This document shows, piece by piece, positions 1 through 64,000 of a stretch of DNA of 64,000 bases. The position numbers and the translations under genes are program-made. Each line of letters opens with the position of its first letter. Within the stretch, counting starts at the first letter, position 1. Below the pieces are notes generated by a model. It worked only from the letters and a program-made list of their open reading frames with translations. It made no database searches and had not been told where the DNA came from. Source of the DNA: Bacteroidota bacterium (GTDB lineage: Bacteria; Bacteroidota; Ignavibacteria; Ignavibacteriales; Melioribacteraceae); NCBI GenBank assembly GCA_018818165.1, contig JAHISP010000088.1, forward strand, positions 1 to 64,000. The letters run 5' to 3'.

Positions 1-135
1 CCAAGGTCTGTATCTGGCAGTAAATCCTTTTTCAAAAGAATTGTGATATTGTAATCTTAGAGTTGGACTTTGGGAAATTCCCACGTAAAATTTATTTGCG
101 GATTTAGATTTAAGAATGTAGAGGAAATAAATCAT
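1..135 (-). CDS. GIY-YIG nuclease family protein (N-terminal part, cut by window edge)
   Basis: Reading the minus strand from the ATG at 135 gives 45 codons without a stop up to the window edge. The protein opens MIYFLYILKS and continues with KFYVGIS, a short spacer, and LRLQYHNSF. This is the GIY-YIG core: the Y-I-L and Y-V-G triplets, then the Arg in the first helix and the H-N pair. Stand-alone proteins of this type (YhbQ/UPF0213-like) are about 80-100 residues long, so roughly half is missing. They are presumed DNA-structure nucleases of poorly known role. The gene lies just beyond the tRNA-Asn terminator on the same strand. The fold call rests on motifs; the function within the family is open. 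Confidence 0.8.
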   Translation of the reverse strand, partial: MIYFLYILKSKSANKFYVGISQSPTLRLQYHNSFEKGFTARYRPW

Positions 136-159
136 GATTGCTTCAATTAATTTAAAACG

Positions 160-190
160 AAAAAGCCCCGAAAAAAATCGAGGCTTTTTT
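160..190. terminator. Intrinsic terminator of the tRNA-Asn unit
   Basis: A short GC-rich inverted repeat (GCCcCGA / TCGaGGC) is flanked by A and T runs, so it can stop transcription in both directions. It begins directly after the encoded CCA of tRNA-Asn on the minus strand, which is where that transcript should end. Confidence 0.75.
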
Positions 191-264
191 GGCTCCGCGA
201 GCAAGACTCGAACTTGCAACCCTTCGGTTAACAGCCGAATGCTCTACCATTGAGCTATCGCGGA
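190..264 (-). tRNA. tRNA-Asn (GTT)
   Basis: On the minus strand the sequence folds into a full cloverleaf. The acceptor stem is TCCGCGA/TCGCGGA, the D arm GCTC/GAGC, the anticodon stem TTCGG/CCGAA with loop CTGTTAA (anticodon GTT), and the T arm GCAAG/CTTGC with loop TTCGAGT. The discriminator is G and CCA is encoded at 192-190. Promoter and terminator flank it as a small independent unit. Confidence 0.96.
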
Positions 265-284
265 ATAAAACTTTCAAAATGTCA

Positions 285-356
285 AGCGATAGTCAGGAAC
301 TTGCATCCCGATTCTATCGTGATAATAGCTTAATGATTTACCATTGAGCTATCGCT
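285..356 (-). pseudogene. Decayed tandem copy of tRNA-Asn
   Basis: On the minus strand this stretch shares GCGATAGCTCAATGGTA exactly with the neighbouring tRNA-Asn, plus partial identity around the anticodon arm and a GGGnTGCAAGTTC block in the T arm. The D-arm 3' half no longer pairs, the anticodon stem is lost, an insertion lies between anticodon and T arm, and no CCA is encoded. The outermost seven bases still pair (AGCGATA/TATCGCT). It sits between the unit's promoter and the intact tRNA, so it would be transcribed as leader RNA. A structured-leader role cannot be excluded. Confidence 0.6.
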
Positions 357-378
357 AAATAAAACAAAATTTGAATAC

Positions 379-409
379 CAAACATAGCATTAGTAGTCAT
401 TTTTGTCAA
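379..409 (-). promoter_or_regulatory. Promoter of the tRNA-Asn unit
   Basis: On the minus strand TTGACA (409-404) is followed after 17 bases by TATGTTTG (386-379). This fits both the general -35/-10 layout and the Bacteroidota -7 element TAnnTTTG. Transcription would start a few bases further, ahead of the decayed tRNA copy. A second TTTTGTCAA lies 21 bp away at 422-430. Confidence 0.65.
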
Positions 410-590
410 GTATATTTTTTATTTTGTCAAAAAAAATAATTTACTTTTCTGATTAATGAGAAAATAATCTTAATTAATACAAGATATTAAATTCATATTC
501 TAATAATACATCAGAATGGATGAAAATAATTGCATTAAAAGTTTTCGGCACGTATTTTGTAAAACTTATTGTAAAAAACAAGGAATCATC

Positions 591-995
591 GTGGATTTAA
601 AAAATATAGAACATATTGGAATAGCAGTTAACAACATTGATGAATCGTTAAAATATTATGAAGGTGTTTTAGGTCTAAAATGTTATGCAATTGAAGAAGT
701 TGCAGAACAAAAAGTTAAAACTGCGTTTCTAAAAATTGGGGAAACAAAAATTGAGCTTTTAGAAGCGACTAGTGACGATAGCCCAATTGCTAAATTTATT
801 GAAAAACGTGGACAAGGTATTCATCATATTGCTTTTGCAGTTAATGGAATTGAAAGCGCTCTTTCTGAATTGAAAGTTAATGAAATTCAATTAATAGATG
901 AAAAACCTCGCAAGGGGGCAGAAGGATTGGATATTGCATTCCTTCATCCTAAATCAACAGGTGGAGTATTAACAGAAATTTGTGAAAAAAAATAA
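591..995 (+). CDS. mce: Methylmalonyl-CoA epimerase
   Basis: The protein (about 134 residues from the chosen start) is a single vicinal-oxygen-chelate/glyoxalase-like domain: [12 protein letters not shown] at the N-terminus, IELLEAT in the middle, [11 protein letters not shown], then LTEICE at the end. The two His and the Glu residues match the metal ligands of the family. It interconverts (R)- and (S)-methylmalonyl-CoA, delivering the epimer used by the decarboxylase encoded next. The frame stays open back to an ATG at 516, but the extra residues are not family-like and no ribosome-binding site precedes that ATG. A GTG at 591 has AGGA six bases upstream and starts exactly at the domain, so I place the start there. 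The next gene begins 60 bp downstream. Confidence 0.9.
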
Positions 996-1055
996 TTTAA
1001 AATATAGAATGAGAGATTTCTGGAATAACCTTTCGTTCAAAATAAAGGAGAAATA

Positions 1056-2612
1056 ATGGGAATGCAAGCAAAGATAGACGAACTGCTTAAAAAGCGCGAA
1101 CAAGCGCGATTGGGTGGAGGGGAGAAACGAATAGATGTTCAGCATGAAAAGGGCAAAATGACTGCGCGTGAAAGAATAGAACTTTTATTAGATGAAGGTA
1201 GTTTTGAAGAATTTGATATGTTTGTTTCACATAGAACAATTGGTTTTGGTCTTGAAAAACAGCAGTATCTTTCTGATGGAGTTGTTACTGGATATGGAAC
1301 TATTGATGGCCGTTTGGTTTATGTTTTTTCTCAAGACTTTACTGTTTTTGGAGGCTCTTTATCCGAAATGTTTGCACAAAAAATTGTTAAAGTTATGGAA
1401 AAAGCTCTAAAAATTGGAGCTCCAATTATTGGTATAAACGATAGTGGTGGTGCTAGAATTCAAGAAGGTGTGAAAAGTCTTGGTGGATATGCAGATATTT
1501 TCCAACAAAATATTATGGCTTCTGGCGTTGTTCCACAAATATCTGCTATTTTTGGTCCTTGCGCTGGCGGCGCAGTTTATTCACCTGCTTTAACAGATTT
1601 TACTATTATGTCTAAAGGTAGTTATATGTTTGTTACTGGGCCAAAAGTGGTAAAAACAGTAACAGGTGAAACAGTTACAACCGAAGAGCTTGGTGGAGCT
1701 CAAGTGCATGCCACCAAATCTGGTGTTAACCATTTTGTTTCTGAAGATGAGGCTGAAGGACTATTATTAATTAGAAAAATATTAAGTTATCTTCCACAAA
1801 ACAATATGGAAGACCCACCACATAAAGTTTGTAACGATCCAATAGATAGATTAGAGGACACATTAAATAATATTATTCCTGAAAGTGCTAATAAACCTTA
1901 TAATGTTAAGGATGTTATATTTTCAATTGTTGATAATGGAGAGTTTCTTGAAGTACAAAGACAATATGCACAAAATATAGTTGTTGGTTTTGCGACATTT
2001 AATGGTTCATCTGTTGGAATTGTTGCAAATCAGCCAAATTATCTAGCTGGAGTTTTGGACATAAATGCCTCAAGAAAAGCTGCACGTTTTGTTCGTTTTT
2101 GTGACGCATTTAATATTCCAATTGTTACTTTGGTGGATGTTCCTGGGTTCTTGCCTGGAACAACACAAGAATACGGTGGAATTATAATTCACGGTGCCAA
2201 ATTACTATTTGCATATGGTGAAGCAACAGTTCCCAAAATTACGATTATTCTTCGCAAAGCATATGGTGGAGCTTATGATGTAATGAGCTCTAAACATTTA
2301 AGAGGAGATATCAATTACTCTTGGCCTGGAGCTGAAATTGCTGTAATGGGAGCTAAAGGAGCAGTTGAAGTGCTTTATTCCAAAGAATTGAATGCTTTTA
2401 CAAATCCAGAAGAAAGAGCAAAATATAGTTTGGAGAAAGAGGAAGAGTATAAAGAAAAATTTGCTAATCCTTATGTGGCTGCAAAATATGGTTACATTGA
2501 TGATGTTATTGAACCACGAAATACTAGGTTCAGAATTATTAGAGCATTACAAATGTTATCAACAAAAAAAGATAGCAATCCTCCTAAGAAACATTCAAAT
2601 CTTCCATTATAA
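1056..2612 (+). CDS. mmdA: Methylmalonyl-CoA decarboxylase alpha subunit (carboxyltransferase)
   Basis: The 518-residue protein is a two-domain crotonase-fold carboxyltransferase. The N-terminal half carries [12 protein letters not shown] and the acyl-CoA oxyanion-hole region [14 protein letters not shown]. The C-terminal half carries [23 protein letters not shown] and [11 protein letters not shown]. Length and motifs suit both MmdA and the propionyl-CoA carboxylase beta subunit. The genes that follow (membrane OadG- and OadB-type subunits and a stand-alone biotin carrier, with no biotin carboxylase) favour the Na+-pumping decarboxylase. It transfers the carboxyl group from (S)-methylmalonyl-CoA to biotin on MmdC, leaving propionyl-CoA. 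AAGGAG sits six bases before the ATG. Confidence 0.88.
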
Positions 2613-2624
2613 TAAGGAGCAATT

Positions 2625-2984
2625 ATGTTTGATAAATTTAGCTTTTCAAATATTTGGGAGAATGACGGAATATTTATTTCTGTTGTTGGATATTTAATAG
2701 TGTTTGCTGCATTATTAATTCTTTCAATAATAATTACATATTTCCAAAAAATTCTGATATCTAGGCAAAGGAGAAAATTAAAATCAGTTGGACATAGAGC
2801 GGCTGATGCAGAAAATTTAGAAATTTCTGGAGAAATAAGTGCTGCTATATCAATGGCCATTTATCTTCATTTTCAAGAAAATCATGATATAGAAAATACC
2901 GTTTTAACAATAAAAAGAGTTCAAAGAACTTATTCACCATGGAGTTCAAAGCTTTATGGTTTAAGAGAATATCCCAAACGATAA
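2625..2984 (+). CDS. mmdD: Decarboxylase delta/gamma-type membrane subunit (OadG family)
   Basis: The 119-residue protein has one hydrophobic segment at about residues 19-45, followed by a basic stretch (RQRRKLK) and a soluble tail ending in a Trp-containing segment. This is the layout of OadG/MmdD, the small subunit that anchors the soluble carboxyltransferase to the membrane pump. The sequence is weakly conserved, so the call depends largely on position between mmdA (12 bp gap) and mmdC. AAGGAG precedes the ATG. Confidence 0.75.
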   Translation: MFDKFSFSNIWENDGIFISVVGYLIVFAALLILSIIITYFQKILISRQRRKLKSVGHRAADAENLEISGEISAAISMAIYLHFQENHDIENTVLTIKRVQRTYSPWSSKLYGLREYPKR

Positions 2985-3000
2985 ATGTAAAATAAACAAG

Positions 3001-3038
3001 TCCCCTAATAATGGGGAGCTAGTTCGTTATTTGACGAA
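3001..3038 (+). other. Two small hairpins between mmdD and mmdC
   Basis: The 78-bp gap holds two perfect 5-bp hairpins in a row: TCCCC/GGGGA at 3001-3017 and TTCGT/ACGAA at 3023-3038. Neither is followed by a T run, so they are not terminators. They could affect processing or relative expression of the biotin carrier inside the operon, which is inference only. Confidence 0.35.
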
Positions 3039-3062
3039 TGGTAAAAATATAAGGTTGAAAGA

Positions 3063-3500
3063 ATGAAAAAATTTAAATTTAATATTCGTGGAAACGAGTA
3101 CAATGTTGAAATTGTAAACATTGAAGATGATATTGCTGAAATTGAAGTTAATGGGTCAACGTACCAAGTTGAAGTTGTAAAAACTATTAAAGAGGTAAAA
3201 ACACCAAAATTAATGCGACCTCAAATTGTGCCTTCTGGTGGATCGGATAGTGCTAAAACAAGTAAACCATCAGAGAAAAAAGGTGTTGGATTTGTGAAGG
3301 CACCATTACCAGGTACAATTTTGGAAGTTAAAGTAAAGGTTGGTGATGTTGTTAAAATTGGAGATAACCTTTTAATTATGGAAGCAATGAAAATGGAGAA
3401 TGATATTAGATCTGATAAATCTGGTAAAGTATCCGTAATTAAAGTTAACAACGGAGACTCTGTCCTTGAAGGTGACGTTCTCGTTGAGATAGGGGAATAA
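3063..3500 (+). CDS. mmdC: Methylmalonyl-CoA decarboxylase biotin carrier subunit
   Basis: The 145-residue protein has an N-terminal beta-rich segment, a Pro/Ser/Lys-rich linker at about residues 46-75 and a C-terminal biotinyl domain with the attachment motif EAMKMEN. The biotinylated lysine is K110. It shuttles the carboxyl group from MmdA to the membrane subunit MmdB. The next start codon follows the stop by three bases, indicating close coupling. Confidence 0.9.
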   Translation: MKKFKFNIRGNEYNVEIVNIEDDIAEIEVNGSTYQVEVVKTIKEVKTPKLMRPQIVPSGGSDSAKTSKPSEKKGVGFVKAPLPGTILEVKVKVGDVVKIGDNLLIMEAMKMENDIRSDKSGKVSVIKVNNGDSVLEGDVLVEIGE

Positions 3501-3503
3501 CTA

Positions 3504-4649
3504 ATGGAAGGCATAAATCAATTTATTAGCTTTACAGGGTTTGCCAATCTTACTATTGGGCATTTAGTAATGATTGTAATTGGATTGTTCTTCATATACC
3601 TTGCAATTAAAAAAGAGTATGAACCATTACTCCTTGTTCCAATTGGATTTGGGATTTTAATGGGAAACATTCCTTTTATTGAAAATGTGGGAATGCAAAT
3701 TGGTATTTATGAACAGGGTTCTGTTCTTAATTATCTTTATTTTGGAGTAATGAAAGGTATCTATCCACCACTAATTTTTCTTGGAATTGGAGCAATGACG
3801 GATTTTTCTGCGCTTATTTCAAATCCCAAATTAATGTTACTTGGAGCCGCAGCTCAACTTGGTATATTTTTGACTTTTATGGCCGCCTTAGCCCTTGGTT
3901 TTACTGTAAATCAAGCTGCAGCTATTGGGATTATTGGCGGTGCTGATGGTCCAACTGCTATATTCCTTTCATCTAAATTAGCGCCAGAATTACTTGGAGC
4001 TATTGCAATTGCAGCATATTCATATATGGCTCTTGTTCCAGTTATTCAACCGCCAATTATTAAATTGCTTACTTCAAAAGAAGAGCGTTTAATAAAAATG
4101 AAACCTCCAAAAGCAGTTACAAAACTTGAAAAAATGTCATTTCCAGTTGTTGGATTATTGTTAACTACATTTATTTCTCCAGGTGCTTTACCTTTATTAG
4201 GAATGCTTTTCTTTGGGAATTTGCTTAAAGAATCTGGTGTTACAAAAAGACTTGCTGATACTGCAGCAAAACCGTTAATTGATATTGTTACAATTCTTTT
4301 AGGTTTAACAGTTGGTGCATCAACTCAAGCAACAACATTTTTAACTCCAGAATCAATATTAATATTTGTGCTTGGTGCAATTTCATTTATGGTTGCAACT
4401 GCCGGTGGAGTACTATTTGCTAAATTTATGAATCTGTTTTTGAAAGGGGATAATAAATTAAACCCAATGATTGGTGCTGCTGGAGTTTCTGCGGTACCAG
4501 ATAGTGCAAGAGTTGTGCATACTCTTGGACAAATTGAAGATCCTACAAACTATTTACTTATGCATGCAATGGCTCCAAATGTTGCGGGTGTTATTGGCTC
4601 TGCAGTTGCGGCTGGTATTTTAATGGGATTTTTGTTAAAAGTAATTTAG
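3504..4649 (+). CDS. mmdB: Na+-translocating decarboxylase beta subunit (OadB family)
   Basis: The 381-residue protein has about ten hydrophobic segments. It carries the family signature GADGPTAIF with its Asp near residue 148, and GAAGVSAVPDSARVVH near the C-terminus. The family decarboxylates carboxybiotin and exports Na+, consuming a proton. The conserved Asp and the polar residues of the second motif belong to the ion pathway. With mmdA, mmdD and mmdC this completes the pump. It is the last gene of the operon and is followed by a terminator. Confidence 0.93.
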   Translation: MEGINQFISFTGFANLTIGHLVMIVIGLFFIYLAIKKEYEPLLLVPIGFGILMGNIPFIENVGMQIGIYEQGSVLNYLYFGVMKGIYPPLIFLGIGAMTDFSALISNPKLMLLGAAAQLGIFLTFMAALALGFTVNQAAAIGIIGGADGPTAIFLSSKLAPELLGAIAIAAYSYMALVPVIQPPIIKLLTSKEERLIKMKPPKAVTKLEKMSFPVVGLLLTTFISPGALPLLGMLFFGNLLKESGVTKRLADTAAKPLIDIVTILLGLTVGASTQATTFLTPESILIFVLGAISFMVATAGGVLFAKFMNLFLKGDNKLNPMIGAAGVSAVPDSARVVHTLGQIEDPTNYLLMHAMAPNVAGVIGSAVAAGILMGFLLKVI

Positions 4650-4661
4650 ATTAAATATTTC

Positions 4662-4695
4662 AAAAAAAGAGACGTCCTAAAACGTCTCTTTTTTT
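4662..4695. terminator. Bidirectional terminator between convergent operons
   Basis: An 8-bp stem (AGAGACGT/ACGTCTCT) has an A run on the left and a T run on the right. It can end both the mmd operon on the plus strand and the sulfur-compound operon arriving from the right on the minus strand. Confidence 0.88.
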
Positions 4696-4707
4696 CATTT
4701 CTTAAAA

Positions 4708-5895
4708 TTAACCACATCCTCCAAGAGCTCTTACTTTTTGTTTTTCAATAACTTTTGGTTTAGATTTTTCAATTAATACTGGAACAATTGATGATGCCTC
4801 TCTTCTAAAACGTTGATTATCGGTTAAATTTGCTTCAATTGTTGATGAGCTTTTAAAATCAATTATATCGGACTTAAACTGATTAAATCCACCTTTTAAT
4901 TGCAAAACATTTTCAAATCCCAATTCCTTTGCTAAAATATAACCTTTTTTTGAGTTAACATCATTATCGCCAACGATAATATTCACTTTGTCTTCCAAGT
5001 TGAAAATATTTTTTGATGATTTTGTGAAAAAATCATTTAACGATAAATTTGTTGCACTTGGCAAGGTCATAGTTTGGAAATCTTTTGAATCTCTGATATC
5101 GATAACCTGTAAACTTTTGTCTTTATACATAAATCTTAAAGCTAGTTCATCCGAAGAAATTGTATTAATTTCGAAACTTGAAATATATGCTGAGTCGTTT
5201 ATTTTATCAAGAATCATTGCTTTTTCTGGTTTCAAAGTTGAAGCAACAAGCCCAATTATTAAAGCAACAACTGTAATAACTAACAGTGAACGTTTTGATG
5301 TTGTATCTACTACAACATTTTTTGTTACCTTTTTTTCAATAATTCCAACAAGCCAATAACTTCCAAAAGCAACTACTATCATTAGAAATGCAAATAAACC
5401 TAACGATATATTTAATGTTTCAGATACTTGAGGAATTCCAAAATCGTATCCAGTATATAAACCTTCAAACAATGGATATCCTTCAATAAATCCTAAAATA
5501 CCCAGCATTGCTCCTACAACAAAAGCCATTGCATCAATTTTCCCAATCATAGCACCGCACATACTTGTTCCAGGACAATATCCACCGATTACAAATCCTA
5601 TACCCATTATTAAGCCACCAACTATTGCTGACCACAAAAATAAAGGATTAACATAAATCAAATCTAAATCTAATAATCCAAAGTGTGACAAAACAAGAAC
5701 GCCTACCATTGCTGTAACACCAGCAGTGAAAAACACTCTTAAAACTGTAAAATCATAACCATAAAATAAGCCAGCTAATTTCTTCGAAGAAGAAAAGCCA
5801 GCACTTTCTAAAATAAACCCAAATGCTATACCAATTAAAACGGCAAACACAAGGTTAAGTTCATTATTTATAAATTCTGGTACTAAAGGTCCCAT
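4708..5895 (-). CDS. YeeE/YedE-type transporter fused to a degenerate rhodanese domain
   Basis: Residues 1-195 hold seven or so membrane segments with the family motifs FGFILESAGF and GFVIGGYCPGTS..G, the conserved Cys lying in GYCPG. YeeE/YedE proteins import thiosulfate or related sulfur compounds. A further membrane segment lies near residues 203-220. The remainder resembles a rhodanese module: LQVIDIRDSKDF, and at the end GFENVLQLKGGFNQF. The loop where rhodanese has its catalytic Cys reads IVGDNDVNSKK, without Cys, so sulfurtransfer is unlikely. The C-terminus ends in GGCG with a single Cys. An AGAG-containing ribosome-binding site precedes the start, 18 bp after the upstream gene. Confidence 0.82.
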   Translation of the reverse strand: MGPLVPEFINNELNLVFAVLIGIAFGFILESAGFSSSKKLAGLFYGYDFTVLRVFFTAGVTAMVGVLVLSHFGLLDLDLIYVNPLFLWSAIVGGLIMGIGFVIGGYCPGTSMCGAMIGKIDAMAFVVGAMLGILGFIEGYPLFEGLYTGYDFGIPQVSETLNISLGLFAFLMIVVAFGSYWLVGIIEKKVTKNVVVDTTSKRSLLVITVVALIIGLVASTLKPEKAMILDKINDSAYISSFEINTISSDELALRFMYKDKSLQVIDIRDSKDFQTMTLPSATNLSLNDFFTKSSKNIFNLEDKVNIIVGDNDVNSKKGYILAKELGFENVLQLKGGFNQFKSDIIDFKSSSTIEANLTDNQRFRREASSIVPVLIEKSKPKVIEKQKVRALGGCG

Positions 5896-5913
5896 TATTC
5901 TCTCTCAAATTAA

Positions 5914-6432
5914 TTAATTGATCCAAAGTTTTCTAAAGAAATATGCAAAAAGATATCCACCACCAAAAATGGCTATCATTGTTAAAATACCACCTGTGGA
6001 AAAAACTGCCATCCCACTTAAAGCAGCTCCACTAGTGCAACCTCTACCAAGTTGTGCACCAAAACCAAATAATGCACCACCAATTAAAGCTGCCACAAGT
6101 CGTGTTTTTGATGTAATTCCAGAATGATGTTCAACGGTAAATTTCAATCTGTTTGCAAGAACTCCTGAAATAAAAGCTCCAAGTAATGCACCTAAAATTT
6201 CAAATACCAACCAAGTTTTTAATGGGCTACCTGCATGAGTTGCATTAAAATCTTGCAAATACGGTACATTTTCGGAGTGTGCTGGAGCAATAGTTTCAAG
6301 CGAATAAATTACTACACTTTTTGCCGCTCCGCTGGCACCTAATCCATGACCTGTTATATAAATAGTAATTACTAATAACAAGCCAAGCAATAATCCTGCT
6401 AAGTAAGGATTCATATATTTGTTGGGTTTCAT
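5914..6432 (-). CDS. YeeE/YedE family membrane protein, short form
   Basis: The 172-residue protein has about four membrane segments and the conserved GFGAQLGRGCTSGAALSGMA motif, in which the Cys of RGCTSG corresponds to the thiosulfate-contacting Cys of the family. Two-gene YeeE pairs, each forming part of one transporter, are common in Bacteroidota. The start overlaps the stop of the cytochrome b gene by four bases (ATGA), indicating translational coupling. Confidence 0.85.
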   Translation of the reverse strand: MKPNKYMNPYLAGLLLGLLLVITIYITGHGLGASGAAKSVVIYSLETIAPAHSENVPYLQDFNATHAGSPLKTWLVFEILGALLGAFISGVLANRLKFTVEHHSGITSKTRLVAALIGGALFGFGAQLGRGCTSGAALSGMAVFSTGGILTMIAIFGGGYLFAYFFRKLWIN

Positions 6433-7079
6433 TTTATTTCCTTATCATTTTTAATTTTGTAGTTAGTTTCGTCTTCATCTTCAATGTCTTCATAACCAGT
6501 CATCATGGCTTTTAAGTTAGTAAGAAGCGAATGCCCAGTTGTAATTAAATAAACATGAACTACAACAAACGCAATTAAAGCATAAGCGCCAGCTGTATGT
6601 ATTAATGCAACTGGTTCTAAATTTTCGATGTCTAGCCCACTAATAAAACCACCTGATGAATATCTATAAAAAATATAAAACAAACCAGAGATTACCATAA
6701 CCGGAATTACAAGTATTTTAAGTACTAAATAAGTAATTCTTTGCAATGGATTTAATTTGCTTAAAACTGTTTTTTTAGTTGGATGCGGGGAATTTCTAAA
6801 AATGCCCAAAATATAGTAATCCATCTGAGCTTTTAAAAATTTAGTTGTTGGAAGATATTGTTTCCATTCGCCTGTTGTAAAATGCCAGAAGATAGCAAAA
6901 ACAATTAATACTAAAAGTGAATATGCGGCATATCTATGAAAAATTACTGCATTTTCAAATCCAAAAAAAGAATATGAACCATGAACTTCAAAACCAGTTA
7001 AAACAAGAAAGAAAATTAAAAATGCTTGTGTCCAGTGCCAAAACCTTTCAAAACTTCTGTATATATATACTGTTTTCAT
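6429..7079 (-). CDS. Membrane cytochrome b (b561/hydrogenase-type)
   Basis: The 216-residue protein has four predicted membrane helices with well-placed histidines: RFWHW near the N-terminus, FHRYAAY, IFWHFTTG, LIHTAGAY and VVHVYL. These are the di-heme ligand positions of the b-type cytochromes serving thiosulfate reductases, formate dehydrogenases and Ni-Fe hydrogenases. The last 25 residues are acidic then basic and probably cytoplasmic. It lies between the octaheme cytochrome gene and the transporter genes, so it most likely carries electrons between the quinone pool and the octaheme protein. Confidence 0.85.
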   Translation of the reverse strand: MKTVYIYRSFERFWHWTQAFLIFFLVLTGFEVHGSYSFFGFENAVIFHRYAAYSLLVLIVFAIFWHFTTGEWKQYLPTTKFLKAQMDYYILGIFRNSPHPTKKTVLSKLNPLQRITYLVLKILVIPVMVISGLFYIFYRYSSGGFISGLDIENLEPVALIHTAGAYALIAFVVVHVYLITTGHSLLTNLKAMMTGYEDIEDEDETNYKIKNDKEIK

Positions 7080-7092
7080 TATTTAATACCTT

Positions 7093-8655
7093 TTATTTTT
7101 GTTTATTAGAAAAATAAACTCTTAGAAATCCGTGAAATAAAACCCCAACTAGGGAAGCCAAAATAAGTAAGAACCCAAACAAATCAATTAAAGAACTATA
7201 ATCTCTTCCTGGTAAATAAAAATCATTTAATCCAGCAAGACGACTATTTTCTCTTTGATGGCAATTTGTGCATGTTAAGGATTCTTCTTTTGGCGCAACT
7301 TGGTGGTTAATGGGCCAATACATTTCTGTTTTAATAAAGGAATATTTACCACTATACGGCAATCCTATTGCTTTCATACCTTTTTCTGAAGCAATGTTCC
7401 AATCAAAATCTTTCCAAAATGCGCCTTCGCCAATATTATCCGAATAAAGATTTGGTTGAATAATTAACCTTGTAATTGGATCAAATATTTGATTTGCAGT
7501 ATGTATTTTTACTGGAATGATTTTAGAGTTCTTGTCTGCATAAGAGCCATTTAAAGGATTAAGAACAACTGCTTTTGTTGTGTCAAGAATTTTATCTCCT
7601 AACACGTAATGGCTTGCAGTTCCATTAAACCATACATAATCGGGCTCGATATTTTTGCCCCAAGTAAATGATCCTTTGATCGATTTGTAGATATGGTTCC
7701 CAAGTGAATCTTCTTCCATATACGGTTCCCCGTCTTTTAATCTTCCAGCAGTTGACCAATCCCAATCAAGATTTGTAGGTGTACCTTTTGAATAAATTGG
7801 AATGTGGCACGTTTGACAAGCAACTTTTAATGTGTGTTCGTTTAATATTAATGCTTTGTGTGGAGTTTCAGTGTGGCAATCTTCACAATTTGATCTTTCG
7901 GTATTTAAAGTTGCAATAGAATAAACCTTTCCTTGAATTTGATGATTTTCTGTCATATGGCAGTCTGTACAAACTAAATTTGGGCCAGCTTCATCCATAT
8001 GGATATCGATTGATCTATCTGGATGGAACATTGTGTTATCCAAATCGCCATGTTTAACATTGTTTCCACCACCACCATAAAAATGGCAAACACCACAATT
8101 ATCGCGGCTTGGTTTTCCAACATTTTGAGCAATTTTTGTTAAATTAACTGTTGGATCTGGGCCTCCAGCTAAATTAGCACCTTTTACATATGAGTTTGTC
8201 TGATCATGACAAACCAAACAATCGATATTTGTAGAATCGGTAAAAGATTTACCATTTTCTGTCATATCAAACCCAATATGGCATTTTGCACAACTTTTTA
8301 CATTAGATTGAGTTCCAATACAAAAATTGTTTATTATATTTTTTTTACCTAAGTAAACAATTCCTTTTCCTTCAATGTAATCAGGTCTTTCCCAATTCCA
8401 GTGAGAAGATTCCATAACTTCTAAATGCCGTTTGTTATGACAGCTAATACATGTTTTTGTAAGATCTTGTGGACGTGCAAAATCTTTTTGTAGAGCAGCA
8501 AATTTACTGTGATCTACCACCTTAACGGGTTTTTCAGAATATTTTGCTTTTAAAACTACAGCATTTGTGGGATGATATGTTTTATCGGAGAAAATATTGA
8601 AGGCTACCATCACAATTACAATAGTAACCGAAAGGACAATAATAAACTTCCTCAT
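7093..8655 (-). CDS. otr: Octaheme c-type cytochrome, tetrathionate reductase family
   Basis: The 520-residue protein has an N-terminal membrane anchor or signal (residues 3-22), eight CxxCH haem motifs (CISCH, CAKCH, CLVCH, CGVCH, CTDCH, CEDCH, CQTCH, CTNCH) and a C-terminal membrane helix at about residues 487-512. The segment around the first haem, with DHSKF ahead of it and SSHWNWERP behind it, matches the tetrathionate-reductase-type octaheme family. Family members reduce tetrathionate, nitrite and hydroxylamine in vitro, so the natural substrate is not fixed by sequence. Placement with sulfur-transport genes favours a sulfur oxyanion. The protein would sit on the outer face of the inner membrane. 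AAGGAA lies before the start. Confidence 0.85.
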   Translation of the reverse strand: MRKFIIVLSVTIVIVMVAFNIFSDKTYHPTNAVVLKAKYSEKPVKVVDHSKFAALQKDFARPQDLTKTCISCHNKRHLEVMESSHWNWERPDYIEGKGIVYLGKKNIINNFCIGTQSNVKSCAKCHIGFDMTENGKSFTDSTNIDCLVCHDQTNSYVKGANLAGGPDPTVNLTKIAQNVGKPSRDNCGVCHFYGGGGNNVKHGDLDNTMFHPDRSIDIHMDEAGPNLVCTDCHMTENHQIQGKVYSIATLNTERSNCEDCHTETPHKALILNEHTLKVACQTCHIPIYSKGTPTNLDWDWSTAGRLKDGEPYMEEDSLGNHIYKSIKGSFTWGKNIEPDYVWFNGTASHYVLGDKILDTTKAVVLNPLNGSYADKNSKIIPVKIHTANQIFDPITRLIIQPNLYSDNIGEGAFWKDFDWNIASEKGMKAIGLPYSGKYSFIKTEMYWPINHQVAPKEESLTCTNCHQRENSRLAGLNDFYLPGRDYSSLIDLFGFLLILASLVGVLFHGFLRVYFSNKQK

Positions 8656-8879
8656 AAAGAATTCCTTATTAAATGTTAATTAAAATACAACCCGCTTTGC
8701 GTTATAAAAGCAAATATTTATTTAGACAAAACATCTTTTATAAACGATAGAACGATATTATTATATGCCCAAAAATAATAAAATTTTAGCCCATAAAACA
8801 ATGCAATCTAAAAACCCACAGAGTTTTTTCACCAAGAATGTAAAATATTTAGTAACTTTTTTACTTAAAATTTATTTTA

Positions 8880-9000
8880 ATATATGAGTCTGCTATAAAA
8901 ATGTATTTTTGATGAAAAAATGTTTTGAATTTTATTCGAAATCAAAGCCAAAAAAATGGATTTAGGGCTTTTTAGAGGAAACTCATATATAAATCTTCTT
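8880..9000 (+). other. Structured intergenic element, possible RNA leader or small RNA
   Basis: The 380-bp divergent gap between the octaheme cytochrome and the kinase contains a perfect 10-bp inverted repeat, ATATATGAGT (8880-8889) and ACTCATATAT (8991-9000). It encloses a second hairpin, AAAGCC/GGCTTT (8944-8971), with a short T run. The nested layout and its position 38 bp before the kinase start suit a folded 5' leader. I recognise no known riboswitch class. Nothing else was identified in 8656-9037. Confidence 0.35.
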
Positions 9001-9037
9001 TGAATTATTAGACCAATTTTTAACTAAATTGTTTATT

Positions 9038-11398
9038 ATGAAAAAAAAAGAAACACTAAAACAAATTCTTGCTAATATTTCAAAGATTCTAAACATAGAT
9101 AGCCTTTACTCGCATGATATGCAATATTGGGAAGATGAGGATAATAACATAATTTCAATTTCTCCATCTTGCGAAAGAATAACTGGTTACACCTCCGAAG
9201 ATTTTATAAACAACCCAAATTTATTTAATAGCTTAATTCTTACTGAAGACCTAAAAATATGGGAAAAAAGATGTGTTGATATTCAAACAGTAAATGTTAG
9301 AAATTTGCAATTTAGAATACGTCATAAATCAAAAAAAATAGTATACATTGAGCATAATTCGGAAAGACTTTTTAATAATAATATATTTATTGGATTAAAA
9401 TCATTAAATAGAGATATAACCAATCGTAAATTAACTAATGAAATAATAAATTCTAGCTCAACTGTACTTTTTCTATGGAAAAACCAACCGGGTTCCCCAA
9501 CTGAATTTGTAAGCGAAAATGTTAAAAATTTATTAGGATATGACGTAACTGAGTTTCTAACTGGGCAAATTAATTATAGCGATTTAATTCATCCCGAGTG
9601 TATCGAAAAAGTAAATAAAGAAATTGAAAAAAACATTGAACAAAAAGATTTGAGCTTTTCACATCAACCATATAGAGTAATTACTAAGGATAATAAAATT
9701 AAATGGGTTTCCGACAATACTTCTGTCAGAATAGACTCAAAAGGGAACATTACTCATTTTCATGGAATTATTTCGGATATAACAGACGCAAAAAATGCAT
9801 TGGATGATTTAAAAAGGAGTGAAGAGATTTATAGAAATATCTTCAATCATTCACCATTAGGTATTTTGCATTTTGATAAAGTAGGCAGAGTTACCGATTG
9901 CAATAGCGAATTTGCTTCTATAATGGGAACTGAAAAAGAAAATTTGATAGGCTTTAATATGCTAACTCAACTCAACCATACAGATTTCAAAGAGGTAATA
10001 GAAAATTACTTTGCAAATGGTTATGGTTATTTTAAAAATGATTATACTTCGGTTCTTACTGGAAAAACAACACCCGTTGTTGCTCGTTTTAATGCAATAT
10101 ATTCTGATAATAATGAAATAATTGGAGGTGTAGGATTAGTTGAAGATGTTACTGATAGAACCAAGCACGAAAAATTGCAAAAAGCCTTGTTTGAAATTTC
10201 GGAGACTGCAAGCAAAACAATTTCACTGAAAGATTTATATAAGGAACTTCATCAAATTATTCAAAAACTTATGTCTGCTAAAAATATTTTTGTTGCTATG
10301 CATAATTCTCAAACAAATATGATCACATTTCCTTATCATGTTGATGAATATGACTCAACACCAGAACCTCAAATATTTGGGAACGGACTTACAGAATATA
10401 TTTTGCGTACAAAGAAAAGTCAGATAATTACAGCAGAAGTTGATAAAAAACTACAGGAAAGTGGAGAAGTAGCCCTTAGTGGTGAATTTTCGCAAGTTTG
10501 GGTTGGTATATATCTTGAATTTGAAGGAGATTATAAAGGTGTGCTAGCTGTTCAAGATTATGAAAACGTTGATGCTTATTCTGAAGAAGAATTAAAGATT
10601 TTGCAATTTGTTTCCGAACAGATTGTAAAAGTATTAGATAAAAAATATGCTGATAGAAGATTAAGAGAATCAGTGAAAGAATTATCGGAAGCAAAGCAAG
10701 AATTAGAAATAATTAACCAGAATAAAGATAGATTCTTCTCCATTATTGCTCACGATTTACGAGCTCCATTTAATACTCTTTTGGGTGTTACTGAAATGAT
10801 TACTGGAAATATGGGTAATATTTCAATGGATGAAATTAAAGAAATTTCCAAAGTTATACATTCATCAACAAATAATTTATTTAAGTTAATTGAAAATTTG
10901 CTTAATTGGTCGCGTCTGCAAATGGGTACGTTCCATGTAATACCAGAAAAATTATCTATTAAGGAAACAGTTCTAGAAGTTTTGGAAGTAGTCAAATTTG
11001 CAGCTAAAGAAAAAAATATAACAATTATAAATGAAATAATAGACTACACAATTTTTGTGGATGAAGAATGTTTAAAAACAGTTCTTCGTAATTTATTGAA
11101 CAATGCTATTAAATTTTCTTACCGAAGTGGAACTATTATCCTTACTTCAATGGAACTTGAAACACATATTAAAATTGCAATTGAAGATAATGGTGTTGGA
11201 ATTGATGACAAAATAATTCCAAATCTTTTTAGTATAACTAGTAAAACTTCAACAGTTGGCACAGAAAATGAAAAAGGTACTGGTTTGGGGTTAATTTTAT
11301 GTAAAGATTTAATAGAAAAAAATAACGGACAATTGTGGGCAGAAAGTAAATACGGAAAGGGCAGCAAATTTAGTTTTACAATTCCAAAGTATAAATAA
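9038..11398 (+). CDS. PAS-PAS-PAS-GAF sensor histidine kinase
   Basis: The protein has about 786 residues and no signal peptide or membrane segment, so it is cytoplasmic. Three PAS domains occupy about residues 20-125, 130-250 and 260-370; the second and third have PAC tails such as HGIISDITD and GVGLVEDVTDR. A GAF domain spans 380-535, and a coiled-coil linker leads to the HisKA helix with FFSIIAHDLRAP (phospho-acceptor H572). The HATPase domain carries LLNNAIKFS, DNGVGI and GTGLGLILCKDLI. No response regulator gene is adjacent, so it is an orphan here. The frame extends three codons further to a TTG, but the ATG at 9038 fits better. Neither start has a Shine-Dalgarno sequence, as is common in this phylum. 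Confidence 0.88.
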   Translation: MKKKETLKQILANISKILNIDSLYSHDMQYWEDEDNNIISISPSCERITGYTSEDFINNPNLFNSLILTEDLKIWEKRCVDIQTVNVRNLQFRIRHKSKKIVYIEHNSERLFNNNIFIGLKSLNRDITNRKLTNEIINSSSTVLFLWKNQPGSPTEFVSENVKNLLGYDVTEFLTGQINYSDLIHPECIEKVNKEIEKNIEQKDLSFSHQPYRVITKDNKIKWVSDNTSVRIDSKGNITHFHGIISDITDAKNALDDLKRSEEIYRNIFNHSPLGILHFDKVGRVTDCNSEFASIMGTEKENLIGFNMLTQLNHTDFKEVIENYFANGYGYFKNDYTSVLTGKTTPVVARFNAIYSDNNEIIGGVGLVEDVTDRTKHEKLQKALFEISETASKTISLKDLYKELHQIIQKLMSAKNIFVAMHNSQTNMITFPYHVDEYDSTPEPQIFGNGLTEYILRTKKSQIITAEVDKKLQESGEVALSGEFSQVWVGIYLEFEGDYKGVLAVQDYENVDAYSEEELKILQFVSEQIVKVLDKKYADRRLRESVKELSEAKQELEIINQNKDRFFSIIAHDLRAPFNTLLGVTEMITGNMGNISMDEIKEISKVIHSSTNNLFKLIENLLNWSRLQMGTFHVIPEKLSIKETVLEVLEVVKFAAKEKNITIINEIIDYTIFVDEECLKTVLRNLLNNAIKFSYRSGTIILTSMELETHIKIAIEDNGVGIDDKIIPNLFSITSKTSTVGTENEKGTGLGLILCKDLIEKNNGQLWAESKYGKGSKFSFTIPKYK

Positions 11399-11413
11399 AA
11401 ACTTAAAAATATC

Positions 11414-11462
11414 TTGACATGATTATAAGTATTTATTATTTTTGAATCATAATTCAAAAATA
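11414..11462 (+). promoter_or_regulatory. Promoter and overlapping operator of the TetR gene
   Basis: TTGACA (11414-11419), 17 bases, then TATTTTTG (11437-11444) fits the Bacteroidota pattern TTG...TAnnTTTG. A perfect 11-bp inverted repeat, TATTTTTGAAT and ATTCAAAAATA separated by CATA, runs from 11437 to 11462, so it covers the -7 element and start point. A repressor bound there would shut the promoter, as expected for autoregulation by the TetR protein encoded nine bases further on. Confidence 0.75.
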
Positions 11463-11470
11463 AAAATGTT

Positions 11471-12058
11471 ATGAGAGTTAAAGAAGGAAATAAAGAAAAA
11501 GATATTCTTGAAGCAGCAATAAAAGTTTTTGCTGAATATGGTTACCACGTTGCTAAAATTTCAAAAATTGCAGAAATTGCCAACGTAGCAACAGGAAGCG
11601 TTTATGTCTATTTTAAGAATAAAGAAGATATTCTATTGAAGATATTCGCGAACCTGTGGTCAGAGTTACACAAGGAATTTAAGCTTCTAACAATAAATTC
11701 TTCACTATCGCAAGCTGAAAAGTTGGACGGAATGATTGACCTTATTTTTGATGTTTTAACTGCAAACCAAGCATTAGCAATGGTTGTTGTAAATGAACAA
11801 AATCATCTTCAAAAATCAAACAAAGAAGGGTTTACAGATTTTTACGATAAATTTTTAAGTATTGGCGAAACAATAATTAAAGAAGGCATTCTAAACAAAT
11901 CGTTTTCCGCTGATATCGATATTAAAATATTCAAGCAATTTGTGTTTGGAGCAATTAGACACCTTGTTAATTGCTGGGCAAATGAACCTAAAAATTTCCC
12001 AATAAATAAAATTAGACAAAATGTTAAGTCTATAATTAAGTACGGTATAGCAAAGTAA
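11471..12058 (+). CDS. TetR/AcrR family transcriptional regulator
   Basis: The 195-residue protein has an N-terminal helix-turn-helix with the family pattern: ILEAAIKVFAEYGYHVAKIS, then VATGSVYVYFKNKEDILLKIF. The remaining helical region is the ligand domain, and its spacing resembles FadR-type TetR regulators that sense acyl-CoA. That ligand is a guess. It starts nine bases after the palindrome at 11437-11462. A second, imperfect copy of the palindrome follows its stop and precedes the outer-membrane protein gene, making that gene a probable target. Confidence 0.85.
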   Translation: MRVKEGNKEKDILEAAIKVFAEYGYHVAKISKIAEIANVATGSVYVYFKNKEDILLKIFANLWSELHKEFKLLTINSSLSQAEKLDGMIDLIFDVLTANQALAMVVVNEQNHLQKSNKEGFTDFYDKFLSIGETIIKEGILNKSFSADIDIKIFKQFVFGAIRHLVNCWANEPKNFPINKIRQNVKSIIKYGIAK

Positions 12059-12068
12059 AATTTTTGTA

Positions 12069-12094
12069 GTATTATGAATAATGATTCAAAAAAC
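12069..12094 (+). promoter_or_regulatory. Second copy of the TetR-type operator (imperfect)
   Basis: GTATTATGAAT, AATG, ATTCAAAAAAC has the same arm length, the same 4-bp spacer and the same TGAAT/ATTCA core as the palindrome at 11437-11462, with mismatches only in the outer arms. It lies 85 bp before the outer-membrane protein gene at 12179. Confidence 0.55.
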
Positions 12095-12178
12095 AATATT
12101 TACAATATGAAACTATAATAAAATAAAACAAGTAAATATTATTCAAAATATAATTAACAATAAATTATGAGGTAAATC

Positions 12179-12712
12179 ATGAAAAAGTCATTAGTTTTCT
12201 TAACAGTTCTATTGTTTTCAATAGGGATTAACGCACAAACATCAAAGTTTTCTGTTGGAATTGTTGGAAGTCATTTCCACAATAATTCAAGCAGTGATAG
12301 AATAAGCGAAACCAGTAATCCATTTGGTTATGGACTTGTATTTGCTGGTAAATTAACAAACGAATTATCAATGGGTTTAACATTTGAATATTTAAAAGAT
12401 AATCTTGAAGCTGGAAATGGAGAAGAAAAAGATATTAGAGTTAACTATGCATTATTTTTACATCCAATAAAAATAGAATATGTTCAGCCATACTTATCTG
12501 CTGGTTTTGTTTACACATACAGAACTTTGTCGTATGATAATTTGCTAAAGAAATCTGATGACACTAATGATTTATTGAACGGTCGTTTTAGCGTTGGTGT
12601 TGATGTTCCAGTAATTTCCAACTTGTTTATTAATGGTGATCTTGGCGTTTACTCAAACGGTTTTGGATATGTTGGCTGGGGCAGCAATGTTGGTTTTAGA
12701 GTTGGTCTATAA
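12179..12712 (+). CDS. Small outer-membrane beta-barrel protein
   Basis: The 177-residue protein starts with a clear Sec signal peptide ending INAQ (residue 20). The rest alternates polar and hydrophobic residues in strand-sized blocks rich in Gly, Tyr and Phe, such as FGYGLVFAGKL, LSMGLTFEYL and YLSAGFVYTY, and ends in GFRVGL. This suits an eight- to ten-stranded barrel of OmpA/OmpX size. No ligand or enzyme motif is visible. GAGGT precedes the ATG. Its upstream palindrome links it to the neighbouring TetR regulator; its own hairpin terminator follows. Confidence 0.7.
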   Translation: MKKSLVFLTVLLFSIGINAQTSKFSVGIVGSHFHNNSSSDRISETSNPFGYGLVFAGKLTNELSMGLTFEYLKDNLEAGNGEEKDIRVNYALFLHPIKIEYVQPYLSAGFVYTYRTLSYDNLLKKSDDTNDLLNGRFSVGVDVPVISNLFINGDLGVYSNGFGYVGWGSNVGFRVGL

Positions 12713-12736
12713 AATTAAATAACAATCTATTTTATG

Positions 12737-12780
12737 AATCATACTTATTTTGTGGTAATAGAATAAGTATGATTTTAATA
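12737..12780 (+). terminator. Hairpin terminator after the small barrel gene
   Basis: A perfect 13-bp inverted repeat, AATCATACTTATT (12737-12749) and AATAAGTATGATT (12762-12774), encloses a 12-base loop and is followed by TTAATA. The stem is AT-rich and the T run weak, so it may act partly by stabilising the 3' end of the transcript. Confidence 0.6.
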
Positions 12781-12901
12781 TATACCTAAATATCAAAAAC
12801 ATTAATGAAATTGAAATAATATTTAAATCAAAGCTAGATGCATTTTGTTCGTATTCTAACGCCACCATTGTAATCCTAAATTTTCAAGAAAGCATAAAAA
12901 G

Positions 12902-12924
12902 TATTTACATAAAAGATGTAAATA
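12902..12924. promoter_or_regulatory. Palindrome upstream of the propeller kinase gene
   Basis: TATTTACAT and ATGTAAATA form a perfect 9-bp inverted repeat around AAAAG, 39 bp before the kinase start. The size suits a dimeric regulator's operator. The binding protein is unknown. Confidence 0.35.
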
Positions 12925-12963
12925 TTATTATCTTTTAGCTTCTAAAAATTATTTTCAATTATT

Positions 12964-15963
12964 GTGAAGCAAACACATTTACTTTTACTTTTATTTACGC
13001 AAATTATTTTTGCTCAAAATAATTTAAAAGATTTATCATTTCAATATTTAACAATCAACGAAGGTCTATCGCAAAACACTGTTTTAGCAATTGCTCAAGA
13101 TAGCACTGGTTATGTTTGGTTTGGAACAAAGGATGGACTTAACAGATATGACGGATATTTATTTAAACAATTTTATAGTGATTTCAAAGATTCTAACAGC
13201 CTATCCTCAAACGAAATAACTGCACTTGATGTTACTCCAGATGGAATTCTCTGGATTGGAACGAACGGAGGACTCAATTCATATAATCCTAATAATGGAA
13301 AAATTACACAATATTATCATGAAGAAAATGATATTAATTCACTTTCTGATGATTTTATTAATGTAATTAAACACAACTTAAAAGGTGATTTGTTTATTGG
13401 AACTGATAAAGGGTTTTCAATTATCTCTGCTGATAAGAAAATTAAATCCTACAATATATTAGGAGATGGTAAAGATGCATTAATTTCTGCAATTGTAATG
13501 GATTTTAAGGGAAATTTATGGATTGGTGGAACAAATTCTCTTTCAAAATTTGATATTAAATCAGAAAAATTTACACACATAAATCTGCATCCAGAATCTA
13601 TATCCAAAAAAGAAAAAGTAGTTGTGCAGAGCCTATTATTTAAAAATGATAAAGTATTGTGGGTAGGAACTCGTTTTGGTTTAATAGAATATGATATTGT
13701 AGATAATAAGGTAGTAGAAAATTTGCAAAACAAAATTGAATTTAATGCCAATATTAGAGAATATTTACGTAATTTATTTAAGGACAAAGAAGGTAACATT
13801 TGGTTTGCAGAGTGGAGTGGATTAAGGATTTATGATAACAAAAATGACGAATTTATTTCCTATAACTCGATTGAAAAGGATTTATTGAATAACAGTTCTA
13901 TTAATGCAATTCTTGAAGATAAATCTGGAGTTATTTGGATTGGTACTTCATTTGGTGGAGTAAATTATTTTGATCCTACAAAACAAAAATTCAAAACTAT
14001 AAATATAAAATCAGGGTTATCCAATAATATTGTTAGTTCTATATCCGAAGACAACAAAGGGAATCTCTATATTGGTACAATTGGTGGCGGGTTGAATAAA
14101 ATAAATAAAGCAAATAATAAAATTGAAGCAATTGCTGAAATAAGCAATAAGCTAATTAGAGTTACGCATATAAATGGTGACGACCTCTGGATTGGCGATT
14201 GGGGAAATAATCTAATTCATTATTCTCTTTCCACAAAAAAAACACATAGTATTAATTTGGCTAATTTAGGCTTTAATTTAAGTGCTAATAATGCAATTAA
14301 AGATATTGAATTTGACAAAGATAAAAATCTTTGGGTGGCTACCTCACTAAATGGAATATTTAAATTTAATCAAAATGGCGATGCTGAAAATTACCCTTTA
14401 AATTCAATAAGCCAAAACAAGCCAAGAAGAATGAGGGAAATATTTTTTGATAGAAATAATGTTTTATGGGCTATAACCGACAAAGGTCTCAGTAAATATG
14501 ATAAAGAATTGAATTCATTCAATTATATTGATTTTAATGATGATAGCTGCATCAAAAAAACAAAAATGATTTCAGTATATGTAGACGAAAACAATATTTT
14601 CTGGATTGGAACTTATGGAAATGGATTACTTAAAATTGATATAGAAAATAGTACTTGTAAAAATTATAAAGCAAACGAAAATGTTCCTAATAATGTGATT
14701 TATGCAGTTCTGCCCGATTCCACTGGAAATTTATGGTTAAGTACAAATAATGGAATTGCAGAATTTGACACTGCAACAGCTCGAAGCAATCACTTTAATA
14801 TTGGGGATGGTTTACAAAGCAATGAATTTAATGACAATGCTTTTTACGAAACTTCTGATGGAGCTTTGATATTTGGTGGAATTTCAGGATTAAATATCAT
14901 TCGTCCAAATGAAATTAATATAAATAAATATATTCCACCAATAGTTATAACCAACATCAAATTTCTAAATTCATCATTGGCAAACAAAAATTATTTAGAT
15001 GCAATTGAAAATAATACAATTACATTAAATTATTATCAAACGGATTTTAATATTGAATTTTCTGCTTTAAATTATTCACAACCACGCAAAAATAAATATG
15101 CATATAAACTTGAGCCAATTAATAATGACTGGATTTATCTAGCAAATGGAAGGTCACTAACTTTTACAAATTTAAAACATGGCAAATATAATTTAAAGAT
15201 AAAGGGCTCAAACAATGATGGTGTTTGGAACGAAAAAGGAACAGAGTTAAGTATTATTGTTCTTCCTCCATTTTGGGTTACCTGGTGGTTTGTTACAATT
15301 GTATTTTTAATTGTGGTGGGTATTATCTTTTTTGGAATTTATTTAAAAGCGCAATCAATAATAAAAGTGGAAAGACTTAGAACTAAAATTGCTAGCGATT
15401 TACACGATGATGTTGGATCATCCCTTACAAAAATTTCAATGAATGCTTCAATGCTCAATTATGATGTTGAGCCAGAAAAAATAAAAAATAGAATCGCAAA
15501 TTTATCCGCACTAAGTCAAGAAGCGATTTCAATGATGAGCGATATTGTTTGGTCAATTGATGCTCGCAACGATTCTCTTCAAGACTTAATTGACAGGATG
15601 AAAAATTTTGCTTTTAATCATGTTGCTGAAAAGGAAATTGATATTAATTTTGATGCAAATTGTAATGTTAATTCTAAGAAATTAAAAATAAATATCCGAC
15701 AAAATCTTTATCTAATCTTTAAAGAAGCTTTAAACAATGCTGTAAAATATTCCGAATCCAAAAGAATTGATGTTTCAATTTTAGCAAATAACGAAGGCTT
15801 AACATTATTATTAATAGATAATGGAATTGGATTAAAAAAACATGATGTAAACAAAGGAAATGGATTTAGGAATATGAAAATGCGTGCTGAAAGAATTAAA
15901 GCACAACTTAATTTTATAGATGAAAATGGGCTTTCTGTATCACTAGTAATTAAAAAACTATAA
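12964..15963 (+). CDS. Two-component sensor kinase with periplasmic beta-propeller (Reg_prop/Y_Y_Y)
   Basis: The 999-residue protein starts with a signal peptide (to FAQ, about residue 18). Residues 25-650 consist of repeated propeller blades of the form D..G..WIGT..GL..Y, at least a dozen, for example VWFGTKDGLNRYD and LWIGTNGGLNSYN. A Y_Y_Y domain follows (about 670-760), then one membrane helix (about 768-792). The cytoplasmic HisKA_3 part has DLHDDVGSSLTKIS (H814) and an HATPase with NNAVKYS and DNGIGL. Unlike Bacteroides hybrid systems, the receiver is not fused but encoded next door. The ligand is outside the cytoplasm. Start is a GTG at 12964; no better codon is seen upstream of the signal peptide. 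Confidence 0.9.
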   Translation: MKQTHLLLLLFTQIIFAQNNLKDLSFQYLTINEGLSQNTVLAIAQDSTGYVWFGTKDGLNRYDGYLFKQFYSDFKDSNSLSSNEITALDVTPDGILWIGTNGGLNSYNPNNGKITQYYHEENDINSLSDDFINVIKHNLKGDLFIGTDKGFSIISADKKIKSYNILGDGKDALISAIVMDFKGNLWIGGTNSLSKFDIKSEKFTHINLHPESISKKEKVVVQSLLFKNDKVLWVGTRFGLIEYDIVDNKVVENLQNKIEFNANIREYLRNLFKDKEGNIWFAEWSGLRIYDNKNDEFISYNSIEKDLLNNSSINAILEDKSGVIWIGTSFGGVNYFDPTKQKFKTINIKSGLSNNIVSSISEDNKGNLYIGTIGGGLNKINKANNKIEAIAEISNKLIRVTHINGDDLWIGDWGNNLIHYSLSTKKTHSINLANLGFNLSANNAIKDIEFDKDKNLWVATSLNGIFKFNQNGDAENYPLNSISQNKPRRMREIFFDRNNVLWAITDKGLSKYDKELNSFNYIDFNDDSCIKKTKMISVYVDENNIFWIGTYGNGLLKIDIENSTCKNYKANENVPNNVIYAVLPDSTGNLWLSTNNGIAEFDTATARSNHFNIGDGLQSNEFNDNAFYETSDGALIFGGISGLNIIRPNEININKYIPPIVITNIKFLNSSLANKNYLDAIENNTITLNYYQTDFNIEFSALNYSQPRKNKYAYKLEPINNDWIYLANGRSLTFTNLKHGKYNLKIKGSNNDGVWNEKGTELSIIVLPPFWVTWWFVTIVFLIVVGIIFFGIYLKAQSIIKVERLRTKIASDLHDDVGSSLTKISMNASMLNYDVEPEKIKNRIANLSALSQEAISMMSDIVWSIDARNDSLQDLIDRMKNFAFNHVAEKEIDINFDANCNVNSKKLKINIRQNLYLIFKEALNNAVKYSESKRIDVSILANNEGLTLLLIDNGIGLKKHDVNKGNGFRNMKMRAERIKAQLNFIDENGLSVSLVIKKL

Positions 15964-16013
15964 TCACATGGTTATGGGATTGAAATGTTAAAACTAAAAT
16001 CTTATGTTGTAGT

Positions 16014-16637
16014 ATGATTTCAGTAGCTATAATAGAAGATATAAAAGACATAAGAAATTCTCTCAAAGAGTTTATTTCTATGCAATCTGACATGTTTTGT
16101 GCAGTGGCATCAGAATCGGTGGAAGAATTTCTTGAGGCTAACTTACAAGATACAGGGGTTGATGTATTGCTTCTTGATATTGATCTGCCTGGTATTTCTG
16201 GAATTAGTGGAATGAAATTTATAAAAGAAAAATATCCAGAAATTGATATTATTATGGTTACGGTTTATGAAGATCACGATAAAATTTTCCGCGCTTTAAA
16301 AGCTGGAGCTGCAGGATATCTGCTTAAAACTACTCCTTTTCCAAAACTAAGAGAAGCAATACTTGATATTAATTCTGGCGGTGCACCAATGGAACCAATT
16401 ATTGCTCGCAAAGTTATTGAGTATTTTAATTCAGAATCAAAATCAAACAATGAAAAATCGGCTCTTACTTCCAAAGAAAGCCAAATTGTTAATTATCTAG
16501 TTGACGGTTTTACATACAAAAAAATTGCAATTACTTTGGATAATTCCATAGAAACAATTCGGCATCATGTAAAAAACATTTACAAAAAACTGCAAATAAA
16601 TTCTCGTACAGAACTTATTAAAAAGAAACTGAACTGA
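16014..16637 (+). CDS. NarL/LuxR-type response regulator
   Basis: The 207-residue protein has a receiver domain (residues 3-120) with the acidic pair near the N-terminus, phospho-acceptor D55 in LLLDIDLPG, the conserved Thr in VTVYED and Lys in LLKTT. The C-terminal LuxR-type helix-turn-helix (about 145-207) carries LTSKESQIVNYLVDGFTYKKIA and IRHHVKNIYKKL. It lies 50 bp after the HisKA_3 kinase, the kinase class that pairs with NarL-type regulators, so the two form a cognate pair. The next gene downstream, with a palindrome upstream of its promoter, is the obvious candidate target. Confidence 0.92.
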   Translation: MISVAIIEDIKDIRNSLKEFISMQSDMFCAVASESVEEFLEANLQDTGVDVLLLDIDLPGISGISGMKFIKEKYPEIDIIMVTVYEDHDKIFRALKAGAAGYLLKTTPFPKLREAILDINSGGAPMEPIIARKVIEYFNSESKSNNEKSALTSKESQIVNYLVDGFTYKKIAITLDNSIETIRHHVKNIYKKLQINSRTELIKKKLN

Positions 16638-16777
16638 TTACAGATTTAAATTTGCAATCCATTTTTTTCAAAATAAAAATAAAATCAAATATTTGTATTT
16701 AAATTTATTTTACTGTTTTTATAAATTATAATATTCAATAAATCTATTTTTGTGTTCAAAATCACGTATCCCACCTT

Positions 16778-16851
16778 ATCCCATATTCATGGGATTGAAA
16801 CTATCTTTTTATAGGCATAACTTGCTTACAGAAAATTACATTAAGTATAAA
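16778..16851 (+). promoter_or_regulatory. Predicted promoter and activator site of the giant-protein operon
   Basis: A perfect 7-bp inverted repeat, ATCCCAT, ATTC, ATGGGAT (16778-16795), is preceded by another TATCCCA half-site at 16767-16773. A promoter-like pair follows: TTGCTT (16822-16827), 18 bases, TATAAA (16846-16851). The palindrome centre would be near -70, a usual place for a NarL-type activator dimer. The other parts of the 288-bp gap 16638-16925 show only AT-rich sequence. Confidence 0.45.
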
Positions 16852-16925
16852 GTATCAAACAATATAGTTTATTCCATCTTGTTAAGAAGGGAAGATATTT
16901 AGTAAAAAATAATGGTGTAAATAAA

Positions 16926-19900
16926 ATGCGAAGAATATTATTTTTATTATTGCTGACATTTAGTTCAGTTTTTTCACAGAACACTAATTGGAGTTCTTTT
17001 ATTTCATTTCCAAATAATCCTTCTCCTTATTTCACCGATTGGGAAAGAAACCCAAATATTGGCAGTCTTAACATAAATTATCTGGGAACATCGCCAATTG
17101 AATTTTATTTTGAAATTATAATAAATATTGATGGCTATGGCGAAGCGATAAGAGGTCGCACAGATAATCGTGAATATTTATCTGGTCCTATGTCCGAAAT
17201 TTTAACATTTAATGACATTTCAGATTGGCAGAGCACAAAAACAAATTCAGATTTGGAGCGATTGGTCATTCAAACTGGGAAGTTGCCAGAATCAAATTAT
17301 TCAATTTGTGTTTCTACTTTTTCAACTAGTGGCGAATTACTTACAGAAACTTGCACAGATTTTGAAATATTATTACCAAATCCGCCACAATTATTATTAC
17401 CAGATGAGGAAGGTTCAATAGAAATTGCACAACCAAGTTTTATGTGGAATCCTGTTTCAACTCCATCAGATATTTTGGTGTATTATCATGTTAAAATTGT
17501 GGAAATTCTTGATGGGCAAACTGCATTTAGAGCATTTGAGGCAAACGTACCCATATTAGAAACTGAAGTTCAATATGAAAATATGTATACATATAGTTTG
17601 GACGACTACCCGCTTGAGCAAAATCATAATTATGCATGGCAAGTTCAAGCAACCAATAATGAAGGTGTTCCAATTGCATCAAATGATGGATATTCAGAAA
17701 TTTGGCAATTCACTTATGGAAATCCCAACAGCGAACTTCCAATAGATACTTTAACGCTAATTGAAAATTATGCATATCTATTTGATTTGAAACAACTAAA
17801 TATAACCGATAACACATCATTCATAAATCTTGATGGTTCGTGCCGAATGTTAATAAAAGGCACTGATGGAATTGACAAATATCTTGATGCATTTGCTCAA
17901 AATTTAATGTTACAAAAAGACAGTTATGAAAATCCAGTGTTTTTAGGTGGAAATATTATTGGTTCTATTTATGAAAAAATATTAGATAAGAGCTTAACGG
18001 GCGATTATTTTAAACCAACGGAGCTTGAATTTATTCCACCGCAGCAGTTATCATTTGCTGGTGAGTTTAATTTAGGTGACGAAAATGGAATTCCTTTAAT
18101 TGGAAGATTAAATTTTATAGATAACGAATTAATAGGAGAACTTACAGCAATTGGCGATGCTTCAACTCCAATGTTTTCAATAGGTGATGATTCATTTAAG
18201 TTAAATATTTCTTCAGTTGCTTTATCATTCCCAAATTTGGAAACAAGACTTGAAGGCAGTCTGTCAGTCTTTGGCACACAATCTAATTGCAGAGTTGATG
18301 AAATAACGCTTGAAAAAAATGGTGGTTTTTCTGCAAGTATTTCGTGCGATGTAATGCAAGAAATAGCTCTTTTACAAGGCTCTAATTTATTTAATATTAA
18401 TGTTAAAAGTATTAATGGAAAGATAAATGGTAACTTATTATCAAATAAACATGATTATAAAGTAGTTGTTGATGGTGGGTTACAGTTTAATGTTAATCCA
18501 GATAATCTTTTTGGAGCCGACCTTTCTTTTGAATTATCACCCAATAAATTTAAGTTGTTATCGTTTAACCCAAACGTAGATGTTGATGCATCAACTCTTG
18601 ATTTAGGTTGGCTTAAGTGGAATTTGAAAAATCTTAAGCTCAATAGTTTATCGTATGAAAATAAAATTTGGGATTTTGATTTGGCAATGGATGTTGATTT
18701 ATCATTCCCGGATTTTGGCGATAAAAAACTACCAACTATTACGGGTGTTTCTTTTACTCCAAAAGGCTTTGAATTTCCAGAAGTGAATTTCTCAAATTTC
18801 TCTATTCCAAAAATTGATTTTAAAGCATTTGAAATTGAAATGTTTGGAATATCCGCCCCAGCATTTATTTTTGATTTTAGCAAATGGAATCCTGGTTCAA
18901 TAGCACAAATGGCTTTTAATTGGAATGTTAAATTCAGTATGCCAAATCTACCTAATGGAACTGATGAAAATTTTAAATTTCCAAATTGGAATTTAAAAGC
19001 TAAAATTACAAATGGTAATTTTAATTTAATCCTTCCTGATATTGACTTTCCAAATGCGAAGAGTATAACTATCCCTGGCGGATTAGGATTTAACGTAAGT
19101 TCATTCTCTGGAAAACTAAATACTTCTTTCGATGGTTCAATTATGAGCTTTCTCCCAGATGTAAAAATTGGTGGAGATATTAGCCTTCCTGAAAGATTGA
19201 AATGTGACGGAGCAGAAGAAAACATTAAGCTAAGATCAATGATTACTCTTAATGGAAATGGCAGTATTAGTGGAATAATTGAAGATGTTGTTCCAAAATG
19301 CCCTATAAATATTGGTCTTGCTTCTCTTTATATGAAAAAATCCAAAATTGAATTTAAAAATGAAGACGGACAAAAGATTTATTTGGATGGCGAAGCCGCA
19401 GTTTCATTTACAGCTAAATCAAATCAAAAAGAAGTTGGAAAAATTTTAGTCATTTATGAATTAGTAAATAGCGAAATAATTAAAGCGGAAGGTGAAATTA
19501 AAGATAATTTTGTTTGGGATTTACCAAGTGAAAATCCAACATTTTCTTTTAATATTGCAGAAGCTAAAATTGGAAGAGGAAAACTTTTAATTGATGGAAG
19601 ATCAACATTACAACTGAGCAAAGATAAAGCAATTGGTGTTACATTCGATGATTTTACTATCAATTTGGATGAATATACTATTGAAGATGGACAAGTAATT
19701 TTTGATGAGCCTTTTGCGATGGTTATTGACAATCTTGCGGATGATAATATTAATTTCAAAACTGTTTTAAGTGGTGATATTCCAAATACAGAAAGTTATT
19801 TATATTATACACTTCCCGAAAAAATTGCCCTAAATAAAAATGGGTTTACACTAAAAGGCAATAGTAAAGCGCAGTTAAAATATCAAGGAAAAGTATTAGG

Positions 19901-22900
19901 TGATTTATCAACTGATTTCAGTAACGATTTTGCATTTTCACTTAAACCATTTAAGGTTATTAGCGGTAAATGTGATATAATCTTTAAAGACAATAAAGTT
20001 GCATATTTTAATGAAGATGGTTTCTTCCCAGATATAAACTATTTTTTAAACAGAGTAATTCCTGATAAAATTCCACTACCAACTTTAGAAATTGCCTATT
20101 TGCAAATTAAACGTGATGATAATTTATTAGTAAACGTAAATGCTGAAGGAAATTCTACTCGTTTTAGCACCAGAGAAGGCGAGCCTGTTGAATTAGTATT
20201 TCCTTCAATGCAGTTTGATTTAGCAGAAGCTCCTAAAATATTAGTTAATTTTAGTATAGCTTTTGACGACGGAACCGGCGAAGTGACTGACGGATTTATA
20301 AGAGGTGTTATTCCAGAAGAAAGCATTCATTCATTTGATTTAACTCGTGTTGGAATTCCTTACACAATATATTCAATCTACTACGGCAACTTGGATGGGA
20401 CAACAAAATTCCGTCTTGCTGGAAAAGCAAAATTGTTTGATACTGAAGTAGCCTGCCAAGATTCTTTGATATTAACTCTTTCACAAAACGGAATGTTGGA
20501 AGGACGTGTTAGCTGCGATATTGACCAAATTATTTCACTGATTCCAGATAGCGATAAATTAAATCTGCATTTAAATAATATTTCTGGACAATTTAATGCG
20601 GATTTACTAACTCGTAATTTCGATTTTAACATTACGCTTGATTCTGATTTAAGATTTAATTTAGGAGAAGGTAAATCATGGGGCGTTTGGACTTTGTTAG
20701 AGCAAAATCAAAATGGCTTAGAGCTTGTTGATTCTCGAATGGACGATGTTGCAATTCCTAAAATTGATTTGGAACAATTCAAAATTGGATTTAACAATTT
20801 TGTTCTTGGAAGACTTGATTATAATTCAACTCCAGATGCAAATGGATTTACTGGATGGGATTTTGAATTTGGAATGGATTTGAATTTATCAATTCCAAGT
20901 TTGGGATTAGAAATACCAAATATTCCTAATGTAACATTGAACAGAACTGGCTTTCATACAATGGATAGAATTTCAATCCCATCATTTTCAGATAGCTTAG
21001 CTTTCCAATTTGAAGGAATTGAATTAAAACCACTTGCATTCCGTATGCCTAAATTAGATTTCAACTGGTTTAATCCACTTGGCGGAGAAGGAAATAATTG
21101 GGATTTCAACATTGATTTTGAAATAAATTTCCCAAATATGGAAGGTGCTTCTGGAAGTATGCGATATCCACATTTAACTTTGTTGGATGCAAATTTCCTA
21201 AACGGTAAACTTATTGGAAATATTGACCCAATTGATTTTGACTTGCTGGATGGCTTAAAACTTAATTTTGGTGATGGTTTTGGTTTTTCATTAACGAGAA
21301 TTTCAGGAAGGCTATTTGATGACAACGGAAATCAAGGTGTTGATTTTAATTTTAACGGACATTTAGATTTACCAGAATATTTACGATGCGATGGTGAGCA
21401 AACAACTCTTGATTTGACCGAAACAACTTTTTCACTTAACAGTAGTGGGCAAATTTCAGGTATTATAAATAATTTTGTTCCAAGATGCCCTATTGATTTG
21501 GGTTTTGGGCAATTTCAAGTTACATCATCTTCAATTAATTTCTCTGTTTCAGATTCAGGGCAAGTTGCAATTCTAGATATGACTGGCGATTTGGTTGTAA
21601 ATACTGGTGATGGAAATTCTGTTACGGCAAATGGTGTTTTGCAAATGGATTTGTTAACGGGACAAATTATTGATGGTTCAATTACTATTGAAGAACAATT
21701 TGTTTGGGCAATTCCAAATGACAAGCCAGTATTGCGTTTTACAATTAACAGAGCTGTACTCGATAGAAATGGGCTAACAATAAATGGTGATAGTGATTTG
21801 CTATTGCCAGGCGGACAGACAAGAAATGCACGATTTGAAAACTTCAATTTTGATTTCAGAAAATTTAAAGTTAACAGTGGACGTGTAGAAATAAACGCTG
21901 ATTTTGCTATTAAAATTGCACTAGAAGATGGTGAGGTTGTTTGGTCTGTAATTTCAGCTAATACTCCACTCACTGAAAATCAAACTGCTAAAATAGGATT
22001 TACTTCAAATCTAGTTTTAGATGCCGATGGTTTATCCACAAATGGCGAGGCTATTGCTGCAATTCGTTGGGATGAAGACCCGGCTCATCAATTTGGTAAT
22101 CTGAAAATACGCTACACTAATGATTTTAAATTCTCTCTTCGTCCATTTATGGTTTCAGAAGGACGTGCAGATCTAATTCATGTTCAGGGTGAAGCTGAAA
22201 ATATTATTGCTACTTTAACACACGATGGATTAAATCTAGGTGATATATTTGGCTTAATTCCTGTACCTGAAATTATTCCATTACCGGATAGAGAAATAGC
22301 ATATCTACGTATTAAAAGTGGAAATCGTGTATTAGTTCAAACAGAGACTGTTGATGCTGGTTTAAGAATTTATTCTACAGAAGAAAATCCAACTTCACTT
22401 GTTCTTCCTGCATTACAAATTGAAGGAAGAGAAGTTGATTCAATTCCTACAGTATTTGATGTTGTTGTAAACCCGGCAACCGGACAAATAGTTAGCGGCG
22501 AAATTACTCTTGCTCGTCAAGATTCAGCCTCTATTTTGAATTTACGTGATAGAGGAATTCCGGCAGATATTTTCAAAATTCATTACGATAAAAATGACGG
22601 ACTTTCTGCCGATGCCCAAGTTGATTTACCAAATATTCTTAGCGGAATGCCAATTAAAATGCGCAAGCTTCGCTTTAATAGAAATGGACTTGCGGGAACT
22701 GTAAATCTTGGAACTTATTCCGAAGTTTATCCTAGAAATGTTTTGCCAACTTTAGATTTTGCTAATCTTGGCAGCCAAGCCATAATAACTCTTGAAGGAC
22801 TTGATGTTTCCTTTGGTGAAAATAATTCTGTTGGATTTTCCGGTAAATTTATTCCACTAATGTTTGTGCATGATAGAGATACAACAAAAGTTCAATACGC

Positions 22901-25900
22901 AGCTAACTGGAATAATGTAGAACATAAATTTACATTCTCTTTCGATTTTGCCGATGGCGAAGTATTTGATTTTGGAATTGGAACATTTACACCTGGTAGC
23001 ATCGGTGATAATCCGGCTTTGCAATTAACTCTTTCTGAAGAAGATTTTGAATTATTATTAAGTGGTGAATTTAGAGCAAATCAATTTGGTGATGATTTTG
23101 CATTAGGTATTGAAGGATTAAAAATTACAAAAAATAATGTTTCTGCAGAAGCTATTTCAAAATCAGCAGCTAACCCTATAAGCTTTAAATTGTTCAATTC
23201 TGACTTCAGAATATTTGATAAAGATGTAAACAATAAAGCCATCCGTTTTACTTATGCAGATAATGTGCTTAAGCTTATTTTAAGTGGTGATATCACTCTC
23301 TTTGGCAAGGCGGATAATAAAGTAACATTTAGCAATTTCACTATCGGAACTGATGGCACTTTTTCGATTGGACAAGCAAACTTCCTAAATAGCGATTTGG
23401 TAATTGTGGATAATTACATAGCTATAAATAATGTGGGAATTAGTAATAACAAACTTGCTGTTGGAGGCTGGATTAAACTGCCAGAACCTGTTGGAAACGA
23501 CACGCAATTTAATTTTGGATTTAATCTTGATGCAAATGGAACAATTACAGCCGATAATAGAATTGGCAATAAAATTGTTTTAATTAATGAACCGCAACGT
23601 ATCGGTAACCCCGCAGAAACAGAATATGATTTCTGGAAAGCAAAATTTGATTTAACTTATCTTGCTCTTGAGTTAAACTTTGCGAATATTTCTAATAGTT
23701 CTGTGCAAATGGTTTCAGATATTTATTGGGATAACAATAGAAATAAAAGAGTTTCACTTGGAAATAAATCAAATATTAACAGTATTGTGCCCGGACTTGA
23801 AATAACTTTTGCTGGCGATGTAAATTGGGGCTCTGCTTCTGTTAATGGTAATTTTGTAAACTTTGATGAAGATATGTTCAAAGTAAAAGTTAATACAGTT
23901 CAATTAACTTCTGATAGAAATAATAATTTAACTTTTGGAATTGGTGGTGAATTTGGTCTTAACTTTGATGCAGTTCAAGGTGGCTTAAATCTTGCTGATT
24001 TCCAATTTAATAAAACTGGAATAGTAAACATTGGTAGAATTACTGGTGGAACACTTACAATTGAGGATGTGGGTTCGCTAACATTAAATAATATTGGATA
24101 TAGTGATAGCCAAACACGAATTTGGGTAAAAGGTGGTGAGTCACCTGGAGCTGCTAGCGGTAGTGCTAGAGCAGATTCAACGCAAATAACAGTAAATAAC
24201 TATCTTAGTTTTGGTGGTGAAATTACAATTGATGGCTTTGGAGCTGCTGGCGTCGATAGATTTTTAACATATAGTACAGATAACTCTTATACTCTACTTG
24301 TAAGAAATGCTCATTTTGAAATTGAAGGAACCATGAGTGCTTCAATGGATTTACTTTACTACACAGGTGATAATGGATTTATGATGCGTGCAGGAGGTAG
24401 TGCAACTATCGGAGATTTTAGTGGAAGTGTTGTTGGTAAAGTTGCTAAAATTAATAACAAAGTTAGTTGGGGCTTTTTTATCCAATCTGATATGCGAATA
24501 GATATTGTTCCAATAGTAATTACTGGTGTAGGTGGAGGCTTCTTCTATAATCCCAATGCAGATGATATCCTTGCCGTGAAACGTCTAGCTAATGTTAGCG
24601 AATCAAATGGCAAAATTGCTGTTCAAGGCGGGAAGTTTGCAATCTTTTTATTTGGACAAGCCGCCATTGTGAGCGATGTCTTAATTTATGGTAGAGTTTT
24701 AATCACGGTTACGGACAGACAATTTATGCTTGATGGACGTGTTGTAGTCTTAGACATGGAAAATAAAATTGAAGGTGAAATTCATTTAATGGTTCAATGG
24801 TCACCAACCTTTGAAGCAGAAGGAGAAATTGCAATTGATATAGATGTTGCTCGTATTGTTAAAGGAACAGGCCGAGTAGGATTTTATGTTTATAGCACAG
24901 ATCAGTGGGCAATATATGGCGAATCAGAAATTAAATTATTCAATTATTTAGAGTCAAGTAGTGAATTTTTTGTTGGTAATTCTGGCTTTATGTTAGGTAT
25001 GAGCTCTAGTGTTAATTATGATTTATGGATAATTGAAGTTGGTGCTGGAATTGATGTGAAAGTTTGGTACATGCCTGGTAAGTCTTGGGGTGCTTATGCT
25101 AAAGCTTGGGTTAAAGCAGAAATACTTTGGGGTGTAGCAAAAGCTAAAGGCTGGTTGCAGTGCGCATTACTTGGTTCTGAAGGAAATGTATATTTATATG
25201 GACAAGCAGGATTAGAGATACATGTTCTGTTTACGGATTGGTCTGGCTCTGCTTGGGCAAAAATATCCAATGGAGAAGTTGATGGAGGCAGAGGAAGTGA
25301 TTCTGACATGGATGCTTTAATTGCAGAAGCGATGGGGCAATCCGAAGCAGCTGAAAGAGAAATGGAGGATATGAAAATTTCTATTGAGAATAGACCAGAT
25401 CCAGGGGTGTCATTTAGTAATGATGAATTAAGAGCCGCATTTGCAACTCTAACTGAATGGGGTTCAAAATATAAATACGGAAATGAAATTGAAAGACACG
25501 AAGCAGAAACATTTTTCAATGACCTTTTGGCTATTGAAATAACCGACCATTATGGTTATAATCCAAGCAGAGTATCTGGAGAATCTGATCTTTTGAGATG
25601 GAATATTGATAATGTATTTAAAGGACAAGGAGCCCCAGATTTAACTGATTTTACCGAAGGAAATAGATCTATTCAAGAAGCCATTGACTTATATAACGAA
25701 GACAAAAATGCATTACTTCCAACCTTTGATGAGGGGTTTGAGATTATTACGCAAACGTCAAATGAAATTGATGGTAATGCTGTTGATCCAACTGCTGGAA
25801 CAATCTTTCCTCAATACAGACTTGATGAAAATGGGCATTATATAATAAGTGGTCAATCTTCAATGAATGTTGATGAAGATATATCAAATCAGAACAGTGT

Positions 25901-28900
25901 TAGTTTGCAAAATGGTATTAACTCAATTAATGCTTATCGTGAAAGAGTTTTTTCTGAATACCAAAAACTTAATACTAATATTGCAACTATCGAAAAGATA
26001 CTTAAGGGCAGAAATGGAAACTCAGGGACTCTTAAATTCTCACGCTCATACGCAAGTCTTGTTGAATATATACACAGTACATATTTGCAACAGTATATGT
26101 ATTACAAACAGATTAAAACCTGGTCAACAAATAGATACGCTGAACTTCTGAACAGAGATAGTACTCCATTGTCTGTCGGTCAAATAATGCGAAATAAAGC
26201 TGTACGAATATTTGATAGAAATCCTAATGGATACATGGCTCTTAAATTAATAAATAATGGTAGAGTGGAAGCTATCTCAAGACTAAAAGGTGATGATGAA
26301 GCCACGTGGCGTTCAGCTGGTGGAGCTGAAAATATGGTTTGGGAAAATAATTCATCTTTACCTTTGGCAGAATTCAGAACTTGGGCTATAAACCGTTCAA
26401 CAGAAATTGGAATTAGTTTGTGGAAAGATATTGCAGGCCTTGGACTTCAAGAATTAAAAAATACTAGCAGATCTATGATTAACAATGTTGAATGGGCAAA
26501 ACGTGAACATATTGAAAATGCAGGAGCAGTTCAAGCAGAATTTACTGATAAGATAAACACATTGTATAGTACCTTAGGTTCATTGTCAGAAACTAAATAT
26601 GATATTGTTAAAAAACTTATTGATTGGGAAGATAACTCTTTTCAACCACGATTAATTGATAGAACAGGTAAAGTAATAAAATCTGCAAGAAAGGTTCAAC
26701 TTGAAAATGCAATGGAATTACTTGAACAAAAAATGACAGTTCCTACTATAACACAGTTGGAAGCTGTAAATTATGATTTGGGAATTTGTGCATATACCAA
26801 TGTTAGATGGAATGTATCTGGACCAAGAAATACATATGCAACTTTCCAAGTGGATTTTGAAAGTGAGCAACCTCATATTAATAGTCAAGGTTATCAATCA
26901 ATCGGAAATAAAATTAACCTTAACTTATTTTATGCGCCATTAGTTAATCAAACAACATTTGGAGAAACAACATTTCACTTAAAGGCAGTTAACGAAGTTG
27001 GATATTCAATTCATAGATCTCTTACTTACAGACCAACTTTCTCTAATACGGCAACTGAAAGACTTGGAGATATAACACAAACAACTTATGATGTTGATAG
27101 AACACCACCCACAATGTCAAGAATAGATTTTCCTTATCACTTTTTGACACGTGCTTTAAATGATCATCCAACAGGATGGGATGACTTTTACAATATGCAT
27201 TTTGTTGGAGATTCTTCAGTTGTTAGCGCGGAATGGACTGGGAACGACGATGAAAGTGGTGTTCAAGAGTATAGATACAAATTAGTTAAAACACAGCGCC
27301 CTGGAAGTGCTGGTTTTCAATTTATTGAAAATGCTGATGATTTAGAATTAAATCCAGGTGTGAATCCATTTGGAAATACAGGAGACGATACTCCACCAAA
27401 CCCATATAGTAATTGGACAAATAACTTTGGAAGAACCAATGTAGTAATTAACGGACTTGATATGCAGAATGGGGAATACTACCAATTAAAAGTTGCTGCA
27501 AAAAATGGTGATGGTTATTGGATGGAAAAACCACAAGGTTTGAGTGATTATTTATTTGTTGATTTAGTTCCACCACCAGCACCAGTTGCACGTCCATTGC
27601 CAGCTCACCCAGCTGTTAATGTGCCTGCAACAAGTACTATTAGACATGAGATTGATTTACCACCAATGTCAATGAGGCAATTTGGGAACAATCTTGTTAA
27701 AATGAACGATAATTCGGAAGCTTATCTTATTATAAATTATTCAATACCTACAGATGAATATACAGGTTCACCGTTTGCGAAAGAGCTTATGGTTTCAAAA
27801 GTTGGTCATCCAGAAATAGCGTCCGATTGGGTTACTAATTTTGGTAACCGCATTGATAATGCCTACTTCCCGGAATTAAATAATATGCTTAATTACATCG
27901 ATTCATTTTATGTAGATATTAGAACTTATGACTTAGCAAGAAATAGAAGTAATCTGTTAAGATTTAAAATGCAACCATTTGATAACACTGCACCAAGCAG
28001 GCCCCTTGTAAACTTTGCATATTCTTCAAATTATCAAAGAGCATATATTGTATTTGAATCTCAATCTGATGATGAACAGTCTGGGATTCAATATTATGAA
28101 GTTGGGCTTGGTTCAACCAGAGCAAATATCAGTTTTGATGATGGAATTAAATTTTATCCAAATGACATAGCTAATAACCAAACTGTTCTAATGCCAGAAT
28201 TGCCTTTTAGAGATAGAACTATATTTGCTGTGAGAGCCGTTAATGGTCAAGGAACTCGTGGAGCAATTTGTTATACGGGATATTTTCTTCAAGATGAAAC
28301 ACCTCCAGTAACTCCAACAGTTACATTAGGAATAAATAACATTGCGGCAAGAGGTAATTTCTTATCAATTAGTTTTGGAAATCTTGTTGATAACCAAACT
28401 GGAATAAAAAATGTTCAATATATGCTTTATAAAAAAGTTTCTGGAAGTGATAGTTGGACTTCAGTTATTTATTGGCGTGCAACAGATAATCTTAATGGTA
28501 CATCAATTAATCTTGGCGACTATGGAATAGGGAACAATATTGACTTGAAAGTTGAAGTGCGTAGTATGAATACTGTTGGATTATTATCTACTGTTGGTAG
28601 CTCAGAAATAAGAATTCCTGATACTAGTCGTCCTTTTGCCCCTACTGTTACAATTAATTCTGGATCCCCAGCAAAAAATGATCCTCCAGCTGTTGGTTTA
28701 AGATTTGGTAATTTAGTTGATCCAGAATCGGGCATTCAAAAAGTTGAATATAAAATTGAGAAAGCTAATGACCGTTACGATATTACTTATTCATCGGTAA
28801 AAGGTTGGACAAGCAATGGAACAAAAACCACAAAGGTACTTTCATATTCAACATTAAGATTGAATGCAGGAGATTACATTAAAGTTACGGTTCGAAGTTA

Positions 28901-28955
28901 TAATAATGATGGGCTTATTTCAGAGGATGTTACAAGAACACATACTTTGAATTAA
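16926..28955 (+). CDS. Giant exported repeat protein (4009 residues), unknown function
   Basis: A signal peptide (MRRILFLLLL...SVFSQ) marks it for export. Residues 25-265 look like Ig/fibronectin-type domains, ending with AWQVQA and WQFTYG. From about 430 to 1890 a unit of some 725 residues occurs twice. The matching blocks include LPERLKCDG (near 755) with LPEYLRCDG (near 1483), and LEIAYLQIK (near 1055) with REIAYLRIK (near 1790). Four cysteines recur in register (455, 474, 760, 792 and 1177, 1197, 1488, 1521). The fragment after 1890 resembles the start of a third unit. Residues about 2440-2780 are Gly- and aromatic-rich strands, 2790-3270 mainly helical and charged, and about 3390-4009 hold several modules opening with T/D-x-P-P, as in Ig/FN3 arrays. 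No T9SS C-terminal domain or catalytic motif is seen. The reading frame is unbroken. Confidence 0.85.
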   Translation: MRRILFLLLLTFSSVFSQNTNWSSFISFPNNPSPYFTDWERNPNIGSLNINYLGTSPIEFYFEIIINIDGYGEAIRGRTDNREYLSGPMSEILTFNDISDWQSTKTNSDLERLVIQTGKLPESNYSICVSTFSTSGELLTETCTDFEILLPNPPQLLLPDEEGSIEIAQPSFMWNPVSTPSDILVYYHVKIVEILDGQTAFRAFEANVPILETEVQYENMYTYSLDDYPLEQNHNYAWQVQATNNEGVPIASNDGYSEIWQFTYGNPNSELPIDTLTLIENYAYLFDLKQLNITDNTSFINLDGSCRMLIKGTDGIDKYLDAFAQNLMLQKDSYENPVFLGGNIIGSIYEKILDKSLTGDYFKPTELEFIPPQQLSFAGEFNLGDENGIPLIGRLNFIDNELIGELTAIGDASTPMFSIGDDSFKLNISSVALSFPNLETRLEGSLSVFGTQSNCRVDEITLEKNGGFSASISCDVMQEIALLQGSNLFNINVKSINGKINGNLLSNKHDYKVVVDGGLQFNVNPDNLFGADLSFELSPNKFKLLSFNPNVDVDASTLDLGWLKWNLKNLKLNSLSYENKIWDFDLAMDVDLSFPDFGDKKLPTITGVSFTPKGFEFPEVNFSNFSIPKIDFKAFEIEMFGISAPAFIFDFSKWNPGSIAQMAFNWNVKFSMPNLPNGTDENFKFPNWNLKAKITNGNFNLILPDIDFPNAKSITIPGGLGFNVSSFSGKLNTSFDGSIMSFLPDVKIGGDISLPERLKCDGAEENIKLRSMITLNGNGSISGIIEDVVPKCPINIGLASLYMKKSKIEFKNEDGQKIYLDGEAAVSFTAKSNQKEVGKILVIYELVNSEIIKAEGEIKDNFVWDLPSENPTFSFNIAEAKIGRGKLLIDGRSTLQLSKDKAIGVTFDDFTINLDEYTIEDGQVIFDEPFAMVIDNLADDNINFKTVLSGDIPNTESYLYYTLPEKIALNKNGFTLKGNSKAQLKYQGKVLGDLSTDFSNDFAFSLKPFKVISGKCDIIFKDNKVAYFNEDGFFPDINYFLNRVIPDKIPLPTLEIAYLQIKRDDNLLVNVNAEGNSTRFSTREGEPVELVFPSMQFDLAEAPKILVNFSIAFDDGTGEVTDGFIRGVIPEESIHSFDLTRVGIPYTIYSIYYGNLDGTTKFRLAGKAKLFDTEVACQDSLILTLSQNGMLEGRVSCDIDQIISLIPDSDKLNLHLNNISGQFNADLLTRNFDFNITLDSDLRFNLGEGKSWGVWTLLEQNQNGLELVDSRMDDVAIPKIDLEQFKIGFNNFVLGRLDYNSTPDANGFTGWDFEFGMDLNLSIPSLGLEIPNIPNVTLNRTGFHTMDRISIPSFSDSLAFQFEGIELKPLAFRMPKLDFNWFNPLGGEGNNWDFNIDFEINFPNMEGASGSMRYPHLTLLDANFLNGKLIGNIDPIDFDLLDGLKLNFGDGFGFSLTRISGRLFDDNGNQGVDFNFNGHLDLPEYLRCDGEQTTLDLTETTFSLNSSGQISGIINNFVPRCPIDLGFGQFQVTSSSINFSVSDSGQVAILDMTGDLVVNTGDGNSVTANGVLQMDLLTGQIIDGSITIEEQFVWAIPNDKPVLRFTINRAVLDRNGLTINGDSDLLLPGGQTRNARFENFNFDFRKFKVNSGRVEINADFAIKIALEDGEVVWSVISANTPLTENQTAKIGFTSNLVLDADGLSTNGEAIAAIRWDEDPAHQFGNLKIRYTNDFKFSLRPFMVSEGRADLIHVQGEAENIIATLTHDGLNLGDIFGLIPVPEIIPLPDREIAYLRIKSGNRVLVQTETVDAGLRIYSTEENPTSLVLPALQIEGREVDSIPTVFDVVVNPATGQIVSGEITLARQDSASILNLRDRGIPADIFKIHYDKNDGLSADAQVDLPNILSGMPIKMRKLRFNRNGLAGTVNLGTYSEVYPRNVLPTLDFANLGSQAIITLEGLDVSFGENNSVGFSGKFIPLMFVHDRDTTKVQYAANWNNVEHKFTFSFDFADGEVFDFGIGTFTPGSIGDNPALQLTLSEEDFELLLSGEFRANQFGDDFALGIEGLKITKNNVSAEAISKSAANPISFKLFNSDFRIFDKDVNNKAIRFTYADNVLKLILSGDITLFGKADNKVTFSNFTIGTDGTFSIGQANFLNSDLVIVDNYIAINNVGISNNKLAVGGWIKLPEPVGNDTQFNFGFNLDANGTITADNRIGNKIVLINEPQRIGNPAETEYDFWKAKFDLTYLALELNFANISNSSVQMVSDIYWDNNRNKRVSLGNKSNINSIVPGLEITFAGDVNWGSASVNGNFVNFDEDMFKVKVNTVQLTSDRNNNLTFGIGGEFGLNFDAVQGGLNLADFQFNKTGIVNIGRITGGTLTIEDVGSLTLNNIGYSDSQTRIWVKGGESPGAASGSARADSTQITVNNYLSFGGEITIDGFGAAGVDRFLTYSTDNSYTLLVRNAHFEIEGTMSASMDLLYYTGDNGFMMRAGGSATIGDFSGSVVGKVAKINNKVSWGFFIQSDMRIDIVPIVITGVGGGFFYNPNADDILAVKRLANVSESNGKIAVQGGKFAIFLFGQAAIVSDVLIYGRVLITVTDRQFMLDGRVVVLDMENKIEGEIHLMVQWSPTFEAEGEIAIDIDVARIVKGTGRVGFYVYSTDQWAIYGESEIKLFNYLESSSEFFVGNSGFMLGMSSSVNYDLWIIEVGAGIDVKVWYMPGKSWGAYAKAWVKAEILWGVAKAKGWLQCALLGSEGNVYLYGQAGLEIHVLFTDWSGSAWAKISNGEVDGGRGSDSDMDALIAEAMGQSEAAEREMEDMKISIENRPDPGVSFSNDELRAAFATLTEWGSKYKYGNEIERHEAETFFNDLLAIEITDHYGYNPSRVSGESDLLRWNIDNVFKGQGAPDLTDFTEGNRSIQEAIDLYNEDKNALLPTFDEGFEIITQTSNEIDGNAVDPTAGTIFPQYRLDENGHYIISGQSSMNVDEDISNQNSVSLQNGINSINAYRERVFSEYQKLNTNIATIEKILKGRNGNSGTLKFSRSYASLVEYIHSTYLQQYMYYKQIKTWSTNRYAELLNRDSTPLSVGQIMRNKAVRIFDRNPNGYMALKLINNGRVEAISRLKGDDEATWRSAGGAENMVWENNSSLPLAEFRTWAINRSTEIGISLWKDIAGLGLQELKNTSRSMINNVEWAKREHIENAGAVQAEFTDKINTLYSTLGSLSETKYDIVKKLIDWEDNSFQPRLIDRTGKVIKSARKVQLENAMELLEQKMTVPTITQLEAVNYDLGICAYTNVRWNVSGPRNTYATFQVDFESEQPHINSQGYQSIGNKINLNLFYAPLVNQTTFGETTFHLKAVNEVGYSIHRSLTYRPTFSNTATERLGDITQTTYDVDRTPPTMSRIDFPYHFLTRALNDHPTGWDDFYNMHFVGDSSVVSAEWTGNDDESGVQEYRYKLVKTQRPGSAGFQFIENADDLELNPGVNPFGNTGDDTPPNPYSNWTNNFGRTNVVINGLDMQNGEYYQLKVAAKNGDGYWMEKPQGLSDYLFVDLVPPPAPVARPLPAHPAVNVPATSTIRHEIDLPPMSMRQFGNNLVKMNDNSEAYLIINYSIPTDEYTGSPFAKELMVSKVGHPEIASDWVTNFGNRIDNAYFPELNNMLNYIDSFYVDIRTYDLARNRSNLLRFKMQPFDNTAPSRPLVNFAYSSNYQRAYIVFESQSDDEQSGIQYYEVGLGSTRANISFDDGIKFYPNDIANNQTVLMPELPFRDRTIFAVRAVNGQGTRGAICYTGYFLQDETPPVTPTVTLGINNIAARGNFLSISFGNLVDNQTGIKNVQYMLYKKVSGSDSWTSVIYWRATDNLNGTSINLGDYGIGNNIDLKVEVRSMNTVGLLSTVGSSEIRIPDTSRPFAPTVTINSGSPAKNDPPAVGLRFGNLVDPESGIQKVEYKIEKANDRYDITYSSVKGWTSNGTKTTKVLSYSTLRLNAGDYIKVTVRSYNNDGLISEDVTRTHTLN

Positions 28956-29009
28956 TATTTAAGTTTAATATATCTAAACTAAGCAATACGATTGCTTATA
29001 GGAGAAAAA

Positions 29010-30971
29010 ATGAAAAAAACATATTTGATAATTTGGTTACTACTGTTATTAGTAATTTCATCAAATGCTCAAAAAAAGAAAGACTTTTTCACAATGGTTA
29101 AAGGAGATTCGTTAGCAATCTTTTTAACCGAGTCACCTTCAACAAATGAAGTTTATAATGTTTATCGTAAATCGGATACTGGCTATGTTTTACTTACAAA
29201 GGATGAACCAATTAGAGCAATAATTGACCCAACGGAAGCAAGAATTATTTTAGGCAACGATTGGGATTTAATTTCCAAAGCTGTTGATAGTAAAAATGAA
29301 ACTGATATTCTTCGTCAAATTAAATCAAAAACATTTCGGGGTGCTTTGCTTTCTTTTATTAGCAATAATGCAGCAAAAGTTAGTGGAAGATGGTTTGTTG
29401 ACCCTAATATTAAAATAGGAAATTCTTACACTTATAAAATTATTTTTGAAACAATGTCTGGAAAAGTTGTTGATAGCCTTGAAAAAAGTGTAAAAGCAGA
29501 TATGATAATTCCAAATGCTCCAACTAATCTTAAGCTCACTTCAGGAAATAGACAAATTAAATTAGAATGGAATTATCCCAAATGGTCTGGCGATTTTACT
29601 GATTTAGGATTTAGATACAATATCTATCGAAAAAAGGGAAATGGCGAATATAGCAAGGTAAATGAAAGTATTGTAATTAGAGATGATAATACAAATCCAG
29701 AATATGACGATTTATGGTTGGAAGAAGGGGTTAGTTACACTTATAAGATTACTATTTCTGACCCAATTGGCAACGAAAGCAAAGCTTCAAATGTGGCAGA
29801 AATATTACTTGAAGATAAAACTCCACCAGCAATTGTTTCAAATGTTATGTCCACTGCCTACAAAAATGGAATGAAAATCTCGTGGAATATGAGCACAGAA
29901 CTTGATGCGAAAGGATACAATGTTTATAGAGCAACAAGCCTAAAAGGAACTTTTGAAAAAATTAATAAAAAGCAAATACCTGTTGACATTCCTTTTTATC
30001 TTGACAGCACGGTAGCAGAAAAGAAACAATATTTTTATACTGTTAGTGCTGTTGATACAGTTGGCAATGTTGGAAAGCAAAGCAATCCAAATTCTGTTTA
30101 CTTGAAAGACCAATTTCCACCCGATGCACCAGCTAATTTAACTTATAAAATTGTTGATAGCAAAGTTCACCTAAATTGGAAAGCTGCTACTGCAAAGGAT
30201 TTGAATGGATACTATATTTATAAAAGCGAAAGAGCTACTGGAATGAAATCTCGAATCACTTTGTCTAGCTATAAAGGAATAAATTTTATTGATGCAGGTG
30301 ATAGTAAAAAGGGTTTTGGATATGGAGCCAAGTTCTATTACTCAATTACAGCAGTTGATAGTTCAAATAATGAAAGTGATTCTGTAAACATAATTGTTCA
30401 AATTCCCGACGTTGAACCACCATTTGCACCAACTAATTTTAATACTACATCAAAAGGAAATTATGTTTCAGTTGATTGCGGAATGAGTCCTTCGCAAGAT
30501 GCTAAAAATTATATCCTTTATAGAGCAGAGCCAAAGATGAAAGAAGCTAAGATAGCCGAATTTAATAAAGCTCCTTTTCAATTTATTGATACAAGTATTG
30601 CAAAAGGAAGAAACTACATTTATTCTGTAGTAGTAGTTGATACTGCTGGTAATATTAGTATTAGTGCAATTAAAGATACCGTTGAATTTACTGACTTTTC
30701 TCCTCCACCAGCACCACGTAATGTGAAAGCAAAAGTAATAAATGGAAAAGTTGAGCTAAAGTGGGTTAAGTCAATAGATTACGATATGAATGGATACAAT
30801 ATTTATCGATCAGATTATCCAACAGGTACTTTTATTTTGCTAAATAAAAATGTAGTTAAAGAAACCAAGTTTGTCGATTTAACAGGAAATAAAAATTATT
30901 ACTATAGAATTAAAGCAGTAGATACTTCTGGAAATGAAAGCAATTATGATGAAACAATTTCTCCAAAATAG
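29010..30971 (+). CDS. Exported protein with five fibronectin type III domains
   Basis: The protein has 653 residues, with a signal peptide ending near SSNAQ. An N-terminal region of about 150 residues without clear relatives is followed by five fibronectin-III-like repeats, each with the D..PP..P linker and an N-I-Y-R-type strand: RYNIYRKKG, GYNVYRA, GYYIYKS, NYILYRAE, GYNIYRSD. No catalytic or T9SS sorting motif is present. The frame extends six codons upstream, but GGAG five bases before the ATG at 29010 fixes the start. It begins 54 bp after the giant gene and overlaps the next gene, so the two products are probably made together and may bind each other or a shared surface ligand. Confidence 0.82.
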   Translation: MKKTYLIIWLLLLLVISSNAQKKKDFFTMVKGDSLAIFLTESPSTNEVYNVYRKSDTGYVLLTKDEPIRAIIDPTEARIILGNDWDLISKAVDSKNETDILRQIKSKTFRGALLSFISNNAAKVSGRWFVDPNIKIGNSYTYKIIFETMSGKVVDSLEKSVKADMIIPNAPTNLKLTSGNRQIKLEWNYPKWSGDFTDLGFRYNIYRKKGNGEYSKVNESIVIRDDNTNPEYDDLWLEEGVSYTYKITISDPIGNESKASNVAEILLEDKTPPAIVSNVMSTAYKNGMKISWNMSTELDAKGYNVYRATSLKGTFEKINKKQIPVDIPFYLDSTVAEKKQYFYTVSAVDTVGNVGKQSNPNSVYLKDQFPPDAPANLTYKIVDSKVHLNWKAATAKDLNGYYIYKSERATGMKSRITLSSYKGINFIDAGDSKKGFGYGAKFYYSITAVDSSNNESDSVNIIVQIPDVEPPFAPTNFNTTSKGNYVSVDCGMSPSQDAKNYILYRAEPKMKEAKIAEFNKAPFQFIDTSIAKGRNYIYSVVVVDTAGNISISAIKDTVEFTDFSPPPAPRNVKAKVINGKVELKWVKSIDYDMNGYNIYRSDYPTGTFILLNKNVVKETKFVDLTGNKNYYYRIKAVDTSGNESNYDETISPK

Positions 30972-32955
30972 GTTTGTAATTTTAATATTGATTCTATCGG
31001 TTAATTCGTTAGTTGCTCAAGATTTGTTTACAAATGGTGTTATTGAATATAATAACAAAAATTATAAAGAAGCTGCTGGTCAGTTTGAGAATTTTATTGC
31101 TTCAAATCCATTTGAAGTTGCTCCTTATGAGTATTTAGTTAACTGCTATATTGAACTTGGTGAAAATAATAAAGCGATTGAATTATTAGAAATTTCCACA
31201 AAGAAATTTTCTAATAATTCAAATTTAGTTAAAACACTTGGCAAGCTTTATGTGAACAATTATAATTTTGAAAAAGCCGAAAACTCATTTATTGATGCCC
31301 TTAAACTAGAGCCTAAAAAATCTGAAATAATTGGTTACTTGGCCAAAATAAATGTTAATATGGCTAAAATAGCATTTCAACAAAAAGATTTTAGAAAAGC
31401 TATAAGTAAAGCAAACAAGGCACTTCAATATGATGACAAAGATTATGAAGCATATATTCTCAAATCAAATGCTCAAATACAAATGGGAAATTTGCAAGAT
31501 GCAGAAAAAACTATTGATGCAGGATTGTTAAAAAATCCTAATAACGATCAATTACTTGTTGACAAATCATTATTGCAAATTAACCAAGAAAAATATGACG
31601 AAGCTATTAATTCGCTTTCCCCAGTTTGGAAAAGGAACACAGACAATTTACAAATTGGACTTCAATTAGGGCGGCTTTACAGAGGTAAAAACAAAATTAT
31701 TGAAGCCTTTGCTATTTACGATATTCTCTTGAAAAATAATCCTAAAGAAAGAACTGTTTATGATGAGATGTTGTATTACTTTTCCGCTACAGGAAAGGAA
31801 TCTGAAAAAAGAAAAATATACGATAAAATGGAAAAGGAATTTCCAGGTGATAAAGAAATTATTCTCGCAAAATTTAAAACGTATGTTAACGAAGGGCAAG
31901 ATTCATTAGCAATAATCATGTATTCAGATTTTATAAGTAGTAATCCAAAATCATATAAAGCCTATGCTGAGTTAGCTGAACTTTATTCAAAAAAGGAAAT
32001 GCCAGAAGAAGGAATTATTCTTATGAATAAAGCGTTATCTAATAATCTGAAAGAAAAGTCAGTATATTTTAATCTAGCAAAATTTTATCACAAAAGTAAT
32101 AAACTAGAAATAGCATTAAAAACTTATAAAGAATATTCTGAATTATATCCAAAGGATATAAGCACTTATTATGAAATTGGTTTAATTTATTCCGAAATAA
32201 ACAATCTTGATTTAGCAAAATTAAGCTTTAACAAAGCATTAGATATTGACCAAAATGATGCGCTTTCATTGGCGCAAATTTCTAGAATATTTGAATTGAC
32301 TGGTGATAATGAAAGCGCTAAAAAATATTATGTAGATGCTTTTATTCAAAATATAATTGCACTTCAGAAAATGCAGCAATCAATTATAAGTTCAATTAAT
32401 GAAACTGATAATTTGTCAAATATCAAAGTTGATAAAAATGTTGATAATGTTAAGCTTTATCAAGATAATGTTAATGAAGCTGAAAATTATTTAGTTAAAA
32501 ATCTTTCAAATAGTGAATACCTCGAAATGATTAATCGTGTTCGTTCACGTTATCCACAATCTTCTTTAGTCCTTTATTACATAGGACTTTATTATGAAAG
32601 AATAGGTGATTATAACTCCTCATTAAAATATTATGAACAGGTTATTTCAAGAAGTTCAAAAGTGGAAGATGCTCATACTCATATGGCAGAAATATTTTAT
32701 AAGAAAGGGGAAAAAGCCAAAGCAATATTAAGCTATAAAAGGGCGCTATCAATTAATCAAGAAAATAAAGAAATATATAAAAAACTAATTGAATTACATC
32801 GTGAAGATAATATTCTAGATAAGTTATGCGATGAATGGTTAAATGTTTATTCTGCACAACCCCACAATAAATTATTGAAGGAATTTTTAATTGTAGCATT
32901 GCATAAAGCAAATAGAATAGCAGAAGCGAAAGAAATATTAAATAATAGAGAATAA
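30946..32955 (+). CDS. Exported tetratricopeptide-repeat protein
   Basis: The protein has about 669 residues, with a signal peptide (FVILILILSVNSLVAQ) and then TPR helices along nearly the whole length. Clear units include YKEAAGQFENFIASNPFEVAPYEYL, KAISKANKALQYDDKDYEAY and YEQVISRSSKVEDAHTHMAEIFYKKGEKAKA. TPR arrays are protein-binding scaffolds; being exported, this one would work in the periplasm. The start lies inside the end of the preceding gene (ATG at 30946 or 30949), and its stop shares one base with the next start (TAATG). This indicates strict co-expression with the barrel protein. Confidence 0.88.
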   Translation: MMKQFLQNRFVILILILSVNSLVAQDLFTNGVIEYNNKNYKEAAGQFENFIASNPFEVAPYEYLVNCYIELGENNKAIELLEISTKKFSNNSNLVKTLGKLYVNNYNFEKAENSFIDALKLEPKKSEIIGYLAKINVNMAKIAFQQKDFRKAISKANKALQYDDKDYEAYILKSNAQIQMGNLQDAEKTIDAGLLKNPNNDQLLVDKSLLQINQEKYDEAINSLSPVWKRNTDNLQIGLQLGRLYRGKNKIIEAFAIYDILLKNNPKERTVYDEMLYYFSATGKESEKRKIYDKMEKEFPGDKEIILAKFKTYVNEGQDSLAIIMYSDFISSNPKSYKAYAELAELYSKKEMPEEGIILMNKALSNNLKEKSVYFNLAKFYHKSNKLEIALKTYKEYSELYPKDISTYYEIGLIYSEINNLDLAKLSFNKALDIDQNDALSLAQISRIFELTGDNESAKKYYVDAFIQNIIALQKMQQSIISSINETDNLSNIKVDKNVDNVKLYQDNVNEAENYLVKNLSNSEYLEMINRVRSRYPQSSLVLYYIGLYYERIGDYNSSLKYYEQVISRSSKVEDAHTHMAEIFYKKGEKAKAILSYKRALSINQENKEIYKKLIELHREDNILDKLCDEWLNVYSAQPHNKLLKEFLIVALHKANRIAEAKEILNNRE

Positions 32956-34670
32956 TGATGAAACAAAATTTACACCTTTACTTTTTAGCATTTATCTTTT
33001 TAAATTTTAATTTAATTTTTGCACAAGAACATGATTCTTCTGAGGTTGATTTGAGTATTAACTCCAAGCTATCTGAGATGATTTCTCCTTCAATATTTTC
33101 TATAAGTGGTGATGCTGGTGCCTATGGGGAATTATATTCTACTTCACGCGATATAGCTAGACGACCAACTTCAACTGGACGATTATTTTTGCGTCCTACT
33201 TTTACTTTTCTAAATAATTTTTCCATTTCGTTCGATTTGTTTGTTTCAACCGAAGGAAATGATGCGCGACAGCAAATTAATAGATTTGCTCTCCATCCAG
33301 AGTGGAGTTGGGGAAAGGCGCATGTTGGTGATTTTAATCATAAATTTTCCGACTATTCTCTTAATGGAATTAATATTCGCGGCGGCGGAGTTGAAATAAA
33401 TCCAGGTTGGTTTCGTTTTCAAGCAATTGGCGGACAAACTCGTCGTTCAATTGTAGCTTCGCCATATTCTTCGGTTTACAGTCAAAACATGGGAGCAATA
33501 AAAATAGGAATTGGAAATGAAAGAACTTCATTTTTTGATATAAATATTGTTCTTGCCAGAGATGATAGCAATTCCGTTCCTAAAAGTACGTTTATTGTTG
33601 ATACTACAGGTGCTGGAGGAAATCCGCAGGTTGGCATAACTCCACAAGAAAATATTTTGCTTGGGTTTAATACAGATTTAAAAATATTAAAAAATATTCT
33701 AAGATTTAGAGGTGAAGCAACAGCATCTTTATTTACGCAAAATGTATATGCTGATGTTGCAGAAATAGATGGAGTTCCTTCTTTTTTTAATGATTTGTTT
33801 ACTTTGAGAAATTCTTCAAATGTTGATTATGCGTATAAAGGAGCGCTAGATTTCAAATATGATTTTTTCAATTCATCATTAAAATATGAAGTTATTAATC
33901 CTGGATTTAGATCACTTGGAATGACATCAGTTATAAATGATAAGAAAAAATATGGAGCTATGATGGGGTTCCGAATGTTTGATAATATTTTAACATTTCA
34001 ACTAAGATATGATGCGCAAAACGATAATTTACTAAATCAAAAGAAATTTACGCTTAAAAGAAACACATTCGGATTCAATGCAGTAGTACGTCCAATTCAA
34101 AGTCTTTCAATAATGCTTAATGTAATTCAAAATAAAATGTTTAACGACTCTGCAAGTGATACATTAAAAATTGATGGTAAAGTTTCAACATTTGCAACTA
34201 ATTTATCCTATCAATTTCCAGCATTTGGATTAAGAAACTCGGCTATGCTTGGCTATTCACATCAAATATCTACAAATTATAGCTTTTATCTTGGCGGTAA
34301 TAACAATATAACAGTAAAAAATATTTTTGGAAGTATTAGCACTACAATTAATCAAATATGGTCAGTAGCTCCTGGATTTACAGCAATAGTTATAGATTCT
34401 TGGACCGGAGCCACAAATCAAACTTTGTCATTTAATATGAGAATAAATGGAAGATTTTTCCAGGCAAAATGGAATAATGCCCTTACTGTTTCAATGTCAA
34501 ATTCGGATTTCACAAAAGTTGTTCAACTAAATTTGCAAAGTGATTATCGAATTACTAATTCTGATATGTTAAAACTGAAGGTTAGATATTCTTTAACAAA
34601 TTATTCTTCTGGTACTCTATCAAATTTTTGGGAAAATATTGCAAGTCTTAACTATGTGCATAGATTGTAA
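32955..34670 (+). CDS. Outer-membrane beta-barrel protein, partner of the giant-protein operon
   Basis: The 571-residue protein has a signal peptide (to FAQ, about residue 23) followed by many amphipathic strands: RLFLRPTFTFLNNFSISFDLFVS, WGKAHVGDF, GAIKIGIGN, DLKILKNILRFRGEATASLF, GFNAVVRPIQSLSIMLNV. It ends with the aromatic strand NIASLNYVHRL. Length and pattern suit a barrel of 16 or more strands. I do not recognise the family. Start overlaps the TPR gene stop, making a four-gene unit: giant protein, FN3 protein, TPR protein, barrel. A role as channel or anchor for the giant protein is inference. Confidence 0.75.
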   Translation: MMKQNLHLYFLAFIFLNFNLIFAQEHDSSEVDLSINSKLSEMISPSIFSISGDAGAYGELYSTSRDIARRPTSTGRLFLRPTFTFLNNFSISFDLFVSTEGNDARQQINRFALHPEWSWGKAHVGDFNHKFSDYSLNGINIRGGGVEINPGWFRFQAIGGQTRRSIVASPYSSVYSQNMGAIKIGIGNERTSFFDINIVLARDDSNSVPKSTFIVDTTGAGGNPQVGITPQENILLGFNTDLKILKNILRFRGEATASLFTQNVYADVAEIDGVPSFFNDLFTLRNSSNVDYAYKGALDFKYDFFNSSLKYEVINPGFRSLGMTSVINDKKKYGAMMGFRMFDNILTFQLRYDAQNDNLLNQKKFTLKRNTFGFNAVVRPIQSLSIMLNVIQNKMFNDSASDTLKIDGKVSTFATNLSYQFPAFGLRNSAMLGYSHQISTNYSFYLGGNNNITVKNIFGSISTTINQIWSVAPGFTAIVIDSWTGATNQTLSFNMRINGRFFQAKWNNALTVSMSNSDFTKVVQLNLQSDYRITNSDMLKLKVRYSLTNYSSGTLSNFWENIASLNYVHRL

Positions 34671-34680
34671 ATTTAAATAT

Positions 34681-34871
34681 TTAAACCCTGTTTATGCATT
34701 ACTAAAAACAATTATTCCATAATTGCTTTTGAAACTGAAAATGTGCACTAAATCAAGATTTTACAACTTCTCAAATCACTCAGCTATAATTGTTTATAAC
34801 TAAATTGATTTATACTTTTTTGAGTATTTTCTTAAATTATTGCTTATTCTAATGCATAAATCAGGGTTTAA
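34681..34871. mobile_element. MITE-like element with 21-bp terminal inverted repeats
   Basis: The left end (34681-34701) opens TTAAACCCTG and ends TTTATGCATTA. The right end (34850-34871) is its reverse complement with a single inserted base. The 191-bp element has no coding capacity, and both ends carry TTAA, which may be the outer end of the repeat or a target duplication. It sits between the stop of the barrel gene and the end of a convergent small gene. A large bidirectional terminator structure is the alternative reading, but the 148 bp between the arms speak against that. The rest of 34671-34917 shows nothing. Confidence 0.5.
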
Positions 34872-34917
34872 TAATATTTTACATTTTTAAGTTGTATATC
34901 AAAATGTAATAATCAGT

Positions 34918-35157
34918 TCAAATAAAAGTTTTATTCTGTGATAAAATATCATTTAAAACTTTTTCTTCAACTTCTAATTTAGGTGGATCAAAATTGCGCA
35001 TATTTTCCACATGTTCAACTTTTTCATCATATTGAGCCCAAGGAACTATGTACTTAATTTCTGATGAATGTAAATCAAGAAACATTGAATAATAATCATT
35101 ATTAGATAAATTGTTTCTATTAGAATTATTCTCTCCTCTATTACTTAGTATAGCCAT
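34918..35157 (-). CDS. Small hypothetical protein (79 residues)
   Basis: From the ATG at 35157, preceded by GGAGAG at a good distance, the protein opens MAILSNRGENN with an Asn/Ser-rich N-terminus, continues with SEIKYIVPWAQYDEKVEHV and ends in a helical acidic segment (LEVEEKVLNDILSQNK). There is no signal peptide, membrane segment or known motif. The good ribosome-binding site argues for a real gene. It is an isolated minus-strand gene downstream of the sigma-54 regulator gene, separated from it by hairpins. Function unknown. Confidence 0.55.
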   Translation of the reverse strand: MAILSNRGENNSNRNNLSNNDYYSMFLDLHSSEIKYIVPWAQYDEKVEHVENMRNFDPPKLEVEEKVLNDILSQNKTFI

Positions 35158-35346
35158 AATTACTCTCCATTTCAAAAATAATAAAATATTAAAAAAAACT
35201 ATTTTTATAGCACCACATTTAACAGATATACTATTAATCCAAAGAACAGAATAGTCTTTTAGATTAAAAGAATAATACTTAATAACATCCCAAAAATCAC
35301 GCCAGAAAGAAGAATTTGATTATTGACGAAAAAAAGAAGAATTAAA

Positions 35347-35422
35347 GTAAATTATTGATTATCCAATAATTTACAATTGCATAAATGCAAAATAAAGCAA
35401 TAATATTTGCATTTATGCGATT
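35347..35422 (-). terminator. Double hairpin after the sigma-54 regulator gene
   Basis: Two strong inverted repeats abut. The first is GCATAAATGCAAA / TTTGCATTTATGC (35379-35418, extended by three further pairs across a G-T). The second is GTAAATTATTG / CAATAATTTAC (35347-35374, perfect 11 bp). Read on the minus strand they follow the regulator stop and lead into a T-rich stretch, so they probably terminate its transcript. Otherwise 35158-35424 shows only AT-rich sequence. Confidence 0.5.
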
Positions 35423-35424
35423 AT

Positions 35425-36768
35425 CTATTTGTGTAAAAGTCTATATTTTTTCATTTTTCGCCACAAAGTAGATTTATGGATTTGTAATTCATCTGCTGAA
35501 TCCGAGGTATTCCAATTATTTTTGTTTAAAACCTCAATAATTTTATTGCGTTCAGATTCTTTAAGTGGAATATCTAATTTTGGGATTGTTGAATCTTGAT
35601 TTTGTGCAAAGTTAATCTCAGGAGGTAAATGTTCCCAATTAATAGTATCTGTTTGGCACATTACAAATGAATGTTCCATAATATTTTCAAGTTGCCTAAT
35701 ATTTCCTTCATAGGAATAATTCAAAAGTATTTTAAGCACTTCATCTGATACATTTCTAATAGACTTTTGCATTTGATGGTTAAATTTTTTGATAAAGTGT
35801 TGAATAAGCAAAGGAATGTCATCCCTTCTTTCCTTTAAGGAAGGGAGTTCAATTTTAACTACATTTATTCTGTAAAATAAATCAGGTCTAAATTGACCAT
35901 CTTGAACTAATTTGTGTAAATTATTTTTAGTGGCAGAAATTACTCTAACATTTGTTTTCACAGTTTGAGTTGCACCCAGTGGCTCAAATTCTTTTTCCTG
36001 TAAAACTCTCAATAATTTTACTTGAGTTGCCAGTGGCATACTGTCAATTTCATCAAGAAAAATAGTCCCTTTTTTGGCAAGCTCAAATCTACCTGGTTTA
36101 TTCTTTTTAGCATCTGTAAAGGCACCTTTTATATAGCCAAAGAGTTCCGATTCAAGTAAAGTATCTGGAAGTGCGGCGCAATTTACGGCAACAAAAGGTT
36201 CATTTTTTCTATGACTTAAATTATGAATTGCTCGGGCAAAAAGTTCTTTGCCGGTTCCACTTGCACCTTCTAAAAGAATAGTGCTATCGCTTTCCGAAAT
36301 AATAGGAAGAATATTAAATATTTGGAGAACCTTATGGTTCTTTGAAATAATATCTTCAAAAGTGTATTGCTTTTTTATTTCTTTTTCAAGGGCTTCCACT
36401 TTAGATAAATCTCTAAATATTTCAACACCTCCTTTTGTTCTACCTCGGCTATCTTTCAGGGAAACAACGCTTATTGTAAGTGGTATCTTGTCTTCATCAA
36501 CACGATAAATTATTTGATGCGAATTAATTATATCACTACTATTTGCAAGGGAAGTATTTATTGGGCAATTGGTTTCACAGATATTTGATTTTAAAATATT
36601 AAAACAAAATTTACCTAATGCATCATTTCTTGAAACTCCAGAAATTTTTTCGGCAGCACTGTTGAAATAAGTTATTATCAAATTCTTGTTTACCGTAAAG
36701 ACTCCATCAGAAACATTATCTAAAATTGTTTCTGCGTCTTTAATCGGTATAGAATCTGTTTTTTTCAT
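35425..36768 (-). CDS. PAS-domain sigma-54-dependent transcriptional activator
   Basis: The 447-residue protein has an N-terminal PAS domain (about residues 8-125) containing a Cys cluster (C55, C64, C68). The AAA+ domain carries Walker A GASGTGKE, ESELFGYIKGAFTDA (the sigma-54 contact loop GAFTGA with Gly to Asp, a common variant), Walker B IFLDEID and the arginine-finger region RPDLFYRINV. A Fis-type helix-turn-helix forms the C-terminus (KNNWNTSDSADELQIHKSTLWRKMKK). There is no receiver domain, so the PAS domain is the input; the Cys cluster suggests a redox or metal signal. It is transcribed divergently from the alginate locus. I found no TGGCAC-N5-TTGC promoter nearby, so its targets are unknown. 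Confidence 0.92.
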   Translation of the reverse strand: MKKTDSIPIKDAETILDNVSDGVFTVNKNLIITYFNSAAEKISGVSRNDALGKFCFNILKSNICETNCPINTSLANSSDIINSHQIIYRVDEDKIPLTISVVSLKDSRGRTKGGVEIFRDLSKVEALEKEIKKQYTFEDIISKNHKVLQIFNILPIISESDSTILLEGASGTGKELFARAIHNLSHRKNEPFVAVNCAALPDTLLESELFGYIKGAFTDAKKNKPGRFELAKKGTIFLDEIDSMPLATQVKLLRVLQEKEFEPLGATQTVKTNVRVISATKNNLHKLVQDGQFRPDLFYRINVVKIELPSLKERRDDIPLLIQHFIKKFNHQMQKSIRNVSDEVLKILLNYSYEGNIRQLENIMEHSFVMCQTDTINWEHLPPEINFAQNQDSTIPKLDIPLKESERNKIIEVLNKNNWNTSDSADELQIHKSTLWRKMKKYRLLHK

Positions 36769-37023
36769 CGCCTTAACAAATTTAATGTGTTAATAAGTGC
36801 AAATAATTTTTAAGAGAATGAAACTATAGTTAAATACTTTATTTATGTTAAAAATAAAGAATTAAAAATCTTATTGGTGCTAAACCTTAATAGAAGGTAC
36901 AAAACAAGAATTATTTTTGCAATTGAAATTCATATACATTTGTAGTTAGTAAATGTGACAAATGTTGGTGTAATGGCTCAAGCTGATAATTCACATCTGT
37001 CCAAAATAAATATACATATTAAT

Positions 37024-37104
37024 AAATTCCCTCAATTTCATATTAAAAAGCTGGATTACAGTAATTCCCTTAAATTTTCAGTATAAATTGAGGGAATTTT
37101 TATT
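37024..37104 (+). terminator. Long perfect hairpin in the divergent intergenic region
   Basis: A perfect 15-bp inverted repeat opening AAATTCCCTC (37024-37038) and closing AAATTGAGGG... (37085-37099) encloses a 46-base loop that holds another partial copy of the arm. It ends in a T run. With no gene upstream on this strand, it may terminate a small RNA that starts in 36800-37020, or insulate the alginate promoter. The rest of 36769-37112 shows nothing identifiable. Confidence 0.45.
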
Positions 37105-37112
37105 TCGTATAT

Positions 37113-37205
37113 ATGGGGATACTTTTGAAATACATCCTATTATCTTTGATTCTTTTCATAATTATGAATTTTACAACTTGTTTTGGACAGCAATGTGATA
37201 ATTGA
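37113..37205 (+). CDS. Possible signal-peptide-like small protein (30 residues)
   Basis: An ATG at 37113 opens 30 codons reading MGILLKYILLSLILF, then IIMNFTTCFGQQCDN. This is a textbook export signal that stops almost immediately after the predicted cleavage region (CFGQ). It may be the remnant of a lost exported protein gene or a genuine tiny membrane peptide. It has no strong ribosome-binding site. It lies between the hairpin at 37024-37104 and the alginate promoter. Confidence 0.3.
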   Translation: MGILLKYILLSLILFIIMNFTTCFGQQCDN

Positions 37206-37233
37206 TATTAATTGAATTAATGGATTAAACTTC

Positions 37234-37272
37234 TTGACAAAAATATTGTTAATACGTATGTTGTCATACATA
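37234..37272 (+). promoter_or_regulatory. Promoter of the alginate locus with FadR/GntR-type operator
   Basis: TTGACA (37234-37239), 17 bases, TATGTT (37257-37262) resembles the tRNA promoter at 379-409 in sequence and spacing. A perfect palindrome GTATG-TTGT-CATAC (37256-37269), extended by TA/TA outside one mismatch, covers the -10 element. TTGTCATACAT agrees with the FadR-subfamily GntR consensus TNGTNNNACNA at all but one fixed position. The regulator gene at 61751 is the obvious partner; binding at -10 implies repression. Confidence 0.65.
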
Positions 37273-37356
37273 TTCTAGTCAAAAAATATTTTGCTTTTTT
37301 ATGTATTTAATACTCAATAATTAAATCTATTCAAATGAAACGCTCGGAGTCTTTGA

Positions 37357-40224
37357 ATGAAAAAATATTTACTTTTTTTTACAATTATATCTCTCATCTT
37401 ATCCCACACAATTATTTTTGCAGGCCAAACGGGCAAGATTGCTGGTACTATTACTGACGCAACCACAGGCGAAGTCTTATTTGGAGCAAATATTATTGTT
37501 ATTTCTAAATGGGTAAATGGAGAAGAGCAGCCACTTAATTTTGTGTATGGTGCTTCAACTGATATAAATGGAGAGTATTACATCTTGAATATTCTACCAG
37601 GATTATATAGTGTAAAAGTTTCATATGTTGGATATCAATCAGAGGTTATGACCAAAGTTATAGTTGATGTTGATAGAACGACTTCTGTTGATTTTAAAAT
37701 TAAAGAACAACAAATACAAACTGATGAAGTAACTGTTGTCGCTTTTTCAGCTAAAAAAGTTGAACCAGATGTAACTGCTACTAAACAAGTTTATAATATG
37801 GCAGATGTTCAATCTATTGCAGGAGTTGCTGATATAAATGACATTTTACAACTACAAGCAGATGTTGTGGATGATCATTTTAGAGGTGGACGTGTTGGCG
37901 AAACCCAATATTTACTTAGCGGTGGTTCAATTGTTAATCCACTTACTAACAGTAGAGCATTTAGTCCTATTGTTACTGGTATGCAACAAGTGGAAGTGTA
38001 CACAAGTGGCTTTAGTGCTGAGTATGGAAATGCTCAGTCTGGTGTAGTAAATATGATGGCTCGTGAAGGTGGTGAAAAATGGTCAACAAGGGTTGAAGCT
38101 GCAGTTGTTGCACCATATTATAAAACATGGAACGGTTCACCTTATTCCGCTAGTAATTTGTATTTTTATGATATTCTTTCAAATACAGAGGAATGGCTAA
38201 AGGAAAATCCTGTTTATCCTGGACGTCCTTTGTTTGATGCTGGATATGGATTTAGTGGCGTTTATTTACCAGAAAGAAATGTTTGGCCCCCTAATCCTCT
38301 TACTAGGGAAGATTCACTATTTGTGGCTAAGTTTGGACAAGTATCTTGGATGCAATCAATTAGAGATGTTGGTCTTGAATATGATAACACACCTGATGTT
38401 AGATTTGATTTTACAGCTGGTGGCCCAATAACTAAAAGTTTGAAAAATTTTACAGCTGCCCGCATTAATTCTGAAGCTTCTAAAGTTCCACTTCAAGATT
38501 CTGACTTAAATTTGCAAATAATGTCCAATTTTACTTATCAACTAGATAACAATAACAAATTGGTATTTAGATTTATTTATAATAAATCTTCCGAAGGTTA
38601 TTTAAATAGCAATTGGTTAAGATGGCTTTTTGATAGAACTTTTTACGTTACTCAAAACCGTGATAACACAATACAGTACAGTTTTAACTGGAATCACATT
38701 CTAGATAAATCATCTGTTTTAGATGTTAAGTTTAATATTTTAAACTCCTATTCAGAAAGTAGAATTGAATTATTGCAAGATGGTCAATTTACAGAAGAGT
38801 ATACTAATGGAACTAATTGGGTAGACTATACTGGTCCTTCCAACCACACTATTGGTAAACTAAATGACGATAGAGGTGAAGAACAAGTTTATACTTATGA
38901 TTTTACTGCAAGTGTACTTTCTCAAGTTAGCAGATATAATATGCTTAAAGCTGGGTTGCAGTTTACCTATTATGATTTGCTTGTTAATAGAGAAATGAAT
39001 GTTACAAATGAAGGAGCATATAGAATAGTAAATTTTAATGCTTTCCCATATGAAGGTGGTATTTATATTCAAGATAAACTAGAATTAGCTGGTTTAATAG
39101 CAAATATTGGTCTAAGATTTGATTTCTATAACTTTAATACTAACTATTATTCAGATTTATATTCTCCTTTAAGAAATCCAAATTATGACCCTTCTTTGCC
39201 TTATCTTGAAAGGGGACAATATTACGATCCTAGCCTAGCATCAAGGCAAGATTCAAAACTTTATACAAAACTTCAGCCTAGATTAGGATTTTCTTTCCCA
39301 TTATCAGAATCAACTGTATTTCATTTAAATTACGGTACCTTTACGCAACGTCCCGCATTTAATTATATATTCTATAATCAAGTAACTAATTTTAACGAAA
39401 TTGAAATAATAGGTAATCCAAGATTAAAACCAGAAAACACAAAATCATACGATATTGGTCTTGTTCAGGCGTTTTCATTTGGAATGAAAGTTGACGTTGG
39501 TGCATATTATAAAGATGTAACAGACTTGATTCAAACAGCATATTTTTATGATGAACAACAATCGGCTTATAGAACTTACGTTAACAGAGACTACGCAGAT
39601 ATAAAGGGATTTAGCATTAATGTTGAGCAAACTGTTGGTGAAATCAGAGGATATTTAAGATATAATTACGAAGCTGCAACAGGTAAAAGTAGCAATACTC
39701 TTGATGCACCAGTTACATTTTTTGAAAACCCACCAGAGGGACAAGATAAAATTGAACTTCCTGATCCTGGTGATGTTTATATGGATTATGATAGGACACA
39801 TAAAATAGTTGCTAATCTTAGATATTTAACACCAAAGAATATTCCAGTAATTGGTAATATGAATTTTAGTGTTACATACAAACTTTTAACTGGAAGACCT
39901 TACACTTGGGATGTTACAGGAAAAGGTTTAAAATACAATGAAAGGTCACCAATAGAAACTGATGTTCGGATGAGAATTGAAAAAAGACTTGAGGTTGGTA
40001 GGACAGATATCACTCTTTATCTTGAAGGATTTAATATGCTAAATGAGCAAGTATATAATTATTCTCGAACATTTAATAATGATTTGAATACACCCAAATG
40101 GGAGAATGAAAGAGATAAAGTTTTAGTTTATGACGAATATTATCCATATACCACAGATCAATCAATTTATCTATTAACTAATTTACCAAGGCACTTTAGA
40201 TTTGGTGCAGTTGTGAAATTCTAG
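37357..40224 (+). CDS. TonB-dependent outer-membrane receptor with N-terminal CarboxypepD_reg domain
   Basis: The 955-residue protein has a signal peptide (to IIFAG, about residue 23). A beta-sandwich domain follows (GKIAGTITDATTGEVLFGANI, about residues 26-115), then a plug (about 125-240; LSGGSIVNPLTN, VEVYTSGFSAEYGNAQSGVVNM) and a large barrel with alternating strands to the C-terminal LPRHFRFGAVVKF. The layout is SusC-like, yet no SusD gene follows. It opens the alginate locus, so it probably takes up oligoalginate in a TonB-driven way. The promoter with the GntR-type operator lies about 85-120 bp upstream. Confidence 0.88.
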   Translation: MKKYLLFFTIISLILSHTIIFAGQTGKIAGTITDATTGEVLFGANIIVISKWVNGEEQPLNFVYGASTDINGEYYILNILPGLYSVKVSYVGYQSEVMTKVIVDVDRTTSVDFKIKEQQIQTDEVTVVAFSAKKVEPDVTATKQVYNMADVQSIAGVADINDILQLQADVVDDHFRGGRVGETQYLLSGGSIVNPLTNSRAFSPIVTGMQQVEVYTSGFSAEYGNAQSGVVNMMAREGGEKWSTRVEAAVVAPYYKTWNGSPYSASNLYFYDILSNTEEWLKENPVYPGRPLFDAGYGFSGVYLPERNVWPPNPLTREDSLFVAKFGQVSWMQSIRDVGLEYDNTPDVRFDFTAGGPITKSLKNFTAARINSEASKVPLQDSDLNLQIMSNFTYQLDNNNKLVFRFIYNKSSEGYLNSNWLRWLFDRTFYVTQNRDNTIQYSFNWNHILDKSSVLDVKFNILNSYSESRIELLQDGQFTEEYTNGTNWVDYTGPSNHTIGKLNDDRGEEQVYTYDFTASVLSQVSRYNMLKAGLQFTYYDLLVNREMNVTNEGAYRIVNFNAFPYEGGIYIQDKLELAGLIANIGLRFDFYNFNTNYYSDLYSPLRNPNYDPSLPYLERGQYYDPSLASRQDSKLYTKLQPRLGFSFPLSESTVFHLNYGTFTQRPAFNYIFYNQVTNFNEIEIIGNPRLKPENTKSYDIGLVQAFSFGMKVDVGAYYKDVTDLIQTAYFYDEQQSAYRTYVNRDYADIKGFSINVEQTVGEIRGYLRYNYEAATGKSSNTLDAPVTFFENPPEGQDKIELPDPGDVYMDYDRTHKIVANLRYLTPKNIPVIGNMNFSVTYKLLTGRPYTWDVTGKGLKYNERSPIETDVRMRIEKRLEVGRTDITLYLEGFNMLNEQVYNYSRTFNNDLNTPKWENERDKVLVYDEYYPYTTDQSIYLLTNLPRHFRFGAVVKF

Positions 40225-40268
40225 AATTGGATTTTACTAAAAAATAAAAATCTATTGGAGTTTAATAC

Positions 40269-42515
40269 ATGAATAACAAAATTAAAACGGTACTTCTTTT
40301 GCTTGTCTCTTATACTTTTATAAATGGACAAATTAGAGAATACAAAATTCATGACAGAGGAATGTTACATGAAACAGTATTTAATACTGGCGAAATAGGA
40401 AGGGGTTGGACCACTGGTGAATCGGGAAACGTTACAAATGTACCATTAATGGAATGGCCTTCTCGCTCTAAAGCCTTTGTAGAAGGAATTGAATACAGCG
40501 GACAGCATAACTTACTTGGTGCTGGCGTTTATATAGCCGCCAATGTTAAAGGTAATCCAGGAAAGATAAATAGAAAATATGCATTTTGTGGCGGCGTTGG
40601 AGCAGGTACTCCTGAAGTTACGTTTGGTAGATGGAGTTTCCCGTTATATATGGAGGAAATTGAAAACTTTCCAATCTTAGCAGATGGGACATTGAATACA
40701 AACTACAACCCAAATGAAGCCGAAGAAATAATTATTGCATCTTGGGCTACACCAATTGGTATAACTGTTACAAGAACATCAAGAGCTTGGAGTTATCCAG
40801 ATTATGACGATATGATTATTTACGAATATGAATTTGTATATAATGGCGATACAGACGGAAATCCAGCAACGTTGGAAGTTGATTCCTCTCTTACCGATGC
40901 AATGTTTTTATTTAATTATGGTTTTGCTCCTTCTATGTATGGATATCAAAGAATTTATCAAGAATGGAAATATGAAGGCGGAATTTACAGAGGAGACCAA
41001 CATGGTTATTGGGATGCAGATTATTGGCTAAGTTTTAATTTAACTACACATACAGGGGCAGATGATTTTGTTACTCAATATTTGCAAGCTAAACCAGAAC
41101 CTAATAGAGATTTGTTTTTAAGAAATTCACAAACTGGATTATTTGGTGGAGGGTTAAATTCACCTCAAGCACCTGGTTACTGCATGTTATATTATGATAC
41201 TAATCACCTTGCGATTGTTGACCCAGTTGATGAAAACAATAATGAATCAGAAGCTGTAAAAATTCTTAGAACATCATACGGGGAGTATTTCGAGCTTGAT
41301 GAAAATAAACATATCAAACAACCATGGTCAAATAAAGTTAGCACTGGAAATACAAATTCTGCCAAAATGAAAGATTGGTCAATTAACCCAGATAGCAGAT
41401 GGAGTGGAGTATATTCTGATGGCAGCACTACTTGGCCAATTGTTCCTCATAATGATTCAAGATGGTATGGGCGTGCGGCTTTTAATTACAGACAAAGCAT
41501 TGATGCTGGACAGAAGCACATAGTCTTTGGTCCTTATAGCTTAAATATTGGTGATACTCTTAGATATGCATATGCAGAAGTTGTTGGTTATGGTGGTCAA
41601 GCTGGTAAAAAAGTTGAAGGAGGACCATCTGGACAAAATGGCGTATTAGTGCAGTGGAATCCTATTCAAAGTTGGGATAAAAAAGTAATTATAAATGGTG
41701 AAACATTAACGGAACATTATTTAACCGATTTTGGATATCCTGATTATGTTAATTCTAAAGTTAAAAACGTACAGCAAGTTGCTAATAAAGCTTTTAAGGC
41801 TTATTTAGGTAAAGAACCAGATCTTCCAGTTTGGCCAGAAAATAATCCTAGAAAAGGAAGTTACAAAATACCTGTACCTCCACCAGCTCCAATTATCACT
41901 CTTGAAAACACCGACGATGGTAACGTTCAACTAAATTGGGGTCGCGCTGTTGAAGATTTCAAACATCCTTTGTTGACAGGAGCTTTAGATAAATTTAAAA
42001 TTTACAAAAGTGTTGCGGGTATGGGACCTTGGGATTTACTTGACTCTATAGCTGTTGGGCAAGTTGATAATAATGACAAATATGTATACTTGGATGCAGA
42101 TCAAAATTTCAAAATTGGTGAGAAACGGTTTTACGCAGTTACTTCTGTAGATGTTAATGGAAACGAAAGTGGTAAAACAAGTTTAAAATCATTTTCAAAA
42201 AATATTGGAGCGGCTGATAAATTAGGTGATGTTCATGTAGTTCCAAATCCTTTTCTTGGTAAGTCAGGATTTGTCGGCTCTGGTGAAGTGGACAATCAAA
42301 TAGGATTTTATGGACTTACTGAAAAATGTACAATAAGAATATTTTCATATTCGGGTCATTTAATTGAAACAATTAATCATGATGCACCTCTTTATACAAC
42401 AGCTTGGTTTCAAGTAACAAGAAATGGTCAAGATATAGCTTCGGGTATATATTTTTATGTAGTAACAACACCTGATGGACAACAATCAAACGGAAAATTT
42501 GTAATAATTAAATAG
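40269..42515 (+). CDS. Large exported protein with FN3 domain and T9SS-like C-terminal domain
   Basis: The 748-residue protein has a signal peptide (to INGQ). Residues 20-535 form a region I cannot assign, rich in Trp, Tyr and Gly. A fibronectin-III domain (about 540-635; PVPPPAPIITLEN to YAVTSVDVNGNESG) comes next, then a C-terminal domain with VVPNPFLGKSGF and GIYFYVVTTPDGQQSNGKFVIIK. This resembles a divergent T9SS sorting domain with the VPNPF start and KF-V-IK end. It sits where SusD sits in classical loci, directly after the TonB receptor, so a surface-exposed glycan-binding partner of the receptor is a reasonable guess. A second possibility is a structural scaffold unrelated to binding. 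Confidence 0.7.
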   Translation: MNNKIKTVLLLLVSYTFINGQIREYKIHDRGMLHETVFNTGEIGRGWTTGESGNVTNVPLMEWPSRSKAFVEGIEYSGQHNLLGAGVYIAANVKGNPGKINRKYAFCGGVGAGTPEVTFGRWSFPLYMEEIENFPILADGTLNTNYNPNEAEEIIIASWATPIGITVTRTSRAWSYPDYDDMIIYEYEFVYNGDTDGNPATLEVDSSLTDAMFLFNYGFAPSMYGYQRIYQEWKYEGGIYRGDQHGYWDADYWLSFNLTTHTGADDFVTQYLQAKPEPNRDLFLRNSQTGLFGGGLNSPQAPGYCMLYYDTNHLAIVDPVDENNNESEAVKILRTSYGEYFELDENKHIKQPWSNKVSTGNTNSAKMKDWSINPDSRWSGVYSDGSTTWPIVPHNDSRWYGRAAFNYRQSIDAGQKHIVFGPYSLNIGDTLRYAYAEVVGYGGQAGKKVEGGPSGQNGVLVQWNPIQSWDKKVIINGETLTEHYLTDFGYPDYVNSKVKNVQQVANKAFKAYLGKEPDLPVWPENNPRKGSYKIPVPPPAPIITLENTDDGNVQLNWGRAVEDFKHPLLTGALDKFKIYKSVAGMGPWDLLDSIAVGQVDNNDKYVYLDADQNFKIGEKRFYAVTSVDVNGNESGKTSLKSFSKNIGAADKLGDVHVVPNPFLGKSGFVGSGEVDNQIGFYGLTEKCTIRIFSYSGHLIETINHDAPLYTTAWFQVTRNGQDIASGIYFYVVTTPDGQQSNGKFVIIK

Positions 42516-42538
42516 AATAATCTACTAAAGGCTTATAG

Positions 42539-43513
42539 ATGAAATTCATTAAATATGTTTTAATTTTTACTTTGTTACAATTGCTTTTAAATGTAAATAT
42601 TTTTGCATTCGAAAAAGTTGGTACAACTTCATTTCAATTCCTAAAAGTAATTCCTACTGCCCGTGCTGTGGCAATGGGTGGTGCATATTCCACAATTGGA
42701 GTTGGCTCAGAATCAATATTCTGGAATCCTGCTGGATTAACAACGGTAAGCAATTTTGACGCTGCTGTAAGTTATCTTGATTGGTTTATGGATGCAACTC
42801 AATATTCCTTTAGTGCAGCTTATAAAGTTGAAGGAATAGGGACAATAGGAATAATGGGAATGATGGCTGATGTTGGTGAAATAAAGGAAACAAAAGTCAG
42901 TTATTTGGGTTATCAAAATGGTGTTTACAATCCAGGTCTTACTGGAAATACATTTAATCCAAAATCAATAGTTTTTGGTTTATCTTATGCAAAGGACTTG
43001 AATGATAGATTTACTTTTGGGCTTAATTTAAAATATGCTTATGAAGACCTAATATATTATGGAAAAGGCGCAATAATATTTGATGGTGGAATGCTTTTTA
43101 AAACAGGATTTAAATCAATAGTTGTTGGAGCCTCTATCAGAAATTTTGGTCAAGAGATTATTTATTTAGATAAAAACTATCCTTTGCCACAAACTCTAAA
43201 TATTGGAATCTCAGCTTATTTATTCTCAGACGATAATTCATTATTTGCAAAACTTCAAGACCATTCTCTATTGCTTTCTACAGATATTATTCAACCACGT
43301 GATTATAATCAGCAATATGCAGTTGGGCTTGAATATTCTTTCAGTAAAATGCTTTATCTAAGAAGCGGATATTTATTTAATGATGATAATAAAGGCATTA
43401 ATCTTGGTGCTGGAATATCGTACAAAGGTACAAATGTTGATTATGCTTTTTCAAATCATGGTGATTTTTTAGGTTCTGTTCATAGAATCTCAATAAGCGT
43501 AAGTCTAAAATAA
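42539..43513 (+). CDS. PorV/PorQ family outer-membrane protein
   Basis: The 324-residue protein has a signal peptide (about 22 residues). The family opening follows: TSFQFLKVIPTARAVAMGGAYSTIG and the F-W-N-P-A-G-L box. After it come barrel strands with alternating residues down to VHRISISVSLK. PorV is the FadL-like barrel that shuttles T9SS cargo to the attachment complex; PorQ-like relatives have similar size. Given four to six T9SS-tagged lyases encoded next, a locus-specific PorV paralogue acting on them is plausible. AAAGG precedes the start. Confidence 0.8.
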   Translation: MKFIKYVLIFTLLQLLLNVNIFAFEKVGTTSFQFLKVIPTARAVAMGGAYSTIGVGSESIFWNPAGLTTVSNFDAAVSYLDWFMDATQYSFSAAYKVEGIGTIGIMGMMADVGEIKETKVSYLGYQNGVYNPGLTGNTFNPKSIVFGLSYAKDLNDRFTFGLNLKYAYEDLIYYGKGAIIFDGGMLFKTGFKSIVVGASIRNFGQEIIYLDKNYPLPQTLNIGISAYLFSDDNSLFAKLQDHSLLLSTDIIQPRDYNQQYAVGLEYSFSKMLYLRSGYLFNDDNKGINLGAGISYKGTNVDYAFSNHGDFLGSVHRISISVSLK

Positions 43514-43536
43514 TTTTTATAGTGGAGCACTTAACT

Positions 43537-45057
43537 ATGTTAAAGAATATGAATAAAATTAAAGTTTTCTCAATGATGTTTGCTTTCCTTGCAGTTTCGT
43601 CTTTATCAGCACAGCATCGTGGTGATTTATTCTCTTTCCAAGGCTTAACAGATTTTAATGATAATGATGCAAAAGCCGCATCTATGGCAGGTGCAGTCAC
43701 TGCTCTTTCTGGTGATGTTTCCCTTATGTTTTATAACCCTGCTTCAATTTCTGATGTTAAAAATATTCAAATTGCAGTTTCTGGAAATTACTTAACTAAC
43801 TCTTGGAGAGAAAATCAGAACTATAAACCTAATCGTTTATTTGTAACACTTCCTTTTTACCTAGAAGGTCTTTACACTCCAAACCCTGAACAAGATGGAA
43901 TGTTTGATCACGAAAGATTGTGGACAGATGATAATCTAATTGATTCTTCATATGTAATTAGAGAACCAATTCTTGGATTAGATCCATACTCAGAAGAAGC
44001 TGCAGATTGGAAGGAATCACAAAATAAATTTACTTCTAATAATATTGCTGTTGCTTTTCCATTTACAATTTCTGGTGAAGATTTTACAGTTTCAGCAGCT
44101 TATAATAACATTATAAATATTGAAGACCTTGATAGAAATCAGACATATCTTGATCCGCATATTGGATATTTAGGATATGGTGGTGATATTGGGCGAGTAG
44201 ATGGTGTTGACACAATGGTAATGAATTGGTCAAGTTTCTACAGAAAAAGTTCGGGAAATATGGACAATATTGCTTTTGCTGTTTCATACAAAGTTGCAGA
44301 AATTTTGAATGTTGGGTTTAGTATGAATTATTCATGGGGGAGTACAGATGATATACTTTACCTTGAGAGAATTGGAACTTTTCATTTAATGGATCAGCAA
44401 AGATTTAAATTTTGGTACCAAGATGTTTATGACGAAATAAAAGGGACTTCTGATTATTCCACAACTAGGTTTAATCTTGGTTTTCAACTTAATTTAAACC
44501 AATTTAAATTTGGGGTAAAAATAGATTTGCCTTATACTCTTCAAAAGGATTGGAATTATACTTTTACTTATACAGATTCTATACAACAAAATACTTTGTC
44601 TTCAAAAGGAACAGATAAATTTAATTTTCCAGCAGTTTATAATTTTGGTATTGGATACACACCAGTTGATAATTTTATATTTACCATAGATTATGAATAT
44701 GCTCCATATAACGAAACTACTGCTGAATTTGAAATTCCAAACCCAACATTTCGTGAATTGCCAGATCGCCATTCATTTAGATTTGGTGCTGAGTACTCAC
44801 CAATTGAATTAATTTCAATAAGAGCCGGTTACAAAGATGTTCCAAACTTATTTATTCCTGACGGTTCTGCTATTCAAACTTCTGGTCCAAGTTCTAAAAG
44901 TTATACTTTCGGTTTTGGATTAAACACAGATTATGGAAAGTTAAATATTTCATACGAAATGAGAATGCTCAGATATTATGACTCTTATTATAGCAATACA
45001 AATTATAATACTAACGAATTTACAAATCTTTTATTCGGTTATACAATTGAATTATAA
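43537..45057 (+). CDS. Outer-membrane barrel protein, OmpP1/FadL-like
   Basis: The protein has about 506 residues, with a signal peptide ending LSAQ. FNDNDAKAASMAGAVTALSGDVSLMFYNPASISDV matches the N-terminal hatch of FadL/OmpP1-type transporters. Strands continue to the C-terminal NLLFGYTIEL. The frame begins five codons upstream with GTG at 43522, but GGAG nine bases before the ATG at 43537 favours the later start. FadL-type channels pass hydrophobic or aromatic molecules and, in this phylum, diverse small substrates. The context suggests a role in product uptake or secretion, not lipid transport. Confidence 0.75.
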   Translation: MLKNMNKIKVFSMMFAFLAVSSLSAQHRGDLFSFQGLTDFNDNDAKAASMAGAVTALSGDVSLMFYNPASISDVKNIQIAVSGNYLTNSWRENQNYKPNRLFVTLPFYLEGLYTPNPEQDGMFDHERLWTDDNLIDSSYVIREPILGLDPYSEEAADWKESQNKFTSNNIAVAFPFTISGEDFTVSAAYNNIINIEDLDRNQTYLDPHIGYLGYGGDIGRVDGVDTMVMNWSSFYRKSSGNMDNIAFAVSYKVAEILNVGFSMNYSWGSTDDILYLERIGTFHLMDQQRFKFWYQDVYDEIKGTSDYSTTRFNLGFQLNLNQFKFGVKIDLPYTLQKDWNYTFTYTDSIQQNTLSSKGTDKFNFPAVYNFGIGYTPVDNFIFTIDYEYAPYNETTAEFEIPNPTFRELPDRHSFRFGAEYSPIELISIRAGYKDVPNLFIPDGSAIQTSGPSSKSYTFGFGLNTDYGKLNISYEMRMLRYYDSYYSNTNYNTNEFTNLLFGYTIEL

Positions 45058-45090
45058 ATATAAAATCAAATAAAAAGTCGGAGGCACTAA

Positions 45091-46719
45091 ATGAAAAAAC
45101 CATTTACATTTTTAATGTCAATATTTATTGTTGGTTCTTTATATGCACAACCAACAAGTATTGATGTAACAGATAATTATGATTTTCAGCAAGCGGTAAA
45201 ATATGCTGTTGGAAATGGAGTTGATACACTGTTCTTATCAACTCCAAATGGATTATATACAACTACAGATACTTCATATTTCAGTATTACAAAACCACTT
45301 GTAATTATGAAAAAGCCTGGTGTTGAAGGAACGCCAACAATTACACATAGTGACGATAGTACATCAGTTCTTGAAATTTTTAGAGTGGTCAACGATTTTA
45401 CTATTGATGGTGTTATCTTAGATGGTGGAAATGCAGTTTCCCACGGAATGAAATATGCTATTAGAGCTGGAAACGGTGAGTATGATTATCCTCTTTTTAA
45501 AACTAGCTCTGATATTACTGTTAGAAATTGTGTATTCAAAGATTTTTATCAGAACAAAGATATTGAGGCCGCTGGTCATGGAGTTTATTTCCTAAAAGAT
45601 GTTGTTGCTGGTACAGTGAGAATTGAAAACTGTACATTCCAAAATATTGGCGATGAAGCAATTAGAATGGCTGAAACAGAGAAATTTGCAACAGAAAAAA
45701 TAGCTGATACTCTAATAGTTAGAAATTGTACTTTTACAAATATTGATGCAGAATGTGTTAGGTTTTATGGAAATACTGATACATCAGATGCGAATGATGC
45801 ATATTTATTCCTCGAAAATTTGACAATTTATAAATCTGCAACAAGAGTTATTTATGTTAAAAACAGCAGAAACACAATAGCACAGAATATAATAATAACA
45901 GATGCAAGACTTTGCGGTTATGATAGATCTGATAGAAATTCGTATTCAATTCAAGTTCAATTAAAAGGTTCGAGAGTATCAAATGTTGATACCTTAAATA
46001 TGGTTTATGGTGCAATTCACGATATAAACACAATAGGTGCAACAAAAAAAGCCGACGGTGTTTTTAATCTTTTTTCATTTGACCCACTTTATGCTGATGC
46101 AGATAACTTAGATTTAACCCTTGCTCCATCTTCCCCAGCTTTTTATTCTGGAACAAATAATACACATTTGGGAGATTTAAGATGGGCAACTGCTACACCA
46201 ACATCATCGCCAGTTAATATGACAATTGAAGGAAATGGTACTGTTGAATTTAGTCCAGAAAGATTGGGATTAACTTTTGTGACAGGTACTTCTGTAACAA
46301 TAACCGCTATTCCAGATACTGGTAATCAATTTGTTGAATGGACCGGTGATTTAATAGGAACAGATAACCCAGCAACTATTACTGCTACAGGTAAAAAAGA
46401 TATTACTGCAATATTTTCACCAAGTACAGATGTTGATGATGACTTAAGTATTCCCGTTGAGTATTCACTTAACCAAAATTATCCTAATCCATTTAACCCA
46501 AGTACAACAATATCATTCTCACTAAAACAAAGTGGTTTTACCTCATTGGTTGTGTATGATATTCTCGGAAGAGAAATAGCTACCCTTGTTAATAATCAAA
46601 TGAATGTTGGTAAATACAACATAGCATTTAATGCAAGTGAAATATCATCAGGTATTTATTTCTACCAAATAAAATCTGGTGATTTTTCTAAAACTATGAA
46701 AATGATGTTATTAAAATAG
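45091..46719 (+). CDS. T9SS-exported right-handed beta-helix protein, alginate-lyase-associated
   Basis: The 542-residue protein starts with a signal peptide (to YAQ, about 18). A right-handed beta-helix (about 20-370) carries NCxF-type turns: VRNCVFKDF, IENCTFQNIGDEAIRM, VRNCTFTNIDAECVRFY. This architecture is found in DUF4957/DUF5123 modules beside PL6 alginate lyases. One bacterial B-repeat follows (about 375-445; EGNGTVEFSP, FVEWTGDLIG), then a T9SS domain opening LNQNYPNPFNPSTTI and ending MMLLK. It is closely similar to the third helix module of the 1414-residue protein at 49570. I see no PL6 Lys/Arg pair, so it may be a binding or accessory protein, not a lyase. GGAG precedes the start. 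Confidence 0.8.
   Translation: MKKPFTFLMSIFIVGSLYAQPTSIDVTDNYDFQQAVKYAVGNGVDTLFLSTPNGLYTTTDTSYFSITKPLVIMKKPGVEGTPTITHSDDSTSVLEIFRVVNDFTIDGVILDGGNAVSHGMKYAIRAGNGEYDYPLFKTSSDITVRNCVFKDFYQNKDIEAAGHGVYFLKDVVAGTVRIENCTFQNIGDEAIRMAETEKFATEKIADTLIVRNCTFTNIDAECVRFYGNTDTSDANDAYLFLENLTIYKSATRVIYVKNSRNTIAQNIIITDARLCGYDRSDRNSYSIQVQLKGSRVSNVDTLNMVYGAIHDINTIGATKKADGVFNLFSFDPLYADADNLDLTLAPSSPAFYSGTNNTHLGDLRWATATPTSSPVNMTIEGNGTVEFSPERLGLTFVTGTSVTITAIPDTGNQFVEWTGDLIGTDNPATITATGKKDITAIFSPSTDVDDDLSIPVEYSLNQNYPNPFNPSTTISFSLKQSGFTSLVVYDILGREIATLVNNQMNVGKYNIAFNASEISSGIYFYQIKSGDFSKTMKMMLLK
46678..46718 (+). repeat. 41-bp exact direct repeat, copy 1 (T9SS domain end)
   Basis: The last 41 bases before the third base of the stop codon, beginning GGTGATTTTTCT, are identical to 49495-49535 at the end of the next gene. 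They encode G-D-F-S-K-T-M-K-M-M-L-L-K. Confidence 0.9.
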
Positions 46720-46722
46720 CAA

Positions 46723-49536
46723 ATGTCGATTATGAAAAAAAAACCAACTAAATTGTTGAACATAAACATGATAGTAGTCATTTTGATTACTATCATGTTA
46801 TATACTTTTCCTATCCACTCGCAAGCACTTCTTAAAGCCGATGGACCAGATAATACATATGAATTAATAAATAGTGTTCTTGCCCCTGGGTACGATGTAG
46901 TTGAAAGTCCTGACTGTGCACATCCAGAATTTGGAAGGCATATTTTAGAAATATTAGATGCAGATTTGAATGAGTATGTTTTTCAGTTTAATATTCATGT
47001 AACACCAGACAACGACCGTTGTATAGAGGGTGTTACAGATAGACAGAGAATGGAAATAAAAACATATGAATCATCACCCGATAATTTGAAAGGTGTTGTT
47101 GGTGAGACTGTTACATATAAATGGAAATTTAAGTTACCTTTTGGTTTTCAGTCTTCTAGTAATTTTACACATATTCACCAAATAAAGGCAGTAAACGGTG
47201 AAGATGGCGACCCGTTGTTTACTTTAACTCCTCGGAAAGGCTCACCCAATAAATTGGAGCTTATTCATGACAATACTACAAAAGTTGCAATTGTTAATTT
47301 ATCCGATTTTGAAAATACATGGGTTGAATGCACAGAAGTAATTAAGATTGGTTCATCGGGTACATATTCCATGTCTATTAAAAAAGTTAGTGATGGAACG
47401 AGCCTTCTTTCATATAGCAACAACAGTATAATGACTATTCGTGATGATAATGATTTTATCAGACCCAAATGGGGGATATACAGAAGTTTATTATCATCAT
47501 CAGATTTGCGGGATGAGGCAGTACTTTTTAGTGACTTTTATATTGGTGAAGAAACTGCAACTACTCTACCAAATGCACCATCTGATTTATCAGCCGTAAT
47601 TTCATCCACAACTCAAATTGATCTGACATGGACAGATAATTCATTCAATGAAGAACAGTTTAGAATTGAACGTTCTAATGATGGAATATCATGGAATTTA
47701 TTAACAACTATTGATGCAAATTCTACTACTTATTCAGACACTGGTTTAAATTTATCTACCTCATATTATTATAGAGTTAGGGCTGAAAATACTTTTGGTA
47801 ATTCAAGTTATACTAATACAGTTTATTTTATAATTGGGAAAATTGTATCAATTCAAAATGGGAATTGGAATTCAATATCTACTTGGAGTAGTAATTCAGT
47901 TCCTTTTAGTACAGATAATGTAGAAATAGTATCCGGTGATACGGTTGTAATTAGTGGTTTGCTAAATGAGTGTAGTAATTTAGCAGTTAATGGAGATTTA
48001 AATTTTGCAACAGATGGAACAGTATCTCACATAACAGTAAATGGAGACGTTACAATAGGCAGTAATGGTGACTTTACTTGCGCAAATTTAGACCCAGTTC
48101 ATGCTTATGTAAGTCATACCGCCACATTTTATGGTAATTTTACAAATACTGGTGGTGACTTCGATTTTAGAGTAGGGAGTAATGGTACAACCGGGAATGG
48201 TGTAGATGTTACTTTTGCAGGATCAACAGATGCAACAATAACAGTTACTCAAACCACATATAGCAACAAAGAAGAATTCAATAGTATTACAATAAATAAA
48301 ACCGGTGGAAGCAAAGTAACACTTTCCGGTGGTAATCTTTTTCAATCAAATAATAGTAGTACTGGTCCTTCGTATTTGATTTTTGTAGATGGAATGATTG
48401 AAACAGGGTCCAATATTTGGGCTACCATGGTTACATCAAGTTCAGGCGTTCAAGGAGGAAGTACAACAAGTTATGTAAATGGCAAACTAGGACGAGGATT
48501 GGCTACCTCTGGTGGCACGAATAGAGAATTTGAAATAGGAACATCGAGTGGATATAGACCACTCAAGCTTTATTCTACAACTGGTTTAGCAAGTAAGAGT
48601 TTTGTTGTAGCATCAATTATAGAAGGCAATGCAGCTAATGGTAGTACATTAAGTGGGGGAATAGAAAAAGTGTCTGAGTTGAGGTATTATGAAATAACAG
48701 CCTATGTTGGAGCAACAATGTCAGCGGCTACAGTTTCCATAAATGAATTAAGGCCTTCCTACTTAGATAATGATGGAGTAACAAGTGGCAACACAAATTT
48801 ACGAGTAGCTTATTCAACAGATAGTAGAGCAAATTGGATTGGTATAGGACAAAGTAGCACACACACAACAGATCCAAAATCGACCCCCACAACAATTGAA
48901 CCAGATGTAGTCACTCCAGCTTTAACACTAGATGAAACAACAACTACAATAGATGTAGCTATAGCAAACGCACCGGATGGAGGTAATGCATTACCAGTTG
49001 AGTTAATATCTTTTTCAGCAAATACAATAAATGGTTCACTAGTTTTAACTTGGAACACAGCAACAGAAGTAAACAATTATGGATTTGAAATAGAATCTTC
49101 AAATGATAAAGTAACATGGTCATTAAATGGTTTTGTTGAAGGGCATGGAAATAGTAATTCACCCAAGGAATATAGTTTTGTAACAAAAGATGTTGCTTCA
49201 TATTACAGATTAAAACAAATAGATACAGAGGGTTCATATTGCTATAGTGATGAAATAGAAATTACATTTAACTTGAGTTACCAGTTAAATCAAAATCATC
49301 CAAATCCGTTTAATCCAAGTACAACAATAAGTTACAGTTTACCCAAGTCAACTCAAGTAAATTTAGTTGTTTACAATGCTCTAGGTCAACAAGTAGTAGA
49401 ACTTGTAAATGAAACAATGGATGCAGGCACTCATCAAGTTAATTTTGATGCATCACAATTAACAAGTGGTATGTATTTCTATAAAATACAAACCGGTGAT
49501 TTTTCTAAAACTATGAAAATGATGTTATTAAAATAA
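46723..49536 (+). CDS. T9SS-exported jelly-roll polysaccharide lyase-like protein
   Basis: The 937-residue protein (a second in-frame ATG at 46732 is equally likely) has a signal peptide to IHSQ. Residues about 30-285 look like a concanavalin-A-type jelly-roll lyase (heparin-lyase/PL7/PL20-like fold). RQRMEIKTY lies on one strand, FTHIHQIKA on the next and PKWGIYRS near the end, giving Arg, His, Gln and Lys/Tyr at positions used by such enzymes. A fibronectin-III domain follows (about 285-370), then a Thr/Ser-rich beta region (GNWNSISTWSSNSVPF and later repeats), a second sandwich domain (VELISFSANTINGSLVLTWNT) and a T9SS domain (NQNHPNPFNPSTTI). The exact lyase family is uncertain; alginate or another uronan are both possible. 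It starts three bases after the previous stop. Confidence 0.68.
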   Translation: MSIMKKKPTKLLNINMIVVILITIMLYTFPIHSQALLKADGPDNTYELINSVLAPGYDVVESPDCAHPEFGRHILEILDADLNEYVFQFNIHVTPDNDRCIEGVTDRQRMEIKTYESSPDNLKGVVGETVTYKWKFKLPFGFQSSSNFTHIHQIKAVNGEDGDPLFTLTPRKGSPNKLELIHDNTTKVAIVNLSDFENTWVECTEVIKIGSSGTYSMSIKKVSDGTSLLSYSNNSIMTIRDDNDFIRPKWGIYRSLLSSSDLRDEAVLFSDFYIGEETATTLPNAPSDLSAVISSTTQIDLTWTDNSFNEEQFRIERSNDGISWNLLTTIDANSTTYSDTGLNLSTSYYYRVRAENTFGNSSYTNTVYFIIGKIVSIQNGNWNSISTWSSNSVPFSTDNVEIVSGDTVVISGLLNECSNLAVNGDLNFATDGTVSHITVNGDVTIGSNGDFTCANLDPVHAYVSHTATFYGNFTNTGGDFDFRVGSNGTTGNGVDVTFAGSTDATITVTQTTYSNKEEFNSITINKTGGSKVTLSGGNLFQSNNSSTGPSYLIFVDGMIETGSNIWATMVTSSSGVQGGSTTSYVNGKLGRGLATSGGTNREFEIGTSSGYRPLKLYSTTGLASKSFVVASIIEGNAANGSTLSGGIEKVSELRYYEITAYVGATMSAATVSINELRPSYLDNDGVTSGNTNLRVAYSTDSRANWIGIGQSSTHTTDPKSTPTTIEPDVVTPALTLDETTTTIDVAIANAPDGGNALPVELISFSANTINGSLVLTWNTATEVNNYGFEIESSNDKVTWSLNGFVEGHGNSNSPKEYSFVTKDVASYYRLKQIDTEGSYCYSDEIEITFNLSYQLNQNHPNPFNPSTTISYSLPKSTQVNLVVYNALGQQVVELVNETMDAGTHQVNFDASQLTSGMYFYKIQTGDFSKTMKMMLLK
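49495..49535 (+). repeat. 41-bp exact direct repeat, copy 2 (T9SS domain end)
   Basis: Identical to 46678-46718 (see that entry). Sequence on both sides diverges, so the identity stops at the end of the reading frame. Confidence 0.9.
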
Positions 49537-49569
49537 TGATTTAACTATCTAACTAATTAGGAGAAAGAA

Positions 49570-52500
49570 ATGAAATTATTTAAGTTACTAACAGCTTTTG
49601 TTCTTCTAGGATTATTTTCTAGTATTACAATGGCTCAAACTGTTCATCAAGTAGCAGAAGGAACTGATGTACTAAAAACAGCAATTGATGCTGCTTTTAC
49701 GGGCGATATAATTGAGCTTACAACAAGTGGGGGATTATATCTATCATCTGACCAAATAGTAATAGATAAAGATATTACTATTAGAGCTCATGCCGATTTA
49801 GCAACGAAACCCATACTAAAATATGTTGGTACAGCAACAAGTGCTTATATGTTTAAAGGCGTAGGCTCTGCAAGACTAGCTTTTGAGGGGCTAGAGTTTG
49901 ATGGAGATGGAACAGGAAATGGAGCAGCAGCAAAAGCAAAATACATAGCACGTCTTGATAACGCTGATACTACTGCAACACTTGGTTTACATATGAACAA
50001 TTGTGATGCACATGACTTTAATGATAAATTCATCAAACCTTATGCAAGTTGTGGTATGGATTCAATGGTTGTAACTAATTCAACATTCTACAACGGTGCT
50101 TCTGAAGGAATAGTTCTTTATACTGGCGGTTCAAGTGACCCAGCTGTACATCTTGATGTCGCAATAATTGAAAATTGTACTTTCTACAACATTGAACGTG
50201 AAGCAATCAAAGGTCAGACATATCCAAATACAAAGGTAATGGTAAATCATTGTACTTTCTATAAAATTGGAGAAGTTGAAAAAAAACCAATGGTTTATTT
50301 TCGTGATATGATAGATGTAGTTGTAAAAAACTCAGTTTTCGCAGAAAACAATAATGCTGATAATGAAAAGTTTGCAGATTTTGCAAGTGATGTAAGTTTG
50401 TTCCATAATAATACAGTTTGGGGAACCACAAACTTTGAAGTTGGTAATGCAACAGTAACAGATACACTTCATGCAGATCCTTTATTTGCAGATGCTGCAA
50501 ATTATGATTTTACTTTAGATGTAAATTCACCTGCAATTGGCTATGCCAATGATGGAAAAGCTGCAGGAGATTTACGCTGGGATCCAACAGTAGGAAATCC
50601 AGTGGTCTATATGGTTGAAGCTGGTACTGATGTTTTAAAAGCAGCAATTGATGCTGCCAAAGCTGGTGATATTATTGAACTTGCAACAAGTGGAGGTTCA
50701 TATTTATCAACTGATCAAATAGTAATTGATAAAGATATTACTATCATGGCATCTTCTGATTTAGCGGAAAAACCAATTCTAAAATATGTTGGTACTTCAA
50801 CAAGTGCTTATATGTTTAAACTACTTTCTTCTCCAAAAATTATTCTTAAAGATATTGTCTTTGCTGGAGATGGAGTTGCAGATGGTGGCGCAGCAAAAGC
50901 AAAATACGCAATGATCATGGATAACGATGATACTTCAGGTACCATGAAAATATTAATTGACAACTGTGATATGAGCGATTTTACGGATAAAATAATTAAA
51001 CCTTATGCAGATTGTGGAATAGATTCACTTTTAATCTATAATTCTACTTTCTCAAATAGTAGAGAAGGAGTATTTCTTTTTTCTGGAACATCTTCAGATC
51101 CTGCAGTGAAGCTAAAATACGCCGAAATAATAAATTGTACTTTTTATGGAATGCAAAGGGAAGCAATTAAGGGGCAAACAAATCCTAATACAAAATTATT
51201 AGTTGACCATTGCACATTTTATAATAATGGTGGCACAGCTAAAGCCTTAATCTATATTGCCGATCTATTGGAAGTTGAAATTAAGAATAGCATATTTTCT
51301 AAAAATGGTTATTCATCATATTATATGCGTTTAGCTAACGAAACTAATTTATTTCATAATAATGTACTTTATGATGTTGCAAGTAGAGAAATATTGAATG
51401 GTACTTCAGCCATAGATACGTTGTTTGCAGATCCACAATTTCTTGATGCTGCAAATGCTAATTTTACACTTGCATCTTCTTCTCTTGCAAGAACTGCTGC
51501 CGAAGGCGGTACACCCGCTGGTGATCTTCGTTGGGCAATAGATCCTAATAGTAAAATATTAAGTGTAGTTACTGAAGGTAATGGAATTGTAAAATTGGAT
51601 CCAGCTGGTGGAGTTTATTTACCTGGTACTTCAGTTACAATGACTGCTGCTGCAGCGCTTGGATGGGAATTTGAATCATGGTCAGGATTTAGTGTATTTC
51701 CTCCGAACCAGAACCCAACAACAATTGTCGTTAATGATAATATGACAGTTACGGCTAAATTTAAAAATTTAACTCCTCAAGTTACACTTTCAATAGATTC
51801 TATTGGACTTGGAAGTGTGGTTACAAATCCTTCAGCTAGTGATGAAGGTACATTTGATAAAGGTACTACAGTTGAATTAACCGCTGTACCAGCAACCGAT
51901 TGGGAATTTGTAGAATGGTTAGGTGATGTTACCGGAACAACTAATCCAATTACAACAACTCTCGATTCTAATATGGTTGTGACTGCTTCATTTAAGAGCA
52001 CACTAACTCAGTTTGCTTTAACTGCAACTATTATTGGTAAAGGTGATATTTCTATTGATCCAATGCCTGTTATTGCTACTTATGATACAAATACAATAGT
52101 TCATGTGACTGCAGTTCCAGCAATTGGATGGACCTTTAATGGATGGTCAGTTGACTTAACTGGAACATCGTTAACTGATTCTGTAACGATGGATAGTGAT
52201 AAAAATATTACTGCTACATTTCTCGAAAATCAAATTGCTGGTGGAGTTTTAGAAATTGATTCAACTTGGGATTTATATGATGCTATTGAATATGCAAATA
52301 ACAATTCTACTGTTCATACATTGTTATTAACAACTGCCGGACTATATACAAGTAATACGACAGCAACAGTTTCAGTTTGGGAACCTCTAACAATTAAGGC
52401 AGCTGATGGATTAGATTCAAAACCAATTTTGAGTAATTCTGATCCTGATGGTATTGCGGGTGAAATTGATATTTTAAGAGTTTATAATGACATTACTTTA

Positions 52501-53814
52501 AAAGGTGTTATTATTGATGGAAGCACAAATTATTCTGCTGGAATGAAGTATGGAGTTCGTTATTCAAATGGAACTGCTCCAGATACCGTAAAATGGGGAT
52601 CTAATGCAACATTCATGGATGTAGAATTTAGACATTTATTTGATGATGGAAAAGAAACTGGTGATGGTCATGCTTTTAAGCTTGACAAAGAATTGATTCT
52701 TGGTGTCGTTAAATTTGAAGGGTGTACTTTTAATGATATTGGTTATGAAGCTATAAGAATGTCAGATACTGAAAAATGGACGACCGATAGAATTTTTGAT
52801 TCGTTGATAGTTAGAAATTGTACATTTACAAATATTGATGCAGAGGGAATTAGATATTATTCTGATTTAGAGCCAAATACTCCAGATGCACCAGTTATTA
52901 TTGAAAATGTTACTTTTGATAATTCATCCACAAGTACTATATACTTGAAAAATAGTGGTGGAGCAATTGTTCGTAATATTATTATATCAAATCCTAGAAA
53001 ATCGGGACATGGTAGAGATGGTGATTTGATGAATGCACAAGGTACTAACGATGGTACAAATCAAATATCAACATTTGTAAGCAATATTGATACATTTAAT
53101 GTCGGTGGTGTTACAATAGCTACTGTTGATAATGAAGTTGATGAAGCTACAATTTATGGCATTGATCCAATGTACGAAGATGCAGCTAATATGAATTGGA
53201 CACTTTTAGCAAATTCGCATCTTTATAATTTAGGCTATGATGGTAAAACTATTGGTGATTTAAGATGGGCAACTAACATTCCAACTTCAGTAGCATTAAC
53301 AATTACTGCCGAAAATGGAAATGTACTATTTGATCCATTACCAATTGGTAAAACTTATGATCCACAAACTGTTGTTACTGTGACGGCTGTTCCTGACTCT
53401 GGTTATTTGTTCGTAAATTGGGCAGGTGATCTCACAGGCAATGTTAATCCCAGCACAATCACAATGGATGGAAACAAATCAGTAACAGCAGTTTTTGATG
53501 TTGATACTGATGTAAATGACCTTCAAATTCCAAAAGAATTTGGATTATCACAAAATTATCCAAATCCATTTAATCCGTCTACAACAATAAACTTTGCATT
53601 GCCGGCTCAATCTGTAATTACTTTAAGAATATATGATATTCTTGGTCAAGTGGTTACAACATTGTACAACAATAAAATTGTTGAAGCAGGTTATCAATCT
53701 GTTCATTGGAATGGAATAAACCTTGCATCAGGACTTTATATTTATCGCTTAGATGCAAAAGGTAGTGATGGTAAGGAATTTGTAAAATCATTGAAAATGA
53801 TGTTCCTTAAATAG
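49570..53814 (+). CDS. T9SS-exported triple beta-helix protein with four B-repeats
   Basis: The 1414-residue protein has a signal peptide (to TMAQ). Helix module A (about 24-345) and module B (about 350-660) are near-duplicates: both contain EAIKGQT, DKDITI and KPILKYVG. Three tandem bacterial B-repeats (about 660-890) follow, each with a G-W-x-F/E-F...W pattern and a V-T-A-x-F end. Helix module C (about 895-1235) resembles the protein at 45091. A fourth B-repeat and a T9SS domain (LSQNYPNPFNPSTTI) close it. Modules have NCTF turns of the DUF4957/DUF5123 type linked to PL6 lyases. No PL6 Lys/Arg pair is evident, so carbohydrate binding is as likely as catalysis. GGAG precedes the start. Confidence 0.8.
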   Translation: MKLFKLLTAFVLLGLFSSITMAQTVHQVAEGTDVLKTAIDAAFTGDIIELTTSGGLYLSSDQIVIDKDITIRAHADLATKPILKYVGTATSAYMFKGVGSARLAFEGLEFDGDGTGNGAAAKAKYIARLDNADTTATLGLHMNNCDAHDFNDKFIKPYASCGMDSMVVTNSTFYNGASEGIVLYTGGSSDPAVHLDVAIIENCTFYNIEREAIKGQTYPNTKVMVNHCTFYKIGEVEKKPMVYFRDMIDVVVKNSVFAENNNADNEKFADFASDVSLFHNNTVWGTTNFEVGNATVTDTLHADPLFADAANYDFTLDVNSPAIGYANDGKAAGDLRWDPTVGNPVVYMVEAGTDVLKAAIDAAKAGDIIELATSGGSYLSTDQIVIDKDITIMASSDLAEKPILKYVGTSTSAYMFKLLSSPKIILKDIVFAGDGVADGGAAKAKYAMIMDNDDTSGTMKILIDNCDMSDFTDKIIKPYADCGIDSLLIYNSTFSNSREGVFLFSGTSSDPAVKLKYAEIINCTFYGMQREAIKGQTNPNTKLLVDHCTFYNNGGTAKALIYIADLLEVEIKNSIFSKNGYSSYYMRLANETNLFHNNVLYDVASREILNGTSAIDTLFADPQFLDAANANFTLASSSLARTAAEGGTPAGDLRWAIDPNSKILSVVTEGNGIVKLDPAGGVYLPGTSVTMTAAAALGWEFESWSGFSVFPPNQNPTTIVVNDNMTVTAKFKNLTPQVTLSIDSIGLGSVVTNPSASDEGTFDKGTTVELTAVPATDWEFVEWLGDVTGTTNPITTTLDSNMVVTASFKSTLTQFALTATIIGKGDISIDPMPVIATYDTNTIVHVTAVPAIGWTFNGWSVDLTGTSLTDSVTMDSDKNITATFLENQIAGGVLEIDSTWDLYDAIEYANNNSTVHTLLLTTAGLYTSNTTATVSVWEPLTIKAADGLDSKPILSNSDPDGIAGEIDILRVYNDITLKGVIIDGSTNYSAGMKYGVRYSNGTAPDTVKWGSNATFMDVEFRHLFDDGKETGDGHAFKLDKELILGVVKFEGCTFNDIGYEAIRMSDTEKWTTDRIFDSLIVRNCTFTNIDAEGIRYYSDLEPNTPDAPVIIENVTFDNSSTSTIYLKNSGGAIVRNIIISNPRKSGHGRDGDLMNAQGTNDGTNQISTFVSNIDTFNVGGVTIATVDNEVDEATIYGIDPMYEDAANMNWTLLANSHLYNLGYDGKTIGDLRWATNIPTSVALTITAENGNVLFDPLPIGKTYDPQTVVTVTAVPDSGYLFVNWAGDLTGNVNPSTITMDGNKSVTAVFDVDTDVNDLQIPKEFGLSQNYPNPFNPSTTINFALPAQSVITLRIYDILGQVVTTLYNNKIVEAGYQSVHWNGINLASGLYIYRLDAKGSDGKEFVKSLKMMFLK
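49660..51535 (+). repeat. Tandem duplication of a beta-helix module inside one gene
   Basis: Modules A (about 49640-50590) and B (about 50610-51535) match along most of their length. The DNA is still close in places: a stretch at about 49750-49781 differs from its partner at about 50713-50744 by only two bases, a sign of recent duplication. Confidence 0.75.
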
Positions 53815-53822
53815 TACAAATT

Positions 53823-53878
53823 ATGGTTGACCTATAATCTTATGTCTCCTCCTCATAAGAAATTTATAGGTCAACCAT
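53823..53878 (+). other. Strong 22-bp hairpin inside the alginate gene string
   Basis: The 104-bp gap between the triple-helix gene and the PL6 gene contains nested perfect stems: an outer 15 bp opening ATGGTTGACC (53823-53837 with 53864-53878) and an inner 7 bp TCTTATG/CATAAGA (53838-53844 with 53854-53860) with a loop TCTCCTCCT. It is followed by A-rich sequence, not a T run, so it is unlikely to be an ordinary terminator on the plus strand. It may block 3' decay, so that upstream genes are expressed more than downstream ones. Confidence 0.6.
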
Positions 53879-53918
53879 TCTTAAAAAAAAATATAAAATC
53901 CTTTAATTTGAAAAAATA

Positions 53919-56867
53919 TTGAAAATAATAAAAGCAGACATATACAAACTACTAACAATAATAATATCTATTATTTTTGCAAGTTCTAATTTAATGGCAA
54001 CTAATTATACAGTTTCTTCAGCTTCTGAAATTAGTACAGCGATGCAATTAGCAGTTCCTGGCGACACTTTAATAATGAGTATTGGTGAATGGGTTAATCA
54101 GCGAATTGATTTTAAAGGAAATGGTATAGAAAATAGCAATATTGTTCTCAAAGCTGAAGTGCCTGGTTTAGTAATCCTTAAGGGAACTTCGACACTGAGA
54201 ATAGGGGGAACATACTTAACAGTTGATGGACTATACTTTGTTGATGGATATAGTGCTTCTGGTGCTGTGATAGAATTCCGAAGTTCTGGAATTAATTCTC
54301 AAAATTGCCGATTAACAAATTCTGCGATTGTAAATTATAATCCCGCTTCTAATTCAACTGACTATAAATGGATTTCGTTGTATGGTAAAAATAATAGAAT
54401 TGATCATTGTTATATATCTGGTAAAAAACATAGTGGAACAACTTTAGTTGTTTGGCTAGATGGACAAACTAATTATCACAAAATTGATAGTAATTATTTT
54501 GCATATCGTCCTGAACTTGGAGTAAATGGCGGTGAAACAATTAGAATTGGTACAAGTGATTATTCGCAAACCGATTCATATACATTAGTTGAAAATAATT
54601 ACTTTGAAAGATGTAATGGTGAAATAGAAATTATATCTAATAAATCTGGACATAATACATACAGGCACAATACATTTTATGAATGCGAGGGTTCTTTAAC
54701 CCTGCGTCATGGTAAGTTTGCTGAAGTATATGGCAATTTCTTTTTAGGGAATAAAAAAACAAACACTGGTGGTGTAAGAATTATTGATGAAGACCATAAA
54801 GTGTATAACAACTATTTTCAAGATTTGAGAGGCAGTAGCAATAGAAGTTCTTTAGCAATAATGAATGGTGTTCCAGATTCACCACTTAATAGATATTTTG
54901 AAGTTAAGAGAGCAGAAGTTGTAAATAATACTTTTGTGAACTGTGCAAATACTTTTACAATCGGTGCAGGCTCAGATGATGAATTGTCGCTTCCTCCAAA
55001 GGATTGTAAGATAGTGAATAATCTTGTGTTGTCATCTTATGAAATAATAGATTATGATGATGAACCAATAAATATGACATACACTAGCAATATTATGTAT
55101 GGAGGTCCTTTGGGTATTTTTCAACCTGACGGTATTCAAATGATTGATCCATTGCTTTCTGAATCAACAGATGGTTTATGGCGACCTTCAGAAACTAGTC
55201 CCATAATCAATGCTGGTTCATGTGATTATTCGTATGTTTTTAATGATTTTGATGGGCAAGCTAGAGTAGATGCAATAGATATAGGAGCTGATGAAATATC
55301 TCTACTTCCAATTATATATAAACCATTAACTCCAGAAGACATTGGTCCACCTTGGTGGCCGGTTGCAGAAATTCCAGGTAAAACAATTTATGTTCAAGCA
55401 GGAGTTGATTCACTTATTAATGCAATCGCTAAAGCAAGTATCAAGGATACAATTGAACTGGTTACAGATGGTGGTGTTTATTCGAATACAACGGCAATTG
55501 AAGTTTCAAATTTATTAAATATTAAAAGTTCTACAAATTTATCAGTTATGCCTATAATAAGACAAACAAGTGCTTCTGGATCTATCTTTGTGATGAATGA
55601 AAGAGGTGATCTTAATCTACAAGGTGTTAATCTTGATGGAATGGCTGGAACATCCACACCCACAAAATATATTATCCGAACCACTGAAGATGAAATGTCT
55701 AAATCGTACAAATTAAAAATTGTTGATTGTTATTTGCATGACGTGTCAGTTGATGGGAATGGAAACTTTTTCAGAGCTTATCCTGGTACTTTTGCAGACA
55801 CTATAATTATTAAAAATAGTTTATTTACTAATGCTGGTAAAGAGGGAATAAGATTAAAAGATGAAGCTGCAAATAGCAGTAAATATAATGTAGATTACTT
55901 TGAAGTATCTAACTCAACATTTTGGAATATCCCACATGAAGCAATAAATATTTATGCTGGTGATGAAGCAGTTTTCACTCCATGTCCTAAAATTGTAATA
56001 GATCATTCTACATTTGATAATTGTGGATATACCGGAACACAAATAATTTATCCGAAAGATTGTGATGGTGTTGAGGTAACAAATTCTAATTTCACAAATA
56101 GTGATACAAATTTTAATTCAATTTCTCTTTATGGCTTTTATGCAAACTTTGAATTCAATAATATTTTCAATGCAGGTGATGTTGAAGTTAATGGTAGTGT
56201 TAAGTTAGGTGCAGGATTAGTAGATTATGACCCACTTTACACAGATGCTACAAGTGGTGATTTTACTTTACCAAGTAACTCCCCACTTTTAAATAAAGCT
56301 AAGGATAAGTCTTCCTTGGGAGACCTAAGATGGGCTGTAAATCCTAGGTCATATTTTACAATTGATGAAACTATTATTGGAGAAGGATTAATCATTTACT
56401 CACCTAATTCAGTCTCTAAAGATTATAATCCAAATACAATTGTTACGCTTACAGCAAATCCTGCGTTTGGATATGCATTTTATGAATGGGCAGGTGACAT
56501 ATCATCATCAGATTCGGTTATTCAAATAACAATGGATAGTGATAAGTCAATCATTGCAACATTTACTCCAACTGTGTCGGTTGAGTCAAGTCCTGAAATT
56601 CCAAATGAATTTGCACTTAAACAAAATTATCCAAATCCTTTTAACCCCAGTACAACAATTGAATATACAATTCCACAAGAATCACATGTTAGTATTGAGA
56701 TTTATAATGTTCAGGGGGAGTTAGTGAAAAATCTCATCAATGGTTTTCAATTTGCAGGAAGTTATAAAATTAATTGGCAACCAATTAATGTTTCAAGTGG
56801 GTTATATATTTTAAGAATGAGAGCAGATGCTTTTAGTTCATCACAAAAAATAATTTTAATGAAGTAG
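53919..56867 (+). CDS. PL6 family alginate lyase with accessory helix and T9SS domain
   Basis: The 982-residue protein has a signal peptide (to LMA). Residues about 28-470 form a PL6 beta-helix: NGGETIRIGTS, EIISNKSGHNTYRHN with catalytic-base K242, and LTLRHG with catalytic-acid R263. The 21-residue spacing equals that of the Lys/Arg pair in chondroitinase B and characterised PL6 alginate lyases. A second helix of DUF4957/DUF5123 type spans about 490-800, then a B-repeat and a T9SS domain (LKQNYPNPFNPSTTI). It cleaves uronic-acid chains by beta-elimination outside the cell; alginate is strongly favoured by the neighbours. The only suitable start is a TTG at 53919, and no Shine-Dalgarno site is obvious. 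Confidence 0.92.
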   Translation: MKIIKADIYKLLTIIISIIFASSNLMATNYTVSSASEISTAMQLAVPGDTLIMSIGEWVNQRIDFKGNGIENSNIVLKAEVPGLVILKGTSTLRIGGTYLTVDGLYFVDGYSASGAVIEFRSSGINSQNCRLTNSAIVNYNPASNSTDYKWISLYGKNNRIDHCYISGKKHSGTTLVVWLDGQTNYHKIDSNYFAYRPELGVNGGETIRIGTSDYSQTDSYTLVENNYFERCNGEIEIISNKSGHNTYRHNTFYECEGSLTLRHGKFAEVYGNFFLGNKKTNTGGVRIIDEDHKVYNNYFQDLRGSSNRSSLAIMNGVPDSPLNRYFEVKRAEVVNNTFVNCANTFTIGAGSDDELSLPPKDCKIVNNLVLSSYEIIDYDDEPINMTYTSNIMYGGPLGIFQPDGIQMIDPLLSESTDGLWRPSETSPIINAGSCDYSYVFNDFDGQARVDAIDIGADEISLLPIIYKPLTPEDIGPPWWPVAEIPGKTIYVQAGVDSLINAIAKASIKDTIELVTDGGVYSNTTAIEVSNLLNIKSSTNLSVMPIIRQTSASGSIFVMNERGDLNLQGVNLDGMAGTSTPTKYIIRTTEDEMSKSYKLKIVDCYLHDVSVDGNGNFFRAYPGTFADTIIIKNSLFTNAGKEGIRLKDEAANSSKYNVDYFEVSNSTFWNIPHEAINIYAGDEAVFTPCPKIVIDHSTFDNCGYTGTQIIYPKDCDGVEVTNSNFTNSDTNFNSISLYGFYANFEFNNIFNAGDVEVNGSVKLGAGLVDYDPLYTDATSGDFTLPSNSPLLNKAKDKSSLGDLRWAVNPRSYFTIDETIIGEGLIIYSPNSVSKDYNPNTIVTLTANPAFGYAFYEWAGDISSSDSVIQITMDSDKSIIATFTPTVSVESSPEIPNEFALKQNYPNPFNPSTTIEYTIPQESHVSIEIYNVQGELVKNLINGFQFAGSYKINWQPINVSSGLYILRMRADAFSSSQKIILMK

Positions 56868-56876
56868 TTGAAAATT

Positions 56877-58796
56877 ATGGTAAATAAATATAAAAATATT
56901 ATTCTAATATCTTTGTTTTCTTTCACACTTATTCCTGCTCAAGAATGGCAATCTAATATTGTATATTTTGGAAATGATGGTAAGTTAAATTATGAAAGAG
57001 ACAATCAAGGGAATTCAATACCCGATTTCAGCTATGTGGGCTATAAAAATAGAAACGATTCAATTCCATTTATCCCAGTTGTAAAAACAATATCTCCTGT
57101 TGTAGGTGATAACACCGATAACATTAACAACGCTATATTTGAAATGGCTCTAAATAATCCAATTCAAGAAAATGGATTTAGAGGAACTTTGCTTTTAGAA
57201 AAAGGTCTGTACGAAGTATATGGCACCATAAAAATAAATGCTTCGGGAATAGTTATACGTGGTGAAGGCGAAGGCGAAAATCCAGATTCGAATACTGTAA
57301 TTTATGGAAGAGGAAATTCTCCAAGCAGCAGAACCATAATAGTCGCTGGCGGAGGAACGTCAACAAAATGGAGCGATCAAGTATCAGGAACAAAAACAAA
57401 TATTATGAGCGATACAGTTTTTGTTGGTGAAAATACATTTGAAGTAGCAAATGCTTCTGCATATTCTGTTGGTGATAATATCATAATATATCACCCATGC
57501 ACAGCTACATGGCTTGAGGCTATTGACTATGGTGGAACGATGTCTGGTGAACCAGGTGCCGAAGCTGCCGATGTTCCTTGGGCAGTTGGCAGTCAACCTA
57601 TAGTTTTTAATAGATACATTACAAAGATTGAGGGAAATATAATTACAATAGATGCTCCATTATTTAATACTTTAATTCAATCGTTGTCACAATCATATAT
57701 TTATAAATATGGCCGTGGTGCACTAAGAACAAATATCGGTATCGAAAATTTACGTGTAGATATTGAAACACATAATTTGACAAATGATGAAAGTCATGCT
57801 TATAACGCAATAGATTTATTTTTAATTGAAGATGCTTGGATAAGAAACGTTACAACTCTTCATTTTTACGAAGCTGGTTTTAGAACAAATACAGCTACTA
57901 GAATTACAATTGAAAATTGCAGTGCATTAGAGCCAGTTTCACAAATAACTGGTGGAAGACGATATAACTTTGAAACATATACTGCTTCACAGCAAATTCT
58001 TTTTCAGAATAATAGAGCTACATCCGCAAGACATGCTTATATGTCTAATGGTATGTCTTGGACTTCTGGAATTGTTTTTTACAATTGTACTTCGGAAGGA
58101 GCTTATGCTTCAAGTGAAGGTCACAGACGTTGGAGTCAAGGCTTACTTTATGATAATCACAGGGAATTGGATAATGTAAGACCAGGCTATAACATTAGAA
58201 GAATTGGTTTATATAACCGTGCTTATTATGGAACAAGTCATGGCTGGTCGTCAGTTAATTCAATTACTTGGAATTGTGATGTAAAAGATGGAGAGATATT
58301 AATCCAACAGCCACCAATTGGGCAGAATTATTCTATTGGTAGTTTTGCGTCCTTAATTGCAGGTTATGGTGATGACTCATTTGATGCTCCAATAGGTCAT
58401 ACTGAAGGAACAAATAAAATTGGATTGAATCCTTCTTCATTATATTTGGCACAATATAATGAGCGAATGGATACACAAGTTTCAGTTCATGAAGAAAAAT
58501 CAAGTATCAATATTCCACTAGAGTTTACTATATTACCTAATTATCCAAATCCGTTTAATCCCACAACTACATTGGGTTATTCATTGCCACAAACAGAAAA
58601 AGTAATTGTAAAAGTATATGATGTAACAGGTAGAACAATTAAAAATTTATTTAACGGTATTCAAGAAGCGGGAATTAACTACACGCAATGGAATGGTGAT
58701 AATGATTTTAACCACCAAGTTGGCTCAGGTGTTTATTTTTATACAATTCAAGCAAAACATGGCTTGTTAACTGGAAAGATGATTTTAGTGAAATAG
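56877..58796 (+). CDS. T9SS-exported beta-helix protein, pectate-lyase-3-like
   Basis: The protein has about 639 residues from the ATG at 56877 (the frame opens at a TTG nine bases earlier), with a signal peptide to IPAQ. Residues about 60-480 form a right-handed beta-helix of the Pectate_lyase_3 kind, beginning with the typical GDNTDNINNAIFEMA and GTLLLEKGLYEVYGTIKI and continuing with turns such as IENCSALEPVSQ and FYNCTSEGAY. A T9SS domain (LPNYPNPFNPTTTL) ends it. Such helices occur in uronan lyases and in glycoside hydrolases, and I cannot name the catalytic residues. Placement among alginate enzymes suggests a uronan substrate. Confidence 0.75.
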   Translation: MVNKYKNIILISLFSFTLIPAQEWQSNIVYFGNDGKLNYERDNQGNSIPDFSYVGYKNRNDSIPFIPVVKTISPVVGDNTDNINNAIFEMALNNPIQENGFRGTLLLEKGLYEVYGTIKINASGIVIRGEGEGENPDSNTVIYGRGNSPSSRTIIVAGGGTSTKWSDQVSGTKTNIMSDTVFVGENTFEVANASAYSVGDNIIIYHPCTATWLEAIDYGGTMSGEPGAEAADVPWAVGSQPIVFNRYITKIEGNIITIDAPLFNTLIQSLSQSYIYKYGRGALRTNIGIENLRVDIETHNLTNDESHAYNAIDLFLIEDAWIRNVTTLHFYEAGFRTNTATRITIENCSALEPVSQITGGRRYNFETYTASQQILFQNNRATSARHAYMSNGMSWTSGIVFYNCTSEGAYASSEGHRRWSQGLLYDNHRELDNVRPGYNIRRIGLYNRAYYGTSHGWSSVNSITWNCDVKDGEILIQQPPIGQNYSIGSFASLIAGYGDDSFDAPIGHTEGTNKIGLNPSSLYLAQYNERMDTQVSVHEEKSSINIPLEFTILPNYPNPFNPTTTLGYSLPQTEKVIVKVYDVTGRTIKNLFNGIQEAGINYTQWNGDNDFNHQVGSGVYFYTIQAKHGLLTGKMILVK

Positions 58797-58800
58797 GATT

Positions 58801-60042
58801 ATGATGAACAAAATAATATTAAAAATAATTTTTGCTAGTATTTTTCTCATAAGTCTTTCATTTGGACAGACGTTAAACTTATTCGATTATTCAACTTTGG
58901 AAAAGATAAAGGAAAGCTATATTGAAAACGGAAATTATCAAAAGGAAATAGATAATTTAAATATGTTGGCAAATATAGCTTTAAAAGAAGCTCCATATAC
59001 AATCACAAAATATTCTGCTCCGAAAATAGAAGGTGCAAGTGTGAATGATTATTATAGCGATAGTCCATACTGGTGGCCTGTTGAAGGAGATTCGTTAGCT
59101 CCATATATTAGAAAAGACGGTGAAAGAAATCCAGATAGATTTATGAACCATAAAAATGAACTTGCAAAATTTTATAAAGGATTATTTGCTCTTGCGTTTT
59201 ATAGTTACTTTACAAATAACATGGATTATGGCAAACAAGCAAATAATATATTGCGAGTCTGGTTTATTGATGAAGCGACAAAAATGAATCCAAATCTGAA
59301 ATATTCCCAGTTAATTAGGAACAAAACAAATCGTAGAGGCGTTGGAATTATTGATGGTAGAAGATTAGCTGTTTTAACTGAAGCCATTATTTTATTAAAA
59401 ATGAACAATCAATTAGAAGAAGATGTCTATTCTGGAATCCAAAAGTGGTATGCTGATTTTTTTATATGGTTAACTACAAGTTATTATGGATTGGATGAAA
59501 TGAATAGAGGAAATAACCACGGAACTTGGTGGACTTATCAAGTTGCAAGCTTAAGTAGTATTTTGAAAAATACAGATATGATTGTTAAACTTGGAGAACA
59601 TTCAAAACATTTTTTGTTGGATAACCAAATTGATGAAAATGCACGCCAACCTTTAGAAGAAGAACGTACACGATCTCTTTCTTATTCAATATTTAATTTA
59701 ACTGCTCATTCATTTTTGAACTCAATATTACTCAAAAACAATATTGATAACTGGAATTATATTAATGAAAATGGAGTTACTCTAATTAATGTCATTGATT
59801 ATTTAATCCCTTTTGTAAAGGAACCATCGAGCTGGAAGATAAAACAAATAAAATCTATTGATAATTCTGGTATGCTGTTCCTTGCATTAGCTGGATTAGA
59901 ATTAAATAACATTAAATATTTAAAGTTATATGATGAGCTCTCTAATTATGAAGAGAGTGAATTAAATAAATCAACTTTTGATCCAATTCAAATTGTATTG
60001 GATTCTATTGTTAAATTTAAAATAAATGAATATGAAAAATAA
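58801..60042 (+). CDS. Alginate_lyase (PF05426) family enzyme
   Basis: The 413-residue protein has a signal peptide (to LSFGQ) and an all-helical domain, beginning with the family opening YYSDSPYWWPVEGDSLAPYIRKDG, in which the Y-x-S-x-x-x-Y-W-W-P block is diagnostic. The active-site block GNNHGTWWTYQVASL follows (N238, N239, H240). This alpha-barrel family includes alginate lyases (PL5) and related uronan lyases (PL38). It has no T9SS tag, so it is probably periplasmic and acts on oligosaccharides after uptake. It starts four bases after the previous stop, and its end overlaps the aldolase gene. Confidence 0.87.
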   Translation: MMNKIILKIIFASIFLISLSFGQTLNLFDYSTLEKIKESYIENGNYQKEIDNLNMLANIALKEAPYTITKYSAPKIEGASVNDYYSDSPYWWPVEGDSLAPYIRKDGERNPDRFMNHKNELAKFYKGLFALAFYSYFTNNMDYGKQANNILRVWFIDEATKMNPNLKYSQLIRNKTNRRGVGIIDGRRLAVLTEAIILLKMNNQLEEDVYSGIQKWYADFFIWLTTSYYGLDEMNRGNNHGTWWTYQVASLSSILKNTDMIVKLGEHSKHFLLDNQIDENARQPLEEERTRSLSYSIFNLTAHSFLNSILLKNNIDNWNYINENGVTLINVIDYLIPFVKEPSSWKIKQIKSIDNSGMLFLALAGLELNNIKYLKLYDELSNYEESELNKSTFDPIQIVLDSIVKFKINEYEK

Positions 60043-60685
60043 TATTGAAGTTATAGTTAAAAAGTTACTGCTCAATAAAGTCTTTGCAGTTCTTCGTTTG
60101 GACGATTCCACAAAAGCTCTTAAAGTAGTGGAGGCTTTAATTAATGGTGGAGTAAAAAATATTGAAATCACTTTAACCACACAAAATCCATTTAAGGTAA
60201 TTGCAGAAGTAGCAAAAGAATTTGAAAATTCTGCAATTATAGGTGTGGGCTCGGTTTTTAGTAAGCAAGAAATGGAATCATCCATTAATGCTGGTGCATC
60301 TTTTGTTGTTTCCCCAATATTCAATCCATTATTGATTGATATATGTCATAGCTTTGGATATCCAATATTTACTGGGGCATTTAGTCCCACAGAAATATAC
60401 AATGCTTCAATTGCTGGTGCTGATATAGTGAAAGTATTTCCTGCCAATATTTTAGGAATAGAATATTTTAAATCAATTTTAGCTCCTATGCCAGATTTAA
60501 AAATTATGCCAACTGGTGGGGTAAGTTTAACTAATGCAAATAAATGGTTTGAGGCTGGTGCTTGTGCTGTTGGAGTAGGTGGAGCATTGGTTGATATGAA
60601 AGCAATAAACGAAAACAACTATTTAATGCTTACTTCAAATGCAAAACAAATAATGAATACGATAAATAACAAAATAAATAAATAA
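60026..60685 (+). CDS. eda: 2-dehydro-3-deoxyphosphogluconate aldolase
   Basis: The 219-residue protein is a complete class I KDPG/KHG aldolase: FAVLRLDDS at the substrate loop, GGVKNIEITLTT with the catalytic Glu, GVGSVF, FSPTEI, and the Schiff-base lysine in ADIVKVFPAN, ending with PTGGVSL and GVGGALVD. It cleaves KDPG into pyruvate and glyceraldehyde-3-phosphate, the final step of the pathway encoded here. A second ATG at 60032 may be the true start. Either overlaps the lyase gene, which means coupled translation. Confidence 0.93.
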   Translation: MNMKNNIEVIVKKLLLNKVFAVLRLDDSTKALKVVEALINGGVKNIEITLTTQNPFKVIAEVAKEFENSAIIGVGSVFSKQEMESSINAGASFVVSPIFNPLLIDICHSFGYPIFTGAFSPTEIYNASIAGADIVKVFPANILGIEYFKSILAPMPDLKIMPTGGVSLTNANKWFEAGACAVGVGGALVDMKAINENNYLMLTSNAKQIMNTINNKINK

Positions 60686-60699
60686 AAATTAGACACAAT

Positions 60700-61737
60700 A
60701 TGATGAAAAAAAAGATTGTTACGTTTGGTGAAATAATGTTGAGACTTTCTACTCCAGGTTATTCTCGATTTGTTCAAAGTTCATCTTATGATTCTACTTA
60801 TGGCGGAGGAGAAGCTAATGTTTCTGTAGCCCTTTCCAATTATGGAACGGAAAGTTTTTTCGTTTCAAAATTACCTAAACATGAAATTGGACAGAGTGCA
60901 ATTAATAGTTTAAGAAAATATGGGGTCAATACAGATTTTGTAGTCAGAGGTGGAGAGAGAGTAGGCATTTATTTTCTTGAAACTGGTGCAAGTCAGAGAC
61001 CATCCAAAGTAATTTATGATAGAGCAAATTCCGCAATAAGCCTAGCAAGAGCAGAAGAATTTAATTGGGAAAAAATATTCGAAGGAAAGGATTGGTTTCA
61101 TTGGACGGGAATTACTCCAGCATTAGGTAGCAATGCTCAATTAGCTGTAAAGGAAGCTTCAATTGTTGCAAAAAGATTGGGATTGAAAATTAGCTGTGAC
61201 TTAAATTTTAGACAAAAAATGTGGACTGAAAAAGAGGCGCAAGCTGTAATGAACCCTTTAATGGAATACGTGGATGTCTGCATTGCAAACGAAGAGGATG
61301 CTGAAAAAAGTTTGGGAATGAAGTTAAAAGGTATTAACATTGAAAAAGCTGAATTAAATGAAAACGGATATTTTTCATTAGCCAAAGAATTAAAATCAAA
61401 GTATGATTTTGAAACAGTTGCCATAACTCTACGTGAAAGTTTTTCGGCATCACGAAATGGTTGGAGTGCTCTACTTCATGATAATAAAGATTGTAAAGTC
61501 CCATACAGATCAAAACGTTATGACATTCAAATAGTTGATAGAGTTGGCGGTGGAGATTCGTTTGCTTCGGGACTTATATATGGATTACTCACAAAAGATA
61601 GTACTAAAATAGCTTTAGAGTTTGCAGTAGGTGCATCATGTTTAAAGCAAACTATTTATGGAGATTTTAATTTAGTCTCTATTGATGAGGTAAATAAACT
61701 CATTTCTGGCAATGGTTCAGGAAGGGTAGAAAGATAG
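60700..61737 (+). CDS. kdgK: 2-dehydro-3-deoxygluconate kinase (PfkB family)
   Basis: The 345-residue protein is a ribokinase/PfkB sugar kinase: GEIMLRLSTPG at the N-terminus, TYGGGEANVSVALSNYG, SCDLNFRQKMW, and the second signature DRVGGGDSFASGLIYG with the catalytic Asp. The signature has Gly where most relatives have Ala (G-A-G-D). It phosphorylates KDG to KDPG, the substrate of the aldolase encoded 14 bp upstream. Substrate assignment leans on that adjacency and on motifs shared with KDG kinases. Confidence 0.9.
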   Translation: MMKKKIVTFGEIMLRLSTPGYSRFVQSSSYDSTYGGGEANVSVALSNYGTESFFVSKLPKHEIGQSAINSLRKYGVNTDFVVRGGERVGIYFLETGASQRPSKVIYDRANSAISLARAEEFNWEKIFEGKDWFHWTGITPALGSNAQLAVKEASIVAKRLGLKISCDLNFRQKMWTEKEAQAVMNPLMEYVDVCIANEEDAEKSLGMKLKGINIEKAELNENGYFSLAKELKSKYDFETVAITLRESFSASRNGWSALLHDNKDCKVPYRSKRYDIQIVDRVGGGDSFASGLIYGLLTKDSTKIALEFAVGASCLKQTIYGDFNLVSIDEVNKLISGNGSGRVER

Positions 61738-61750
61738 AAGGAGGAAATAC

Positions 61751-62476
61751 ATGTTCAAATCAGTTGAAGAAAGGATACCAATAAAAGAAATAATTGTTAA
61801 GCAAGTTGAAGAAGCTATTCTTAGTAGAAAATTTCTACCAGGTGACAAATTGCCAACTGAATCAGAATTGGGAACACAGTTTGGTGTAAGTAGGACCTCA
61901 GTTCGTGAAGCTATTCAAATACTTTCGGCTCGTGGTTTAATTTCCGTAGAGAAAGGAAGAGGAATATTTGTAAATAAAATCACTTCAAAATCAGTTGTAG
62001 ATCCGCTCAAAAAATTTTTACAACTAAAATTAGATAAAGATAGTGTCCTTAATCTAACTCACGCACGGCAAATTATTGAACCAGCAATTGTTAGAGAAGC
62101 GGCTAAAAATAGGACAATGGAAGATATTGAAATTCTAACAAACGATATAAAAGATTTAGAAAGTTGTGTAGGTGATTATGAAGAGCTTGCTGCTCTGGAT
62201 ATGAGATTTCATCTTAATATAGCAAAGGCTACACATAATATCATTATTCCACTTATAATTCAACCAATACATAGTTTGTTGCCAAAAATTAAACCTATCA
62301 TTTTTGCAACAGTTGAGGATTCAAAAGTAGTTGCAATTATTTGGCATAAAAAAATATTGGATGCAATTATCAATCAAGATGAGGAAACTGCTTTTAATGA
62401 AATGGTTGAACATTTAAAGTTGGCAGAATTACACTCCAAAAAAGTTTTAGAAATTGCGAAAACATTAAATAAATAA
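61751..62476 (+). CDS. FadR-subfamily GntR transcriptional regulator
   Basis: The 241-residue protein has a winged helix-turn-helix (about 8-76; LPTESELGTQFGVSRTSVREAIQIL, ISVEKGRGIFV). An FCD ligand domain (about 90-230) follows, with DMRFHLNIAKATHN carrying the Asp and His of the family's metal site, and a later conserved His in MVEHLKLAELH. FCD regulators of uronate pathways sense KDG, DEH or related acids. The palindrome at 37256-37269 fits the operator class, so it probably represses the locus until the inducer appears. AAGGAGG precedes the start, the strongest ribosome-binding site in the locus. Confidence 0.9.
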   Translation: MFKSVEERIPIKEIIVKQVEEAILSRKFLPGDKLPTESELGTQFGVSRTSVREAIQILSARGLISVEKGRGIFVNKITSKSVVDPLKKFLQLKLDKDSVLNLTHARQIIEPAIVREAAKNRTMEDIEILTNDIKDLESCVGDYEELAALDMRFHLNIAKATHNIIIPLIIQPIHSLLPKIKPIIFATVEDSKVVAIIWHKKILDAIINQDEETAFNEMVEHLKLAELHSKKVLEIAKTLNK

Positions 62477-62491
62477 ATTAAAGGAAAAAAG

Positions 62492-63247
62492 ATGAAACGA
62501 TTTGATGGAAAAGTGGCAGTTGTAACTGGAGGTGCTAGAGATATTGGCAGACAAACATCAATAAGGCTAGCAAGGGAAGGTGCCTCTGTGTGTGTAAACT
62601 ATTATGATAATCCCGAAGATGCACAAGAAACTTTAAGAATAATTGAAGCTGATGGCGGAAATGCTATTGCTGTTAAAGGCGATATGACAAACCACGATGA
62701 TATTAATAATTTAGTAGCAAAATGTATCGAAGCATTTGGTGATAAAATTCATACACTCATAAATGTTGCTGGTGGCTTAGTTGCAAGAAAAACAATGGGT
62801 GAGATGGATTGGGATTTCTGGAATTTTGTAATGAAATTAAATTTAGGAACTGTATTTATGGTTACAAAAGCTGTTCTTCCATATATGCCTGAGGGTAGTT
62901 CAATAGTTAATTTTTCGTCACAAGCTGCACGTGATGGCGGTGGGCCTGGAGCATCTGCGTATGCAACATCAAAAGGAGGAGTGTTAACTTTTACAAAGGG
63001 TTTAGCAAAAGAGTTAGGACCAAAAAATATTAGAGTAAATTGTGTTTCACCAGGAATGATTAATACAACTTTTCATGATACTTTTACCAAACCGGAAGTT
63101 CGAAAAAATGTTGCTGCTGGAACACCACTTAGAAGAGAAGGAAATGCATCAGAAGTAGCTGATCTTGCAGTATATCTAGCTTCAAATGACGCATCTTTTA
63201 TAACTGGTGCCAGTATTGAAATTAATGGTGGTACTTACTTCGTTTAA
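62492..63247 (+). CDS. Short-chain dehydrogenase, probable DEH reductase
   Basis: The 251-residue protein is a classical SDR: TGGARDIG cofactor loop, NVAGG, the catalytic Ser in NFSSQAA and YATSKGG with Tyr and Lys, ending in the usual ITGASIEINGG. The family reading alone would be 3-oxoacyl-ACP reductase. In an alginate locus, directly before a PL17 lyase and after eda/kdgK, the expected step is NAD(P)H reduction of DEH (4-deoxy-L-erythro-5-hexoseulose uronate) to KDG, done by SDR enzymes in other alginate degraders. Without it the pathway in this window would have a gap. Confidence 0.82.
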   Translation: MKRFDGKVAVVTGGARDIGRQTSIRLAREGASVCVNYYDNPEDAQETLRIIEADGGNAIAVKGDMTNHDDINNLVAKCIEAFGDKIHTLINVAGGLVARKTMGEMDWDFWNFVMKLNLGTVFMVTKAVLPYMPEGSSIVNFSSQAARDGGGPGASAYATSKGGVLTFTKGLAKELGPKNIRVNCVSPGMINTTFHDTFTKPEVRKNVAAGTPLRREGNASEVADLAVYLASNDASFITGASIEINGGTYFV

Positions 63248-63261
63248 TCAAAGGATAATTT

Positions 63262-64000
63262 ATGACTAAAAACAAATACATTATAGCAATTATTTTCTTA
63301 TTGGTTTCGTTTATTGGTGGCAAACCACTTCATCCAAATTTGGTGTTAACATCATTAGATGTAAGCAAAATAAGAGAATCTTTAGGCAAAGTTCCTCTAT
63401 TTGATAAATCGTTTGAAGATGCTAAGGTTGAGATTGACAAAGCAATTGATTCACCAATGGATGTTCCATTCCCTAAAGATGCTGGTGGAGGCTACACTCA
63501 CGAAAAGCATAAACAAAATTATAATGAAATGTATCTTGCCGGATTTTTATACCAAATTACTGGGGATAAAAAATATGCAATATTTATAAAAACTGTGCTC
63601 GACCAATATGCAACTCTTTATCCAAAGCTTGGGAAACATCCTCAAGGGAAAAAGCAAACGCCTGGTAGAATGTTTTGGCAAAGTTTAAATGAAACAGTTT
63701 GGTTGCTTCATACAATACAAGCTTATGATGCTATATTTGATTGGCTTTCCCAAAGCGATAGAGAAAATTACGAGGATAATATTTTTAATCCTATGGTTAA
63801 GTTTTTTATGACAGAATGCAAGCATGAGTTTGATTTAATTCATAATCACGGTACTTGGATTGTAGCTGCTGTGGGTATGACTGGATATGTTCTTGGTAAT
63901 GATGAGTATGTTCAGCAAGCCCTGTATGGTTCAGAAAAAGACGGTAAAACGGGTTATATTGCTCAACTTGATAATCTCTTCTCGCCTGATGGCTATTATA
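63262..64000 (+). CDS. PL17 oligoalginate lyase (N-terminal part, cut by window edge)
   Basis: The frame is open from the ATG at 63262 to the end of the window (246 codons). A signal peptide (to about residue 20) is followed by HPNLVLTSLDVSKIRES, then AGGGYTHEKHKQNYNEMY, PGRMFWQSLNETVWLLHTIQAYD, the active-site IHNHGTW (N195, H196) and NLFSPDGYY at the very edge. This succession is characteristic of PL17 exolytic lyases, which release unsaturated monouronate (DEH) from oligoalginate. The catalytic Tyr and the C-terminal heparinase II/III-like beta domain should lie beyond the window. No T9SS start is seen in this part, and the product is probably periplasmic. Confidence 0.92.
   Translation, partial: MTKNKYIIAIIFLLVSFIGGKPLHPNLVLTSLDVSKIRESLGKVPLFDKSFEDAKVEIDKAIDSPMDVPFPKDAGGGYTHEKHKQNYNEMYLAGFLYQITGDKKYAIFIKTVLDQYATLYPKLGKHPQGKKQTPGRMFWQSLNETVWLLHTIQAYDAIFDWLSQSDRENYEDNIFNPMVKFFMTECKHEFDLIHNHGTWIVAAVGMTGYVLGNDEYVQQALYGSEKDGKTGYIAQLDNLFSPDGYY

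What the first reader, a model, noticed from the sequence alone, without database searches (positions are those of the whole stretch)
12964..34670. Unrecognised envelope system: propeller two-component pair controlling a giant-protein / FN3 / TPR / barrel operon
Seen in sequence: a signal-peptide-bearing 4009-residue protein, a five-FN3 exported protein, an exported TPR protein and a large outer-membrane barrel, joined by a 54-bp gap, a gene overlap and a one-base stop/start overlap. Directly upstream lie a HisKA_3 propeller kinase and its NarL partner. Known: gene overlaps mean stoichiometric co-production, and HisKA_3/NarL pairs act together. Inference: the four form one envelope machine with the TPR protein as periplasmic scaffold and the barrel as anchor or exit for the giant protein, which lacks a T9SS tag. 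I know of no described system with this composition. This is the strongest novelty candidate in the window.
Basis: partly seen in the sequence, partly recalled or inferred. Interest (0 to 1): 0.8.

Follow-up and report, generated by a model that had tools for sequence, protein, structure and literature searches.

The report
TANFOR-type surface-protein cassette with dedicated barrel
Four neighbouring genes make a very large exported protein, two helper proteins and an outer-membrane pore; the same set recurs in several bacterial phyla and looks like a dedicated, so far undescribed way of placing giant proteins, relatives of a known toxin class, in or on the outer membrane.

Summary
The 4009-aa exported protein, FN3 protein, TPR protein and outer-membrane barrel are there, with the stated junctions. 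The four form a real, widely conserved cassette. In the order, the FN3, TPR and barrel genes accompany the giant at every contiguous locus. Complete cassettes also occur in other Bacteroidota families and in Zixibacteria and Gemmatimonadetes MAGs. The kinase/NarL pair is not part of it: the two closest relatives lack it and it is sporadic elsewhere.

The system is not wholly unrelated to known ones. The giant's first ~275 residues are a divergent TANFOR domain, the N-terminal domain of a published class of Bacteroidetes polymorphic toxins with unknown export (hhalign 99.8%, E 1e-29). The barrel has no family model. It lies within 20 kb of a TANFOR-like gene at 100 of 119 loci (2.3 expected), co-occurs in 86 of 90 genomes, and is fused to the TANFOR-like domain in seven genomes. 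Four Gemmatimonadetes genomes with the cassette have no T9SS C-terminal signal, and three have no SprA, so the published T9SS hypothesis may not be the whole story.

Best reading: a dedicated outer-membrane docking or export port for TANFOR-type passengers. The giant is a toxin-less passenger whose C-terminal region diverges fast. Export itself is inferred.

The parts
16926..28955 (+). Giant passenger, 4009 aa, signal peptide, no T9SS tail, no database family
   Evidence: homologues of 3800-4150 aa in 11 of 64 genera of the order-level sample and outside it
16983..17750 (+). Residues 20-275: divergent TANFOR-family N-terminal domain (NTD)
   Evidence: hhalign to TANFOR-positive proteins 99.8%, E 1.1e-29; the only part shared by most passengers with other bodies
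18213..22601 (+). Residues ~430-1892: two tandem units of about 730 aa
   Evidence: self-BLAST E down to 3e-32
24180..25295 (+). Residues ~2419-2790: 22-24 long, mostly amphipathic antiparallel strands, then a helix
   Evidence: AlphaFold2 model of residues 1700-2830, pLDDT 73, pTM 0.37; strand amphipathicity
25296..28952 (+). Residues 2791-4009: helical stretch and Ig/FN3-like C-terminal domains, fast-diverging
   Evidence: 36-49% identity against 68-78% in NTD, body and strand region for the two closest homologues
29010..30971 (+). Exported FN3 protein: N-terminal FN3-like unit with insertion, then five FN3 domains
   Evidence: next to the giant at all loci that reach it; also next to most passengers with other bodies
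30934..32955 (+). Exported TPR protein with conserved C-terminal LCDEWL...ALHKA segment
   Evidence: 17 of 17 contiguous cassettes in the order, on the opposite strand after the barrel in five
32955..34670 (+). Outer-membrane barrel, about 24-26 strands, no Pfam/NCBIfam family
   Evidence: family in 123 of 395 genomes of the phylum sample
12964..15963 (+). Propeller histidine kinase (Reg_prop, Y_Y_Y, HisKA_3); neighbour, not part of the cassette
   Evidence: absent at the closest homologous loci
16014..16637 (+). NarL-type response regulator; neighbour, not part of the cassette
   Evidence: a 59% identical regulator precedes a giant only in G030

Best explanation
The four genes encode a TANFOR-type outer-membrane docking and display system. 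The giant, FN3 and TPR proteins carry N-terminal signal peptides and would enter the periplasm by Sec (read from the sequence). The giant's TANFOR-family N-terminal domain is the docking module that pairs it with the dedicated barrel, helped by the FN3 protein (inferred from phylum-wide linkage and natural fusions). The barrel acts as anchor or exit port, so the body and the fast-changing C-terminal Ig-like domains reach the cell surface, somewhat like an inverse autotransporter split into separate genes (inferred). The TPR protein, found only with the ~4000-aa passengers, would be a periplasmic chaperone or assembly factor for them (inferred). The giant carries no recognisable toxin and most likely acts as a surface adhesin or contact structure (inferred).
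For: Cassette conserved at every contiguous locus of the order, as barrel-giant-FN3-TPR in families f31, f32, f49, and in Zixibacteria and Gemmatimonadetes MAGs. NTD homologous to TANFOR. Passengers with quite different bodies share only the NTD and still sit beside barrel and FN3: the barrel goes with the NTD, not with a given body. 100 of 119 barrels within 20 kb of an NTD gene against 2.3 expected, 83 genomes in 28 families. NTD and barrel fused in one 863-1016-aa protein in seven genomes of four families, NTD first, which by barrel topology puts it at the periplasmic side. Canonical TANFOR loci with SprB/CTD neighbours carry the same barrel. Four Gemmatimonadetes with the cassette have no T9SS tails and three no SprA. 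The C-terminal 1200 aa diverge much faster than the rest.
Against: No complex was modelled and no export shown. The giant itself is not detected by TIGR02542. The body is strongly amphipathic and could be membrane- or lipid-associated, staying in the envelope. The window's own genome has T9SS, so T9SS export is not excluded there. The Gemmatimonadetes genomes are MAGs of unstated completeness.
Confidence: 0.6

Rival explanations
1. T9SS exports the giant without a classical tail, as Jana et al. 2020 proposed for TANFOR proteins, and the barrel only anchors it afterwards, as PorP/SprF-like barrels do for type B substrates.
For: The window's genome encodes SprA; the eight Bacteroidota genomes tested beside it all have SprA; canonical TANFOR loci include SprB/CTD genes; PorP-like anchoring is published (PMC9143113).
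Against: No T9SS tail on the giant; cassette present in four Gemmatimonadetes genomes without any TIGR04183 tail, three of them without SprA. The barrel matches no PorP/SprF model in NCBIfam.
Confidence: 0.22
2. The giant is not exported but is a periplasm-spanning or membrane-embedded amphipathic beta structure, for example a lipid-carrying groove, with the barrel as its outer-membrane end.
For: Long runs of strands with one hydrophobic face; best Foldseek hits are ApoB100 and LptD.
Against: TM-scores only 0.12-0.22 and pTM 0.37, so the hits show topology at most; no inner-membrane anchor was seen; the same barrel family serves passengers with unrelated bodies; rapid C-terminal divergence suggests exposure.
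Confidence: 0.12
3. A polymorphic toxin in the strict sense, with an unrecognised toxin in the giant's C-terminus.
For: TANFOR-family N-terminus and variable C-terminal region.
Against: The C-terminus is a string of Ig/FN3-like repeats with no toxin family; no immunity-like small gene follows, the next genes are FN3, TPR and barrel. C-termini diverge gradually rather than being swapped.
Confidence: 0.06

Closest known systems
TANFOR-domain polymorphic toxins (TIGR02542; Jana, Salomon and Bosis 2020, PMC7073777)
   Same: Homologous N-terminal domain, signal peptide, large size, FN3-rich neighbourhood; the same barrel family lies at canonical TANFOR loci.
   Different: No toxin, no immunity gene; ~4000-aa largely beta body; a TPR partner. 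The passages read of that paper list SprB, Fn3, PKD and CTD neighbours but no barrel.
T9SS type B CTD substrates with PorP/SprF-like anchors (PMC9143113)
   Same: Large surface protein encoded with a dedicated outer-membrane barrel.
   Different: No C-terminal T9SS signal; docking appears to be N-terminal; barrel about 24-26 strands and of another family; found in genomes without T9SS tails.
Inverse autotransporters (intimin/invasin, type Ve; from my own knowledge)
   Same: N-terminal attachment at the outer membrane followed by Ig-like domains towards a variable C-terminus.
   Different: Barrel is a separate gene in most cases, with about twice as many strands, and with FN3 and TPR partners.
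Slam / type XI secretion
   Same: TPR domains and an outer-membrane barrel act together.
   Different: TPR and barrel are separate proteins; TPR_Slam only E 3.7e-4, below cut-off; the giant shows no lipoprotein signal.

Membership tests
TANFOR polymorphic toxins | N-terminal TANFOR domain (TIGR02542 cut-off 67 bits) | tested here: not met
   No TIGR02542 hit for the window protein at E<=1; nothing in the phylum sample reaches the cut-off
TANFOR polymorphic toxins | Homology of the N-terminal domain to TANFOR domains | tested here: met
   hhalign 99.8%, E 1.1e-29 over 265 columns; 7 of 18 family members match TIGR02542, best 3.4e-8
TANFOR polymorphic toxins | C-terminal toxin domain, with immunity gene if antibacterial | tested here: not met
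   No toxin family in the giant or in ten other passengers scanned with Pfam; next gene is FN3
TANFOR polymorphic toxins | Sec signal peptide | tested here: inconclusive
   By eye: MRRILFLLLLTFSSVFSQ; no predictor was available
T9SS substrates | C-terminal sorting domain (TIGR04183/TIGR04131) | tested here: not met
   No hit at E<=1
T9SS substrates | T9SS present in the host | tested here: inconclusive
   SprA in own genome; absent from 3 of 4 Gemmatimonadetes with the cassette, none of the 4 has tails
Chaperone-usher or MtrB-type barrels | Fold and sequence relatedness of the barrel | tested here: not met
   Foldseek hits with TM-scores below 0.5 for the query; no PDB sequence relative
Slam / T11SS | TPR plus 14-strand barrel in one protein | tested here: not met
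   Separate genes, more strands
Propeller two-component regulators | Reg_prop, Y_Y_Y, HisKA_3 and a NarL partner | tested here: met
   but not conserved with the cassette

The most novel reading that the evidence does not exclude
The barrel, the FN3 protein and the TANFOR-family N-terminal domain form a T9SS-independent outer-membrane export and display system, spread over Bacteroidota, Zixibacteria, Gemmatimonadota and probably Calditrichota, that delivers both TANFOR toxins and toxin-less 4000-6800-aa surface proteins: a secretion system not yet described.
Probability: 0.4. Interest if true: 0.9.

Novelty: new variant of a known kind. Interest (0 to 1): 0.72.

Why it matters
How TANFOR polymorphic toxins cross the outer membrane is open; the published suggestion is T9SS. 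A barrel and an FN3 protein that travel with the TANFOR-family domain across 28 families, with the barrel fused to it in seven genomes, and that occur in genomes without T9SS tails, give a concrete, testable candidate for the missing outer-membrane partner. It also gives a first functional frame for a family of 4000-6800-aa proteins without database entry in several phyla.

Tried and rejected
DUF6603 was my first guess for the giant's body; Pfam did not list it and no paper was found. No PDB sequence relatives for barrel, body or NTD. Control by the two-component pair was rejected as a feature of the system on synteny. Promoter/terminator scans before the giant and after the barrel gave nothing above shuffles. 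TIGR02542 in the family of G326 gave only 3 of 200 genomes: that model is too narrow, which is why a home-made NTD profile was used. An identical 12-mer (ATGGGATTGAAA) before the regulator and before the giant is weak (5 sites with up to one mismatch against 1.2 expected) and was not pursued. ApoB100/LptD fold hits are kept only as a hint because of low TM-scores.

Full report
CHECK OF THE OBSERVATION. The window is contig C40 of a 4.88-Mb genome. Pfam and NCBIfam recognise the kinase, the regulator, the FN3 domains and the TPRs, and nothing convincing in the giant or the barrel. The barrel is predicted as about 24-26 strands with mean pLDDT 80. The giant has no T9SS tail at E<=1. It holds two tandem units of about 730 aa.

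THE FOUR GENES ARE ONE UNIT. A search of 146 related genomes with giant residues 2101-3300 found homologues in 16 genomes and 11 of 64 genera. Neighbourhoods show the FN3 gene after the giant at every locus that reaches it. All 17 loci contiguous through the barrel have FN3, TPR and barrel. In five of them the TPR gene has moved to the opposite strand behind the barrel, which argues for function rather than simple operon inertia. The genome G097 holds three copies. G002, of the same genus, has none, so the distribution is patchy.

THE REGULATORS ARE NOT PART OF IT. In G001 and G004 the giant directly follows genes 92% identical to the window's carboxylase and OadB genes at 1056-4649. The block 4708-16637 with both kinases and the regulator is missing there. 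Of 13 homologous loci with at least about 2 kb of upstream sequence, three have such regulators near (G097 twice, G030 once). Control of the operon by this pair is therefore possible in the window but not a feature of the system.

LINK TO TANFOR. The barrel profile hits 123 of 395 genomes spread over the phylum. At 18 of 20 sampled loci the gene next to, or near, the barrel begins with a domain matching the giant's first ~275 residues; most of these proteins share nothing else with the giant. Seven of 18 such domains match NCBIfam TIGR02542, TANFOR. The window's own domain does not by itself, but profile against profile the two groups match over their full length (99.8%, E 1.1e-29). [quoted passage not shown] In Flavobacteriaceae-like genomes (G432, G404, G322, G520) FN3, TANFOR-like and barrel genes stand in one cluster; the G432 cluster also holds SprB/CTD and PKD genes, as in the published neighbourhoods. 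Having no family model, the barrel would be invisible to a domain-based neighbourhood analysis.

STRENGTH OF THE BARREL-NTD LINK. With separate profiles of both on the same 395 genomes (listed matches only), 100 of 119 barrels lie within 20 kb of an NTD gene, against 2.3 expected, and 86 of 90 genomes with either have both (Fisher p 2.6e-82). One caution: the NTD alignment was built from barrel neighbours, so it favours such genes, and the p value is not corrected for relatedness. The TANFOR model, which is independent of the barrel, gives the same picture: 9 of its 10 phylum hits lie within about 12 kb of a barrel hit. Co-localised pairs occur in 83 genomes, 50 genera and 28 families. In seven genomes of families f1, f3, f11 and f16 the NTD and the barrel are one protein of 863-1016 aa, NTD first, mostly beside other NTD passengers or an FN3 gene. 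Such fusions are classical evidence of physical association, and an N-terminal extension of an outer-membrane barrel lies in the periplasm (general knowledge).

DISTRIBUTION. Full-length giants with barrel, FN3 and TPR also occur, in the order barrel-giant-FN3-TPR, in families f31, f32 and f49, with relatives in f28 and f44 and passengers up to about 6400 aa. A scan of named genomes gave Melioribacteraceae and Ignavibacteriales, and also MAGs labelled candidate Zixibacteria, Gemmatimonadetes and Calditrichia. One Zixibacteria and two Gemmatimonadetes loci carry giant, FN3, TPR and barrel in the same order as the window; a short Zixibacteria contig shows FN3-TPR-barrel and a short Calditrichia contig TPR-barrel. 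The TPR protein was found with ~4000-aa giants and not with the shorter passengers.

T9SS. The window's genome has SprA. Four Gemmatimonadetes genomes carry an NTD passenger of 3746-6807 aa, FN3 and barrel. None has a T9SS sorting tail, and three have no SprA, while a Zixibacteria genome searched in the same call has at least 150 tails. They are MAGs of unstated completeness, so absence is not proof, but the pattern speaks against a general need for T9SS.

THE GIANT ITSELF. The model of residues 1700-2830 is almost all beta at moderate confidence (pLDDT 73, pTM 0.37). From 2419 to 2790 it shows 22-24 long strands, many with one hydrophobic face, followed by a helix. Foldseek lists ApoB100, LptD and ushers, with TM-scores too low to mean more than topology. 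Against the two closest homologues the N-terminal domain, body and strand region are 68-78% identical, the last 1200 residues only 36-49%, as expected for a surface-exposed end.

MECHANISM. Shown: conservation, linkage, fusion, signal-peptide-like N-termini (by eye), no tail, no toxin family. Inferred: NTD docks to the barrel; the FN3 protein assists; the TPR protein assists the giant; the C-terminal part is outside. I put 0.6 on this docking/display model, 0.22 on T9SS export with barrel anchoring, 0.12 on an envelope-bound amphipathic or lipid-linked structure, 0.06 on a strict toxin.

VERDICT. A real, conserved, undescribed cassette; part of the wider TANFOR class by homology, but failing the toxin criteria. 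New variant of a known kind, with a fair chance that the barrel/FN3/NTD module is a new outer-membrane export system.

Noticed in passing
window 37357-63247: Probable alginate/uronate utilisation locus: TonB-dependent receptor, several right-handed-helix lyase-like proteins with T9SS tails, an alginate-lyase-like protein, KDPG aldolase, KDG kinase, GntR-type regulator and SDR reductase (by inspection of the translations).
   Followed up: no
window 4708-8655: Minus-strand set of multihaem cytochrome, cytochrome b and two YeeE/YedE-type transporters, one fused to a rhodanese-like domain; looks like sulfur-compound respiration or transport (by inspection).
   Followed up: no
window 4708-16637 against G001:C16 and G004:C238: About 12 kb between the OadB gene and the giant gene is absent from the two relatives, where the giant follows OadB directly: an insertion here or a deletion there.
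   Followed up: partly
window 15974-15985 and 16789-16800: Identical 12-mer ATGGGATTGAAA in the gap before the regulator and in the gap before the giant; resembles the end of some CRISPR repeats, weak statistics.
   Followed up: partly
G157:C7, G176:C39, G263:C91, G689:C10: Passengers of about 6400-6800 aa with the same N-terminal domain, among the largest in the family.
   Followed up: partly
L159, L160, L161, L162, L163, L164, L165: Single proteins of 863-1016 aa that join the TANFOR-like domain to the barrel.
   Followed up: yes
L034 (G030:C234): Two giant genes in tandem separated by an FN3 gene and a NarL-type regulator 59% identical to the window's.
   Followed up: no
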